A stretch of DNA of 64,000 nt from Coprinellus micaceus (taxonomy: Eukaryota > Basidiomycota > Agaricomycetes > Agaricales > Psathyrellaceae), in contig OX596346.1 in the NCBI GenBank assembly GCA_951394405.1, positions 868,001 to 932,000 on the forward strand, in the 5' to 3' direction. A model generated the notes under the pieces. The model did no database searches. It was given only the letters and a program-made list of their open reading frames with translations, and had not been told where the DNA came from. The position numbers and the translations under genes were made by a program. Positions within the stretch are counted from its first letter, which is position 1. Each line of letters opens with the position of its first letter. This document shows, in pieces, positions 1-64,000 of this stretch.

Positions 1-1135
1 GGACAGAAGTTTACGTTGGGAGAGTATACATTGTCCGTGAGACCTCGGGATGGAGTCAACCGGGAATACTTCGACATAATCTTCCACCATACCCCACGAA
101 TCATTCGCCCGTATCTCAAGCAGGCATTGGCGGTTAGGAGGAGGCGTTTGGATCGTATGAAGGCTGGGAAGATGATGGAGTATTGGCTCTCGCCCTGGAT
201 GGTGGGGGTCGATCGTACGATGGGGCTCGTTGGCATCCACGCAGAGAGCCCAGTGATGCGGACTCATACCGTATACCTCCCTTGAGGGCTCAGCAGGCCT
301 GGCCAACTGGCGGTCATCGTCCCCGTCCCTCGTCGTGCGTACTTCTCCTTTCCTTCTGAGACTTTTATTTGATCCGAGATTCTGACGAACCCTCAGCTGA
401 TCTACCCGACGAACTGGCATATGCTGAAGGCGACGCGACGACTGGAGATGATAACGAGTCGTGTGTGGACCTCGACTCGGCGTGTGACTACTCCGAGTCG
501 CTGAATACCAACTCGTCCTTCGTCGATTCCCTCGCCGACGATTATTCGTTTGCGACTACGGCAACTTCATTAACGTCGATCGAGGACGCTACTGGTCTCG
601 GTAATTCACTTATCTTACCCTTCGTTTTTCTGGTAGCTCAATGAGTGCCGATGATTTTTCTCTTCTTCTGGATTCCTCTCCCTCCTCGAAGACCTCACCG
701 TGAACATCCCCGCTCAGCCAACCTCCGACACCAATACCCCACCACGACGTCGGGCAGTTTGGGACCCTACCTATGTCTCCCCGCATAAAGGAGAGCGCCT
801 TCGATATTGGACAGACGAAGGCTACTGGGTTGAGGGAGTCAACTTCAAATACACCCCGTTCGGCGGGTACGATTGTCAGTGTTCAGCCCATCTTCGGATT
901 ATGAAACTTTTCGAACGATCTAACCCTTTATTCAGACGGTCCACCAATCCTCGGCGTCGCTCCGCAAGGACCATGCTACTGGGACAAGCCTATCCCTTTC
1001 CAGCCTAACCCGCGGCATGCGGCGCAAATGGCAAGGAGGACAAAGAGGAAAATATTCTTCCGTCGTCTAGCCCGACCGTGGACGTGGATTGGGGACCGGT
1101 GGAAGGTTTCCCCCGAGAAGTCGATGAAGTCGTGA
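1..1135 (+). CDS. 3' part of an unrecognised multi-exon gene (5' end outside window)
   Basis: The reading frame is open from base 1 with no start codon, so the gene begins upstream. The last three exons are supported by splice signals and frame: about 397-600 (acidic, Asp/Ser-rich), 692-874 and 936-1132, with the stop at 1133-1135. Introns 601-691 (GTAATT...AG) and 875-935 (GTCAGT, CTAAC branch, TTCAG) keep phase. An intron 335-396 (GTGCGT...CCTCAG) probably precedes them. The join from the first open segment (1-285, stop at 283) to 397 is unresolved; another intron must remove that stop. The tail is basic and aromatic, with RRLARPWTWIGDRW near the C-terminus. I do not recognise the family. 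Confidence 0.45.
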
Positions 1136-1569
1136 ACCATTTCTTGACTAGTGTACCAACGCTTAGCCTCACTCATCCTGTCACTTTCTATACCTTTCTA
1201 TGCCAATTGCGTTCACCGACTATCCATCCATGAGACCAGAGCAAATGCGTTCGGGCAGGTTGAGTTGTCTGGGCACGAGGAAGCCAGTTCTGTATTCCGT
1301 CTAGGATGTCGTGCACTACGTAGAAGGGTACTAGTCGTCATGTCCACATGAAAGGCGTCCAAGTTGTACAAGCGGCCGTTAAAGATACAGATAAAAAAAC
1401 ACACACACAAAATATCCGAATAAAAATACAGGGGGATGCGGTGGGGTATAGCGAAGCAAGGTGGGGTATAAAGCACGAGGGGGGTATAGCGTCGGTGACG
1501 AAGGTGGAGAGGGGTCGAAGATCGAATGCCAGGTAGATGGGGAATAGGATGGAATGATCTGTGCATCGT
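1136..1569. other. Intergenic, convergent 3' ends
   Basis: Holds the presumed 3' untranslated regions of the partial plus-strand gene and the minus-strand DUF6699 gene. An A-rich stretch lies at 1381-1425. No convincing coding signal on either strand. Confidence 0.5.
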
Positions 1570-2256
1570 TCAGACCCTATCCGGTACAATCCCCGTCACC
1601 AGCCTCCAATGGTGTCCTACACCATCGGGTGCAGGCTCGAAACCCAGGAACATGTCTTCCCCCTCCAGCCAATCGATTCTCTTCAGCCCCTTCCTAAGCT
1701 CCGCTTTGTACTCGGGGTCCTCCTTCTTCCCAACCCTGCTCAGTCGTTGCGAGAACGCTCGGGTAATCTTATCCCGCTTCTCCTTTGGTTCCCTATTGAA
1801 GTCCTTCTCGCCAACGGGCTCTCGTAGATTGGCGTACAGGCCTTTGATGACCTCGGCTACGGTGAGGAAGCTCTTCGACGCGATAGTGGGGTCCGGAGTG
1901 TGGATGTACATCTTCTTGCCTAGCTTAGGATGGCTGAATTCGAGGAGGTGAAGGTTGGGTGCTGCAGCAGATTCTGTGAGGATGTTCCTCATGCTGGAGT
2001 TGGCCTTGCTCAAGGGGAGCGAGACCGTGTGTGGTGGGAGGGAGAGGTCGTAGACGAGGTGGCCTTCCTCGTTGCTTGCAGACAGAGCCGGCTGCGCACG
2101 GTAGGCAGAATGCATTGGGAGCTCGGACTCCCTGGTGGGTGGAGTGATAGGTCCCGTCGATGAGGGAAGGGACGCGTCTGACCAGGATGGCGACGGTGTA
2201 TCGGAGATGTGCCTGTCGTCAACGCCGAAGCGGACGTGCCTGCTGTTGCCCGACAT
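1570..2256 (-). CDS. DUF6699-type protein, copy 1
   Basis: Single-exon gene of 228 aa. The start is the ATG at 2256 (MSGNSRHVRF); the codon at 2274 is only a TTG. It resembles the copy at 7608-8360 in the MSG...(R/K)VRF opening, a proline/serine-rich first third, the YDLS.P block, the .EVIKGLYANLRE block and the C-terminal GLKRIDWLEG...FLGFEP...HHWRL block. This order fits the basidiomycete family catalogued as DUF6699, of unknown function. No membrane segment or catalytic motif is visible. It may be cytosolic or nuclear; nothing in the sequence decides. Confidence 0.75.
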   Translation of the reverse strand: MSGNSRHVRFGVDDRHISDTPSPSWSDASLPSSTGPITPPTRESELPMHSAYRAQPALSASNEEGHLVYDLSLPPHTVSLPLSKANSSMRNILTESAAAPNLHLLEFSHPKLGKKMYIHTPDPTIASKSFLTVAEVIKGLYANLREPVGEKDFNREPKEKRDKITRAFSQRLSRVGKKEDPEYKAELRKGLKRIDWLEGEDMFLGFEPAPDGVGHHWRLVTGIVPDRV

Positions 2257-5200
2257 AGTGTGTTCGGTGGCCAAAATCGAAAGACGAGTAGACGGGTTTG
2301 GTAGATCTAGTAGATGCTAGAGCTAGCTGGTTGCGGTAAGGCTTGGTAGTGCAAGTGGAGGGAACTGGGGGAACTGGGGGAAGCGGACAGCAGTGGAGGC
2401 GGGGCACTTTATAGGATTCATTTTGGGTGGAGGCGGTATCTCTCACGAATCTAGGGCGTCTATCTCAATGCGGACATGTTAGATGAGCGGACCTGCGAGT
2501 TTCTGCGACAACGCACCGGTTTGAGGTGTGGAGGAATGCCTACGCTGTCTGACTCACAGCAATTCACAGCCAAGGGCGGGCGCTTCAGCTGTTGGAGGTT
2601 GTTTGTGCATTAAGGTTTAGGGCTTCAGGTGTTTGTTTGTATTGGTTCCGCAGTCGGGGCTATTCCCCATTTGTTTCGCCATCAAGAACTCGACATTAAC
2701 ATGAGGGTTCCAGCTGGTTTTCGAGTGCTTCTGGAGAGGTACAGGCGTGTTTTTGGCAAAGACTGTTTGTTCACAACAAACAAAAAATGTTATCTTTGCC
2801 ACTGAGGTATCCACTATCGTAAACAGATTGGGGAGAACCTTATTTCAAGCCAAATACTATCGGGGGATCCTCGTTATGGCTGTCATTCCAAGGATGCACG
2901 CGTAGAACACGCGGCGGGTCTTTGAGCTCCGAGGAACTCTCGATGTGCATACGGAGTAGTGCTGAAAAAGTTCTTCTGGAAAGAACATGCCCCTGCCCCA
3001 TAGACAGCCAAAATGCCATATGGCAAGCAAGCTGGGAGGGGTGTCAGTGAAAACGGTAGCCCCATCGAACGACCTATCTCGGGTCATTTCGAAATTAACA
3101 GTGCAGTGCCTACTAGGATCCGCACCGGCTTTGAACGCAGGGGTAGACGTAGCATCTGTGTAGCTATGGTAGAGAGTGGCATGCACGAGTGTCCTACGGC
3201 CTCACATACTTATCAGTACAGTATATCGTCATAGCAAATATACGAGCCAATATTCTTTTAATCTAAAGAGATCCGGGCCGTGCACTGACGTCGCCACTCG
3301 TCCCTCTCTCTCGAAACTCGGTTCGAGCCTCGTTGCGTTCGTCATAGCTCGCTGAAACTCTATTGTCTTTCAGGATGAAAAAGGGCGAAGAATGTTACAT
3401 GTACAGAGCAAGAACGTCATTGACACACCTTTCCCCCTTCCATCTTGCTATACATCATCGAACTGTACGAAATCGCAAAGCCCAGACCCAGGTTGCACGA
3501 ATAAGCGCCCAAGTGACATCATCCGTGGAGGGCGCGGGAATCGCGCCTTCCAAATCCGGGTCGATGACGACTGGCTGTGCCGCGCCCGCGTGGATCCCCA
3601 ATTCCTCGGCTGTGCGCAAGGAAATAGGCGCCCACTCCGGCAGTGCCTCGTGCTATCGCATCCATATTCGTAGGACTGTTGGACTGAAAAGGTGAGTCGA
3701 TGTCGACATGTAGACTGTATGCAGAGGTCAACTGGTTGAAGGAAAAAAGTTTTTGACATGACACCACTCACGGAGAGTGCATCAGCCTCGGGGGCGGTCT
3801 GAAACGCGTCGTATCAGCGCCCTCAGTACTCGGATTAGTTTTGAATACGCTGTCACGCTTATCTAGAACATTCACAAACCGGGCATCTCTCTCTGCGAGA
3901 CTTATCTACCCGCAGCGCCCATAATAATAGTCGAGGGGAACTTCACATATCTCTTAGCGGCTTCTGTGATTGTGGACCGTCGGCTACAGTCCGCCACAAA
4001 GTTAACCTTCTGAGCGACGTTCCCGCAGCCGCTGAATTGAGTGGCATGCCACGCGAGTGATTAGTCCCCCCTGCGATAAGTCCGAATACTGAAATTAACA
4101 AAGACCGAACCCAACCGTTCTTGCTGCTCCAAGTGATCAGCTGCTGCCTCGTGTATCTCTCCTAGCGCCTAAGGCCACGCTTGCTGCCCTCGGTTGGGGA
4201 ATGTCACTGAATGCCCCTGCCACCATCCCCCCATGTCATTTCTCTGGGCCGAATTCAACGTGCCAGACTGTGGAATGGAGAAACGCGTAAACGTTCTGGG
4301 ACCACTTTTACACCATCCTGTCATGGTGTGTCGCCTCAAGGCTCAGAGAAGATCGTTTCGGACTATTCGAGCACTACCGTGGGCCTTGGACATCCCTGGT
4401 TGGGCCTACATTCTAATCAAGCCATATCCGACCTGAAGCCGATGGCTTTGACAAACACAGAATCGACATGACATGGCTCGGGGAAACTAAAATATTTTAG
4501 CTGTCTGTGTTGTCCTGTAAGGGTGTTAGCCACGCTTTCGACGCGGACTCATGGCTGTCAAAGCACCACGCAGCTTTGTTTGGAGCTCCTTGTATGGATA
4601 CAAGTACACCAATCGGGACTTCCTGTTCGTGTGTACGCTAACTGCGGTGCCCTGGGATGGCGTCCTTCATCGTACCAATCGTGGAAGATCAATGAATTCT
4701 AAGCGTACACCTGACGAATAAGATATACTTAGATATCTGAGGAAGATTAAAATGCAATTGAAATGCGGGGACGGCCCCTCGATTGTCCGAGGAAGACGCA
4801 CCGCATCCTGGGCGTCTATTCTTACGGCCTGAGATGACCGCGTCGCCGGTGAGACTTTACCTGAGCGCCCGGCCCACCGAAGCGACCGATAGCAGATGTG
4901 GGGAACAGCTTGCGTCAGCAATGTACAGCGAACGCGTGTCGATTCGTAATACTAAGGTGGCGGGCACTGGCTGTATGTCCCTTCCTCGAAAAACAATTTT
5001 TTAAAAGGACGTCAGACCTCAACCCTCGTCCCTCGGTGGAGCTCCGCTATTCCAGAGCATGTGCTAGCCTTTGAGACAGTGTGCAAGGGGTGATTCTGCC
5101 AATTGGCGTCGGGCGCGGGGTGGCAGGTTTGATTTCAAACAGTGTCAAACAGATGCTCCGCTCTCGCGTCCCCTTCCATTTCGTCGTCCTTCTTCCTTCC

Positions 5201-5689
5201 CATTCACACCCCACAGGCTCTATACTCTCCAACTCTCGATGAGGCTATGCAACGAAGTCCGCCCTTGAGCTCGATCCACTGTCAGTCGGACCTCTGGGTG
5301 TAGACCAGCTAATCTAAGGTTATCTGACAAGATCGGACTGCATACAGCCAGAAGCTACAGCATAGACTCACCTTAGAGCCGATGCTGTGCTAGATTGGAT
5401 GGATCAGGGTTGACCATTGTTGAGTGTTGAGCTTTCACGAGCATCCCCGTCCCACTTCATGAATATTGACGCCCCCAGGCTGAAGCGATTATGACACACA
5501 CAGCGTTGGTACGCTCTGTATTCTCTGCTTCGTCTAGGGTCAAGGGCTGAAAAACCCTCGGGGAAGGTGTCACAGATCTCATCCAGTAGTCGCGACTCTT
5601 GGCTCCAACCCGCAGCCTTAGGCGCCCACATCACGGCCCCTATCTTACTACACGTGCACCCAGGGTTGCGGCATGTGACCGACCTAGAC
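2257..5689. other. Long stretch without a convincing gene
   Basis: Contains the promoter side of the 1,570-2,256 gene and only short open frames. An open segment at 3375-3695 is bounded by a possible acceptor (TTTCAG, 3374) and a possible donor (GTGAGT, 3692), and could be an exon relic. The minus-strand open frame 5404-5865 has a GTG, not ATG, at its 5' end and overlaps repeat-like DNA rich in GGGGTGGAT motifs. I do not call a gene here. Confidence 0.4.
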
Positions 5690-6575
5690 ATGAGGCCTAG
5701 GACCCCTGAGAGCCCCCCCAGAGGTTGAAAATGAATCCACCCCAAAATGGCGCCTTTGGCGCCCCACCTCAGATAATTCCAGTGATCATCCACCCCATAA
5801 TGGCCCAAAACGGAAGGCTTTGATGGGACCTCAGTGACACCATCCACCACCCCACGCTTGATCACTCACCATGTCGGTTACAATCCACCACCTCCCCTTG
5901 TCTCGTCCTGGGTGGCCTCCCTCCTTCTCTTCAAAATGTGCCATTCGTCAATAGTTGCTGGCCCATAAATGCTCTTTGAAAGGTTGTAGGGCATACATTC
6001 AGTGGAGGGAGCTATTTGGAGCCATGGGAGTGTCAGCGAGGGAGAGGGATTGTCCAAGTTTGGCAGCAGATCCCTCGACAATGGCAGTTCCGTGCAGTGT
6101 GGTACAGGGATACCATCCACCTAGCATTACCGTGGTTCAACCACCTCCCAGCATTGAAATTCCTTCATCTCATCCCGCCTTAAGCCATCCAAACTCTTCA
6201 TAATGGACTCCTGGAGCTCAGCCAGCCTGTCTACGACTCTGTATTCTCAAAGTACCTCCCTCGAACAGCCGCCATCAACAACTCTGTCAACAGGTTGGTT
6301 GCCATGTTGTGTAAACGGAAGGAAACATAGGCACTACGTGTAGATAGGCGCTCGGGTTGTGATAGAATATTTTTGAGATTTTCCCTTATTTTTGACGATT
6401 TTCCCGAGGTCGGATAATTTATCCACCACTGGGGGCCCTCTCGTGTACCTTGGATAGGCCATCCACCCTCCGATTTCTATATTTGGACTGAGCTCCGTCC
6501 ACCCCAAAACAGGAGTTTTGGCGAAATTTATTTCTAACCTCTGGGGGGGTTCTCAGGGGTCCTTGAGGCCTCCGC
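5690..6575. repeat. Degenerate inverted repeat, about 40-bp arms
   Basis: The plus-strand segment near 5,692-5,728 (GGACCCCTGAGAGCCCCCC...GAGGTT) reappears as its reverse complement near 6,534-6,572 (AACCTCTGGGGGGGTTCTC...GGTCC). CCACCCCAAAA motifs flank both arms. The roughly 800-bp interior has no clear gene. It could be the decayed ends of a short DNA element or of a larger repeat. The match is imperfect and was judged by eye. Confidence 0.35.
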
Positions 6576-6640
6576 GTTCCCACCTCGAGGCGTTCCCGTC
6601 GCCCATATCGATGACGATATAGCTCTTTCCATTCCCCACT

Positions 6641-7495
6641 ATGTCTTCCTCTTCCCCCCAACACCATCTGTCCCCACAATCCCAATCTTCTCTCCAAATT
6701 GTGTTTCTGTGCTGCTAAGCCTTCGCGAAGGCGGCAGTGTGCTGTTAAATGAAAAGTTGCCTTTTCGGGCCGGTCGAACAACAACCGCAGCTGGGAGGGC
6801 CCCACGGAGGATTGTGGAAGTGAGGGGCGAATGGATTGGTTATCGGGGCACGAGGGTGGAGACGGTGGTGGAAGTGGGAATACTAGTACTCTGGGTACGT
6901 CTTTTGAACGGTATCAAGTACTTGAAACGCATTGATTTATACTTGTTGGCACCTCATCAGTATGTTGTCTGTGCTGGGCTCGATTACTGTGTCTGCGGCC
7001 GGCGCTGCACAGATGGGATAAGAAACGCGGTGCTTTGATCTTCTGAATATAACGTCAGATTGGTTTTTTGTTGGGTAGTTGGATGGAGATGGACGCCGAC
7101 GACCCCAGGAGGAGGATTCCCTTGTCGACCGGACGGCTTCACCATGCCGCGACCAAATCCATCCGAGATTCAACGACAGGACGGGGCGTACTGAGCAGCG
7201 CCCAGCGGTTCTATCGCCTTGCGTGTGGACGTCTCATTGGCAGCCGTTTTCCTGGAGAGATGGGTGGTTCGTATTCAACTATTGACTACGATCTGTCGCG
7301 GTGGTAAGTCGTTGGTTGGCACCTGTGCGTTGAATGCTCTCACAATCCTGTTATTAATTCGGTTCGTCTAGGTCTAGCTCGCTCTTGTTCTGGAGACTCC
7401 GTTTTACCCATTGTTGCATGGTTTCACCTGCAAGAACGCTGTCGGGTTGCAGACGAGTGCTTCTGGCAGGGAAATAGGCAGAGATCAACTCAATC
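6641..7495 (+). CDS. Possible spliced gene, frame not resolved
   Basis: Several intron-like blocks occur in a row: 6,895-6,960 (GTACGT...CATCAG), 7,030-7,078 (GTGCTT, ATAAC branch, GTAG) and about 7,304-7,371 (GTAAGT...GTCTAG). An ATG at 6641 opens a Ser/Gln-rich frame. A Gly/Ser-rich frame reads through 6,792-6,894. I could not chain all exons without a stop, so this is either a decayed gene or a wrong set of splice choices. Confidence 0.2.
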
Positions 7496-7607
7496 GGGCG
7501 ATGGGGTAACTCCGCTTGATGGTTGCGGTGTGGGCAAAGATCTACTTTTGTGGTTGCAACTCATATAAGCTCCTTAGCAGCATTCCTTGACTCTCACCCT
7601 CATCTCA

Positions 7608-8360
7608 ATGTCAGGCTCAACGAACAAGCGCGTCAAGTTCGCCTCAACAAACCGAGTCTACTCCCCCATACCCTCGACGCCTTCACCATGCGCGTCGTCC
7701 TCCTCACTCCCATCCAGCCCCGATCTCCCGACACCGCCCCCAGAGCGCGAGTACGAGGTGTTGGGTGAAGACTACGGCGCTCAGTACCCCCGCTCGCCAT
7801 ACCCCCAGCATGCGCAGACCAATTTCGACCTCGTCCTCTTCCCCGAGCTCGACGTCCCCAAGGAATTGCACATCCACACCCTCCTGGGTCATGTCGGACC
7901 ATACAGCGAGCCGGAAATTCCATACGACCTGTCCATGCCAATCTCGCTGGTCAAGGAGCAGTTCGGCGTCAGCGCCTTGATGGAGCCCGCAACCCAGCCC
8001 CCGGTGCAGAACCTCACCGTCGCATGCCCCGAATTCCTGCTCTGGGAGGTCGAAGTCAAGACGGGTGCAATCTACCCAGGGGCGTACGTCTCCGTCGACG
8101 ACGTTCTGACGGCCATATACTCGAACCTCCGACACGCGGTCAATTACATGGAGTACGAGTCGCTCGGGCAGAACAGGGGGGTCGTCGACGCAGCCTACTT
8201 CACCAGGCTCACCCGCGTCCATGACCCGGCGCTGAAGGAGCAGGAGGCGTTGAAGGGAGTCAAGAGGGTCGACTTCTTGAGGGGCAGGAACAGGTTCATG
8301 GGTCTCTCGGTCATGCATCGGCCGGGGGAAGAGCCCTGGTGGGAGCTCAACGTTTCGTGA
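7608..8360 (+). CDS. DUF6699-type protein, copy 2
   Basis: Single-exon gene of 250 aa, started at ATG 7608 (MSGSTNKRVKF), matching the start of copy 1 at 2256. A Pro/Ser-rich N-terminal third is followed by IPYDLSMP, a middle block ending LLWEVEVKTG, YVSVDDVLTAIYSNLRHAV, and the C-terminal GVKRVDFLRGRNRFMGLS...WWELNVS. This is a fuller version of the domain than in copy 1. The function of DUF6699 proteins is not established. The two copies are about 5.3 kb apart in opposite orientation and well diverged, so the duplication is old. Confidence 0.8.
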   Translation: MSGSTNKRVKFASTNRVYSPIPSTPSPCASSSSLPSSPDLPTPPPEREYEVLGEDYGAQYPRSPYPQHAQTNFDLVLFPELDVPKELHIHTLLGHVGPYSEPEIPYDLSMPISLVKEQFGVSALMEPATQPPVQNLTVACPEFLLWEVEVKTGAIYPGAYVSVDDVLTAIYSNLRHAVNYMEYESLGQNRGVVDAAYFTRLTRVHDPALKEQEALKGVKRVDFLRGRNRFMGLSVMHRPGEEPWWELNVS

Positions 8361-10775
8361 CTTCGGTGAAATATGGCAACGGCGACGGCGGCGGCGGCAA
8401 CGACTCGGAGACTGGAAAACCGGAAAATCACATACGAATTCGTCCCTCCATTCTTTCACCCACCACACGTAACGCATTCAGCTACTATTCAACTACCACA
8501 CACACCAAAACGACTGGCCCGACCCGGAGGGCGGATCCGCAAGCAGGCAGGTGAGCGACGCCTGCGTACGGAAAAGCGTACATCCTATCCCCCCGACTTC
8601 CCTCCCCGGATTCAGCCTCCAACCCGCGCAATGCGAGTCACAGCGCCGCCTGCCGTATCGAGCAGGCTTCGTCGTGTGACAAGTAGGACCGGGACAAGCA
8701 GGCAAGGCACCCACCCCAGGTATACCCACGTACTCGTACCCCAAGTTTGGGTCGCGGATGCCAAACGCCGACCAATCTTCCTCCACCCATCCATCCAACA
8801 CTTCAGTACTTCTTATTCGATCTTCTCCTTTTGTTCATCGTTTCGTTCTCTTTTCTTCTCGCCTGAAGATACTGACGGATGATGGCCCGCCCGCCCTAGG
8901 GCTCTATGTTATTCGCTATTCTTATCGTTTCGTACCCTCTTTATTGCTATCGTTAATTGTTTCGCTTTCTTGTCCCTCCCCCGCCTAGAGTTCGACCCTC
9001 CGAACACCCCCCCCTCCCGCATCCAAAACCCCTTCCCCTATACCCTACCTTACTCACTACCTACTTACTCCATCCTTTCACGCTTCTTGCGCAAGCGGGA
9101 GACGATCCGGAACCGTCTGGGCTGATTGACGGCGGCATACCTGTGCCGCCACAGTGCCACGACTGAACTAGCATCAAACCCGCTTCAAAACCCACAACCC
9201 TAGTACCCTACTCTACGCACCCCGCATCGGATCCACCCACCGTGACTTAATTTCCTTTTCCCCGCTACTCTACGCCTCCTTTCCTCGACCGGAACTAGTT
9301 CGGGGATCGCCTGTTTCGAAAAGTACTTGTCTTGTGCTATGCCAAGAGCCACTCGCTTACTCTCCCATCCGTTTACCCTCTGCTCGAGCTCGGTGTCGAT
9401 GCATACTATGTAGCTCTTTGTTTCTTGTCACTTCGTTCTTCGTCGACTCGATTCACGGCTTCGCTTACTCGTTAATATACACCTCGATTCGGCCCCGCAT
9501 CCAGAGCCTCCTCCCAATCATCTGACCTCTGAGGGAACACCTTCCTGGACGTTCCCATACCCAGCCTTCTTCCAAAGCTCCGTAGCGTTCCCGCACCCAC
9601 TGACAAGTTCTGCTTCCCATGTATGGTGACCGTCGGTTCTCCGGGCCCCCACCTGACGCCTTCTTCCGGAGTGAGCCAGAAGTCACCCAATCTAAACCCC
9701 GAAATTAACTGACTGCTTTCGATATCACGATGCTCGCAAGCTCCAAGTGGACGAAGAGGACCGCGTAGGCTCCGCAGAACCCAGCTCAAGAGAGGTAATC
9801 ACGAGGTCAATGAGGATGCGGAACGTTGGTATGAATTGAGAAGAGCCGTGGATTGAGCTCAGCGGCCAAATCTACCAGCGGAAGCAAGGGGAAGGCAACG
9901 TCCGGAAACAGGAAAGTCGTCTCGTACGGGCCTCCGAAATCCCTGTCGGATCCGGAGTCGCAGTGCTCTTAACAGATGCCACAGGGTGCTGATCCCAATC
10001 CTGTAGTATTTTGGCCTATAGGTTGGGGGGATGTCAAAGGGGGCAAGGGTAGTCTCGTCGAATTCCTACGCTTCTGTGCTCACGTTCTCCAGGTCCCGTT
10101 CGTTCACCAATTCGGTGAAATCCCGTTCGAGAACCGCCGTTCGAACCCCCGACCCTCATTCCTTTCCAGATCCGAATAGCCTCAAAGTGAAGGTCACAGT
10201 CTCCACCAAAAAACTGGTCACCGGGCTTCGACCAAAGGGACGACGTCGAGATGTAGGGAACGTGTCTACTGTGTCCGGGGAGGGCCACATTCTACCCCTG
10301 ACGCACGGGCTTGGGCGCTTATCAATTAATTGCCGTGTGAGGTGATTTGATTCTCCAGTCTCCCCTTCCATATCACAATCCCGCCCACGAGGACCGCCAC
10401 CGTACTAACGCGTCAATGAAGACCCATGAGGATGTGGCCCCTTTCCCTCTGAGCCTCGAGGTGAGGGTCTTGGGTTCGCCGCGTACTATGAAGTTGGAAG
10501 TGAAGTTCGTTCTCCAAGTACTGGACACGTCAGCGCTTCAGTTTGGCCTCCCAGGGACATAGGACCAGCTGGTCTGCCTTCAAGGATCTGCGAGAAGCTG
10601 CGAGACTGCGTTCAGTGCTCATCCTACGTATTTGGCGCTTTGATCGGTGCGCCAAAGGCTCCTCTCCCCGACTGTCGACATATCGCTGCGCTGTGAGGGC
10701 CCCACGGTCACGTTCACGTTGAAATGTGATATCGCATCTAGGTTCTTCTTTCGCCACTACCACCTCCACCACTCA
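8361..10775. other. 2.4-kb non-coding stretch, pyrimidine-rich
   Basis: The first part is rich in C and T and carries long open frames on several strands without exon character. A 104-codon ATG frame at 10031-10345 is Ser/Lys-rich and might be a small gene, but nothing supports it beyond length. The 3' end must hold the promoter of the 10,776 gene. Confidence 0.4.
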
Positions 10776-12638
10776 ATGGCTACCAAGCTATCGCGGTTCA
10801 CCACTGCACTTCAGCGACTTGTATCATGGCCTGGGAATGCGCCAGCGCCAGACCTGCCCCCCGAGCTAATATTCCAAGAGATCCTTCCCTATCTCCGCAA
10901 TGAAGCGCCCACCTCGCTTGCGGGCCTGCAAGTGGCACTCACCTGCAAGGCCTTCCACCACGCACTATACCCCTTAATCGCACGATTCTTCGTCGATCGC
11001 CTTGTCGAAGCATACCCCATGTATGCGAAATTGGACATCTCTCTAGGACAGTCCGCCAGCGCACCCCGGATGAACGCCCAGGAGTTTGAGGGCCAAGTCG
11101 AGGCTGCGTTCATGCAGTCCTCGCTAGATTATCTAGGAGATTCAAGCTCACGAAACGTCGGCGCCTTCGACTCCCCCTTCCAGATGACTTGCTATGTTCA
11201 TCTCGGTTTGTTCGACGACATCGACTTTCTCTGGGCGCTGAACGGCCTCCTTTCAAAGCCCAGTGTATCCAGGTTTCTTCACAGCCTAAAGATTGTGCTG
11301 GTAGAAAATGGTGCATTGAACGGGAACACGGGGGAGCAGCGATTGGTGAACGCTAGCGCCAACGACAAGTGGAAGCGGGCATTCGTCAAACTGATTGATG
11401 TGGCCGTCGAACCAGAAGGAGTTGAATTACACCTCACGTCGCTGCCAAGTTCCAATTTTTCCCCCAAAGCAAGCCTCGGACGCCCGCTTTCACCATCTGT
11501 CCCATTCCTCGGGAGTCGCTTACACAAGCTGACTTCGACGAGCGGAGCGCTCAACCTCTTTTGGCACTGTCATCTCAGTTCCCTCATCAAACAATCCTCT
11601 CATACCTTGACTCACCTTCACATCGGCAGCTCTGACACCCCAGAAGCTAAATGGCACTCGATGCTGCCGGCGTGGCATCTCCCAATGCTCGAGAGTTTCG
11701 AAATGGATGCAGCCGCCATACCATTGACCAGCCTCATATCGTTTCTTCTCTTAAACCCCTCCATTTTCTCAGCAACCATTTTCATGCCCCCAGATTCTAT
11801 CCCTCCCAGAACCAGGGTTCCCGGCATGTTACCACAGGACTACCCTCGATTCCTGCCTCGGCTCCGGAGGCTCGCCGCCACCACAGACCTACTGCTCGCT
11901 CTCTTCACTCCTTGGCCGAACGCCTCTCACCCCGACATTCCACTGCGTAACCTCGAAAGCTTGACAATAGTCCATCGCCCCACCATCGACTACGACGAGA
12001 TCAGCAGGGTCCTGTTGTATGCATCGGGGTCCCGAGATGGCGAGCAGAGTCGCACCACCCTTCAAGCCATTGCGGTCGAGATTCCTTATGCTGAAGCCGA
12101 TGCGAAAGCTTGGCTGGGATCGGTCTCTCCTGCCGTGGATCTCTTAGACTCGATAGACGTCCTATGTGATGGGCTGATGTTGTCGACAACGAAATCGGCG
12201 GTGCAAGCAGCGTCCGGGTCGGAAATGTCCTCGACTCGCCCAGACCTGACCACAATCCTGTCGTCGCTTACCCAAATATCTTCCTTCGGTCTCAAGATGG
12301 TCGTCACAAAGCCCAATCCATTCACCAGAATGGTCCTTAGTCGTCCCTATTTCGCCTTGGATCCACACACCATTACTTGTTTCATGGCTGCCCTTCCCGC
12401 GGTGAAGGAGGTTGTGCTGGATGGGTTGTTTTGTTACCCGTGGACGGCCGTCAAGGACGCAGCGGAGTTTTGGGTCGCCTTGGGGTCAATGTGGTTGGCA
12501 TGTGGGTCTTTAGAAAAGTTAGAAATTAGGGGCCTCGGTGGTTCAACGACGCCAGCTATTTGGAACTTCGGGGACGTCGAACCGAACCCCGGACTTGATT
12601 TTTGGAGCCACGCATTTGTTGATACTACCAATGAGTGA
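10776..12638 (+). CDS. F-box-like protein, paralogue A (intact)
   Basis: Intronless 620-aa gene. The start is ATG 10776 (MATKLSRFTTALQRL); upstream in-frame codons lack a domain. Residues about 27-75 form an F-box-like block (DLPPELIFQEILPYL...LAGLQVALTCKAFHHALYPL), which in this class of fungal proteins is thought to recruit substrates to an SCF ubiquitin ligase. The rest is a long leucine-rich, repeat-like region ending LEKLEIRGLGGSTTPAIW. It is a clear paralogue of 58449-60302 and of the two half-genes at 12806-13687 and 57278-58159. Its stop lies 168 bp from the end of the minus-strand half-gene (tail to tail). Confidence 0.8.
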   Translation: MATKLSRFTTALQRLVSWPGNAPAPDLPPELIFQEILPYLRNEAPTSLAGLQVALTCKAFHHALYPLIARFFVDRLVEAYPMYAKLDISLGQSASAPRMNAQEFEGQVEAAFMQSSLDYLGDSSSRNVGAFDSPFQMTCYVHLGLFDDIDFLWALNGLLSKPSVSRFLHSLKIVLVENGALNGNTGEQRLVNASANDKWKRAFVKLIDVAVEPEGVELHLTSLPSSNFSPKASLGRPLSPSVPFLGSRLHKLTSTSGALNLFWHCHLSSLIKQSSHTLTHLHIGSSDTPEAKWHSMLPAWHLPMLESFEMDAAAIPLTSLISFLLLNPSIFSATIFMPPDSIPPRTRVPGMLPQDYPRFLPRLRRLAATTDLLLALFTPWPNASHPDIPLRNLESLTIVHRPTIDYDEISRVLLYASGSRDGEQSRTTLQAIAVEIPYAEADAKAWLGSVSPAVDLLDSIDVLCDGLMLSTTKSAVQAASGSEMSSTRPDLTTILSSLTQISSFGLKMVVTKPNPFTRMVLSRPYFALDPHTITCFMAALPAVKEVVLDGLFCYPWTAVKDAAEFWVALGSMWLACGSLEKLEIRGLGGSTTPAIWNFGDVEPNPGLDFWSHAFVDTTNE

Positions 12639-12805
12639 ATGGAGCTCAGGACCATCTTTGGCTTGCTAGAACCAAGTAATTAGCGCTGTATTTGGCTGAA
12701 ATACACGAACTGAAGAACGATCGATGTCAGGGACAATTTATTGAAATTTTACTGTTATACGTGAGTTGGCAAAGGTCACGAACAGGGCCCCCAAGCTTCG
12801 AAATT

Positions 12806-13687
12806 TCAATTCCTACGTAAGTACATGACTTCACAAAAACGCGTGAGTCCAAACACTGAACCCCGGCGTTGGCTCAACCTCCCCCTCTTCCACACGGTGG
12901 GTATATGAGAGCCTCCGAGGCCCTTAATCTCTACTCTTTGAAGCCTTGAACAGGCGCCCCAGATACTTGCCAGGCTACCCCAGAACCCCAACTCTTCTGC
13001 CACACTTTCCCTCGGTCTGACGAACATCCCATCCAAAACAGCCTTTTCCAGCCTTGGAAGGCCGGCAAGGAATCCCACCACAGTGTAGGGGTGGAGGGAC
13101 CCAGTCACCGTGAGGTGGAAGGTTGATATGTGACTGAGAGACGAGAGCGCTTGAGCGAGGTTGGGAGTCGGCGGTGCGGGTGATTGTATCAAGGCGGATG
13201 CAGCGCGGAACAAGGATGAGAGGAGGCCATTGCCTCCCTCTCTTCCTGTTGGTGCATTTCGGTTGGCGGACCCCGACTCGAGCCAGAGCTCCGTGGATGG
13301 ACCACCGCAAAGCTCAAGTTGAACACTTTGGAGAGAAATGAGGCCCTCCCCTCTGCTTGGTGATGGGATGCGCGACAAGAGTTTCGTCGACTCGCCGTAG
13401 TGGACCTTGGGAGGCTCGCGGGTGCTGTGTGGTGGAACTGTAACGATATCGAGGGATTCGAGGTTGAACAGTGGCACGCACGGATCTGTGCCAGGGCCTG
13501 AGCCGAGCAATGCGAGGATGAAGTCAATAGTGGCGGTGAGCTCATGAAGTCGAGGTAGCAGTTTTGCCCGATCTTCTGGGCGGATTGGGAGCCCGCCCCC
13601 CGAGGGAAAAGCGTATCCCGGCGGTATGCATATTTCGGCAAATATGATGGATGGGTTCAGGAGGAAGAACGGAATCAAAGTTCAGCA
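12806..13687 (-). pseudogene. F-box-like paralogue B, 3' half (cut by insertion)
   Basis: The minus-strand frame of about 290 codons corresponds to the C-terminal half of paralogues A and C (FLLNPSI...LPRLHELTATIDFILALL...LEKAVLDGMF...LQRVEIKGLGGSHIPTVW). It has no ATG; the frame begins at a TTG directly beside the break point near 13,680. An in-frame TGA precedes the homologous part. It ends at 12806 close to the stop of paralogue A. Together with 57278-58159 on the same strand it makes up nearly one full paralogue, so I read it as the distal part of one gene split by the 43.6-kb insertion. Confidence 0.8.
13680..13687. repeat. Left copy of 8-bp target-site duplication GTTCAGCA
   Basis: GTTCAGCA sits where homology to the intact F-box paralogues stops. 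The same 8 bp occur in the same orientation at 57,278-57,285, at the corresponding point of the other half-gene. On the gene's strand it reads TGCTGAAC, aligning with TGCTCGAG of paralogue A. Confidence 0.65.
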
Positions 13688-13748
13688 CCTGTAGCAGCCC
13701 TGCACACATGTAATGGCAACCAGACTTATGTAGTGGGCCATCATTGAT

Positions 13749-13847
13749 GGACCAACGGACGTGGGCTCACCCGATTATCCCGGGCATCAAAGATGGACTA
13801 GCTGGGTACTCGCCCAATATAGACGCGGACATCCATGGGCCAACGGA
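13749..13847 (+). repeat. Left subterminal motif, two copies of GG(A/G)CCAACGGA
   Basis: GGACCAACGGA at 13,749-13,759 and GGGCCAACGGA at 13,837-13,847. The reverse complement occurs near the other end at 57,193-57,203. The longer match between 13,833-13,852 and the complement of 57,188-57,207 is about 17 of 20 bases. Such motifs are often transposase binding sites; that role is inference. Confidence 0.4.
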
Positions 13848-13952
13848 TTCTGTTGTCATTTGCACAGCCACGTCCCTCGGATCAGCGCAGACCGGCGTCT
13901 AGATAGAGACTTAAGCGTTTTTTTTATCGTTCACCCCTTCTCCTCACCCACC

Positions 13953-15628
13953 ATGTCAGCTCCCCCTCCCAAAGTTCCCCACGGCCCTTCTCCTCCCCCC
14001 GCTTCCAAAAGCAACTCGGCGCAAGACGGACCTCCTCCCAAGCGCCCTCGCAGCCCACCCTCCCCATCCGCTTCCAACGACGACACCAAGCGGGATGGAC
14101 CTCCCAAGCGTCCCCGTGGCCCTCCCCACTCCTACAAAGACAATCCCTCTGTGCAAGGCGGACACAAATCACCACCCCCATCGTTCCCTCGGTCCCCAGG
14201 CAAGGATGGGGAGGGCTCGGAGTCAGATTTCTACGAAGACGTTGAGGAGGATAGCTCGGACGGTGAATACATAGACCTACGAGGTGCTCCTGCGGGGCTT
14301 CCGTATGGACTCAAGAGCATGGTCATTTACGTTCAATACGCCGTGAGTATTTTCCGAGCAAAGGCGGGGAGGCTCGCCATGGACCCAACGGCAGGCACAC
14401 ACGAAGGTTCTCGGATCCCTATCGACCTACGTGCGGAGGTCGAGATGCTGACCGACGCGGTCCTTCGCGCGTGGAACAACCGAGGTGAGTATCCTCTTTT
14501 CACGGCTATGGGTGAAGCTTACATGTCTTCTACTCACAGTGCGGCTGGATTTCAGCATTGCCGAGGTTGCCAATCTCCTCGAGTCGGGTGGATCGCAGCC
14601 CCGAGACAAACTTCTCCTCGAGAGGTTCACTCCCCCTCACCAGCGTAACCCGGACGGATCCCTCCGCCTGATCGATGTTCCAACGGTTTACATCGACAAG
14701 GAGGATCGAGTGGTTGGCTGGTATATTCCTAATGCCTTCGCTCTCCGTCGCTCTGTACGTACACGGATCTCATTTGTATCGAGCTATCTCTCACGGATAC
14801 TAGGCGCAGGTATCTAGCGTGGTCCAGAAGTATGGGGAGAGGGTTTTGAGTATCGGCGGGGAAAATTGGAGGGATGCAGAGCAGAATTTCGCCAACCCGG
14901 AGAAGTGTCTCATGGCCCCTGGAACCGCGAATTTCAGCGTTAGTTGGTACAACCGTGGCTTCAATGTACGTCGCAGTGTATTCCATTCATCGTCTCCGCT
15001 CATGATATCTCGTCTTCCCCTTGTCCAGCACCTCAACTCGAAGCCTGGGCCGTCCGCAACCCTGAAGCAGCAGGCCGGGAAGGACATGCTGCACCGTCTG
15101 CGCACTGTCAACTGCCTCATGGGCTGTCTCCTGGCGCTCGTCCATCCTCAAGCCTACGAGCAGGGGGTCTCAGTGTTCCTCGAGCTACTTCAAGACCCCA
15201 AAAAGACGTCGGACCCCAAGGCCACCATGGAGATATTCCAGGATTGGGCAACCCCGTTCAGCGGCTTCGCCATGGTCTCCAATCGCGAGTCAAAGCCCCA
15301 CCGAGACACGAAAGGAGGCAAATTCTGCCTCGACCTTCTTTCGACGTTTGGATCGTATACAAACGGTCGCCTGGATGTCTCTTTGCTCGGCGGTCAGTAC
15401 GTCTACAACCCCGGGACCGCCTTCATATTACCGGGGTACCTCTTTCAACATTCTGCGAGCCGGACAGAAGGCGAACGCCTTTGTCTCGCCAGTTTCTTTA
15501 GGCCGAACGTCGGACGGGGGGCATTGGGGAGTGATTACGAGGAACATTATCCGCCTACCTTCAACTACCTTCAGTCGACGTATTACTCCCAGGTGCCGAA
15601 GGTCGATGACAAGGACATCTGGAACTAA
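13953..15628 (+). CDS. TET/JBP-like 2-oxoglutarate Fe(II) dioxygenase
   Basis: Exons 13953-14484, 14540-14754, 14804-14965 (or from 14810) and 15029-15628 give 502 aa, with all phases matching. The N-terminal 110 residues are a Pro/Lys-rich disordered tail with basic patches (PPKRPRSPP, PPKRPRGPP), followed by an acidic stretch. The C-terminal half carries the double-stranded beta-helix signature: H394-x-D396 in KPHRDTKGGKF, H444 in LFQHSASR and R453 in GERLCLA. Fungal members annotated '2OGFeDO JBP1/TET' share this layout; known relatives oxidise 5-methylcytosine or thymine in DNA, with 2-oxoglutarate as co-substrate. It lies at the left edge of the insertion and close to the KDZ transposase. 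TET/JBP genes are reported to travel with KDZ transposons in basidiomycetes. Catalytic residues look intact; the base it acts on is unknown. Confidence 0.75.
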
Positions 15629-15636
15629 CTACTGTT

Positions 15637-16272
15637 TTATTTATTTAATCTCTCAACCCACTCGTTCACTTTCTCTGCTCCCTTACTGTAATGTAGCAAT
15701 ACTTCTTCAATTACGACGATCTCCCTTTCAGTCTCCTTCAGAAATTCCCCAAGGCACCTAGAAAGCTTCGCCCCAGACGAGAGAGATGGTGGGGGGGTGG
15801 CGAGTTCCAGGAGATTGCCCCAAGTGCTTAAAAAGTCGTTGAACACGGAACCGGCTGTTGGCAAAGGGCGTCCTAAAGTCCACCAAGGTTGGATGGGGAA
15901 GTGGTATGGGAGCTTCGCTTGGGGTAAGTCCTCGAGAAATTCCCCTGTGCACAAGGCCCTCCAGAGGTCCGCATCGCTGTCCCCTCGGCCGAGGCACACC
16001 GCCGCCCAGTTGAGCCCTTCGAACTCCTGCCCAATGCCAACGCAGAGCTGATAGCCTTGAAGAACAGTTGAGGCCTCCTTGAATTCTATTTAGATAGAAG
16101 GGCTAAGAGAAGAGCGACCATGGCTCACCATTTCCGCCATGAACATGTCAATAGTGTGCTGGTTTCTTGGTCGAACGCGGTGCCCTCCAGCCATGCACTC
16201 CAGAAAGCAGCGACGTCGCCAGTAGGCGTAGCAGCCAAGGGCTCGCCATTCCCATTTCAGGAGGTGTCGCAT
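15637..16272 (-). CDS. Unrecognised protein, possibly the 3' part of a longer gene
   Basis: Exons 16272 down to about 16129 and about 16077 down to 15637, with a 51-bp intron (GTGAGC...TTCAAG) that keeps phase. The translation starts MRHLLKWEWRALGCYAYW and ends in a predicted helix (EREIVVIEEVLLHYSKGAEK). Upstream, the minus strand reads LMQNFFDPDPFRVPF in one frame and PDISFAPTKVMRHLL in the next, as though one base were missing near 16,300. The true gene may be longer and frameshifted, and could join the gene at 16496-17237. I do not know the family. Confidence 0.4.
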
Positions 16273-16495
16273 CACCTTGGTAGGGGCAAACGAGATATCA
16301 GGAAAGGAACTCGGAAGGGGTCAGGGTCGAAGAAGTTTTGCATTAGGCTGACGAAGAGATGGAACTATTAAGCGATAGTCTCTTCGTGGGAAAGTACATG
16401 CCACCCATGAGACGCCCAGAAGCACCTAGAGTACGGGGTAAGGGCGGGAGATGAAAGGGATGGAGGGAACGCTCACAGAAATGCAATCCAACCCG

Positions 16496-17237
16496 TCACC
16501 GATCGACGTCCTCCATGATATCTAGCTTGTGCATCAATTCTTCAACGAATACAATGCTTGTATCGAGCGCTCGGATGTGCTTCAAAGTTTCTATCGACTC
16601 CATACTTGCCTCCTGGACAAGCTGTTCGGACGTTCTGAAGGCGGAGTGAAGATCCTGGCGGGAGAGAGGAAGGAGGTCGAGATAATCGGGTGTCTGCTTG
16701 TTTTTGCGGGGCTTCAAGGCTGTTCCTTGCCTGTTCCAGCATTCAAAGAGCACTTCTGGGACGACCGGTTCGAGCTTCGCGCCGTTCGGAAAGGGCGACC
16801 ACCAACAGGCTTCGTACTTCGGGAGTAGGTCGTAGTCGTAGTCAGGATCGTCGGCGACGACGTCCGCTATCGCCGTGACGTCTTCTAATTGTCCGAAGGA
16901 GTGCAGGTTGACGAGCTTCCGAATGACTATAGGTGGATGGATGTTTCCGGCATGGTATAGATGCCCCAGACCGACCAGAAAGGTAATACAATTCTGACAG
17001 CCCAAGACAATATGATTAGATTGTGTTGTTCAAGGGGTACACGGAAACGCGGCGCACCAGCTCCACCTCGACCAGGGACAAGAACAAAGCCATCTCCCTC
17101 GAAGAAAGCTTCCCCATTATCTCCTTAAACTTAGTTGCCCAGGCCCGACACCGGCTGGCAATGTATAAGACCAGGGATCGATAGGAGTCGACGTCCAGCT
17201 GGCGAAGGCTTCGCATGACGGCGAGGTTTACAGGCAT
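16496..17237 (-). CDS. Unrecognised helical protein downstream of the KDZ transposase
   Basis: Exons 17237-17043 and 16993-16496 (49-bp intron, GTGTAC, CTAATC branch, TGTCAG) encode 230 aa from ATG 17237 (MPVNLAVMRSLRQL). Mostly helical, with an Asp-rich middle (VVADDPDYDYDLLPKYEACW) and a C-terminal helix (FVEELMHKLDIMEDV). No known domain is seen. It is on the same strand as the KDZ gene and begins 110 bp after its stop. Its proximity suggests it travels with the transposase; a function is not evident. Confidence 0.5.
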
Positions 17238-17347
17238 TGGAGGAGACCCACGAAGGAGGAAGAGGCAAGAAGGAGAAGGCGCGCGGCACCAAAATAATAT
17301 GATTCCAACTTAGCTAACCCCAGCGTCAGGGTAGACGACACGCGAAG

Positions 17348-20300
17348 TCAGAATACCGCATCGACAATGACCCCGCCCTTTTTCTCAAACTCTCGCGCGG
17401 CGTAGCGCCCAAGGCGATACCACATGTTCGCCTGGCGGTATGCATACGCAGAGTGTCCCGCAGTGACCCCGTTTAAAGCCCAGCCTGTTGCTCGGACATG
17501 GCGATGCTTGCAAAACCGGACGAACCAGTCCATCTCGGACTCGAGCATCTTCACTTCTTCTTTCCAGCGGTCCACTCGAGAGCGAGCACGAATCCAATTC
17601 ACGCGGTATACTGGCTGTATGGTAAGGACAGTAATTTCGTAGAGAGGGGCTATAACTCACAGTCTTGTACGTACTTATCCGCAGCATTCGGGTCGGAGGA
17701 AGGGACATGAATCTTCCAGATCCAGGTAAGTTGGCTGTCCCTCTGCCCCCGCGCGTTGGGGTTCCAAATGGTTATCACAGCTCTTGTGTCTTGGTTGGTG
17801 AGCTCCTCCAATTCGGGGTACCTTTCCAGAGCCTTGAGGCGGATAAGCGCCCCTCGTGCGAGGTCGTAGCGGTTACACTGCAGTCGCATCGCAGTTTCAA
17901 TCGTGTTGATCTGGCCGTAAATTGTTTTTCGACCTCTCTTCCCGCTGGCGAGCTTCTTGTTCCCTCTGTAAAGGTAGGATTTGTGTGCAATGAGACCGCG
18001 GAGGCTCTCTAAAGCTTCGTGGGCTTGGGCAACCCGGAGCCTCTCCTCCTTCCCAACCTCTGGCTTCCACCTCCGAGGGAGCTCTAAGGCTGTAGACGGG
18101 AGAGGGATTGGAATGTCTTCCACCTCGGCCTCACCTTCGCCCTGATCGCCCTGATCGCCGCCTCTCCCAAGCTCCTCTTCACAGTTGCATTCATTGACAG
18201 GATCCTCGCAGACGCAGAGGTTTCTGTCCTTCGTGGAATCCGCGCTGAGCTCTTCCAGGTCGAGGCCGTCGAAGAGCTCGGTGCCCTTCTCGTAGAATGC
18301 TTCTATCTTCTTCAAGAGAGACGCACGCTTACGCTCAGCCTCTATGGCGGCAGCTCCAGGCTTTGCGTCCGAGGCGATTCCTTTGACAAACCCGCGCAAG
18401 TCAATCCTGTTCGGCCGAGGGCTGTGGATTAGTATCGAGGAATTAACGAGGAATTGGGACGCACTGTTCTGACTGAATCTGGATCCCTTTGGCAATCCAT
18501 TCTGCCACTCCTCGACGAGTTTTCATCTTGCGTTCTTGTTTCATAAGCTGGACTTGAGCTTCTTGTTGTCCTTCGGCTGAATCGGGGGGGAGTACGTCAG
18601 TTCCGCTCATCAAGATCGACAAGACAGGGCTTACGAACGAACTCACCTTCATAGGATTCTGTTTTATATATGTCCATCGCGGTGACATCTCCAGCCACTC
18701 GTTTTGCGTGGGCGTCCTCCATCACCGCCTCCCACTGCGTTCTTTGCTCGGCCGAGCAGTTCTTGTCGACCAGCGCGAAGTCTTTCTCTGCAATAACGAT
18801 ACCTTTTTTTGCATCTGCGTACTGCTTGAGGAGATAGGCCACTGGGGACAAACGGGTAAGAGATCTGGCGCCCTTCGCATAAAGATGAGACGTGCCCATG
18901 TTCAACAGCTTCTTCCAATTGCTGTCGGCCATGCACGCATCAAGGACCGCAACGCGATGAGCTGCCGTCATGTTGCGGGTACTGTTGGCAACGCCAATGA
19001 GGGTAGACCAGAGAGACTCTAGGATTTCGCCTGCAACTACACCAGCGCCTGGGGTAAACGTAGGGGCAAAGCGAGCGAGGCAATCCTCTTTGTGGCCATG
19101 GACATGGAAGAGGCCTATGAGGAACACAATTACTGCCTCTGATGGAATCGACTCTTTCAAGACGGGGTCTTGGAAGCGCGCGCGAAACTTGACGCAGTAC
19201 TGGCAATTCACGTCGTACGCGAACATGAGACCCAGAAGCAAGGCGGCGCCCGTCGTTTCATACGCCTGGGCGAGTGAGTAGTCGCCATTTTTTTGCCTGT
19301 TTATCAAGTTAGGCTTGGAGTCGGAAGGCGCTCCTGTGTACGCGTACCTGTCGGACGAGGGATGTTAACCTTTCTCCCCGGCCGAAGCTCAGTGCGGGCC
19401 CTACCTTTCGCCTTTTTGCATGTCGACCACCGATCCTGGTGCGAAGCATCCATGCCTAGTGCATGCACAGGCAAGAATGCCTGTGGAATCGAACCCTTTT
19501 TTACCCTTATTCTTATCTGTTATGGCTCGCAATTGGTTGCAGGTTAGAGTCTGTAATTTCCGTCAGTCCCAGGCACCATGATCGTCGAAGAACGCTGACA
19601 TCTTTCCCCTCTTTTCCATCTCCTATGAAACTGTTGAACCTTGTCCGCTCTGCAAAGTAGCCAGCCCCGTTCATCAGCCAAACCGCGTTGTCTGGATCAT
19701 TCACCATGAGATGATCCAGTACAAAGTTTCCGTCGGCCGTCAAGAACCTCCAGAAACGCCATCTAGACATTGTAAGTTTCGTCGTCAGTAATATTCGACC
19801 TAGTCAACTCACGGATCATCGAGATCCCTCCAGTTGTCTGGAATATTCACACCTGGTTGAGGACATACCGCGCAGAATAACGCTAGCTCGCCCTTTCCAG
19901 GAGGCGAGATTCTCAGGGAGACGATTCCCATTCCGTGCCTTTTCAGTGTTACGAGGTAGTTGTACTGCTGCCACACCCGAGTGATCTCCCTCTGCCGCTC
20001 CTTCAAAGTTCAGTTGTATTTCAGAGAAGTCCTCGAAACATGTTAAGGAAGAACGTACCTTTGATTGAGAGGGGAAAACGTAATTACTTAACCGGCGGAG
20101 GAGGGCACAATAGTGCTCTACGGACACCTGCGAGTCAACGATGCTCAGGTGGAGATGCTTCAAGAGCTCAAACGTGAAGACTGTTTGAGGTTCGGCCGAG
20201 GTTGCCGGATAAAGATTAGACTTGACAAGTTGAATGTCGAAAGAAGGTGCACCGGAACAAAAACATTGAAACACGGGTACTTCGTGAAACCCATTCGTGT

Positions 20301-21193
20301 GGACGACTGTCATCATGCATGCTCCGCCTAGCTGGCCAGTGGTTGGTCTCGCACCATATGTGGGGTCGTCTGGAAAGGTCCGCTCTTCCTCCAAGTCTTG
20401 GGCCGTCATACGGATGACCATTGCTTCAATGTCTTCCCGGCTCTTCTTGTAGTAGGGGCACGGTGATAGCCCATGGCCCAGACAGATCACCGCCCCCACC
20501 TGCCACATCCAAGAAGGCTGCCAACGATTCTTGACCCAGGTTTCGATCCGATGGAGGGGGCTCCTCCGGTGCTCAAGGCGGCAGCAGTCACGACAGAGTC
20601 GCGGGGTGGAGATGCAATCCAAACATCGCATCTCCGCATCTCCAAATCCGCAGCTCTCGCAGGAGGACGCGCATCGACCCTCCCTCTCCAGGAGAGCCGC
20701 CAGATATGACTCAGAATGATCCCGAGCCCAGGCGTCCATGTATTCGTGTGTTGTCTGGATGTTGTCTGGATGAGAACCGTGAAAAGTGAGAGTGTAGTGA
20801 TGCGTCGTTGCTTACCCGTCCTTGGCTTGTTTTTCCGGTGTGCGACTGTGTAATACCTTCCATGAACACGGGAGGTGGTCCGTTATCGTCATCCGACGCG
20901 TCGCCATCTTGTCTCGAAGGGCTGAGCGGGGCATGGTCATCGTAGGCAAAGTGAGGCACGCTCAATGTGGGGAGTTCGTCGGACGCGACTACGCCATTCT
21001 CGGGTTCAGCATCGCCTCGCTTTCTCTTTCTGGGTGTGTCAGGTGTCGCTTGAAGTGACGAGACGGGGACAGGCTTGATCTTGATCTTCGAGCCTCTTCC
21101 TGAAGTTGATTCAATAAATTCAACCTCGATGTTGTCTTCGTCGCCATCGTGAGTGTTAGAGATGTTTGGTCGGCGCAAACGCCGCAGTCCCAT
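17348..21193 (-). CDS. KDZ (Kyakuja-Dileera-Zisupton) transposase with CxC2 cysteine cluster
   Basis: Nine exons: 21193-20816, 20754-20059, 20000-19813, 19762-19594, 19550-19405, 19296-18647, 18576-18465, 18421-17661 and 17610-17348. Total 3,363 nt, an uninterrupted 1,120-aa frame. Residues 1-126 are acidic/basic and disordered (TPRKRKRGDAEPENG). Residues about 154-225 are the Cys/His cluster called CxC2 (CESCGF...RCLDC...LCRDCC...LEHRR...LGHGLSPCP), presumed zinc- and DNA-binding. The RNase H-like core shows D431 (ADGNFVL), D554 (AYDVNCQY) and E616/E619 (GEILESLW), with CARHGCFAPGSVVDMQKGER-like and GLFHVHGHKEDC blocks between. The C-terminus (LYRVNWIRARSRVDRW) matches the family's end. Length and motifs are complete, so it may be active. 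It is divergent from the 173-aa gene, 116 bp apart. Confidence 0.92.
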
Positions 21194-21309
21194 GCGTGAA
21201 TCGAGCAAAAAGAGGGGAAGGAAAGGCGAGGGTGTGATGGAATCGGAAGGTTTGGCAGAAAGTGATTTTTGCCATCACCGGGTAATATACCCCCTTGTTC
21301 AAAGCGACC
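21194..21309. promoter_or_regulatory. 116-bp divergent promoter (KDZ transposase / 173-aa gene)
   Basis: Only 116 bp separate the two start codons. It contains GGGTAATATACCCCC at about 21,280-21,294, a near-palindrome that could also serve as an AT-rich core element. Shared control of the two genes is inferred from the spacing. Confidence 0.45.
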
Positions 21310-21831
21310 ATGTCCGCCCTCCCTACATCTCCTCAAGCTCCAGAGCCCCATCCCGCAAAGGACGGCCAATCCTTGTCTCTCCAAAATGCGACAGCGGCGG
21401 CAGGACAACCCTCCTCTTCTAGCCAACCACCCAAAGCCAATCCACCCGGCGAATCCATCACCGACGCCATAATCACTGCTGAGCAGGAGCTTCTGGTTCA
21501 AGACCACTCCTTGGATGCCCGCTTCACCTCCGAACAACTTTCCGACATGAACGCAATGGTTCCCGAGTATACGTTCTCCTTGCGAAAGCAGAAGAGCCAT
21601 ATCACCCGCACCCTCAGCGACAAATTCATCAAGCAGATCCTAGACAGTGGCGCGGAGTTGGACAAGGCGAAGAGGGCCAGAGTTCTGGAGGTATGGCGGC
21701 ACCACCTATTCAGAACATTACATGCCTTTGACATTCTCCCCAAGAACGTGCAGTACTGGTTCAGCCAACGGTGCCGTGTGAGGGAGAACGTCCCGACCTT
21801 CTTCCACCCATATGCATCAGGTACTCCATGA
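21310..21831 (+). CDS. Small protein divergent from the transposase
   Basis: Single frame of 173 aa from ATG 21310 (MSALPTSPQAPEPHP). The first 55 residues are Pro/Ser/Ala-rich. The rest is helical and basic, including VPEYTFSLRKQKSHITRTL and a region with NVQYWFSQRCRVREN. The WF-x-x-R spacing recalls the third helix of a homeodomain, but the invariant Asn is Gln and the rest of the fold is not evident, so I do not call it one. A 43-bp intron (GTGAGG...CATCAG) could alter the last 15 residues. The head-to-head position suggests co-expression with the transposase. Confidence 0.5.
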   Translation: MSALPTSPQAPEPHPAKDGQSLSLQNATAAAGQPSSSSQPPKANPPGESITDAIITAEQELLVQDHSLDARFTSEQLSDMNAMVPEYTFSLRKQKSHITRTLSDKFIKQILDSGAELDKAKRARVLEVWRHHLFRTLHAFDILPKNVQYWFSQRCRVRENVPTFFHPYASGTP

Positions 21832-23140
21832 CGAAAGGGCAGGGCAATGTAAGGTGTGTTAAAACAATGCAAAGTTTGATCAAGCATAAAATGTAGGGAA
21901 TACTTCCAGGGGGCTTGACACGTTCATGTATGAGAGGGTAGTCCTGATTATCTCTGCAAAGCACGTAATTCATCGCCTCCTTGAGCTCGTTAGCCGACCG
22001 GGATATCAACACCAGCAGTCTGGTGGCGACCCTCTACGGCCAAAATGTGCGATATTTGACCAAGGCAGGTCATTCTCCCCTCTTCTGACGCAGGAGCTCG
22101 GCCCTGTCATCCTGCCCAACCCCCCAAGCTCCGGAGACCCTTACATTTGAAGGCGGCGCTGGTGAAGGCGAGCACCTCCGGCACACCTCGTGACATGAGA
22201 AATCCCTCTCAGTTAACGCAGTCCGAGATCAGTGACCGGGGAACGTCGGACCCGCCAAGGGGATGTGAGGTGTCATTATAACCAGGATTGTCAGCTCCGA
22301 CCAGCGATGGAAACACTTACAACGGCAGGCAGACGTGATCGAATGCAGCAGACGCGGCAGCCAGAGTGAAGTGGGATAACGCTGTCATGCCCAACATTAA
22401 AGGGATCCCCTCCCAACAGCACCCTTTCGTCTGAGCGGCCACAACGGAAAGCGAGCGACATCATCGGCGAAAACATTGTGATGGATTCTCAAGAGTACGA
22501 TCTGTGAGCGTATTGACAAGACATTGCCATGTGTGTCACGACTACCACACCTCACAAGCCAGATGCCAGTGGCTAACGAAACCCAGATTCCCAAAATTTG
22601 CTCACCGCCGTCGCGAAGCTTGGTGGTGGTGGGGATTATCTTCTAGTACTAGGGGGCTCAAGCATCAGCACAAACATGGTCGAGCAGCAGGTACCAAATA
22701 GGGGCTCGCACAGAGCGCGCTTTGACACCGATGTTGGAAGGCCGATGGGCAGGTTCAACAAATGGCAGGATGTCGAATCTCCTCATCGCCATCGTGTATC
22801 CTGGAAGTAGCAGATATTCCCTAGGGAACCATCGTGCTCACGCCTTCCCGTAAATGTGGTGGGGGACCGGAGATTCAACCATGGGTCACGCAGACCGCAC
22901 CTGGAAGGCTGGGCCGACGCAATATCGTCGACCCGTCATGAACCAATCGAACCACGACCAAAATACGGTGTGATCACCAGTCACACACAAGGACCCACAA
23001 TCTCAGGTATTTAAATGGAATGATTAAATTATATGCCACGATGAGAGGGCTTGTGGCTATGCCGTTATTTAAGTGGCCGGTATGCGAATACAGCGGTAGA
23101 AAGTGACGGGCTAATTGAAAAATGAAAGGTACAAGTCGTG
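21832..23140. other. 1.3 kb without a convincing gene
   Basis: Only short frames with no exon chain. It lies between the 3' ends of the 173-aa gene and the DUF6698-like gene. Confidence 0.45.
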
Positions 23141-24698
23141 CTACGAAGCCTGAGCCAGACTCGGTTGAACCTGCTGTGTCGCTCCACCGGTGGCAGTCGC
23201 GCCCAGGCTCTTCCTGGTGGTTCGGTGCTCCTTTAGCTTGGCTAGGATGCTGTTGTTAGGAGCAAGACGCCGCGTGGTTGAAAAAGACGGAAATATTTTT
23301 CTGGGAGTCCAGGTATCCCAACCGTCAGCAAGTGTTGCATTAGAAGAAAGACATGGTTCCAACTCACTGGTTCCACCAATTCAAGAGAACCTTAACCTCA
23401 TCCTGTTCCTCAGGATCTTCTAGAACCTCCAGGATAGACGTGTAAAATGTCTCGGAGTCCGTTTCCCTGTCAGACCGAGAGAATATTGAAGCTGAAGTCA
23501 ACGCGAAGCGGACCTAGAAGAAGTGCATTCAGCCCCCAACTTAACGTGGACCAGAACCTTCTTCCTCACCTGGGTCGCGACATAAGCGAGGGAGGCACGC
23601 GTGACCTGCGTCATGCCATGTATACGCGCGTTTCCCGAACGCGTCGCCTTAGGGTCCTCGTCGACGGAGCTCGGGGAAGTGAAAATATGTTTGAATCCCT
23701 GCCTCAAGTAAGACGCCTTCCTAAGGGAGAGCGGACACAAAACTCACTAAGACCAAGAGGCGACCCCGAAACAACCCTTTCCACGGTTGCACCGCGTCAT
23801 ACTTCTCGTTGTGATAAACGAATATAGGCCAATGGGATCCCGTCACAATGATATTCTTGTCTTTTAGTTGTTGCCTGATACTAGGAGGGTGTTAGCTGAT
23901 GGCTCTAAATGCAATGCGAGATAACCCCTAAATGACTAACCTCTCGTCGTTCCAGTCGAGATCAGGTGGGCATAGAAGGAACCCAGTCCTGGGATGGTTG
24001 AAACCTCGATTGACCTTCACATTTCTGGATAGCTGGGATTCCAGCGGTGCTCCCCCTGGCTCCACTAACCACTCTAAAACGGCACCTTTGAGGGTCTTCG
24101 TGTCGTCCGATCGCGCACTAGCGGCGCCCTTCTGTAGCTACGTAAAGGTGTTAAGCGGGGACAAGTCGCGACAGGCAGAAGAAGTATACCATAGTGGCGA
24201 TAGACATAAGTTCTTCCTCGCTGCATTCCATCAACCTCTCTTCGAGGTTGGGAACTAGGCGAAGGAGCTGGCGAAAGACCCGGATTTCCCGCCTCTCCCT
24301 GACCGGGCGTCAGCTCAAAGGAGGTCCACATATAAAAGGCGAAATGCTCACTGCTGCGTCTCGGGGGGAGCTTCATCGTCTGTGTTGATACCCGCCAGCA
24401 GTAAAGCATGTACGTTTGCGAACGCATACACCGATCGGCCAAAATGACGGCCATGGTGAATGAGCGGGTCGGTGTGAAGGTTACTGGTATAAACACAATA
24501 CCAAGGCTGTCGTCAGCATTTGCGCTCGAGACAAGTCGCTTTTACTCACGGACGCTTCCTTGGACCCAGGCTCAAAGCGCTTGGCCGTTTCTGCCCAGCT
24601 CCCCCACTCACATCCTCCCCTTCCCCCGGAGGTGCCCCGCTCGAGGTTCCGTACCTCGGGCGGCGTTGCTCAGGACTGCTGGCAGCGGGCGACGTCAT
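23141..24698 (-). CDS. DUF6698-like protein (expanded Agaricomycete family)
   Basis: Eight exons: 24698-24550, 24483-24352, 24298-24190, 24131-23941, 23880-23748, 23698-23570, 23513-23368 and 23300-23141. Total 1,149 nt, an unbroken 382-aa frame. A disordered start (MTSPAASSPEQRRPRYG) is followed by DPLIHHGRHFGRSVYAF, ARSDDTKTLKGAVLEWL, VNRGFNHPRTGFLLCPPDL, GFKHIFTSPSSV, TRSGNARIHGMTQVTRASLA and a basic C-terminal tail. This block order is that of a family widespread in mushrooms, which I recall as DUF6698. Its function is unknown and it often sits near transposons. The name needs checking; the gene model is solid. Confidence 0.8.
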
Positions 24699-25034
24699 GG
24701 TGCGGGGAATTTATGGGATCACAAGGGACGTCGTCCTGTTCAGGTTGCGAAGGGATCTGAGGGGGGAGTTCGTGAGGGAGATTGAGGTCGGAGGGTACTG
24801 CTCGGGCTTATGTATCTCATGTAGCCTCGGCAAACTCGAATATCATCAAGTACCGCCTATCAATAAAGTGCGACGATCATCAGCATACATATCATCAGGT
24901 TGGGAACTTGGGGAGGCGCCTAGGCCACATCACTTCCACCGCGATGATCACTACCTCCCGCTGGCATCAGTTGGGCTTTAGAGTAGTGCCCCGGCCGCTC
25001 GACTCCTCTGAGGTCGGACTCAAACTCGGCGGTG
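24699..25034. other. Intergenic, 336 bp
   Basis: Spacer between the 3' end of the 218-aa gene and the start of the DUF6698-like gene, both on the minus strand. I see no further gene. Confidence 0.4.
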
Positions 25035-26060
25035 TCAGCTTCCCCAAGGCTCAGACTCCGTTTTCGCTGAGGAGGACCATTGGGAAATAGGTTGAATGAC
25101 TGCGAGGGGGGGCGGCATTCTCGACGTACTACCACTCCACTCGAATGTGTCATTATTCAGAGTCTGTAGTCATTGAGGAGAATATCATCCGGTCGAACAA
25201 AAATGAGGCATCGGAGGCCGCCAGTGGGACTCTAACTCATACCCCAAGAGATGTCATAGGCAAGCCCTCAGGGATATCGCCAACAGCGTAGAGAAGCCTT
25301 GCGCTTAATATGATGGCCCCTTCTGTGAAGTGCGAGCCGTGGTCAGGGACTCTGGACTTGGATGGGTTCGGGGAGATTCGTACCTGCGGGCTGGCCCGAC
25401 ACACTGCACCATCGATTCTTAACCTTGCGACGACCATCGTTGCGGGACGTTGACGTGATGCTAGACAACGGTCATCACAAATTCTCCTTGCCAGGGGACA
25501 TGTACCGATACAGCGGCCATAAGATGAGTAAGACTCACATCCAACGCGATGGTGTAGATAATAAGACTTCGAGCTCGATGAGCTGGCGTCGTGCCCTGCG
25601 ATGAGTGAGAGGATTGTTGCGAAGTTGCTTGAGATACCGATGGTTGCGTTCTGCCTGGTGATAAGAGCAGGTGAACCAGCGGGTAGTGGGCAGGGGTATG
25701 CGTCGGTCGACTTACCGGTTCAGAGTGTTTAGTAGTAGAGGGATGAAGGGTTTGAAGGTCATCGCTCCATGTGGTGGCGAGTCGGTCCTCGAAGCGGAAC
25801 TCCGAGGGGAGGAATAGGCCTCCCGAAGTGAGTAGCATGGGTCGAACGGGGACTGGGTAGGACGAGTCTTGTACGGCGTGAGGAAGGGATGTGGGGGAAT
25901 GAGAAGCGGGGGTCATCAGTTGACCAACCCCCTCTGATTTGATTCCTGGAAACCTACCTATAAACCCCCAGCAATCGAGAATCAGATGTAGAAGAAGGCT
26001 GGGTGACATCGCCAGGAGAGCCATGTGCCATCGACCGTATTGAGTCACTGAACGACTCAT
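25035..26060 (-). CDS. 218-aa protein of unknown function, six small exons
   Basis: Exons 26060-25958, 25867-25716, 25654-25539, 25460-25384, 25322-25243 and 25163-25035 total 657 nt with matching phases. From ATG 26060 it opens MSRSVTQYGRW and then a hydrophobic run (MALLAMSPSLLLHLILDCW), possibly a signal anchor. The middle is basic (THRRARRQLIELEVLL, RNDGRRKVKNRW), and the end is Ser/Trp-rich. Immediately upstream on the same strand, two more open segments (26342-26291 and 26214-26057) splice in phase and end in a TGA overlapping this ATG. They may be 5' exons under another splice choice. No family recognised; the first exon is the least certain. Confidence 0.5.
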
Positions 26061-26573
26061 CGGGCCTGCGAGGAATCCCTAACGTTTAGTTGAGAATTTA
26101 TTTTACATTGCACGCCCGAACACGCACCAGCATTGACATGTTCGCAGACAAAGAGCTGCTGGAACGGATGCATCTTGAATTGCGATTGTTGAACCCCTGC
26201 CCGATGTCCCAAGTCTGCAATTAGTTTCCGTCGCTTGTACCCTGGTCGGCTCTCGCGATAAGTTAGGAACGTACGGAAGAAAGGACGTACTCTCGAGTGC
26301 GGCTTTATACGCCACATGAGCCAACCATATTTGGTAGCCCATAGCGTCGGCGAAATAGGCGAGGCGCCTAGATTCGGGTAAACTTGTAGCGGTCGAACCT
26401 CGGAGGGTGCGTTTGGAATGTCCGTGTGTAATCGACTAGTAGGAACAATGTAATGAGATAACGATATGCGTCGTACCAAAGCAGATGCACAGAGCGAAGG
26501 GACTACAGGCTATTGAAACACCGTCGTGCCTAGCGCGACTGGAGAGTCCGCACCCGTTGAAGGGTCTGCCACG

Positions 26574-29500
26574 CTACCGATAGATGTCCGAGCCACCCTC
26601 GTCACTGGGTTCAGGCTCCTGGACGTCAGCGGCCCCCGCATCGTCCGAAACGGAAGCCGCATCGTCAGCGAGATATATGTCACTACCATGGGGACGGTCA
26701 TACCCAGAGTCCTCAGAGTTTGTGACAGAATTCCCGTCCCGGAATTGGGGACTGCTGATATCCATAGGCACTGGCCCGGCATTCGTTTCCGGAGATGTTG
26801 TCGCCACGTCCATTCCGTCCTGGGGGCCAGGATGAACAACTTGGCATGGACCCGATTTCGTCTTAAGGTCACCATCTCCTTGTTCGGTGCCAGCACCATG
26901 AGAGTATGCATGGCCCACTGCCAATCCCCAATGGAACCTCATCATCATATCGCGATCCACAAACCTAGCCCCTTCAACGTGAATACTGAGGAAGGTGGAT
27001 CAGCAAAGGAAGCGACTCACGGGTTGACATAGTACTCTTTCCAATCCTGCACGTCCTTTGCACATCTCGAATAGATTCTGTCGGATGGCGTGTTCTCGTC
27101 GTATCGCATTTTCTCCGAGAATCGGGGGATAATGTGCACTGCTCGAATCACGTCCGCTGGGTCGATGAAGTCACAGGCTTCGGGATCAGACAGACGCCGA
27201 AGGGTCACCCGTTCCATCCTTTTTGAAGACCAAAGTGTCGATTCTGAGAACTGAGCGTCGACCGGGTCGAACCAACGCACCCAGAGAAGATCAAACCGAC
27301 GCGGGCGGTGGTCTATCATCCCTGGTCCCCCATATATAGCATTGACATGTAGGATGGCGAGAATGCGACCGTACACGAAGCGACCACTGTTAGCCGCGTC
27401 GTCGGGCTCGCTCTGCTCCGGATCCTCTGGTGGCGACGCGGCCGCGGCGGGGGCACGGAAGCACATCACATCTCGGCGAGAGGTAGACGGATTGAGAGTG
27501 TCCTGAGCCCGTCGGCAGTCGTACGTTGTGTAGTTGATTTGGAGGATGCTGTGGCGATAGAAGCGATCGGAATGGATATATATGCCGTTAGAGTGAGCTG
27601 TAGAGAAGACGCCAGTGGTGTTCAGGTCCTTCAAGATGGGAAGGGCGACCTGGTAATCTTCGGGGAACCGGCGAGCCTCTAGAAGAAGGCGCTCAACAAT
27701 GCGAGGGAGGAGATGTCGCCTTAATTTCGGATAGAAATTCTAGAACGAGAGCTGGGTCAGCGCTCTATCGAAGCCGAACCTTTCGAACCTAGCCTCTGGG
27801 AGAAACCAAGCAACTTGGACCAGAAAGGGTGACAAAGATTAAACCGACCTTAACTGCGGGGTCGTTTGCGTTTATCCGCAGAAAATGCGACAAGGGGACT
27901 GGGTTGTTCTGAGACTTGCCGATGAAGTAGGAAGCGGCGTCCCTTTCAAGACCAGGTGAACCCTCATCGGGGGCTGGGGAAAGTTGTCTTCGGAGCTTCT
28001 GAATGCGAGCTTGTCGTGTTTGTATGCGAGAAAGTTGTAACGGAGTCTGCTTCTTGTTGGTACGTCGGTAGCGTGCTTTGGGAAAGCGATGGAACCGTTC
28101 GGACTATGAGAAATGTAAGAACATCGCCGCCAGTGTTGAGCGATCTGGAAAAACAAACTCACCAACTGTGTGGAATAGGAATCTGTCGTTCCGAACCGCC
28201 TAATGTACGTGGAAACATCGCCAAGAGCGTGAAATTTGGATGTGTTGAGACTCCAGGTCTTGACTCTACGGGTATCTGGGTTGGCCCAACCAAAGATAGT
28301 TAGCGCTCGACTCATGGAGTCAAGGATGATGATCTACGAGGGAGTTGGGGGCTCTTACCGTCTTCCACACTTGGCATTTGTGTTACTTAGGTGCGAAAGG
28401 ACAAATGAGCGTCGAGTCATCGCTTACTCGGAGCGATATGCAGCGTACCATGATGAGGTACTTGTGTCGCAGCGGCCTCAGCCAATCCAACTTCCAAGCT
28501 TGGGGTCATTCCGGATGCCTCCAGGGCAGCGACGTCGGCAGGGCTGTAATCCTTTTCCTTCTCGAGCAGGAGGACGCCGTCCGCTGTTCGGATCGCTTGA
28601 TAGCGGTGGGGCGTGAGCAAAGATAACACAACCAAATTAATATTGGAATACGCAACCTGAAGTTGAGGACATTTCAGCTTGATTTTGAACTGCGTCGTCG
28701 GTTGTAGTGGGGTCGTTTTCAATGGGTATCGTTTGTTTCGCCTTCGCCTTCCGAGCTGGGGGCTTCCTTGATGTTGTCGCCTTGGCAGGCCGACCTCGAG
28801 CCTTCTTGGGCGGTGCTCGTTTCTTCCCTTTGGATGTGGAAGAGCTCAAGTTGACGTCGGCAGGTGGGGCTGGGCTGGGCGCCTTGTCGGCGCTCGTCGC
28901 AACCTTGGGGCCAACAGCCTTGCTCTTCTTGCGAGCCTCGCTCCTTTTTCGAGATTGATATTCTCTCTTGAGTTCGCGAGTCTCGAAAGCGCTACAAGTT
29001 TGGTCGACAAATAGTCGAGACTCGACGCCAAGCATGACTGTCCACTCGTCGAGCAAAGACAAAGTGTCGTCGGTGTGAAGTTTCAACTTCGCTAAGGAGT
29101 GCCAGTGAGCAAATATGAATAATAGGTCTTGAACTCGACGTTCATGCTCGGCTGGTAGTATTAGTCCTTCAAACGCGGCCATGGCACACTGCAGTCCAAT
29201 CGGCGAAACATATAACGTCAGAGTGATCGCGACTTCAATGTTAAACTTTGTAAGGAAGCTAGCATACCTGCAGGATATCTTCGTAATCCCTAGCAGCAAG
29301 CTGCTTCATTTCACTGACATTGCTTCTGAACCGTCGAATCGTATCCCTCCCAAAGGTTGGAACTTGGCGGAATCTGAGGATCAGATGAGCCTTCTCAAGG
29401 TAGTGCCAGCACACTGAGGAGCCACGAACCTTCCGTTGAGGACGTTGAGGGAGGACTTGTCGATTGTTTCCAAAAGTCGGAGGAGTTGGATGAACAGGGA

Positions 29501-31973
29501 CTTCCAAACACCGATTTCCACTTCATGCAAGATGTCAACAGCTATCAGGCTGTATACATCAAGGCCATGGGAGGACAGTCTCTCGGAAAAAGCGTTCTGT
29601 ACGATGAGAGTACGATGGTCAGCAAGGGTTTGTGTACGGCGCCAACTCCATCACTTGGAGACCGTTCAGGTTCCGGTGAGGACACTCTTCAACTACTCAC
29701 AGATGCAGGCACAAGCGACGTCGGCTTTAACAATTTCTCCACTTCGCCTGTATTGACATTGTAATTTTTTCGGTAGATAATGCGTCGCGCATCATCGATC
29801 TTCTTCTTCCGGTCGGCGTCGTCCTTCCGGCATTGCTCCTTTCGCATCGCCAGATCTGACGGGGTGGCCAAGTTATAGATATCAGTGAGTGGAACTAGGC
29901 ATCTAGGGCAGGGATGGTCGCCCATGTTTCTGATGCCCACCACTGTGATCCTATCGTAAGTGTCGTGAGTGGGTTGTCATCCCTGTGAGAATGGCGTAGT
30001 CTATCAGACTTACCGTTCGGGGTAGTCCGCCGAGTAGGTGAGGATCCGAGGGTAGAATCGTCGCCTCTCTCCGTCGAAACAGTCTACGACTATACCCTCG
30101 TTGTGAGCCTCGACGAATTCATCATCAAGCAAGACTCTCCACTGTGCATGGAACAGCTCTCGGTTAAGGTGGGTCGCTAGTGGGTTGTTGACGTTCTTCT
30201 TGCCTGAGAGACCTAGATACCAATCTTGGAACTTGTCAGGGAGCTGGAAAGTTGTTGAGCGTGCTGCTGCGACTATTTGCGTGAGTTCCGGAAGCGACGA
30301 CTGACCGATTGAAAGTAGGCGACTTCCTCGAAAAGCTTCAGGGAAGACTTGCCGCGTCGATGTTTAGACTCATTTCCAAACATCATGTAGACTGGCCATA
30401 TTTTGCTGGTTCCAAAAGACGCCAGCATCGTTTCATCTGATGCGAACATCAAGGCGACAATATAGCGAGGCAGTGAGCTCTCCTTGGGCTCTGGGGGTAG
30501 GCTCTGTTTCCCAAATTTATCAGCAGTGCATCACAACCCAGATTTTCCGAAACACATCTCACCTGCACTTCCTTGTAGGCGTCGAGGAACGCCGAGGAGT
30601 TGTACAATTCACCATAGACTCGAATATCAGGGCCATCCGAGCCGTCGCCTTTGGGTCGCCATCTTAGTTCCGAAGGCACGACATGGAAGTAGTCCCCTCG
30701 GGTCATGTCCTTCAGCCGTTCCTTGATAATGGGGACAAGGGGCCGGTAACGAAAGTTCGGAATTTCATAACCATGTACGCCCGGAATCGAGGAGGTTCTG
30801 TTGAATGGGACCTGCAGCTCGATGGCGGTCGTCTGCCAGGACGTCCCATCGTCGACCCACTCGAACCCGCCCGCGGCCTCGTCAAATTCTGATGCAGCCA
30901 GAGAATCGTTTATTCTGTCCCAATTGGCGTCCCGGATGTCCTTGGCACTGAAATCGTCGCTTGTAATAATGTCGAGGAGCTTCCGGAATGACTCTCGCCC
31001 TTTCTCCTGACTATCATCCCAGTACCACTCTCCAAGGCGAAATGAGTTCCAATTGGGGAAGGGGAAAAGCGGGTTAGTCTTGGGGCCTTCTACTGATTCG
31101 GGTCCATGGCTATCACCCTCGTCTTCATCTTCCCTCAAGTCTTCACTCGTAGTGTACGAGTCGGGGTCATGGGGCCGCTTCTCTAGCGTCCAGAACTTTT
31201 TGTAAAGGCCAAACCGATTCGATGGGGTGGTCCTCCAGGAACGATGGTCGAGAATCGTTCTCCGAAGTACCTCGCAGGGTGACACCTCTTTCTCCGCAAT
31301 CGGGGCGTCTCCCTCTACACCAGTGCTGTCAATGTCGTCCTCCGGTAGAGTTGATGGGATGTCGAACGGGATGGTTGACGTCGCCGTGAAGTCTTTGTAC
31401 CGTTGAACGGGCTGATAGGCGCGATGCCCGCGTCCATATTCCACAAGAGCTGGGTCAATGTCCATTGCTTCTTGATTGACCTGGGGCTCCATTTCTCCGT
31501 TTCCGTTCGGCGGGTGATCCTGAGACGCGCCGACGCCAGGAGCGGGTTTGATCGCGCCCTATTAAGACATGAGGTGGCACATACTATACACTATGATGCA
31601 CTGGGCTGACCTCTTGCAATTGGAGAACATTGGGGGTGTGTTGGTTCGGCGATTCGCTGGGTGTGGGGTTGAGCGAAGCCATATCGGTTTCTGGCTGTCT
31701 AGTTTGGGAGGGCCCCGCAACTGTACCACGGTCGATATCAAGGTCATCGTCATTATAGCGTGAAGTTAGACCCTGGAGCCTCCCCTTCCCTTTCTGCGAT
31801 TGTCGTGATTGATAGCGCGCCTTGGCCCCCTCTAACACTGCACCGACGCCGCGCTTATACTGCTTGCAGCTCCTAATATGATTTGAATAACTGTTCAGCT
31901 GGAAGAACAGCTTTCCGCAGACACATTTGCGAGACCACCCCGGTGGTCCTTGATATACCGACTCGTCATCCAT
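26574..31973 (-). CDS. Plavaka-type transposase (CACTA-related), intact
   Basis: Fourteen exons: 31973-31611, 31558-30563, 30503-30306, 30243-30014, 29950-29701, 29596-29430, 29373-29268, 29188-28657, 28595-28462, 28379-28369, 28265-28163, 28103-27849, 27739-27021 and 26985-26574. Total 4,476 nt, a closed 1,491-aa frame. N-terminal CCHC finger: C17, C19, H32, C36 (CVCGKLFF...NHIRSC). Then the family blocks: NRFGLYKKFWTLEKRPHDPD, FRLGEWYWDD, VYGELYNSSAFLDAY, IVALMFASDET, HPCPRCLVPLTDIY, AVDILHEVEIGVWKSLFIQL, RQVPTFGRDTIRRF, FIFAHWHSLAKLKLHTD, KFHALGD, FGTTDSYSTQL, ILQINYTTYD and RDMMMRFHWGLAVGHAYSH. An 11-nt exon (28,369-28,379) is needed to keep the frame. Plavaka elements are cut-and-paste DNA transposons; this copy looks complete and is probably nested in the larger insertion. 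Confidence 0.92.
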
Positions 31974-32430
31974 CGGGTAAAGCGAGGAAACAGAGGATGC
32001 TTGGAGTGGAGGGTGGGCGAGATGAGGATGTCGGAAGAAAACGTATGGGGAATGGGAAGGTGGAACGAGGGGGCAGTTCAGTGTCTGCCAGATGTGTTGA
32101 GATCCAGGCTCCCAAGTATTGATACATCCGACACATCCGACAAACCTCCGTCGCGCAAACATCTTCGTTCCGAGGAGGGAGGGCATGTCCAGACTGGCCA
32201 CTACACCGGTAAGTCGATAAATGGCACGAAGAGAAGGGAAGACTGGGCGTCGTGCGAATGGTACAATCGGCGATGCAGTAAGACAAGTGGCACAATAGGG
32301 GACAGTAGGTCAGGAGTCGTCACGGACCCCTCACGAATTGAGACTCGAATAGCACTGCCGAGACCATTAGAAAGGGGTTAGTACGAGTGCTTATAAGACT
32401 AAACCGAGTGCCCACCTTGAGAGTTTCATC

Positions 32431-33037
32431 CCATCCGGTCTATGCGCTGAGTGGTATCCCGCGAGGAATCGTGGATGGTCTGGTCCCTCCAGACGCGCAT
32501 GCATCCCTCCTAAGCGCCGAGTGCCTCTGCGTTCTCCTCCCACCAATCTTCCCATCCGGTCTATGCGCTGAGTGGTATCCCGCAAGGAATCGCGGATGGT
32601 CTGGTCCCTCCAGACGCGCACGCATCCCGCCTAAGCGCCGAGTGCCTCTGCGTCCTCCTCCCCACCCAACCCTCCCATCCGGTCTATGCGCTGAGTGGTA
32701 TCCCGCGAGGAATCGCGGATGGTCTGGTCCCTCCAGACGCGCATGCATCCCTCCTAAGCGCCGAGTGCCTCTGCGTTCTCCTCCCACCAATCTTCCCATC
32801 CGGTCTATGCGCTGAGTGGTATCCCGCAAGGAATCGCGGATGGTCTGGTCCCTCCAGACGCGCATGCATCCCTCCTAAGCGCCGAGTGCCTCTGCGTTCT
32901 CCTCCCACCAATCTTCCCATCCGGTCTATGTGCTGAGTGGTATCCTGCGAGCAATCGCGGATGGTCTGGTCCTTCCAGACGCACACGCATCCCGCCTAAG
33001 CGTCGAGTGCCTCTGTGTCCTCCTCCCCGCCCAGTTT
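32431..33037. repeat. Minisatellite, five units of about 121 bp
   Basis: Units start with CCATCCGGTCTATG at 32,431, 32,552, 32,675, 32,796 and 32,917 (periods 121, 123, 121, 121) and run to about 33,037. The units are nearly identical except for the last. Each holds the small hairpin GTCTGGTCCCTCCAGAC. It lies just upstream of the Plavaka gene's 5' end, where CACTA-type elements can carry subterminal repeats. The long open frames through it are by-products of the repetition, not genes. Confidence 0.85.
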
Positions 33038-33356
33038 TCCAACCAGCCTACTCTCTAAGCGTTGACTCAATGGTTCTTCGTTCAATAGGTTTACGGAAGG
33101 GTTTAGCTTGTAGTATGGACTCGGATGCGTAATATGTCGTACTGCTACTCTCTGTAACTTCTCCAACCCCTGTTTAAAGGACAACAATCTTGATCCACGT
33201 CCACTTATGCAAAACTAGAAACTTGGTGGTGATAAAGACAGCGACCCCAGGTGCGAATAGTACGACGACTACAGAGGACAAGATCATGGTGGTTAAAGCG
33301 TTGAAGTATACATATCGTTGACTCGTCTACACACTGCATATGAGAGGAACAGACGG

Positions 33357-36300
33357 TTAAGCCTCTGCAACGGCAGTCGAGCCGTTAATGCCAATTTCGA
33401 GAGGCCCTACAAACCACGGGTCAGATAAATAGTTGTAAGTGCAGGGGACCGCAGTCGACTTACGCGTCTCGAAGAGTAAATTGACAACCGTCGCCTGGCT
33501 TCTGGAGCCAACGAGGGAGGCTAGAGAAGGTTAGTAGGAAGGTGAGTGAATCATGCTAGAGTCTACTTCATGGGGGACTCACCGGACTCAAGAATGCTAG
33601 CCACCTTTGTAGTCAACGGGTCTGACCGGCCTTCGAGTTCATGGTCCCTTGAGGTGAAGGACTGACCGAAACCCAGATGATCGGCGTGGTTAGTGGTCCA
33701 GTCGGGGCCGACCAAGTCATACTCAGTAAAGTCGTCCGACACAGGTGTGATGATATCTGCCATGATAGCCATCAAGCGATGACGCAGAAGGGGGTACTCG
33801 GTCTTGCTGCATGGGCTGCGTAGCCACGCTTTGATGACCCTCTCCACGGCGAGAAGCTTCGCTTGGAATACTAACGCTGCTTGAGGCGTCAGTTTCAAGG
33901 CCTTGTCTGCCTTCAGGGATCCATTGAAGAACAGCTCGATATTTTCGCGGGCCACGTACAGCGCCGTCGCGCACTAGAACGTTGTAAGAAAGCACGGCCT
34001 AAGAGCAGAAGGTAGGCATGAACGACGTACCATTGCGAGTGGAAATATGATTAGCCGCCAAACGAGGTCAGTGGGCGAGCGAGGGCCGCACTGCATCTGC
34101 TGACGCAAGAACCGCTCCAACACAGACACCTCCTCGTCGCCGTTCTTGAGAGACGCCTGGTGGATCCTCTCGAGGGCGAAGCGGATTGCGAACAGAAGGA
34201 ACGGAGCCTGGAAGTTGAGAAAATAAACTTCCTTCAAGTATCCAGGCAAAATGATACGGAGAAGATATTCCGTGAGGGATCCGAAGCGAAACGCAGGATA
34301 TCCATTGTTAAAAGCATGTTTTTCGGAGGGGGTGGGGTTCCAAGGTCGACCTTCCTGCTCGGCGCGGGTCTTGCTCTCGAAAGATTTCTTGAACGCACGA
34401 TACCAGTGAAGGATTCGTACTACCTTCAGAAGGAGTGCGATGGTGGTCTAAAGAAAATTGAATAGGTGTCACTGACGCTATTCAAGGAGGGTAAATTTGA
34501 AAGAAATGCCTACTTCTTGACGGAAGTCGTCAACTTCCGGATGAGTTTCGACAGACAAGGGGCGGGGGACACTCTGGAAGTCGACGAGGACGGCATAGTG
34601 TGCGTAGGCCATTATAACAGTCACCACATTTAATCGTGCACGAGCCTGAGCAGGGCTACCCTGCTGCAAGATACCAAGCAAAGAGGAATCTCTCTTTTGG
34701 AGCAGATTCTCAAAGATGAACTTGAACAACTCCTCGATATGTTCTGCGATGGATATCTTGGCCTGCCGGAAAGAGGAGAAAGATGAGGGCCCAGAGCAAG
34801 AATGAAGTCGAACGCGGACCATACCTTCTTCGTCGAAGCGAGGATCTGCTTGTCGTTTGACAGCATCGAGCTTACTCGTCGAGAAACCTCTCCTAATAGA
34901 TACTGGTCAGTGAAGCCACAGAGTATTTAAACAACGTCACCCACCGGCTAGCTCAGGCCGCGTGTTGATGTATTCGGGAGATGCGGATATATGAGCGTGG
35001 ACGCCCTTCACAAGAGTCGAGATATCCTCGGCCATATCGGGGTTGGGATGAGCACAGATGAACTGGCTCGCAGCGTCAGCATCATCGAAGACACCAAGAG
35101 CACCAATAAGTAGACCTCGGTGGGTCACACGGCGAAGAGTCTTCTCGTGTCTGAAGATAAGTTGGGAGGAGATGGTAGGACATGGCGGTTGGAATCCGGG
35201 GACAAAGCTCGCCAATTGGAATCGCCAGTCACGAGGGACCTGGATGGAGATACGGTAGATGTCAGTGGTAGAGGGGGAGCTGGAGTCCTCGGAGGTGGTG
35301 CGCCTTCGCTTCCGGGTTATGACGTGGGCCAGCCGCAGTAGGTCGGTGGAATACCCCAGAATGGGCCCTGCGAGGGGCGGAGAGGAGGGGCGGCTGGGTG
35401 CAGGAGTTGCGATTACGCCGCGAGTGGGTGTGGAAGGGCGGGACCCGGATTGAGCACTTGATGCGACCCCAACATGCGGCATGGGGGGGACCTGGAGAGT
35501 GGGGGTGGGAGGGGCAGATACCGGAGGAGTCGAGGCCTCAGAAACAGGGGCGACGGACGGGCGTTGGGAAGTATGAGGGGAAGGAAAGGTACGAGGAGCT
35601 TGAGGAGCCTGGGGAGCTGGGGACGCTTGAGGGGCTTGAAGGGGTGGGGACACTTGAGGGGCTTGAAGGGGTGGGGAAGCTTGAGGGGCTTGAAGGGGTG
35701 GGGACACTTGAGGGGCTTGAAGGGGTGGGGAAGCTTGAGGGGCTTGAAGGGGTGGGGAAGCTTGAGGGGCTTGAAGGGGTGGGGACACTTGAGGGGCTTG
35801 AAGGGGTGGGGAAGCTTGAGGGGCTTGAAGGGCTGAGGACGCTTGAGGGACTTGCTGCGGATCTGTCTCTATTCGCGGTCGTTTAGAGGAGGGTCCAGCA
35901 AGGTCCCCTGGCGATGCTGGGGTGTTCCCCTGTCCGTACGTAAAAGGGAAACAGAGCGGGGAGTCCTGCACTCCAAATTGGGGGAGATGTTGGGTGAGGT
36001 TGTATCCGAGGTAACTGGGGACGTTGCTTGAGCTGGAACCAGGGACAGATCGGAAGTTGGTATCAGTCGTGTTATAGGCCGCATAATCGACCGGGAAGGG
36101 GGTGGCGCTCCCCTCGGCGATGGTCTGGACGTCGCCAGAGAGGACATCGGTTTTGATGAACATGTTTTCACCTTGGAAGAGCCCCGCCATTTCGAAGAGG
36201 CGTCGGTGATCGTCTGTGTTGTCGGTATATACCGACAGTTCCTCAGAAGTCAAGTTGCCTGAAAGAACTAGGTTGAGATAGCCCATATGGGCGTCGTCCT

Positions 36301-36446
36301 GTCAAACTCCGAATGAGCACGAATTCAGCGAATGACGAGTCCGTCATGCTCACCGTGAGCCCATCGTATAGTAAGTCTTGCGGGAGCCCAAAGTGAAAAT
36401 CGCCGGCGTCAGAGCCCGTGCCGGGTGGAGCGTTAGGAATGTCCAT
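33357..36446 (-). CDS. 892-aa protein of unknown function with Pro/Gln nine-residue repeat
   Basis: Eight exons: 36446-36354, 36298-34945, 34892-34825, 34762-34514, 34447-34031, 33973-33583, 33520-33464 and 33406-33357. Total 2,679 nt, a closed frame. Residues 1-180 are acidic with no known domain. About 181-265 is a run of PLQAP(Q)(A/V)SP units, then a Pro/Ser-rich linker. A folded segment follows (IYRISIQVPRDWRFQLASF), and then about 380 residues of predicted helix (HIEELFKFIFENLLQKRD, APFLLFAIRFALERIHQA). No catalytic motif is visible. It may belong to an uncharacterised Agaricomycete family; I do not recognise it. Confidence 0.7.
35600..35856. repeat. 27-bp coding minisatellite
   Basis: About eight copies of CTTGAGGGGCTTGAAGGGG plus 8 bp, alternating TGGGGACA and TGGGGAAG. 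On the minus strand this encodes the repeated nonapeptide PLQAPQ(A/V)SP in exon 2 of the 892-aa gene. The unit length is a multiple of three, so copy number can vary without frameshift. Confidence 0.9.
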
Positions 36447-38671
36447 GGGAGGGTAATGAAGGTGGTTGAAAGAGATGGAGAGAATGCGACAAGCCCAAAG
36501 GGAGGCGTCGGAGGGGAATCCCCCCTTGGACCTACTCTGTATGAGATTGAAGTCCTTTTAAGAGATTTGGGGAGCCAGATACCTGTTTCTATCCCCCACT
36601 CCTTCTCTATTCACTGAAGTGTTCTGGAACGGCAATCCCGTCCCAACCCTGTGAAATGGGGCGACATGAAACCCAATCTATCGCATTGTTAGCTTCCCTG
36701 CGCCGACCTTCTGGGTCCTATGACACCCCGTACCATCTTGATCTTTGAAAGCTTCACATCCAAGCACCAAAAAAAGACGCTTGACACATCGGGATCCCTG
36801 ACATTCATAACGGACCAATGCTGCACTCGCTAGATCTAAATCGTAATGGTGGCCTTTCAGCCTTCCCTATCAGCATATATTAAGTCAGACAGAAGTGGAA
36901 GATACCCTAATCTTGAGATGGAGAGGAGTGAGAGACATTTCGAATACAGTCGAAAATGCCTTCCCAGCCCTTCACACATATTCCTCCATGACCCTCTCCA
37001 CCAAGAACGGGACCCTCCAGTGAAAGCGCCAACACCGAGATTTCGAACGTATCGAAGATCCCAGAGTTAGCACTTGGTGATGGCCTTGTCCTGGCCTCTG
37101 TACTGTGGTGTCCGAGCCTCGAGCGTGGACGTTCGGGTGAGAGCACTGGCAGCTGCATCACGATGGCCACGATTTGGACGAATTTCAAGCTCCGCCTCAA
37201 TTGGCCATGCACGTGATATGATTACCGAGCCTGATCGGGCAGTCGGCGTGGTCCCTGTTTGGCAACTTGGGCGCCTAAGGAGGCCGCGTAGACGCTGGAG
37301 ACTCAATGGCCTATGCTTACGACCAATATTATTTACCATAGCACACTCAATCCTTCATAAACTTATTTTCTAAGCCGAGAAACACCCCGTACCGCCCTGA
37401 GTCCTCGTTCGAACGATGATATCGCAGTTGTACACTGCCGAGGAAACAGCTATTTTTTCAATACTTTACATATCGACCAGACCACGCGAAATGAAGATAG
37501 TGTGAGATTAGATCGTCACTTGGCCTCGGAGGATGTGACTACTCGACCCTCCGAGCCAGGTATTCGGATTCCATTGTTACCCCGTCGCACATTCTGGGGC
37601 CACCAGAATTAGCTTGAGGGTCATGGGCCCTGTCCAGCTCTCGGATCCCTCTTCGAGCATATCTAGAAAGCCCACCTTCCGTGGCGTTACCCCTTACTGT
37701 CATGGATTGTGATGCATTTCTGGCAGGATTAGTTAGTCCCCCGCCGCCACACTGGTACAGACAGGCCGTCTTCCACTGAAGCGGGACACCAAATAGCGGA
37801 AACCAACGCCTACGAAATCTAAGCAGCCCCAGTTTGCTTGAAGGAACCGCATTCGGGGTTCGATTCGAGATAGAATTTCCAGAGATCGGAGCTATTCTGT
37901 TGTGTCAGAGGCGCCGAAGGCTGTTCAACAACGCCGAACATGACCGGCGAATCCAACCCACATGAACTCTGTCAAAAGAATATGAAATGTCACTCCGCTC
38001 AGCTCTGGAAAAGTCACGTCGGGGTGGTGCTACTGCGCAGATGCGTTACTTCTTGCGAGAACCGCGGGGTCGTGCCGATGGGTCGGATAATACGCCAAGC
38101 GTGTACCACCAAACACGGCGTAGTACAAGTCCAAAGATCTGAGTAGCACATACTAATTGGGGTTGCTCAACACCACATCTCGAGAGTCCGTGCAGGCCCA
38201 GCCCTTGGTCGTTAACGTACTACTGGGCGGCTTGGGAAGGGAGTCGAGGGTCGGCGACCGAGGGGTGAGAATTTCGCCGGCCACCATGATTTGTACATTC
38301 AGCCCGAACGGATGAAGGGGGAAACACCGCCGACCCCGATTCCTGAGTGTTCACGTCGGACTTGCGAGTGCTTGCCCAACTTAATGTTCAAGCTCAAGAG
38401 AGACAGCATTTCAAAAAGAGGAATTTGGGAAGTACCCCAGAGCCCGAGGAGTCTTAGAGTCCTGCTAGTGGGAAGCCCTGACGGCCGCCGCAAGCTGAGT
38501 TCGTGAAGTTTGTTGCTAGCCCGGGGAGTGCCAGTGAACGGAAGCTCAAGTTGTTGAAAGCATCAGGCGGCAGGTGATGGCTGGGATATTTCCGAGTCAT
38601 TTTCCCGCGGTGTGGGCAACAGGAGTTGGTATCATACCACGACGACCACCTGCCCCCAAGCCCGCCGGATC
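36447..38671. other. 2.2 kb without a convincing gene
   Basis: Head-to-head spacer between the 892-aa gene (minus) and the 287-aa gene (plus). It is AT-richer than its surroundings. A minus-strand frame near 36,907-37,212 lacks exon partners. Confidence 0.4.
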
Positions 38672-39611
38672 ATGCCCTCGGAGAGCAGCGTACAGCAGGG
38701 CTATCGTCGGTACACCCTCTTCATGCCCTACAACTTGCCTACCCGCCGCCTCCCAACGTCGAGGGCACGAATACGTTGCACTCTCCCGAATGTCCCGCCG
38801 TTTCAGCCTATCACCTGTGCTTCCGGTTGGAATCTTGGGGATTTAACGGTCTCTTCGTTGAGCAACTCAATACGTCCTTCGTCCCCCCGTCACTCAGTCC
38901 CGAGTATTTGCCATGGCTCTCGGGGCACTTTAATGGGTCCACGGCCCGCGCATGGAGTCCCAAGCCTCGTTGCCGTTCCACCGACGATTGGCAATGGCCA
39001 CTCTCAAAGTGGTCGCTCGGAGGTGAGTGCACTGACTTTATTTCCCTGGGCGATGATAGTAACGGAGCAAATTCTATCGAACAAATTTCATACCTCAGGA
39101 CCATGCTAAGGAAGGTCCCAAGCACCCCCATCTCGACAAATTGGTGCACAACATGGCCGAAAGCAGCGTCATCGAGTACGAAATTGGTGTCCTCGTCGCC
39201 CAGGCGCTCGACAAGGTTGGTGATTTGGTAGTGCTAAGCACAGAGAGGGTCGGCCTGCATGCTTCTGTCGCCACTCATTCTCCTCAATCGCTCGACATGT
39301 GCGTGGTTCAGTCCGCGTTGCGCCCCGCGCTCTTCGACGCATTCGAGTCAGGGGCTCGCCGAAGTTCCACGACCGCGGACGGCTCCAGCAACAATCGACG
39401 CCCTTCCAGTACTGGAGTGAGGGAATTGACAAACGACTCCGCTCCGACCACAACTCGCCTCACGACGCACCAGCTGCAAGAGCTCGGCGCGACATTTGGT
39501 CGGAATCCTTCAGGTTTGGGGGAGGTTGTGGAGACGATGTGGCATTCAGGAAGTCATTGCCCCGACGTTACGGGCGTGGTGACCCGCTCTTCGCCTCTTT
39601 TGGTGGCGTGA
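38672..39611 (+). CDS. 287-aa protein of unknown function
   Basis: Exons 38672-39022 and 39099-39611 (76-bp intron, GTGAGT...CCTCAG) give a closed 287-aa frame from ATG 38672 (MPSESSVQQGYRRYTLF). The first exon is Pro/Ser/Arg-rich and looks disordered. The second starts with a helix (LDKLVHNMAESSVIEYEIGV), then VAQALDKVGDLVVLSTERVG and a Ser/Thr/Arg-rich tail. No known domain. A GTG upstream (38612) would add 20 residues but is not needed. Confidence 0.55.
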
Positions 39612-40112
39612 CCCCGCCTCTCGATGCGACGCGGCTCTGTTTCTACTGTTGTGGTCAGCATCTCCTTTTCTCGATCTTTCAATCTCATCCAGAGTCGGAG
39701 AGTATGTGGGTGTTGTATTAACCTTACTACATGTATTTGTCATATTTATACCTAGAACTATTACCGCTGCTACTTCTCTGTATTCACAATGAAAAGCATT
39801 GATTGCCCTGGGACTTGCTGAACCACTTTGCACTGAGAAGAACTCCCACAGACGGACGAAAGTATGTTTGGAATACGTGAGAATTAACTAAAGGTGATAG
39901 ATACGGTACGTGACGGATAATCGTCGATCATGATCGCAGGTGGAAATTGAATGTTGGGTGACTCGGACACAGAGCCAATTAGTAACTAGTAGTCATGTAG
40001 AGGTACGCGAGCACAGGAGAAAATGAAGGAGGGGCTTGAAGGAACGATTAAAACATCACCCGGGATGCGAGCTATCGCACACAGGTGCTTCGACTTGAGT
40101 ACTACGACACTC
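39612..40112. other. Intergenic between converging genes, 501 bp
   Basis: 3' regions of the 287-aa (plus) and 499-aa (minus) genes. No other feature seen. Confidence 0.4.
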
Positions 40113-41809
40113 TCAAAGGGAGCGAACGCCGGTATTGTACCTGCAATTGTGTAAGTTCTGCCCTTCCATGTGCCATTCAATGCTGCCACCGATTGTAGGG
40201 GCGTGGAAGATACGGAGACAGTCTTCGCACCGGAAGAGAAGGAAGACCAGGTCATCCAAGGTGAAGCCCGGGTGGTCGTCGAAAGAGAGCACACTCTGGA
40301 GGAAATCAAATTGGGGGGAGCGGACATCTAGGGGAGGGGTCCCCTCGCATTTATGCTGGGAGCGCCTCTCCGCGGAAAGGAATCGCTGACATGTGAGGCA
40401 CCGTCTCAACACTCGCTTCAGTTCCGTTTTGGTGATTCCGGTCGGGGGCGACCCGTTACTCGGACACACGCCGAGACGGATGAGGATGTCGGAGTGCGTG
40501 TAAGTAGGGCGGCGAGGGTTGAATGTAGGAGTGTCGTCCAGAAGAGAAGGGTCGAGGGAGGAAAACGCTATTGAAATTCAGGTTAATTAAAAAATCAGTA
40601 ATCCGGCTAAGAATCGGAAGGGGCTGACGACATACCGGATATGCTGGGCCCTGACTCAGTGATGAGGGACCGTTGATCTTCGGCGAGTCCGTTAAGATAC
40701 CAATATGATTCGTCGAAAAGATACCCAGGGACACAACCTCCATCCAAGTTTGCGGACAGCACAGTGGGGGATACAGCGGTGGCGATAGAGTCGTAAGAAG
40801 TCGGTCCCTCGATACTGTCCAAGGTTGGAATGGCTTCGAGTGCAGCAGCAAGGGTGTCGCCATCGCCGCCGACGGCTGTTGTGGTCATGGTGAGTGTCGC
40901 AGCGATTTACAGCCAGGGTGGCCAAGCATGCTGCTACGAGGATGGACTCACCATGGGTATGGGTGTGAATTCCAACGGGGGCGCCGGAATCACTCCATTC
41001 GCGCAGAGTCGGGTGCGCACTGTCGGGATGCCCAATTTGAGAAGGTGGCCTTGCCAAGTCCTGGCCGAAATTTGGAGCTGGTCTCGTAGACACCACGGCG
41101 GAGGGTGATGCGTACGCATTTAGGTCGCCTGTCTCATCTACGTGGGCGGTTAGGTAAGGAGTGAGCGTAAGACGAAATGCCAGGGCTCACCATTGATAAC
41201 CTGGCGCAGGGCTGTGAGGATAGCGAATGCGAGAACGGCGGGGAAATTCTCTCTGAGTTCGGGAGCACTGATACCAGTGGCCTCGTTCATAGGAAGGACG
41301 GGACTCGGCGAGTCCGCGGCGGTGGCCTCAGAAAGGGGAGGGTCTGGGAAAAGACGGTCATTGAGCGGTGCTACGGAGTTGGAGTGCTGTCTCAGAGACG
41401 GCGCTGGGTATTCCCAGAGTGGAATGGGGGCTGGAGGGGCTCTGACTAAAGGTCGAACACGTTGGCCGTGACGGGTGTGGGGTGCTGGGTGTGGATCCGA
41501 TCCACTAAGTTCCTGTTGTCGGAGACGGAAGGGGCTGCTGAGGGGTGACGCATTATTGCGCATGGAGGTCGTGGTGCGTAAGTAAGGGACACGGAGAGAT
41601 GATGGTTCGGTCACCGATCTTCCTTCAAAGGCAGCCACTTCCAGGGCGCGTCGGGAATCACCACCACCCATAGTAGTATGGACGTCGAGGAAGGGCCGTG
41701 GGGTGGTGGACGCTTCGGAAGTGGCAGGAGCGGCGGGGGGACCACAGAGGCGTGTTGGGGTGGAAGGGGTGGTGTAAGTACCACACGTCGAGGGAGTGGA
41801 ACCGGACAT
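40113..41809 (-). CDS. 499-aa protein with two C-terminal Cys/His clusters
   Basis: Exons 41809-41191, 41137-40952, 40875-40636 and 40567-40113 total 1,500 nt with matching phases. From ATG 41809 (MSGSTPSTCGTYTTP) about 330 residues are Ser/Pro/Thr-rich and low-complexity, except a short helical block (FPAVLAFAILTALRQVI). The last 100 residues hold two similar clusters, CLTCQRFLSAERRSQHKC and C-x2-C-x25-C with a histidine before the last Cys (CEDCLRIF...LHNC). These look like degenerate zinc-binding C2HC modules. A nucleic-acid or protein-binding role is inferred; the family is not recognised. Confidence 0.65.
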
Positions 41810-42221
41810 TGTGGTAGAAAAGGAGAAACTTGGATGTGGTGAGGCGAACAAGAGAGGGAGGAGACTTGGGATGAGAGAGGAGAAATGGGCAGCCTTTAAT
41901 ACGCCTGTCGCCGTCCCCCCATGTTTTCCGTACGAAATTACTTATTTGGCAAGGCCGCACGATCCGAGCAACCCCCCCAATGGTTCAAAACATTGTCAAC
42001 TCTGCTTGGGGCGTTGACGATCGACCCGACTCAGTGATGATGCTTTGTTCTGGTGATTGGCGAGGGGATTGATGCGAACACAGGCGCCTCCTTCAGTTCG
42101 ATGGTATCAGTGGGGGTGTGAAGTTCGATGGGCTTAAATCTCATACCTGGCGCATTTCCCCTTGACTTTCGATTCGACCGAGAACCAGTCGATCGAGTCA
42201 TCCACAAACGACTCTTCTGCT
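41810..42221. promoter_or_regulatory. Divergent promoter region, 412 bp
   Basis: Lies between start codons of the 499-aa (minus) and 313-aa (plus) genes. No specific element is recognised; two-way promoter use is inferred from gene orientation. Confidence 0.35.
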
Positions 42222-43386
42222 ATGAACCACTCCGCTCTTCCTACTTCCCAACTGCCTCTCGTGACCGTTGGGAGCGCACCCCACCTCAGGGATTATGTTC
42301 CTCGAAGAGAGTTGACGCCAGATCTTAGGCGCCGTGGCGGAGAGTTATCCAGTTTGAACCAGAGTGGTGCGCAAAGGTACGTCGCCGGTCTTCTTGCTCT
42401 TCTTGCTCGAGCCAAGACCCCGGAGACATGCTAACCGCTGCACATTTGTATGCCATTGCTACAGTGTTGTGAGGAGGGGCATAAGCCTATTCAACGCCGG
42501 AGTGGGCTCTGCCACCACCAACAGGGTCCCTACTGCGCCACCAGAGCTCGTCGACAGGCCCCTCATCGAGCGACCTGCTGTCGAAGGAACCGCCGTCGAA
42601 GAGGCCAGTGAAGTGTTCGAGGCGAACGGTAACCAAGAGCCAGAGTCGGAACCGAAGATGGCTCTGACGTTGGTGTCTCCCGAAGTGGCCCAAGCGATGG
42701 AGGATAGCATGGGTGGGCTGGCCCAGTGCTGGCCGATAAACAACAAGCAAACGCTTGTTGCCTTTGCTTCTCGTTTGGATCACTGGAACGCGATTGCCGC
42801 AGTTGCCAGGATCGAAGTGCTACCCCAACCGCGCCACTTCCCGCTCATTTTCCCTTCCAGCGAAGTTCCCAGTCGCGCCAGGTCCCCAGCCACCACCATC
42901 GTTCTCGCCATCGTCGCCGCTATTGAAGGTGCCCTCGCGATTTGGGCCGTTACTGCAGCTGGATCCATTGGTGAGGGTTGATCGCATTCTCTACTCATTT
43001 AAGACTGAGCGTGACGCCTTACTATCCCCTCCTTCTGGCGTAGGAGCCCCTCTCGATCACTCCCAAGCTCCATCCACCTATGCTGGTGTGGCCCGCGGGA
43101 TTGGCGCGTTGGTTATGAAGCTGCACGTGCAGGGGAACCGGATTTTCCATCGCCAATTCCAGCTGGCACTTGAGTTGCTCGTGGGGTACCTGGAGGGGAT
43201 GCGTGGTAAGTATCTATAGTCCGGGGCAGGATGTCATGGCTTACCATTACTAACGTCGCACTGACAGATGCTAGGGATTCAGACACTGGTCTGAATATAA
43301 GCTCCTCCACGAGCACAGCATCTAGCCTCGGGAACTCCGGGCGCTCGAGGGTGGAGGGCATACCCCGTGCCACCGCGACCGCCTAG
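42222..43386 (+). CDS. 313-aa protein with one predicted membrane helix
   Basis: Exons 42222-42376, 42465-42970, 43044-43205 and 43268-43386 total 942 nt, closed frame, from ATG 42222 (MNHSALPTSQLPLVTV). Acidic segments (VEEASEVFEANGNQEPESEP) are followed by LTLVSPEVAQAMEDSM. A hydrophobic run at about 195-217 (TTIVLAIVAAIEGALAIWAV) is followed by a helical part (LVMKLHVQGNRIFHRQFQL) and a Ser-rich tail. There is no N-terminal signal, so a single internal or tail anchor is likely. Family unknown. Confidence 0.6.
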
Positions 43387-44105
43387 CGTCGTGGGTCGTT
43401 TCGAGGTCGCGAATGACGAACATCTCTCATTTCTTAAGTACCTCTTCGCCATATCGTTGTTCTGTTACGCCGAATATTCACATGAGTACTACCATCGTCA
43501 TGTTCACAAAAACATTTGAAGGGATCAACGAACCGCACTCCCCAAGTCGTAGGTACCCCAAGCAGGAAGTGCCAGGAGGAGCATGAGACCCCGCACTGAG
43601 TGGGTCACGAATGAGGGCCTAAGTTACTGCAGGACTTCGAAAATCGAACGTCGCTGGTACTACTGAATGCTTCAGCTCTAATATATAGGCTTTGTCCGGC
43701 TTGAAGCTGGCAGGATTTCGAACATCGAACATCCACCGCCGGCCGCGTATTGTACTAAGGTTGATTATAGGGTTTTATGAGTCTGAGGAGGTCACAAGCG
43801 TGATTAGAGCAAAAAATGAGGCTTACCTTTAATTATCCAGAGCTTTCTCCCCTCTTCCTGAGCGATTCATTGTCGTCACTCGTCGTGGACCAGCGGAAAA
43901 GGAGGTCGAAAGGGCCAACTTCCTCCTCCGCTTTGCGACGCGGTGACGTAAGTTTTCCCAGCATACACAGCCACATCACCGCATTCGTGCTGGCTCTATA
44001 GCATACTACGGGTATGTAACTCCTTCCTGTTTCAAGTTCAACCACCACAGCTGAGATATTCGATGACTTCGAAATCTCTGGTGGTGGTTGGGCCCATGGA
44101 TAGAG
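43387..44105. other. Intergenic with short dispersed repeats
   Basis: Includes two copies of a CAGGA-TTCGAA-CATCGAAC motif (see 43,629-43,735). A small spliced frame from ATG 43816 (MRLTFNYPELSPLF, introns at about 43,949-44,009 and 44,020-44,050) would end at 44,103 after about 63 residues. It could be a short gene or an abandoned 5' end of the next one. Confidence 0.35.
43629..43735 (+). repeat. Two copies of a 22-25 bp motif (left pair)
   Basis: CAGGACTTCGAAAATCGAAC at about 43,630 and CAGGATTTCGAACATCGAAC at about 43,711. The second matches, with one gap, the reverse complement of 48,660-48,681. A second inverted copy is at 48,712-48,731. The pairs therefore face each other across about 5 kb. 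Confidence 0.5.
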
Positions 44106-44884
44106 ATGCACGACTGCTCTAAATCTCTCATCCTCTCATGGGCGTCCAACCTACCGTTGTTCTCACTGTCCTACCGAGTCCATCCACTGCTTGCCCCGCC
44201 AAGCTCGAAATCGAGAGTCTTTCCGCCGATATCCACCCCTCTGCCCTGGGGCTCGATGGAAAGGCGGTACATCGTTCCGAATCCAGTACCAGTTAGCTCC
44301 AACCTCGGCCCCAAACCAACCGTATCGCGCGAGGGTTCAACGTTCAACGCCGAACAAATTCGAGAAACAGGCCTCAGGAGGAGTCTGCTCAAGGCAGGTA
44401 GATAAATCTCGCAGCTACTGGCGAGGCTGTGAGCTTATAGACAGGGCGTGGGCAGATGACCGCTGTCTAGGACGTCGTCGGAAGCTTCAATCGTACGTTG
44501 GTTGCTTGATTCCGACTTGAGAGCTGACGCTCATCTATCATATCCCCTCCCTCTCTAGCATTCATTGTATCCAGACTCATCGTACTCAGTGACCTTGGGG
44601 ACATGTTGAACCCGACCTTTGGAAGAAATGTGAGCTTTCGACTTTGTTCGACGTTTGGAGATTTGCTGAAGAACCCCTCTCGGATGCCAGTCTTACCTCC
44701 GCCACCACCATCACCGGGGTTGTCCAACAAGCGGCTCGTGTTATCATGCCTGAAGAGGGACGTGTTCAGCCTGGTGGAAGAAGCGGGGTTCCAGTCCATA
44801 GTACGTTGGCTTTGAGACATACAGAATTCTGACTTGTCATTGACCATTTATAAGATACCCCGGCCTCGATGCAAGCAAACATAA
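44106..44884 (+). CDS. 194-aa protein of unknown function
   Basis: Exons 44106-44397, 44456-44492, 44575-44800 and 44855-44884 total 585 nt with matching phases, ATG 44106 (MHDCSKSLILSWASNLP). The sequence is Pro-rich and basic (RYIVPNPVPVSSNLGPKP, MPVLPPPPPSPGLSNKR), and the last exon codes only nine residues. The start could lie upstream and the model rests on splice signals alone. No family recognised. Confidence 0.4.
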
Positions 44885-46406
44885 TATCGCAACTTTGAGC
44901 GGCGCGCAGGGTCAGAGGTACATCCAATCTATGGTGCAATACACGAGTCACGTCCTTACTATCCAGCTTCCCGGTCCCAGGATGCTACATCCAGCACCCC
45001 CTGCCCAGCATCGCCATCGACTACCCCCGCGCCATTATACTAAAGATCGGCCCAGCTAGCCACACTAGTTGACGCTCGACAACAACAAAAGTAAGTCTTT
45101 ATCACTGCTGGAAGCGCCCCATCTTCACCTTTACGCCCCACTCTCACCAGATCCACAACCATATGGAACCGGCCCCTTTCGTCGATTGTGAGTTGCTTCC
45201 CCATCGTTAAGCGCCCAAATGTCCGATCTCCCCGAAACTTGCCAGAGGTGTACTCACTCCCTCTATCTAATCTCAGGACTCTGGACTTCGCGGCGCCCAT
45301 GATAACGAGGATACGTCATCGAGACACCATGGAGACGTCTATTACAGGGAGATGAAGCCCAAGACTATGGCCTACCTATCGACGTTGGCGTCGTTTAGCC
45401 TGGCGGGATTTTCTGTAGCACTTCAGTATCTGTGAACCTTCGGAACTACCTCCATACACCCAGCCACTCAATCCCCTGATTCGGCCTGACGATGTCTGCA
45501 CCTACCTCGCCTTCGAACCCCATACGCTCATCACCAGCCAGTCAATAGGGTGGCATGCAGAACAAATTGCTGGTACTGTGAATATTCCGTACTTCGACTT
45601 TATATCCCTTTATGGGCTACTGACCATTCTTGAAATTTTATAGCGGGTCCCGTTTCCGAACAATCGCCTCCCAAGGAGCAATACTCGCCTTACCCGCCGG
45701 GGGGCTGCAAACTGAACTGAGGGAAATCGCCTATCTCCAATGGAAGCCGAAACGCGTCGAGATCACCGCCGCCCCCAACCTCCTCAAGGACATCGACACG
45801 CTGCGAGACAAGCTCGACAGGATCGGGGACACGGATCTCGCTAAGCGCACAGAGATGCTGCATTCGATCACGACGAATATCCTCGCGTACCTCAAGGTGT
45901 GCAAGAACAAGGACCCGAGGGACTCTAACTTTCTGTTTTCGGTCGCGGCTTCAAACGTCGTCGGGAGGTCAAGGTTATGGCCAATCTCAAGAAGGATAGG
46001 GCGCCCAGTCTCCGTCTGTATGCGCCGACGATGTGGGCCAGGAATCATGTGTGCGAAATTCCAAGGCCCCCTGGGGCCAGAGAGCGGGAGGAATGGAGAG
46101 AGTTGGGAGCGAGAGAGTTGAGAACCTAAGCGCTGCCGGGGACCGTGGTTCCTTTCCACGTCCCGATAGAAGGCATCGCCAGTGTGTCGAACATTCAATG
46201 ACTACCTGATGATCTCCGAAACGACGACCACTGCACCTCCGAGGATTCAGTGCTACATAGATATGATTAGCTTACAATGTTGCGATCAAGTTCTCCGTCT
46301 TTTTGATCCAGCTGATGATTTCAACCGGCTATCGTAGGTGACGGCGCTGCATGTATATATTCACTAGCACTGGCAGCACCGTCGTCCCTCACATTCCAGC
46401 TCAAGG
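44885..46406. other. Unresolved coding remnants
   Basis: A minus-strand 86-codon ATG frame (45,040-45,300) has moderate coding look. On the plus strand, 45,490-45,580 reads IRPDDVCTYLAFEPHTLITS. It can splice over 45,582-45,643 to a frame that stops after 24 codons, while the neighbouring frame continues as a helical segment (ITAAPNLLKDIDTLRDKLDR) to about 45,930. Two open frames that do not join suggest a broken gene. Confidence 0.3.
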
Positions 46407-48193
46407 ATGTCTTACCATAATTCCCTTCCGCCTTCCGCCTCTTCCTCTAGCACCGCTTCTCCCACACCTGTACGCCCCAGCTGCGCGAACGCGGATGATT
46501 TACCTCTGGAGTTGGTCCATAAGGTCTTCGTCATCCGCGCCGACGCCAGGCACGACGAAGCGTGCCTCCATGGGACAGTATGCGTCGATCGCCCGTTTTG
46601 TCTGGAGGCACAGTCGCCCGACCATACCGTGGCGCAGGTCTCGCCTTATTGGAACGCCATCGCTCACGGCCTACCTAAACTGTTTTCGAAGATACGCGTC
46701 CTCATCAACGACAACTTCGACCCGGACTCTGAGGTTGCAGAAACAATCCCAATCGACAATGCCGACGAGGTTACCGCCCTCGTGGAGCTCTCGGGATCGG
46801 AGGATCTATACCTCTCTATTGGAGGCCCTCCCGACCCTCTGACCTCTCCGCCGCTTCACCAGGCTACCATGTTGACACTCGAAAGAATCGCCGAGCGAAC
46901 GGTCCACCTTGCCTTCGACATGGATAACCCCGCGCTTGTTCGCCTCCTCGGAAACACATGCTTTCCGAAACTCAAGTCCGTTCACCTCGACGGCGGCTCC
47001 AAGCACGAGTTCGACTCACGCTACGATCACTGCGGAGTCGAGCTGACTAACCTCGAGACCCTCCTTCTCTGGCGTGAAAGCCCAATCCAGCGCATCGTCT
47101 CTGCCCACCGGTTGAGCGTCGCAGTCCGTGCTAAGCTCCCCTGGGATTCGGTCAAAATTATGGACCTCCACGGTGTCCTCGCTGGCTACAAGGAACCCCA
47201 TGTCGAAATGATGCTGAGCCTGGCGCAGCGCCTGGTGGAGATGAGGGTCCGCGTCAACTCGCGGTCGAAGCTCTATGCAGTTCCTCACGCATCTTGGGGT
47301 TCCACTGGGAAGCATGCGCAAAAAATTGTCCTTCCCCACCTCAAAGTTCTTCACATTTACCATTCGTTTCCCGCGCGACCTGCGGGTACCCAGCCTCCCA
47401 AGCCTATGTTCTCCCTACTCAAAGAAGTTGTTTTTCAGTCGCTGGAGGAAATTTACTACAGATGCAGCGACGCACCCCATGACGACAGCATCGGGTGGTT
47501 GCTGCAGAGGCAGGACTCGGTCAAAATCCTATCCCTCGATGCCCACCTCTTTCGACCACCAAAGCTCGCGTCGATATTGAAGGCGCATAGCGCCGTCGAG
47601 CAGCTGTACCTTTGGAGTCGCACCCCATCTGAAGTATCGGGCGGGTTCTATTACTTCGACAATGGCACGCTGGAGGTGCTCGAAGGCGCTGGCCAGCCCT
47701 TGAAGAATGTGTCGCTTTTGGGAGAGGCTTCCTTCACATCTGCCGCCTTATCTCATTTCAGTAAGTCGTTTCCCGTTCATAGGCCTCTTTCACAGGATCA
47801 GTTGCTAACTGTTCCACAGCTCGGGTTTTCAGATACACACTCCGCACGGTTATTCTTTCTCATTGGTGTGGCCCTAGCCTTAATGCCGTGGCCAATTTCA
47901 AGAAAACATTGCCAGAAACTGTCGACTTTAAAGTGGGACAGGTCTTCGCTTGCCGACAGACCCGTCACACAGGCGTTCGAACCGCCCGGAGACGCCCAGT
48001 TGGGGGCTTCCACCAGATGCGCCGTTGTTGTGATCGCGACACGGAAGAAGGGCGAGAAGAATACTTTCTTGCGTTTTGGTGTACTCCCTGCCAAATGAAC
48101 CATACTTCGAAGGACATCGACCTCAATGCCATCGAGAGCTCCTACGCTCCGGCGATTGACGACCGACGGCAGGGGTTTTGTTACACAGACTAG
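46407..48193 (+). CDS. F-box-like protein of a different subfamily
   Basis: Exons 46407-47760 and 47820-48193 (59-bp intron, GTAAGT, CTAAC branch, CCACAG) give 575 aa from ATG 46407 (MSYHNSLPPSASSSS). Residues about 29-75 resemble an F-box-like region (DDLPLELVHKVFVIRADAR...VAQVSPYWNAIAHGLPKLF), typical of fungal proteins that may link substrates to an SCF ligase. The middle is leucine-rich; the C-terminal exon is Cys/Arg-rich (MRRCCDRDTEEGREEYFLAF). It differs from paralogues A-C and from the 60.7-kb gene, so it is cargo rather than a copy of the split target. Confidence 0.75.
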
Positions 48194-49030
48194 TTATTAT
48201 CCTACGCTGTACACCATGCGCACCACTTCTTCGCACCATATCTTGCTAGTATTTCTGTTCAAGCTTCCCTATACTAATATTCGTTCCCCAGCTACCAATG
48301 GGAGTACAGTTCGCCCTACTAGTACGACACCTCGAGCACTCATATGTTTTCTCTTTTTGTCACGGCGCGAATCTTCTACCAATGCCCTTGTAATCCATCA
48401 CCCCTATCGAATCATTCTGGCTTCTATCTAGTGCGGCGAAGCAGAGGCACATATGGCCATGAACTAGCATCTTTGGTAACTGTCTAGAATGCCCGAGTGC
48501 GGCTGGCAAGTGCGGGAGCCACTATGAACAGTTGGCAAATGTTCAAATTATTTATTTAATTTAGGCTCGTTGTATGTAATATAATTTGTCAGCGATAAGT
48601 CCCAGTCCAGACGCGGCGTGATGAGGTTGTTTTCGTGCCACCACGATCCTTCAGACTTGGGATGTTCGATGCTTCGAAATCACCAATCCTCGATCTTCGT
48701 GCAGGAATAGAGGTGTTCGATGCTTCGAAACCTCTATTCCCGCTCGGTCAGTACAGGAATTTCTCGGATTGGAGGTGCTCCTCATTGCCGCCCAGCACCG
48801 CGTTTCGATTGCGTTGAAGACTGGAACTATTCGACCCCTCTACTACCGGCGCGATATCGACGCTCTCAAGCCTGCCCGTTGGACGCGAATGCGGGCCAGC
48901 CCATCTGTCAGCCTGGAGCCGTGGCCAGCAACGAATAAATAGGACCAGCCTTCCACACCTCAGGCCTCAGCTCCGACTGTGCAGGTTTAGGTTGCGTGCA
49001 TCCTTTGCAACCTTCGTCGATCCTCCCATA
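48194..49030. other. Intergenic with hairpin and inverted motif pair
   Basis: 3' region of the F-box gene, the inverted motif pair at 48,660-48,740 and the promoter side of the 553-aa gene. No other gene seen. Confidence 0.4.
48660..48740 (-). repeat. Inverted motif pair and 11-bp-arm hairpin
   Basis: GATGTTCGATGCTTCGAAAT at 48,661 and GTGTTCGATGCTTCGAAACC at 48,713 are direct repeats 52 bp apart, inverted relative to 43,629-43,735. GGAATAGAGGT (48,704-48,714) and ACCTCTATTCC (48,730-48,740) form a perfect 11-bp stem around a 15-base loop containing the motif. Confidence 0.6.
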
Positions 49031-51251
49031 ATGCCCGCCAACCCCACCGCTGCTCGAGTTCCTTCTCCCAAGAAGAGATCGGCACGTCGCCGCGAATCCG
49101 TCTCTCTATCTCCGGCCCCCAACAAGAGGCGCAACGTCGGGCCCCCTAACCCACCTCTTCAATCTCCTGGGGTACCTAGGTACTTCCGACGCCCTCTCGG
49201 GGAAGATGGCACCTTCTACCTACCGGGGGAAATCCGGCCAGTAGCCCTTCCCAGCCCCAAACAGCCCGGTACGCTAAGGTCTTCTGCTCGATGTGTGATG
49301 CTTGCGTTCTAACTTGTCTCCACCGGTTCAAGGTGCCCATACTCCCCCTTTCTTATACGCTCAGCTTGGGAAGGTAAAGGGCGAGGCTCTCGAAGTTATC
49401 ACTCGCATCGTCGACGAGTTGACCCCCCTTTCGCCCGATCGCCCGGAGTCGTATACCCAGATCCACTTCTTCACTACCGTCGATGGCCATTCTTTGAAAT
49501 TCGTGGACACCCTTGCAAAGATCACCCAAATCGCCGACAACCAGGCTGCCTGCTACACAGGGAGGTCCACACGCCTTCGGAATCGCGCAGAACGGTTTGA
49601 TACACTTCACCGACTTGTTGATAGCCACGAGGTGTGTTACAGCTGCGCGGCCTCCTTTTCAAAATGTCCTCTTGGCTGACGGCTGTCGATCTACCAGGAA
49701 GCTCGGAGCTACGTGTTTAGGTCCACTTTGACCTACCTTGCCCAGAAGAAGACCCACCCAAAACATGTCATCGACATCTCCGCATATGCATCTTCGAGGC
49801 GAGCTTCCCTCAACAAGACGAAGGATGGAGGTGAGACTTGCAGGAAGACGTTCAGCTGGGTCGGGCTTAAAAGGTCTGTCCCCCACTCCGCTTCGCAAAT
49901 ATCTCTGACAGTGCTCATCAGGCTTACTGCAACCGAACTGTCTACCCTCACGGACAAGATCATGGTCGAAACCGAAGAGCTTGTTGAGATAGGGAAGTCA
50001 CATGGGGTTCTGAAGGATTCGGACCCCAACGGCGTGCCTAACTTCGTCAAGCTCGAGGGGCGGGGATCTTACAGGGTCTGTGCGCCAGCGCCAGGACAAA
50101 CGAACCATGCCACTGGCGCAATCTTTTGGGAGACGGAGGATGACGATGATACCACTCCGACCAGCGATAAAATTGTGAGTCGGATGTCCTTCGCGCCCTA
50201 TCACATACCGCTCATCCTTCTGTGACACTCCTCAACCAGATCGGCGCAGTCGTCTACTCCCCAGACCTCATTAACAAGGCATTCTCCCCTGCTGAAGAGT
50301 ACAGTGAGGTCGAAATTCTTATCAACCAAGAGCTTCTCCTGTAAGTTCCATTACCTGTTTGATTCTTTGCTAACGCGAGCACCTTATATGAAATTCGCGC
50401 TCTTCCAGGGAAAAAGCCAACGTCGACCGACAGAGGCTACTTAACAGTGGGAAAATGGCCAAGGGTCGGGGAGCGCAGTCGATCTATGGTCTACCCTACT
50501 TTATGAAGGTTCGTTTTCTCTTTGGGCCTCAGTCCGGAACTTCCGTGGTTAACATCTGGGCCTCAGCTCCCTGACGATCAAGAGTTCTACGACGGGAATG
50601 TTAGGATCCCCGTTCAAGCCGTCGAAGCTTGTGTGTCGCATTTTCATACCTACGCGGGCATGGCTCTGCAGTCTGATAGTATTACACAGTCATCGAATCC
50701 CGACACGAAGCGTTCCTTGAAGGCTTCCTCCCAGAATTCGCAGCTGAACGCAAGGTAGAGGCATTCCCCACACCCTATTCAACAGGTCGCTAACCGTATT
50801 CCTCGCACAGACCGCCGCACAAAAGGCACATCTAATCAATCAGCTCGGATTCCCCTCAACATCGACCTTTGTCACCTATGGCTATGCAGCGTCCGCTCAT
50901 TTTGATAACGACGCATGCCCCACGTCCGGTTGGGTGACCCATCGCCCCGCGTCTGTAAGTGGAAATATATCCCACTGCGATGCGTGCTAACTAGCACGAC
51001 GCTCCCAGTTGCATCGTTTCACGAGCAATTTCGTTTGGGCATCCCATGGATTGCTCGTGGAACTGGCCCCCAACGCCTTCTGGTTTTGGCGGGGGCGGAA
51101 CGATGCACATGGAACGACAGTTCACGAGGATATTTTGACCACCCCTAATCTGAACTACACCAAGGGTCATATCAAGAAGTATCCAGGTGCAGCACAGGTT
51201 ACGCGGGCGTCAGTTTTATCCGAAGCGGTTTGCAAGGCTCATTCTCGTTAA
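49031..51251 (+). CDS. Putative 2-oxoglutarate/Fe(II) dioxygenase-like protein (second H-x-D gene)
   Basis: Ten exons: 49031-49268, 49333-49631, 49698-49830, 49912-50174, 50240-50340, 50409-50508, 50567-50632, 50680-50754, 50811-50954 and 51009-51251. Total 1,662 nt, closed 553-aa frame from ATG 49031. The first 60 residues are basic and disordered (PSPKKRSARRRES). The C-terminal part has H455-x-D457 (AASAHFDNDACPTSGWV) and a distal H507 (RNDAHGTTVHEDIL), with hydrophobic strands between (WASHGLLVELAPNAFWFWRG). This layout resembles Agaricomycete proteins related to JBP/TET dioxygenases. The usual downstream arginine for 2-oxoglutarate is not obvious, so activity is uncertain. It does not align closely with the 13.9-kb gene. 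Confidence 0.55.
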
Positions 51252-51701
51252 GCGCCCAAGAGTTCGCTTCATTTGCAGTCCAAAACTGTTGTTTTACTAC
51301 GTATCCTCCCACTTGTACATCCATATTATCTGGCTCGGATTGCTGTCCCCCCTTTATACGAAATGTAACCGTAGAATCGAATTTGCCTTCTGCTCGTATC
51401 TCTATGCCTTGAGCTCTTATCCGATTTGAGCGGCGGTCACAAGATTGGCCATTGGCCGGGCCGCCCACCCGCGTCACGATCACAGGATTCAGTGGCAATG
51501 CTTCGGTGACGCTACCTGTGAGACCTTCTTCGTCACGGTGAACAGTGTTCTCTGAGCTTGCATTCGTACTCGATAATTCGAGGCGTCGTAGCATTGGCCA
51601 TCCCACGAAATACTCGATACGTCGAAATTTCCCTCCCTCACGTCGCTGCAGTGGTCACCCTGATACAACTTCAAGGCGTCACCTTCAAATCGCACCTTCA
51701 A
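51199..51701 (-). CDS. Possible small minus-strand gene, frame broken
   Basis: Two overlapping frames look coding: 51701-51489 (KVRFEGDALKLYQGDHCSDV, ISWDGQCYDASNYR) and 51606-51199 (SVTEALPLNPVIVTRVGG, EGKFDSTVTFRIKGG). A GTACGA...CTCACAG intron joins them but leaves the wrong phase. With its spaced cysteines it could be a small secreted-type protein that has suffered a frameshift. It overlaps the end of the 553-aa gene by about 50 bp. Confidence 0.25.
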
Positions 51702-51988
51702 GAGGGGCCCGGGGGTAACGACTCCTGAGGCCTAAGGCTGAGGCTGCACTATCTCCAACTCCTGTCAGTCGAAACACTCGAATGAAGTCAATAATCTCGC
51801 TGATTACGTTCTGTACCTTAGGTTTCCTCCGGACTCTCTCTGGGAAGCTTCGGGCCGACACCACTTCCACCCAAGTCTGTCCCCTGCCCCGTTCTCAAGT
51901 TCTCAACTCCCCTTCAAACGACCGCAACGGCAATAACAATAATACCAACGTCCACCTCAAACCCGTGAAACCCGCGTGCATCTACCAT

Positions 51989-54909
51989 ATGTCGTCAACT
52001 CCCAGTCTACAAGCCGCGGCCGATGGTGGCCGGATTCTGTTCCATGGAGGAGTCCGTTACTACTCACCGAACAGCTTGGTGGATGCCGAATTCGACTTGG
52101 AGGAACCTTCGGCGCTGGATACCCTCGAGTCCAACCCTTTCAAGCCCGCAAACCACTCTGGGCCCCGGGTGCGGTACAGAGACTTTGTCCGCCCAAGGAA
52201 GTGGACCGAACAGTTTGCTTGGATGTGCTTCGTCCCCGTCGTGCCGTCGCAATGGTACAACGATCACCACTCGTACCTTGGGCGCATCCTTTACTCGCTC
52301 CCCACTCTCAATACTTTCAAGAATGACCACGGCAAAGTCAGCGGTTACCAAATATCTCCGAGTAGTGCATGGATTCAACTGGAATCAGACCTCTACCGTG
52401 CTGTGGTCGTACTATCCCGCCATTACCACCTCCAATGTGTCCTTCCTTTCCTCCCCAATGCCATTGGCTACCAATCTATGTTCCGCCAGAAGAAACAGTT
52501 GATAAATCGACTCAACCAAGCCCGCGAATGGTTTTTCGTTTGGCTCGGTGCGTTGTCATTTCTGGTGGCGAGAATTCGAGAACCTTGGCGCTCCGAATTT
52601 AAAAGCCAGTTGGACCACCAATGGACTGCTGTCCTCCAATCGAAGGGTCTCTCCATGACCTTCATCGACGGTGTACGGAATTCTCTGGTAGTTGACAGGT
52701 GTGTCGGCACACGACGCGCAGGTATTATACTCGACATAGCCCAACCTTCCCCAGGACAACCGCACCCGTCCTGGTTCTTGGGTCATGGCGTACCTGTGTG
52801 GTATCGATGGAGCAACACGGAAGAAACCCTGGCGAAGGATAACTCTGGATTGAAGCAGCTCTGCCCTCCTCACTCATTACTGTTGTGCACGCAATCCTCC
52901 TCCCCAGTGTCTACCCCTCCCTTTCCTAGAAGTGCCGACCTCTGCATCATTTCCACCGTGACCCCAGCTCCTTGCTCCCATGACTCTCAACAGGCCTCCC
53001 AAGCCCCCCCAGCGATGCCAGACGTTATTGAAGCGCCTTCAGCGAGTATTTCTCCCCAGACTTCTCCGACCAGCCTAGCACCCCCTACCACCGAACCTAT
53101 AACTCGGAACTCAGGGTCGCCTCATGCCAACAGCCAAGGAGACCATCCCGCGGACGGAAAAGGAGGCCAAGACAAGCCAGAGCCCGAACCGGAATGGATC
53201 CCCTTTTTTAAACAAAGGGAAGCCGCCCATGCAAAGGCGTTGGCAAAGGAGACCCCCAGGCAACGTCAGGCCAGGGAGAACCGCATAAGGGAGCCTGCTA
53301 CCTCGTCGGCAAAGGTTTTCGAGTGGTATCTTTCCGAGGAAGCGGGGCGCATGTACGACCGAATCCCAGTCCTCGCCAAGGCACGATCGGACACCCTCCA
53401 GAATTACGGAAACGCCCAAAAACGATATGACCCGTTCTTCAACGAATGGGACTGCTGTTCAGAGTGGGGACCTGACGATTCGGATGATGACTGGATCGGC
53501 GACTGGGATGAACTTGAAACTGCCCTCGATTCTGAACCGCTACCCGCTACTGTTGCAGCGTCCCTTGTGCAGGTTGAGAAACCCACGCCCCCCGATGCCA
53601 TCTCGTACGTCGATTCCGATCACCCAACCAACGCTTTTATGGCCGTTCCGTCCGAAGGTGATCGGCCTAGTGGGTCAGACCCTGACTGCGACATTTTACA
53701 AGAAGTCAACGAGGGGTTCGGTCTCTTCAATGGGTTTCGACATCCCCTACCACACACCGAGATACCCTCAAGGCAGCATCCCATTCGAGATCAGAAATTC
53801 TTCATTCGCGCTCTAGGCCTCTACACCGATTGCGGCCCTGATGAAATGGCATACTTCCAAACAAACCACTACCAATTTGCGCAGCAATTCCTTCTGTCCC
53901 TGTGCATTCGCGAAGCCCCCTCGATCTCTGAGTTGTGGGATCTGCGCGATGAATGTGCCCTCCCCGTCCGCTTGCGCCCACGTTTCAAACGAATCCGACT
54001 CGTTCATCTGGCGGGTTTGGATATTGGTGAAACGCAGGATGCTAGCTACTACGTATTCCACCACGAAGGCAAGGGCGATAATGGAACCCCTTGGAGGCTT
54101 GGAGTAGCGTCCGCCGCAGACGCTCTTCTGGTCTGTCGACTCCCAGATGACTCCAGCCCATACGATCTCGCATCCTTCCTCGTCGGTCGTGGTGTGTCAT
54201 TCCGCACTTTTTATCCCTCTCTCAATATTCTACGACCGCCCTCAACCCGTTCACTTCTGTTTCACCAAGTTCCCAAGCGGCCATTAAACCATGAATTCAC
54301 CAAAGCAGATTACGACGCGTATTTGCACATGAGGACACTTCTTCTAGGTCAACCTCACATGCAGGCCGCTCTTAAACGCGGCGGGATCATCTGGCGCCTT
54401 GCAGTTGGGACACTCGGAACTTCCAAGGTCACCTTCGCTCCCTCTCTGTGGGGGGCCTCGCACCTTATCGACCTTCCTGAGGGCCAGTTCGTGGATGATG
54501 TCTTGACCTCAACAGAGCTCGATTTGCTATGCGGGGCATATGAATGCGTATCGGGTGAGCAATTATTATTAGTATCTAATGGCGACCTTTATTCACATAG
54601 TGGCCGCCCAACTTTGTAGATGACGGAAAGCAGCGAAGCTTGAAGTCGTGGTGGCCCCTGGCCCGGTATTACGAAAAGGCTGAGTGCGGGGAAAACTACG
54701 GTCGTTGGACTTACCGCCGGGAACATTGGTACGCCAAACGTTTGGGGGAGATCGAGAGCGGGGATGCTCGCCAACAACCTCTGACATATACCGAGTGGAA
54801 GAGCTCACAACATGGACCCAAGGCACTTCGCATATTCCATTCTTATGTCAAACGATCGTCCGAGGAGCTTTTGAAAGCGCAGACCCCCCAATCCCCGCGG
54901 GTGGCCTAG
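51989..54909 (+). CDS. 951-aa member of an expanded Agaricomycete family, function unknown
   Basis: Exons 51989-54554 and 54620-54909 (65-bp intron, GTGAGC...TTGTAG) give 951 aa from ATG 51989 (MSSTPSLQAAADGGR). An in-frame ATG at 51782 would add 69 residues. Blocks recalled from many mushroom genomes appear in order: FHGGVRYYSPNS, RYRDFVRPRKWTEQFAW, REWFFVWLGALSFLVARI, VPVWYRWS, WIPFFKQREAAHAKAL, RENRIREPATSSAKVFEW, QKRYDPFFNEWDCCSEWG, then an acidic stretch (PDDSDDDWIGDWDELE) and a second folded half ending KSWWPLARYYEKAECG...REHWYAKRLGE. No catalytic motif is recognised. Family copies are numerous and often near transposons, which fits its place here. Confidence 0.75.
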
Positions 54910-55399
54910 TTGGCTGGAAAAGACGTCGTTGTGCTTCCTCTGCGAGCAGCACGACACCATCGTCGCTTGTTCCCCTCGTTGTACATTTACCGCTACTACC
55001 ACGATTCAAAACTCTTATACCCCCCGTCAATGTTTTTCCCCCTTCGAACCACTATGAGATTGTTGATTCATGGCCAATCTGAGTGATTAAGTCCATTCAA
55101 GAACCGTTTGCAAGTGTATTCCTCCCACCTAGTAGTACTGACTGGCAATCAATATTAATCGATGACCAGCAACTGACCGGATGAATCTCAGAGGTTATCC
55201 CTGAACATTCTGGCTGGGCTCGGCGCTCCCTGATCATCGTGGCTAATATCGGGATCAGTCGCTCTAGGTATGCTCGCGTACGAAGGCTCGTTGACGACAG
55301 TCGAGAAGATCTCCCTGACCAGAGAACATCTCCAGTAACGCGCTCAGCTATTCGTAACGGATGAAACCCCCCTTCTCGGAGTCTGGCTACGTGCTGGGG

Positions 55400-55870
55400 T
55401 ATGAAATTTCAAACGAAACCTCGAAACCATGGCCTTACTTGGGAGGTCGAGCTCTTGAGACTGCAAGCAAAGCTAAGGGCTGCTCAGGTGGCATCAGAGG
55501 GATGTAAGTTCGCCACTCTGGACGGAGTTGAGAGAAGCGGTGTCTATTATCATCCACTGACAATCGAAGGGCCGGGGGCAGATAAACGCTTGTCACAGCA
55601 ACCTAAATTATCGATTGCGTTCAACCGTTGACATGCCCCTGCTCAGGGTTCGTCTATGCTTTGAGGTATGATACTTCATATGATACTTCGAAACCATGGC
55701 CTTACTTGATAAGTCGAGCACCCGAGACTCCAAGGAAAGGTAAACGTCCTTCAGGTGGTCACAGTGGGATGGGATTTCGCCATTCTGAACGAAACTGAGA
55801 GTATTGTTTTGAAAGGGAACCCCAAGGCAATCCAAGGTCAGGTGCAAATTATCACTTGTCACCGCCACCG
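55400..55870. repeat. Diverged direct repeat, period about 260 bp
   Basis: The segment from about 55,400 (CGAAACCATGGCCTTACTTG at about 55,422) returns from about 55,661 (CGAAACCATGGCCTTACTTG at about 55,690). Similar following text includes GTCGAGC, GAGACT, TTCGCCA and AAATTATC. The first 20 bp are identical; the rest is scattered similarity. Its origin is unknown. Confidence 0.5.
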
Positions 55871-56173
55871 AGTCGCCGAATCAAGCCCAACACCAGCTGG
55901 ATAAATCAGACACCCGCAATTTCCCTGATGTATACATTCAAGGAAAGGGTGATGAACTCATGAGGGGGTAGACCTAAGCTTCGATGTAGTGGAGATAAGT
56001 GGAGTGGGGTCCGAGAAAGTAGCTCTATTTATCAGTAGAACCTCTGTGCTTAACGTCAATTTCCAACTCTGCGCAATTCCAGTTTGCTGCTGGGCACTTG
56101 ATCGGGAAACTGGAACTCTTGCTTTAGCCTGACAATACTTCACCCAAAATTACCCTTGGGACTCGGGCGGATT

Positions 56174-56297
56174 AGCCAGATTTCTACGAAGACATTGAGG
56201 AGGATAGCTCGGAGGGCGAATACGTAGAACTACGAGGTGCTCCTAGGGGGCTTCCGTATGGAATCAAGAGCATGTACGTTTACGGTCAATACGCCGT
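56174..56297 (+). pseudogene. Truncated second copy of the TET-gene first exon
   Basis: About 124 bp match 14,221-14,345 at roughly 90% identity by eye, in the same orientation. The translation (DFYEDIEEDSSEGEYVEL, RGAPRGLPYGIKSM) parallels DFYEDVEEDSSDGEYIDL, RGAPAGLPYGLKSM of the left gene, with mostly conservative changes. Homology ends at CAATACGCCGTG and no dioxygenase domain follows. It is a relic of a sister gene or element rather than a very recent copy. Confidence 0.75.
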
Positions 56298-57192
56298 GGG
56301 TCCTTCCCACAGCACCAGAACCCAACCTTTCTCGGACGTGGACCCACCCTGATCTCTCTAGCACGGCGTAGGGCCCTCGTACGAAAGGTCTTACGGGCGT
56401 AGGGCCGTCCGAAAGGTGGCGGCAATGTAAGAAAAGGGAGGAAATATTTGGGTGACGTGGTGGACCCGATTGAAGTTCGTCTAGCTTGGGCAGGTGTCAG
56501 CAATCAGGTCTTGCTAGATGCGGTAAGGATAATGACATCCTCGAGGAATTGAGACAGACCGTGGCGCGGCTGCTACGGTCCTAGATATCCCAGCAGGCAC
56601 CATTGTTCAACCTACTGTGCTTAGTTGAATTTGGGTGCAACCCGATATCTGGGATGCCTGTAGGGGTCTCGTGGACTCGGAGAGAGATGGGGGGAGGTCA
56701 GTCGTTTGTCTGATTAGATGTATTAATGTCAGAGGCAGTATGTGCTAAATAGTATGAACGAGGTGGCTACATACACTAACGAAATATGTGGTTCGAAGTC
56801 CTGGAGTTGGCTGCCTGCTGCCCGTGTTTTGATGCGGGGGAATATTTTTTGGAGTGCAGGAGGTGCGAAAGGGTGTGGATGTGAAAGTACGAGAGTACGA
56901 GAAATAACTGTCCAAAAGGTGGACCGCTCGTATGCGAAATCGCACCGCTATTGTTGGGGCGAGAAACCAACCCACCGGATGCACCCTCGGGCAGCGAATA
57001 TCCGAGGCTGGGGCAGCGCGCGGGGATCGGAGGACAAAAGCAGCCCAAACAGTCAGCTGGGCCATGGCGAATGGCGGATGCATAAACCCAGCTCGGCCAC
57101 AAAGGTGAGGGAGTCATGTGGGTCCAGCGGACTCCGCCGGGTGGGAAGCCAGCTGAGCTCAGGTCGATCATCAATGATTGGACACAGCAGAC

Positions 57193-57203
57193 TCCGTTGG
57201 GCC
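57193..57203 (-). repeat. Right subterminal motif TCCGTTGGGCC
   Basis: The reverse complement (GGCCCAACGGA) matches the motif at 13,837-13,847 in 10 of 11 bases and that at 13,749-13,759 in 9 of 11. It lies about 75 bp inside the right end of the insertion. Confidence 0.4.
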
Positions 57204-57277
57204 ATGTTCCATGTGGCAGAGTGATGTCGCCTAGTGCAAAGTTGTCGCTGGGAGGTTGGTGTCATATATCCTAAGCT

Positions 57278-57285
57278 GTTCAGCA
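57278..57285. repeat. Right copy of 8-bp target-site duplication GTTCAGCA
   Basis: Identical to 13,680-13,687 and placed where the 5' half of paralogue B loses homology to paralogues A and C (after the HLPML block). Confidence 0.65.
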
Positions 57286-58159
57286 TGGGAAGGTGGCATT
57301 GAGACAGGGCGTCCGCCTACTTGCCAGGGAGGGCTTCGCCATGAACAAGGCAGAGGTCGGTTAGGGTATGGGATGAGTGGTGGAGCAATGCATTGATTTG
57401 GGAGGGCCATAATATATTGACGATGGATTCGCGCAATGTTAATTCGCGGAGGCGGCTCTGAGAGCGGAAGGAAGATGGAAAGGTGGCTGGATGTCCCAGG
57501 GATGCCTCTGGCATTGTTCCCTCGAGGAGGTCTTGGCCTATGGTGCCCCAAAGGTGCATCTCAACTCCTTCAGGTGCGGCAGATACACGGGCGAGGAGTA
57601 CGGCGAAAGCCCTTCGCCATTCGGCGCTTGGAACGACGGAGTCCTTCTCGCCATGTTCTTCCAGTCTGTCCGACTTGAGGTTGAGATGAAAGGAGCACAA
57701 ATACTTTGCTACGCGTGGCATCGAAAGAAGGCTACTTAAGCCCCACAGAGCGTCTGAATCGCTGAATATCCCAAAATGGACGCTGTACGATATTTCCAGC
57801 GACGTGAACATATCTGGGTATTCAAGAAGCGACGAAGGTTGCGCCGAATACCCCGAAGGCGGTTCCTTGAAAGCAGTCTCGATCTTCCTTGTGAAACTTG
57901 CAAGGTCGAGCGTTCCTCCAGTGACGAGCTTGCCCTTGGCGTACGCCTCCACGAGGCGGTCAACGTAAAACCCCGTAAGAACCGGTCGGAGTTTGCGATA
58001 GAACTCCTTGCATGTAAAGGCTGTCTGCATACCCTCGAGGGACGTGAGGGATTCGTTGGCGAGGTGGGAGAGAATTTCCTCAAATATGAGCTCGTTCGGG
58101 AGATCCAGTACTGATGCACTTCGTGGCCACTGCAACACTCGATGAATGAACGTGTACAT
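57286..58159 (-). pseudogene. F-box-like paralogue B, 5' half (cut by insertion)
   Basis: From ATG 58159 (MYTFIHRVLQWPRSASV) the frame carries the F-box-like block (DLPNELIFEEILSHL...MQTAFTCKEFYRKLRPV) and the first half of the leucine-rich region, as in paralogue A. After 280 codons a TAG (57,317-57,319) replaces the tryptophan of paralogue A. Homology then continues for 12 codons (ending CHLPMLN) up to the 8-bp repeat. It is head-to-head with paralogue C. It is both prematurely stopped and physically separated from its 3' half at 12806-13687. Confidence 0.85.
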
Positions 58160-58448
58160 CGTGCTGGATGTGTTCGGGGACGGCGGTGATAGAAGAAAGG
58201 AGGAGACGCGACGTTTTCCTGGCCATATTTCAACACAAACGTGACCGTGACTCGGTGACACGGTGATGCGACGCCGGGCGCCTATTCAAGCGGCAAGCGT
58301 CGGCCCGCTGTCGAGCAGTGCCGAGGCGGGTCAGCAACGATATCACATCTCTCTTCCCCCATAACCACACCACCGAGGGCCCTTCGTGTGTCCTACGAAC
58401 CGAGTCCGAGTCCCTCACTATTGCTGTAGACTCTTGGCATGTGACACG
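58160..58448. promoter_or_regulatory. Divergent promoter region of paralogues B and C
   Basis: 289 bp between start codons at 58159 (minus) and 58449 (plus). No specific element recognised; shared use is inferred from spacing. Confidence 0.35.
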
Positions 58449-60302
58449 ATGGTGGAGGGCCCAAGTTTACCCCCGGAACTCGTCGCAGAAATCCTGTCAT
58501 ACCTTCGAACCGACCCACCCACGGAGCTCGACGGCCTCCAAGTCGCATTGACATGCAGGGCTCTGTATGAAGAATTCAAACCTCTTATTGTATCGTTCTA
58601 CGTCGTGCGCCTTGTGAGGGCGATCACGCCAGCTACTAGGAACCTCCAAGTATCTCTGCAAGTTACGAAAATCAATGCCGAAGGAGCAGGGCTTCTCATA
58701 GACCCAGACGACTTCAAAAGGAGAGTAGGGGAGGCATTCGCTAGCGCATCCCTGGATTCACTGGCCCAGGAGTCGTTGAAACGAGATCCTGATTCCGAAT
58801 TCCCAAACTTCGAGGCAGAATACCGCATCGAACCGCACTCGCTCAACGACGCACCCACCGTCTGGGGCTTGGCTAGCCTCCTCTCGAAGCCGCACGTCGC
58901 TCCACGCTTACGTCGGTTTACCCTTAGGTGGGGAGTAAAGCGACAGATCGATCCCGCACCCACCGCCGCGTGGCAACGAGCGCTTCTGCACCTCATGCAG
59001 GCCTGCGTCAGCATCGAAGGCGTCGAGCTAATTTTGATGGGAGCCTTGTGGTGGCCCCGTGTGGGAACCTTATCTCCTGGCATCCCACTCATCGGTACAC
59101 TTCCTCCCCACTTCGAGCTACCTACCTTCAGCAACTGTAGGGTCTCTAAATTGCGCTTTGAAGGCATCGGCCTTACCACCTTGTGGCGCCCCCACTTCCA
59201 TGCCCTCCTTACCCAATCCGCCGGCACCCTGACCCATCTTTCCATCTCGTCTAGCCCACATCCGCCTGACTCGTGGGGGGCGGTGTTTTCCAATGAATGG
59301 GGTCTCCATCGTCTGGAGCACTTCGAGGTAACAGGCACGGAAGTTCCATTTACCGTCCTCGTCCAGTTCCTCCTCTCCTACCCATCCATTTCATCCGCCA
59401 CCCTTTCAATCCCACAGGCATCTCAAGATGCAAACATAGCCGGCCACGCGACGCTTATCCAACTTGAAGATTACCCTCGCTTCCTACCCAACCTTCAAAG
59501 ACTTGCCGGCACTCTCAACATTTTGCTTGCCCTTTTCGACCAATCCTCATCCCAAGATAACGAGCGAGCCCACCTCATCATACCTCGGCTCCAAACCTTG
59601 ACCCTTCTTAACGAGGACAACATGTCGATGTCCCATGACGACAAGGTCCAGGACTACGACGATCTGACGAAGCTTTTGTCATGCCTGCCAGGTCGGTCGC
59701 CGACGGGCGCTCAAGGGCGACCTCTCCTGCGGACGCTCGAGCTTCGGATCCCTTACAGCAACGCGCTCGAAAGATGGCTAGAATCAGCGTCGGAAACCGA
59801 ACCATCTACGCCACAGGAAGGTGAAGGCATCGCAGATGGTACATGGTCGTTAAGAGGAATAGCTTCGTCCTTAATGAACTCTTCCACGGCCTCAGTCCCC
59901 AGTCGCCGACATAGCACAAGTTTGCAAAGCACACTCACGTTCCTTCCCTGCATCTCTTCCTTAACCCTCGAATTCATGGTCAAACTGGACAACTCCACAG
60001 GCTATCCCCCAAACTACGCCATTCATCCCGGTGGCATCGCGACATTTATCTCCGCGTTACCTGGACTGAAGGACGTGGTGCTGGACGGGGCGTTTTATCG
60101 GCCTGAGAACGCCGTTAAGAACGCGGGAGAGCTTTGGCAGGGGTTAGGGAAGATGTGGGCTGAGTGTCCGAAGCTGGAAAGGTTGGAAATAAGGAAGATT
60201 GGGGGCTCGTTCACGCCGGCAGTGTGGAGGAGAGGTGAAGAGGAACCCACGCCTGGATTCGATTTCAACGATTGGGCCGCAGCGTTTCTGATGGTTATCT
60301 GA
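58449..60302 (+). CDS. F-box-like protein, paralogue C (intact)
   Basis: Intronless 617-aa gene from ATG 58449 (MVEGPSLPPELVAEILSYL). The F-box-like block is at residues about 6-55 (DGLQVALTCRALYEEFKPL), followed by the same leucine-rich layout as paralogue A (LEHFEVTGTEVPF, FLLSYPSISSATL, YPRFLPNLQRLAGTLNILLA, LERLEIRKIGGSFTPAVW). Probably a substrate adaptor of an SCF ubiquitin ligase; the partner is unknown. It forms an ancestral three-gene cluster with A and B. Confidence 0.8.
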   Translation: MVEGPSLPPELVAEILSYLRTDPPTELDGLQVALTCRALYEEFKPLIVSFYVVRLVRAITPATRNLQVSLQVTKINAEGAGLLIDPDDFKRRVGEAFASASLDSLAQESLKRDPDSEFPNFEAEYRIEPHSLNDAPTVWGLASLLSKPHVAPRLRRFTLRWGVKRQIDPAPTAAWQRALLHLMQACVSIEGVELILMGALWWPRVGTLSPGIPLIGTLPPHFELPTFSNCRVSKLRFEGIGLTTLWRPHFHALLTQSAGTLTHLSISSSPHPPDSWGAVFSNEWGLHRLEHFEVTGTEVPFTVLVQFLLSYPSISSATLSIPQASQDANIAGHATLIQLEDYPRFLPNLQRLAGTLNILLALFDQSSSQDNERAHLIIPRLQTLTLLNEDNMSMSHDDKVQDYDDLTKLLSCLPGRSPTGAQGRPLLRTLELRIPYSNALERWLESASETEPSTPQEGEGIADGTWSLRGIASSLMNSSTASVPSRRHSTSLQSTLTFLPCISSLTLEFMVKLDNSTGYPPNYAIHPGGIATFISALPGLKDVVLDGAFYRPENAVKNAGELWQGLGKMWAECPKLERLEIRKIGGSFTPAVWRRGEEEPTPGFDFNDWAAAFLMVI

Positions 60303-60714
60303 AAGTATTGGTCTAGGTACCTTTCCGAATGATGAGTACAAGACGAGTAACTCGGTTAAATTGAGTACGGATGTGTCCCATTGACAATGCATCGCAGTTG
60401 GCTAAGCTCAGACGCTTGTGGCCGATCTCCTCATTACACTTTCGGGGGTAAAAAGGAATCGGTTCTGACCACTGCCTACCCTCCCATTGGATCGATACGC
60501 CCTCCCTCATCCCTTCTCAAAGAGTTTGAAGCTCTCGCCGACGAAGCCCGCTCTCGAAACCCTGGGCTGACTGGTGTGACACTAGGTGACTTCCAGTCAG
60601 ATTCTGATCCAGCCACCGGAATTCGCCGACGCGCGACTTTCTTCTCGACCACCACCATCAGGAGACCTGGCAGCCCTCAGCACCAAGTTCTGAGTCTTGC
60701 CAGCGCTCGGATAC

Positions 60715-62743
60715 ATGGTCAAGGCAGAAACACGCGTTAAAATATACCCTTACGACAATCTTATGAGTTCCAGTGAGTTCACAGGTCGATTTCCGACCAC
60801 ACCTGATGCTGACGGGGCTCATCGTACAGTTTCTTCGGATACGGAGGGGGAGTGCATGGTTGGATTACTCGCCGTGGGTGATATCCCCCCACCTCCGATT
60901 CCCAACGCGAGAAGTCAAGTCCTGGCCTGCGAGGACATCCTCCCGGCTATCTTCTTACACCTGCAGGATCTGCTCGGCCACAGGAAAGAGGGCGACGCCG
61001 CCAAGGCTGAAACTTCGACTTCTGAAGGTGATGTGCAAGGCCAAGAGGCCCAGGTCGAAGATTCGCTCTCGAATTGGAAAAGCGGTTTTATCTCCCTGCT
61101 TATGGTAAACCGCGCTTTCTTCCACGCTGGCGTGAGCGTTCTCTGGGGTACGATGAACGACCTTCCCCCGATCTTCAAACTACTGCCATGGTTTAAAGAA
61201 GATTATAAAGGCGTCGGGGTGAGTCTTCGTTAGTTCGTTCGCATCGTCGTGCTTTACCTCACAGGGCGTTTTGAAGGCAACCGATACGAAGAGCGTGGAA
61301 GTTTGGAGGCGCTTCAATCTCTACGCTTCGTTCGTCAAGAAATTCGAGCTTCGGTCTACCCCCACCATTACTTTGGCCACGCCATGGTATATTCAACTGC
61401 TCACCCTCCCAGGACGTCCCGAGCCTTTGTTCCCAAACTTGCAATCCATAACGTTCTCCCCAGCAGCGACTTCAGGTCTATACCTGCTCTTCCTCCTCGG
61501 TGGACCGTCCCTTCGCAATCTCGAGGTTATCACCTGTTCCGAGATGGAAGTCTTCGGCCATATCCCGGAAGACTGGAAGTACATCCAGAATGCGGGTGAG
61601 GCGCGAGGTGCTCCTGTACTTCGGGACCTACTGGCAGCTTCTCCCCGAATCGCGTTCACTGCCTCACGGCTACAGTCACTCAAGTACCGCGGGCCCGTAT
61701 CCGACGAGCTCTTTCACCACGTTTCCACTATGAGGGCTCTTACCAACCTTCACCTTGATATGGCCAGCGAGCAAGATGTACATCAACTAGGCGCTCTTCG
61801 AGAACTTGCGTTGCTGGAATATCTGAGGATCGTAGCTCCTTCCATACGCGAAGGAAGCGAAGCCGAGTTATCCGACGACAATTCCGCAAAATCTTTCTCC
61901 TGCCTTAGGACGCTCGCTGTTGATGCCATGGAGCACTCGCAATGGTTGATATGGAGGCGCCTACAGCCCCGGAAATTGCACTCCCTCGACCTCTGTGTTG
62001 CGGGAACAGGCGAGAGCTTACCCTATTACACTTGCCTTGGCGCATACCTTCGACTTAATGTGGCACTCCATTCCCTCCACGTCAAATTCGTTCAAAGGGA
62101 TACAACCGACCAGCCCCAGGACATGGCCCAATGGCCGTCGTCTGCCCTCGCTGAGGACGCTACAAGGAATGCATTCGCTTCGTGCGTTACCCTCGTCAAT
62201 GTTTCCTTCACCGACGTTCCACACTCCCTGTGCGTCGGCACGGGGGCTCTGCTTCAGAGGTCTATGCCTCACTGGAAGGAGCTGAAGAGTCTCGTATTTC
62301 GTGCAGACAACCTAGGCAGCACCTCTGAAGGAGAACCGAGGAGGGACGAAGAGCTCCCTGGCCTTTCGTTTTTCCTCGACGCCGTGAAAGGATGCCCTGC
62401 CCTGGAGGCGCTCGAATTCTGCTTCGGAGTCGATCGCATAGTGCAAGACAGTGGCTGTAGCGCCATCCAACAGCTCCTCCAGAAATTCGACGAAGAGGCC
62501 CCGGACACTGTTCATGACGACCACCCGCTTCGAACCCTGGTATTGAACACGAGCGTTCCCGCGGATGGGACCGGTATCTCCCTGGACAGGAAAGAGGTTA
62601 TCGACCTGGTGTTGTATCTCAACCGGTTGTTTCCCCAACTCAAGGTCATCGATGGTTCCGCTTCGCAGACTTGGGCTGACGTTAGGCAGCTTATTACAGC
62701 ATACCAGACGGTTCGGGAGCATGCTCTTACCCGGATAGTCTAG
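60715..62743 (+). CDS. F-box/leucine-rich-like protein, different family
   Basis: Exons 60715-61218 and 61265-62743 (46-bp intron, GTGAGT...CTCACAG) give 660 aa from ATG 60715 (MVKAETRVKIYPYDNLM). The N-terminal part holds an F-box-like segment (LACEDILPAIFLHLQDLLG ... ISLLMVNRAFFHAGVSVLWG). The rest is leucine-rich (LRNLEVITCSEMEV, LTNLHLDMASEQDVHQL) as in fungal F-box proteins with a long C-terminal solenoid. A coding-looking frame just upstream (60,480-60,700, LLKEFEALADEARSRNPG) may be part of an earlier exon, but I could not join it. Confidence 0.7.
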
Positions 62744-64000
62744 AAACCCCGGAACGCTTCACGAACACAGTGAACTCAGTCCGGGGGGGGCAGATATCTG
62801 ACGTTTATATAGACAGCACAAACTCCCACACGACGTTCGTCGATCCTTGTTGTTACAATAGTCACAGGAAAACACCCATCTGCTAAGGGGATGGCTGAAC
62901 AGCAGTCCTCGATGGGGTCCACAAAAGCCTCGTAAAGCCTCGTGAATGGAAAAAAAGGTCACAGATCAATGGCGTCAGGGTGCACCAAAGTCACCAGTTA
63001 GCGGTTCGAACCGAATCGTACATTCTTTTCGCAACCATTCAAAGCAGCCTTCTCCCGCTGTGTGCTCGAGGTTCAAGGTGCTCCTGCTCGATCTGTTTGC
63101 ATCGTTCGCTGTCAATAAGCCTCGATGGCCAATCCTGAGATGCGGTAAACACTTGCCACTCACCTTCGCTAGTATCATTTCATGCAATGAGTCGGGATCC
63201 GGTAGACTGACCATCGTCGAGCCAGGGACAACCATCGACGAAAAAGTCGGCAGCATATGTCCTTCTAAGGCGTACATATGCTATACAAGGCTGGGGGCCC
63301 TCTACGGGACCTCATGATGCGAGGTCATAAGGCCTTATTGGCCACATATACTGCTTATATGCTGCTAAGCGCTCATATGGAACCCCGAGCCGTAGTACAG
63401 CACCTGTGTGCTTGCAAGAACATATGCCGGCTACTGTACATATGCCAAGCGCACATAGTAGGCTTCTTGGATACGCCGTAACAGGCGGCGAGCTTGGGTG
63501 GCAAATTGGTTCTCATTTATGGATAGTGGACAAGAACATGCTGAGCCCGATAATTAGGTATAAGAGCACGGGGATACAAGAGCAATGCGACCGAATGCAG
63601 AGATAATGCGACGAGGCAAACGTATAAAGCAGAACAAAGCCTGCAAATGGGAGTCATTGCGAGAGGCGTGGATTTTGAAGGGCAGGGTTGACTAGTTCCC
63701 GAAGTGCTAGACTCCGCGGGGTCGCACAACGTCAGTTGGGAGACAAAGCGAGAGAATAAAACATACCGCTGATCCAACCACGCGAACCCCTCCACTAGCA
63801 TTATACAACACACCGCCTTTTGCGAAATCCTTTGGGGATGGGAGGTGGAACAAGTAAGGAGGTTAGGATGGGTGTATGCTCACGTCGCAGCGGACCATGG
63901 CCTCGTTGAGGTTCATGAAGTGCGGTACTGGAGTTCTGAGGCTGCAAGGAGACGTGAATCACGACCTGAGGGACGGTATTCCATGGAAAACAGTCAGTGT
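62744..64000. other. Right end of window, no gene recognised
   Basis: Short frames only. ACATATG and CATATG words are frequent around 63,250-63,440. Nothing is annotated beyond the 3' end of the 660-aa gene. Confidence 0.4.

Follow-up and report, generated by a model that had tools for sequence, protein, structure and literature searches.

A split gene in Coprinellus micaceus: a probable Kyakuja-type KDZ transposon with a 34-kb PlavakaB-type element inside it

The best explanation for the 43.6-kb interruption of gene B, to which we give a probability of about 0.92, is that a Kyakuja-type KDZ transposon split the gene and that an unrelated PlavakaB transposon replaced 11.8 kb within it. The direct observations beneath this reading are the edges, the other copies and their duplications, the missing 11.8 kb, and the near-identity of the copies. 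A preceding sequence-only reading of the window (the whole stretch of 64,000 nucleotides analyzed) had recognized a recent, gene-rich insertion that splits B and carries a target duplication, and to this extent it holds, whereas the edges it assigned and the unity it assumed do not.

The split gene and the edges of the insertion

10,644-12,638, plus strand: paralogue A, an uninterrupted open frame with 664 codons between stops
12,806-13,682, minus strand: gene B, 3' part, together with one target-duplication copy
13,676-13,682: left copy of the target-site duplication CAAAGTT
13,683-57,236: whole insertion, 43,554 bp, first bases CAGCACC, last bases CTAGTG
57,237-57,243: right copy of the target-site duplication CAAAGTT
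57,237-58,159, minus strand: gene B, 5' part, in which a stop and a shift out of the frame of A lie close to the break
58,365-60,302, plus strand: paralogue C, uninterrupted, with an F-box-like match scoring under the Pfam cut-off

The two halves of B are regarded as complementary parts of one gene because each covers a separate part of A: in the translated A frame, the 5' half aligns to residues 54–325 (39% identity, E 5e-48) and the 3' half to residues 363–661 (33% identity, E 2e-39). As had been proposed, they share one strand, the minus strand, and follow each other in the right order, and the flanking paralogues A and C are indeed intact open frames. When the flanks are joined at CAAAGTT, the result, EQLRIYDTNLPATTLIPFFLLNPSI, tracks paralogue A (ESFEMDAAAIPLTSLISFLLLNPSI) across the joint. 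Directly upstream of the break, B runs into a stop codon and leaves the frame of A, both of which a short GT..AG intron, read by eye, could explain. A Coprinellus relative of gene B has no interruption at the break, and two uninterrupted proteins of the B clade (P0001 and P0002), 42% and 44% identical to B versus 36% and 39% to A, continue through the break position; the intact B that had been expected elsewhere has its counterpart in an uninterrupted relative in another species.

DNA matches to contig C8 begin abruptly at window position 13,683 and end abruptly at 57,236, and since the second copy of both ends on C8 maps there, these positions are taken as the edges of the element. The direct repeat CAAAGTT is found exactly at them. 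The heptamer is not rare, with 12 matches in the window versus 6.9 expected, and its weight derives from its exact position together with corresponding repeats of 7–8 bp that border two further copies of the element; immediately beyond the same pair of tips stand CAAAGTT in the window copy (contig C13), TCGCGACC in the C8 copy, and TTTTCTT in the C2 copy. The duplication is exactly 7 bp in two of the three copies (C13 and C2), and the 8 bp at C8, one extra matching base, count against the favoured explanation. The 8-bp duplication GTTCAGCA that had been claimed at the break points gives way to the actual one of 7 bp, CAAAGTT: the element begins with the last five bases of GTTCAGCA (13,683–13,687), and the second claimed copy, at 57,278, falls within gene B. 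This octamer has four matches in the window versus 2.2 expected, and at least four were obtained in 15 of 100 shuffles.

The outer and inner elements

13,683-21,813: left part of the outer element, 8,131 bp, 4 substitutions relative to the C8 copy
13,740-13,749, plus strand: subterminal motif ATCATTGATG, 57 bp inward of the left end
13,953-15,628, plus strand: TET/JBP dioxygenase gene with introns, start placed by eye, last long frame 14,804-15,628
17,650-20,811, minus strand: KDZ transposase gene in several open pieces
18,600-19,364, minus strand: KDZ domain of the transposase gene (PF18758, 86.1 bits, cut-off 26.6)
19,819-20,811, minus strand: CxC2 cysteine cluster of the transposase gene (Pfam, 74.7 bits, cut-off 27)
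21,286-21,813, plus strand: truncated start of an outer-element gene, cut by the inner element and continuing in the C8 copy
21,814: one additional base, G, at the left inner junction, absent from the C8 and C5 copies
21,815-55,930: inner PlavakaB-type element, 34,116 bp, CATCAGG..CCTGATG, a 7-bp inverted repeat
55,931-57,236: right-hand 1,306 bp of the outer element, 0 differences from the C8 copy

Two unrelated transposase families, KDZ and Plavaka, were detected with Pfam inside the insertion. The outer element is a KDZ transposon carrying a TET/JBP gene, with ends and a duplication that fit the Kyakuja lineage; its assignment to Kyakuja over Zisupton or Dileera is based on the tips and the duplication length. 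Other copies with both ends, anticipated earlier, were found in the genome on C8 (C8:1,625,571-1,646,835; 21,265 bp) and, in diverged form, on C2. An interior of 11,828 bp in the C8 copy is absent from the window copy; most of it recurs at 65–80% identity in the third copy, on C2, and it is therefore ancestral. One Pfam batch of eight stretches gave a listed family in a single stretch, a peptidase C48 below the cut-off in the C8 copy. The outer tips, CAGCACC..CTAGTG and CAGGTCC..CTAGTG, are of the CA..TG type, with no terminal inverted repeats seen beyond the first three bases, and the motif ATCATTGATG has an inverted partner at 57,169–57,178, 58 bp from the right end, with no further exact match in the window beyond this pair. 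Within the outer element, Tet_JBP (Pfam) scored 59.8 bits (cut-off 34.9), and the solved structures closest to the product of the TET/JBP gene are CcTet (E 1e-30) and a TET/JBP-domain entry. In the segment HRDTKGGKFCLD, H, D, G, and D at 0, +2, +5, and +11 correspond to the metal-binding HxD and the substrate Gly/Asp at the spacing of CcTET, whose residues are His326, Asp328, Gly331, and Asp337 in the available portion of Kojima 2025 (PMC12730594).

The inner element contains, besides the transposase, at least four gene regions.

23,367-24,137, minus strand: DUF6698 gene, four conserved exon pieces, DUF6698 over the cut-off in 4 of 4
28,640-32,309, minus strand: Plavaka transposase gene region, several open pieces
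42,723-43,213, plus strand: passenger gene fragment, conserved in a diverged C3 element
46,407-48,095, plus strand: passenger gene of 563 codons, shared by the C13, C5, and C1 copies
49,091-49,609, plus strand: passenger gene region, with a conserved counterpart in the C3 element
51,719-54,619, plus strand: passenger gene with a 966-codon open frame, relatives in Coprinellus, Candolleomyces, and Coprinopsis

Pfam Plavaka exceeded the cut-off in two of the four transposase-region pieces tested (255–351 bp each), the PF18759 scores being 28.9 and 30.1 bits against a cut-off of 26.3; the two pieces adjoin and cover 30,013–30,530. The 563-codon passenger gene gave no match in the Pfam scan and, by eye, looks F-box-like. 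No TET/JBP match occurred in the PlavakaB stretches scanned, nor was an HxE-type TET seen by eye in 48.9–51.3 kb. Most of the stretches tested were without a Pfam match, those with any family numbering 3/10, 2/10, 5/10, and 5/8 by batch (the 5/10 batch consists partly of flank genes, with two of those five over the cut-off, and four of the five in the 5/8 batch are DUF6698 over the cut-off).

A full copy of the inner element on C5 matches exactly 21,815–55,930, is flanked by AT/AT (a 2-bp duplication), and differs from the window copy by 8 substitutions and one extra 27-bp repeat unit; the tips CATCAGG..CCTGATG are present at both the C13 and C5 copies. A protein search brought up the C5 copy, which short DNA queries then confirmed; DNA searches with queries of 17 kb missed both this copy and the window itself, and their silence has been left unused. 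The C1 copy cannot be taken as complete, because nothing was found at the expected place of its left end, a 374-bp left-end piece lying about 4.7 Mb away on the same contig. For the C3 relative, neither CATCAGG nor CCTGATG marks a right end in the 10 kb covered.

Age and order of events

Between copies, the outer element differs at 4 of 9,437 positions and the inner one at 8 of 34,115 (p = 0.30), and thus there is no significant age difference between them; both elements moved recently. Nine of the 12 differences between copies are CpG transitions, an excess suggesting that methylation affects the elements for at least some of the time. The TET enzyme would presumably strip methylation from its own transposon, as is proposed in the available text of Kojima 2025 (PMC12730594).

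In the predicted order of events, the Kyakuja-type transposon would have entered gene B, leaving the 7-bp CAAAGTT duplication, and PlavakaB would have arrived second, inside the outer element, each being mobilized by its own transposase. The window copy of the inner element is without a target duplication (flanks CATATG / TATACA), so that its insertion was not a textbook one, and because of this absence together with the one extra base at the left edge, its arrival is tied to a deletion or end-joining event. Most likely, at somewhat better than even odds, PlavakaB would have inserted at TA, at the right inner edge (TATACATT), and a deletion from its left tip would then have taken the left duplication and the 11.8 kb, with one extra base staying behind. 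A possible but distinctly less probable route is the capture of an excised linear PlavakaB at a double-strand break in the outer element, without insertion by its own transposase; the exact tips, missing duplication, extra base, and large target loss are what end joining would leave, but insertion plus deletion from the left tip yields an identical structure, and the TA beside the right tip is a plausible 2-bp target for an element that makes 2- or 3-bp duplications. It is unlikely that Kyakuja had already been shortened and that PlavakaB later inserted near the old joint.

Stepwise nesting in place also requires one step fewer than joint movement, in which the nested pair would have formed elsewhere and then entered B as one 43.6-kb unit by means of the outer tips and transposase. 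In favor of it, the outer element retains its two tips intact along with its transposase and TET gene regions, and the test above gives no significant age difference between the elements, but a second copy of the pair was not seen in the genome, where short end queries gave separate elements on C8 and C5, and we consider this origin quite unlikely. An assembly artefact in which unrelated repeats were misjoined, as near-identical copies elsewhere might favor, is very improbable, since misjoins would not be expected to place a 7-bp duplication precisely at tips that were mapped independently, or to let a protein alignment run across the joined flanks. Least credible of all is the one single new cargo-rich element first proposed, for although 43.6 kb lies between one duplication pair, the outer element recurs in full on C8 and the inner one on C5, each with a duplication of its own, and two unrelated transposase families are present, making the insertion a KDZ transposon with a PlavakaB transposon inside. 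Unless both of these copies were assembly errors, they already refute the single element. Nor is a new kind of mobile unit needed, the movers belonging to named transposase families (Pfam KDZ and Plavaka).

Comparison with known systems

TET-carrying Kyakuja transposons of Agaricomycetes are described in the available text of Kojima 2025 (PMC12730594) with a 7-bp duplication and CA..TG tips, and no inverted repeats are reported for them there. The outer element resembles them in its 7-bp duplication, CA..TG tips, KDZ transposase, and CcTET-type TET/JBP gene, whereas the window copy has lost the 11.8-kb interior and holds a second transposon, and the C8 copy has an 8-bp duplication; the subterminal inverted 10-mer neither contradicts nor confirms the absence of inverted repeats. 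For PlavakaB, the same text gives tips CATCA..TGATG and 2- or 3-bp duplications, with TET/JBP carried by some families. The inner element agrees in its tips, the 2-bp duplication at C5, and the Plavaka transposase, but differs in its length of 34.1 kb, its at least four further gene regions, and the lack of a duplication at the window copy. In Marasmius oreades, KDZ and Plavaka account for about half of the DNA-transposon sequence, and neither a nested pair nor a 34-kb Plavaka is among the elements described in the available part of that report (PMC8290104). Literature searches returned no paper on a 34-kb Plavaka or on the nested pair, which does not prove their absence.

Clean edges, duplications, and recent copies are thus at hand in one genome for both a TET-carrying Kyakuja and an unusually gene-rich PlavakaB, the gene-carrying 34-kb PlavakaB being the most interesting part. 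The recent movement of both leads to the direct question of whether TET keeps its own transposon and the lodged stranger unmethylated. A further lesson is that one duplication around a large insertion does not guarantee a single element. That the 43.6-kb pair is a working mobile unit, in which Kyakuja carries PlavakaB and may shield it from methylation, is quite unlikely; if true, mushrooms would have a two-layer giant element, a functional counterpart of the Starship with DDE-type transposases.

The premise that only Ascomycota have giant cargo elements is weakened by eight Starships of 42–606 kb in the basidiomycete Tremella fuciformis, according to the available text of the report (PMC13066641). 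PF11917 (DUF3435 captain) had 0 matches genome-wide, but control genomes were equally silent, and no tyrosine-recombinase domain was found in the Pfam-scanned stretches, which cover part of the insert. The elements described here are like Starships in their large size and in the passenger genes travelling with them, but they are much smaller than many Starships, and their presumed movers are KDZ and Plavaka transposases instead of a tyrosine-recombinase captain. The Starship comparison drawn earlier does not appear to fit the insertion as a whole in mechanism, and retains some force, as an analogy only, for the 34-kb PlavakaB as a multigene moving unit.

Edges of the insertion and the interrupted gene

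The insertion that splits gene B, an F-box-like paralogue lying between the flanking paralogues A and C, proves genuine and recent; known transposon lineages account for it, with one element placed inside another (positions in the window).

13,683–57,236: the whole insertion, 43,554 bp, with the tips of the outer, Kyakuja-type element
21,815–55,930: inner, PlavakaB-type element
46,407–48,095: passenger frame of 563 codons in the inner element
51,719–54,619: passenger frame of 966 codons in the inner element

A left-edge query of 401 bases matched C8, another contig of the same genome, at 100% starting at window 13,683, and a right-edge query of 521 bases matched it at 100% ending at 57,236; CAAAGTT stands directly outside both edges. 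Other copies sharing both ends, which the sequence-only reading had proposed to look for, lie between direct repeats of their own: the C8 copy (identical tips, TCGCGACC at both sides) and a copy on contig C2 (72–76% similar, TTTTCTT on each side). The 8-bp repeat GTTCAGCA, which that reading had taken for the target duplication, had to be abandoned: the window contains it four times, a number reached in 15 of 100 shuffles, and part of it lies in the element.

That one gene had been split is borne out, since the two halves, both on the minus strand, in the correct order and flanked by uninterrupted A and C, align to complementary parts of translated A (residues 54–325 and 363–661). With the flanks joined at CAAAGTT, the translation tracks paralogue A over the joint, in a single frame downstream of a frame change. 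Two proteins, P0001 from Coprinellus aureogranulatus and P0002, are continuous through the break point and nearer to B than to A; because they are 42–44% identical to B, they represent an empty site for the gene family rather than for the strain. Named relatives belong to Coprinellus, Candolleomyces and Coprinopsis, among others, which makes a host from the inkcap family likely.

Formation of the nested pair

The C8 copy of the outer element (21,265 bp, C8:1,625,571–1,646,835) has in common with the window its first 8,131 bp, with 4 substitutions, and its last 1,306 bp, with none. Between these two parts the window copy lacks 11,828 bp, which are ancestral, because most of this stretch is common to C8 and C2 at 65–80% identity; the missing part contains a 964-codon open frame and a stretch weakly resembling an Ulp1 protease (C48, short of the 20.7-bit cut-off at 16.6 bits). 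The window has instead one extra G followed by 34,116 bp running from CATCAGG to CCTGATG. No duplication flanks this inner element (CATATG before, TATACA after); its copy on C5 (3,186,363–3,220,505) has AT on both sides. It is most likely that the inner element inserted at the TA now on its right side and that a deletion starting from its left tip then took away 11.8 kb; the main rival is that an excised PlavakaB was captured at a break. The copies differ at 4 of 9,437 positions in the outer element and at 8 of 34,115 in the inner (p = 0.30), so these counts give no order of the two insertion events.

Nine of the 12 differences are changes between CpG and TpG or CpA, in either direction, against about 1.6 expected by chance (p = 2e-6, assuming all bases equally mutable). 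This excess looks like decay of methylated CpG, but CpG may be generally more mutable here; overall depletion is absent, the observed/expected CpG ratio being 0.92–0.93 in both elements and 0.92 in the flank.

Gene content and relatives of the two elements

Between the outer tips lie a KDZ transposase with a CxC2 cluster (Pfam) and a TET/JBP gene (Tet_JBP, 59.8 bits; cut-off 34.9), whose frame matches the solved structure CcTet (7vpn) at E 1e-30 and retains H, D, G and D at the spacing of CcTET His326, Asp328, Gly331 and Asp337. Genome-wide, 28 of the 31 Tet_JBP matches listed exceed the cut-off. The 10-mer ATCATTGATG occurs exactly twice in the window (expected 0.14), in inverted orientation within the outer element, 57 bp from one tip and 58 bp from the other, and may be a transposase-binding site. 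The outer element also repeats 135 bp of its TET gene (14,221–14,355) in direct orientation close to its opposite end (56,174–56,308, 87% identical), and the C8 copy likewise carries the repeat.

The transposase region of the inner element has Pfam Plavaka matches. The C5 copy differs from it by 8 substitutions and one additional unit of a coding 27-bp tandem repeat (window 35,533–35,883). On C1 there is a third copy, in which the right end matches at 99% and the two large passenger genes at 98–99%; its left end was not found at the expected place. In a more distant relative, on C3, the left end, the transposase and the DUF6698 gene are preserved, as are three passenger regions, of which one is inverted; about 5 kb that include the 563-codon gene are missing from it. 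Relatives of the 966-codon gene are found close to TET/JBP genes, at distances of about 1.4 kb and 9 kb (C1:954,276–958,025; C10:1,734,830–1,745,811), so this gene may be carried by more than one kind of transposon. Outside the known copies, relatives of both large passenger genes are again close together at C8:1,805,452–1,821,143 and C2:1,691,033–1,692,872.

Elsewhere, two contigs carry equally scoring Plavaka matches at a spacing of exactly 22,292 bp: the window's own contig, about 45–70 kb past the window (C13:977,106 and 999,398), and C3 (3,978,203 and 4,000,495); the same spacing and score suggest a duplicated 22.3-kb unit common to two chromosomes. At window 5,699–6,563, two 38-bp inverted arms, 89% complementary with 789 bp between them, are perhaps a small transposon of the flank.

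Comparison with known transposons

The locus offers a well-bounded TET-carrying Kyakuja-type element and a gene-carrying 34-kb PlavakaB of which a near-identical full copy exists, and the nested pair is a system that would make the role of TET testable. For TET-carrying Kyakuja, Kojima (2025; PMC12730594) describes 7-bp duplications, CA..TG tips and the absence of terminal inverted repeats. By tips and duplication the outer element fits this description as a putative Kyakuja, with the reservation that one of the three copies here has an 8-bp duplication. The tips described for PlavakaB in the same source are matched by the inner element, and the duplication described there by its C5 copy.
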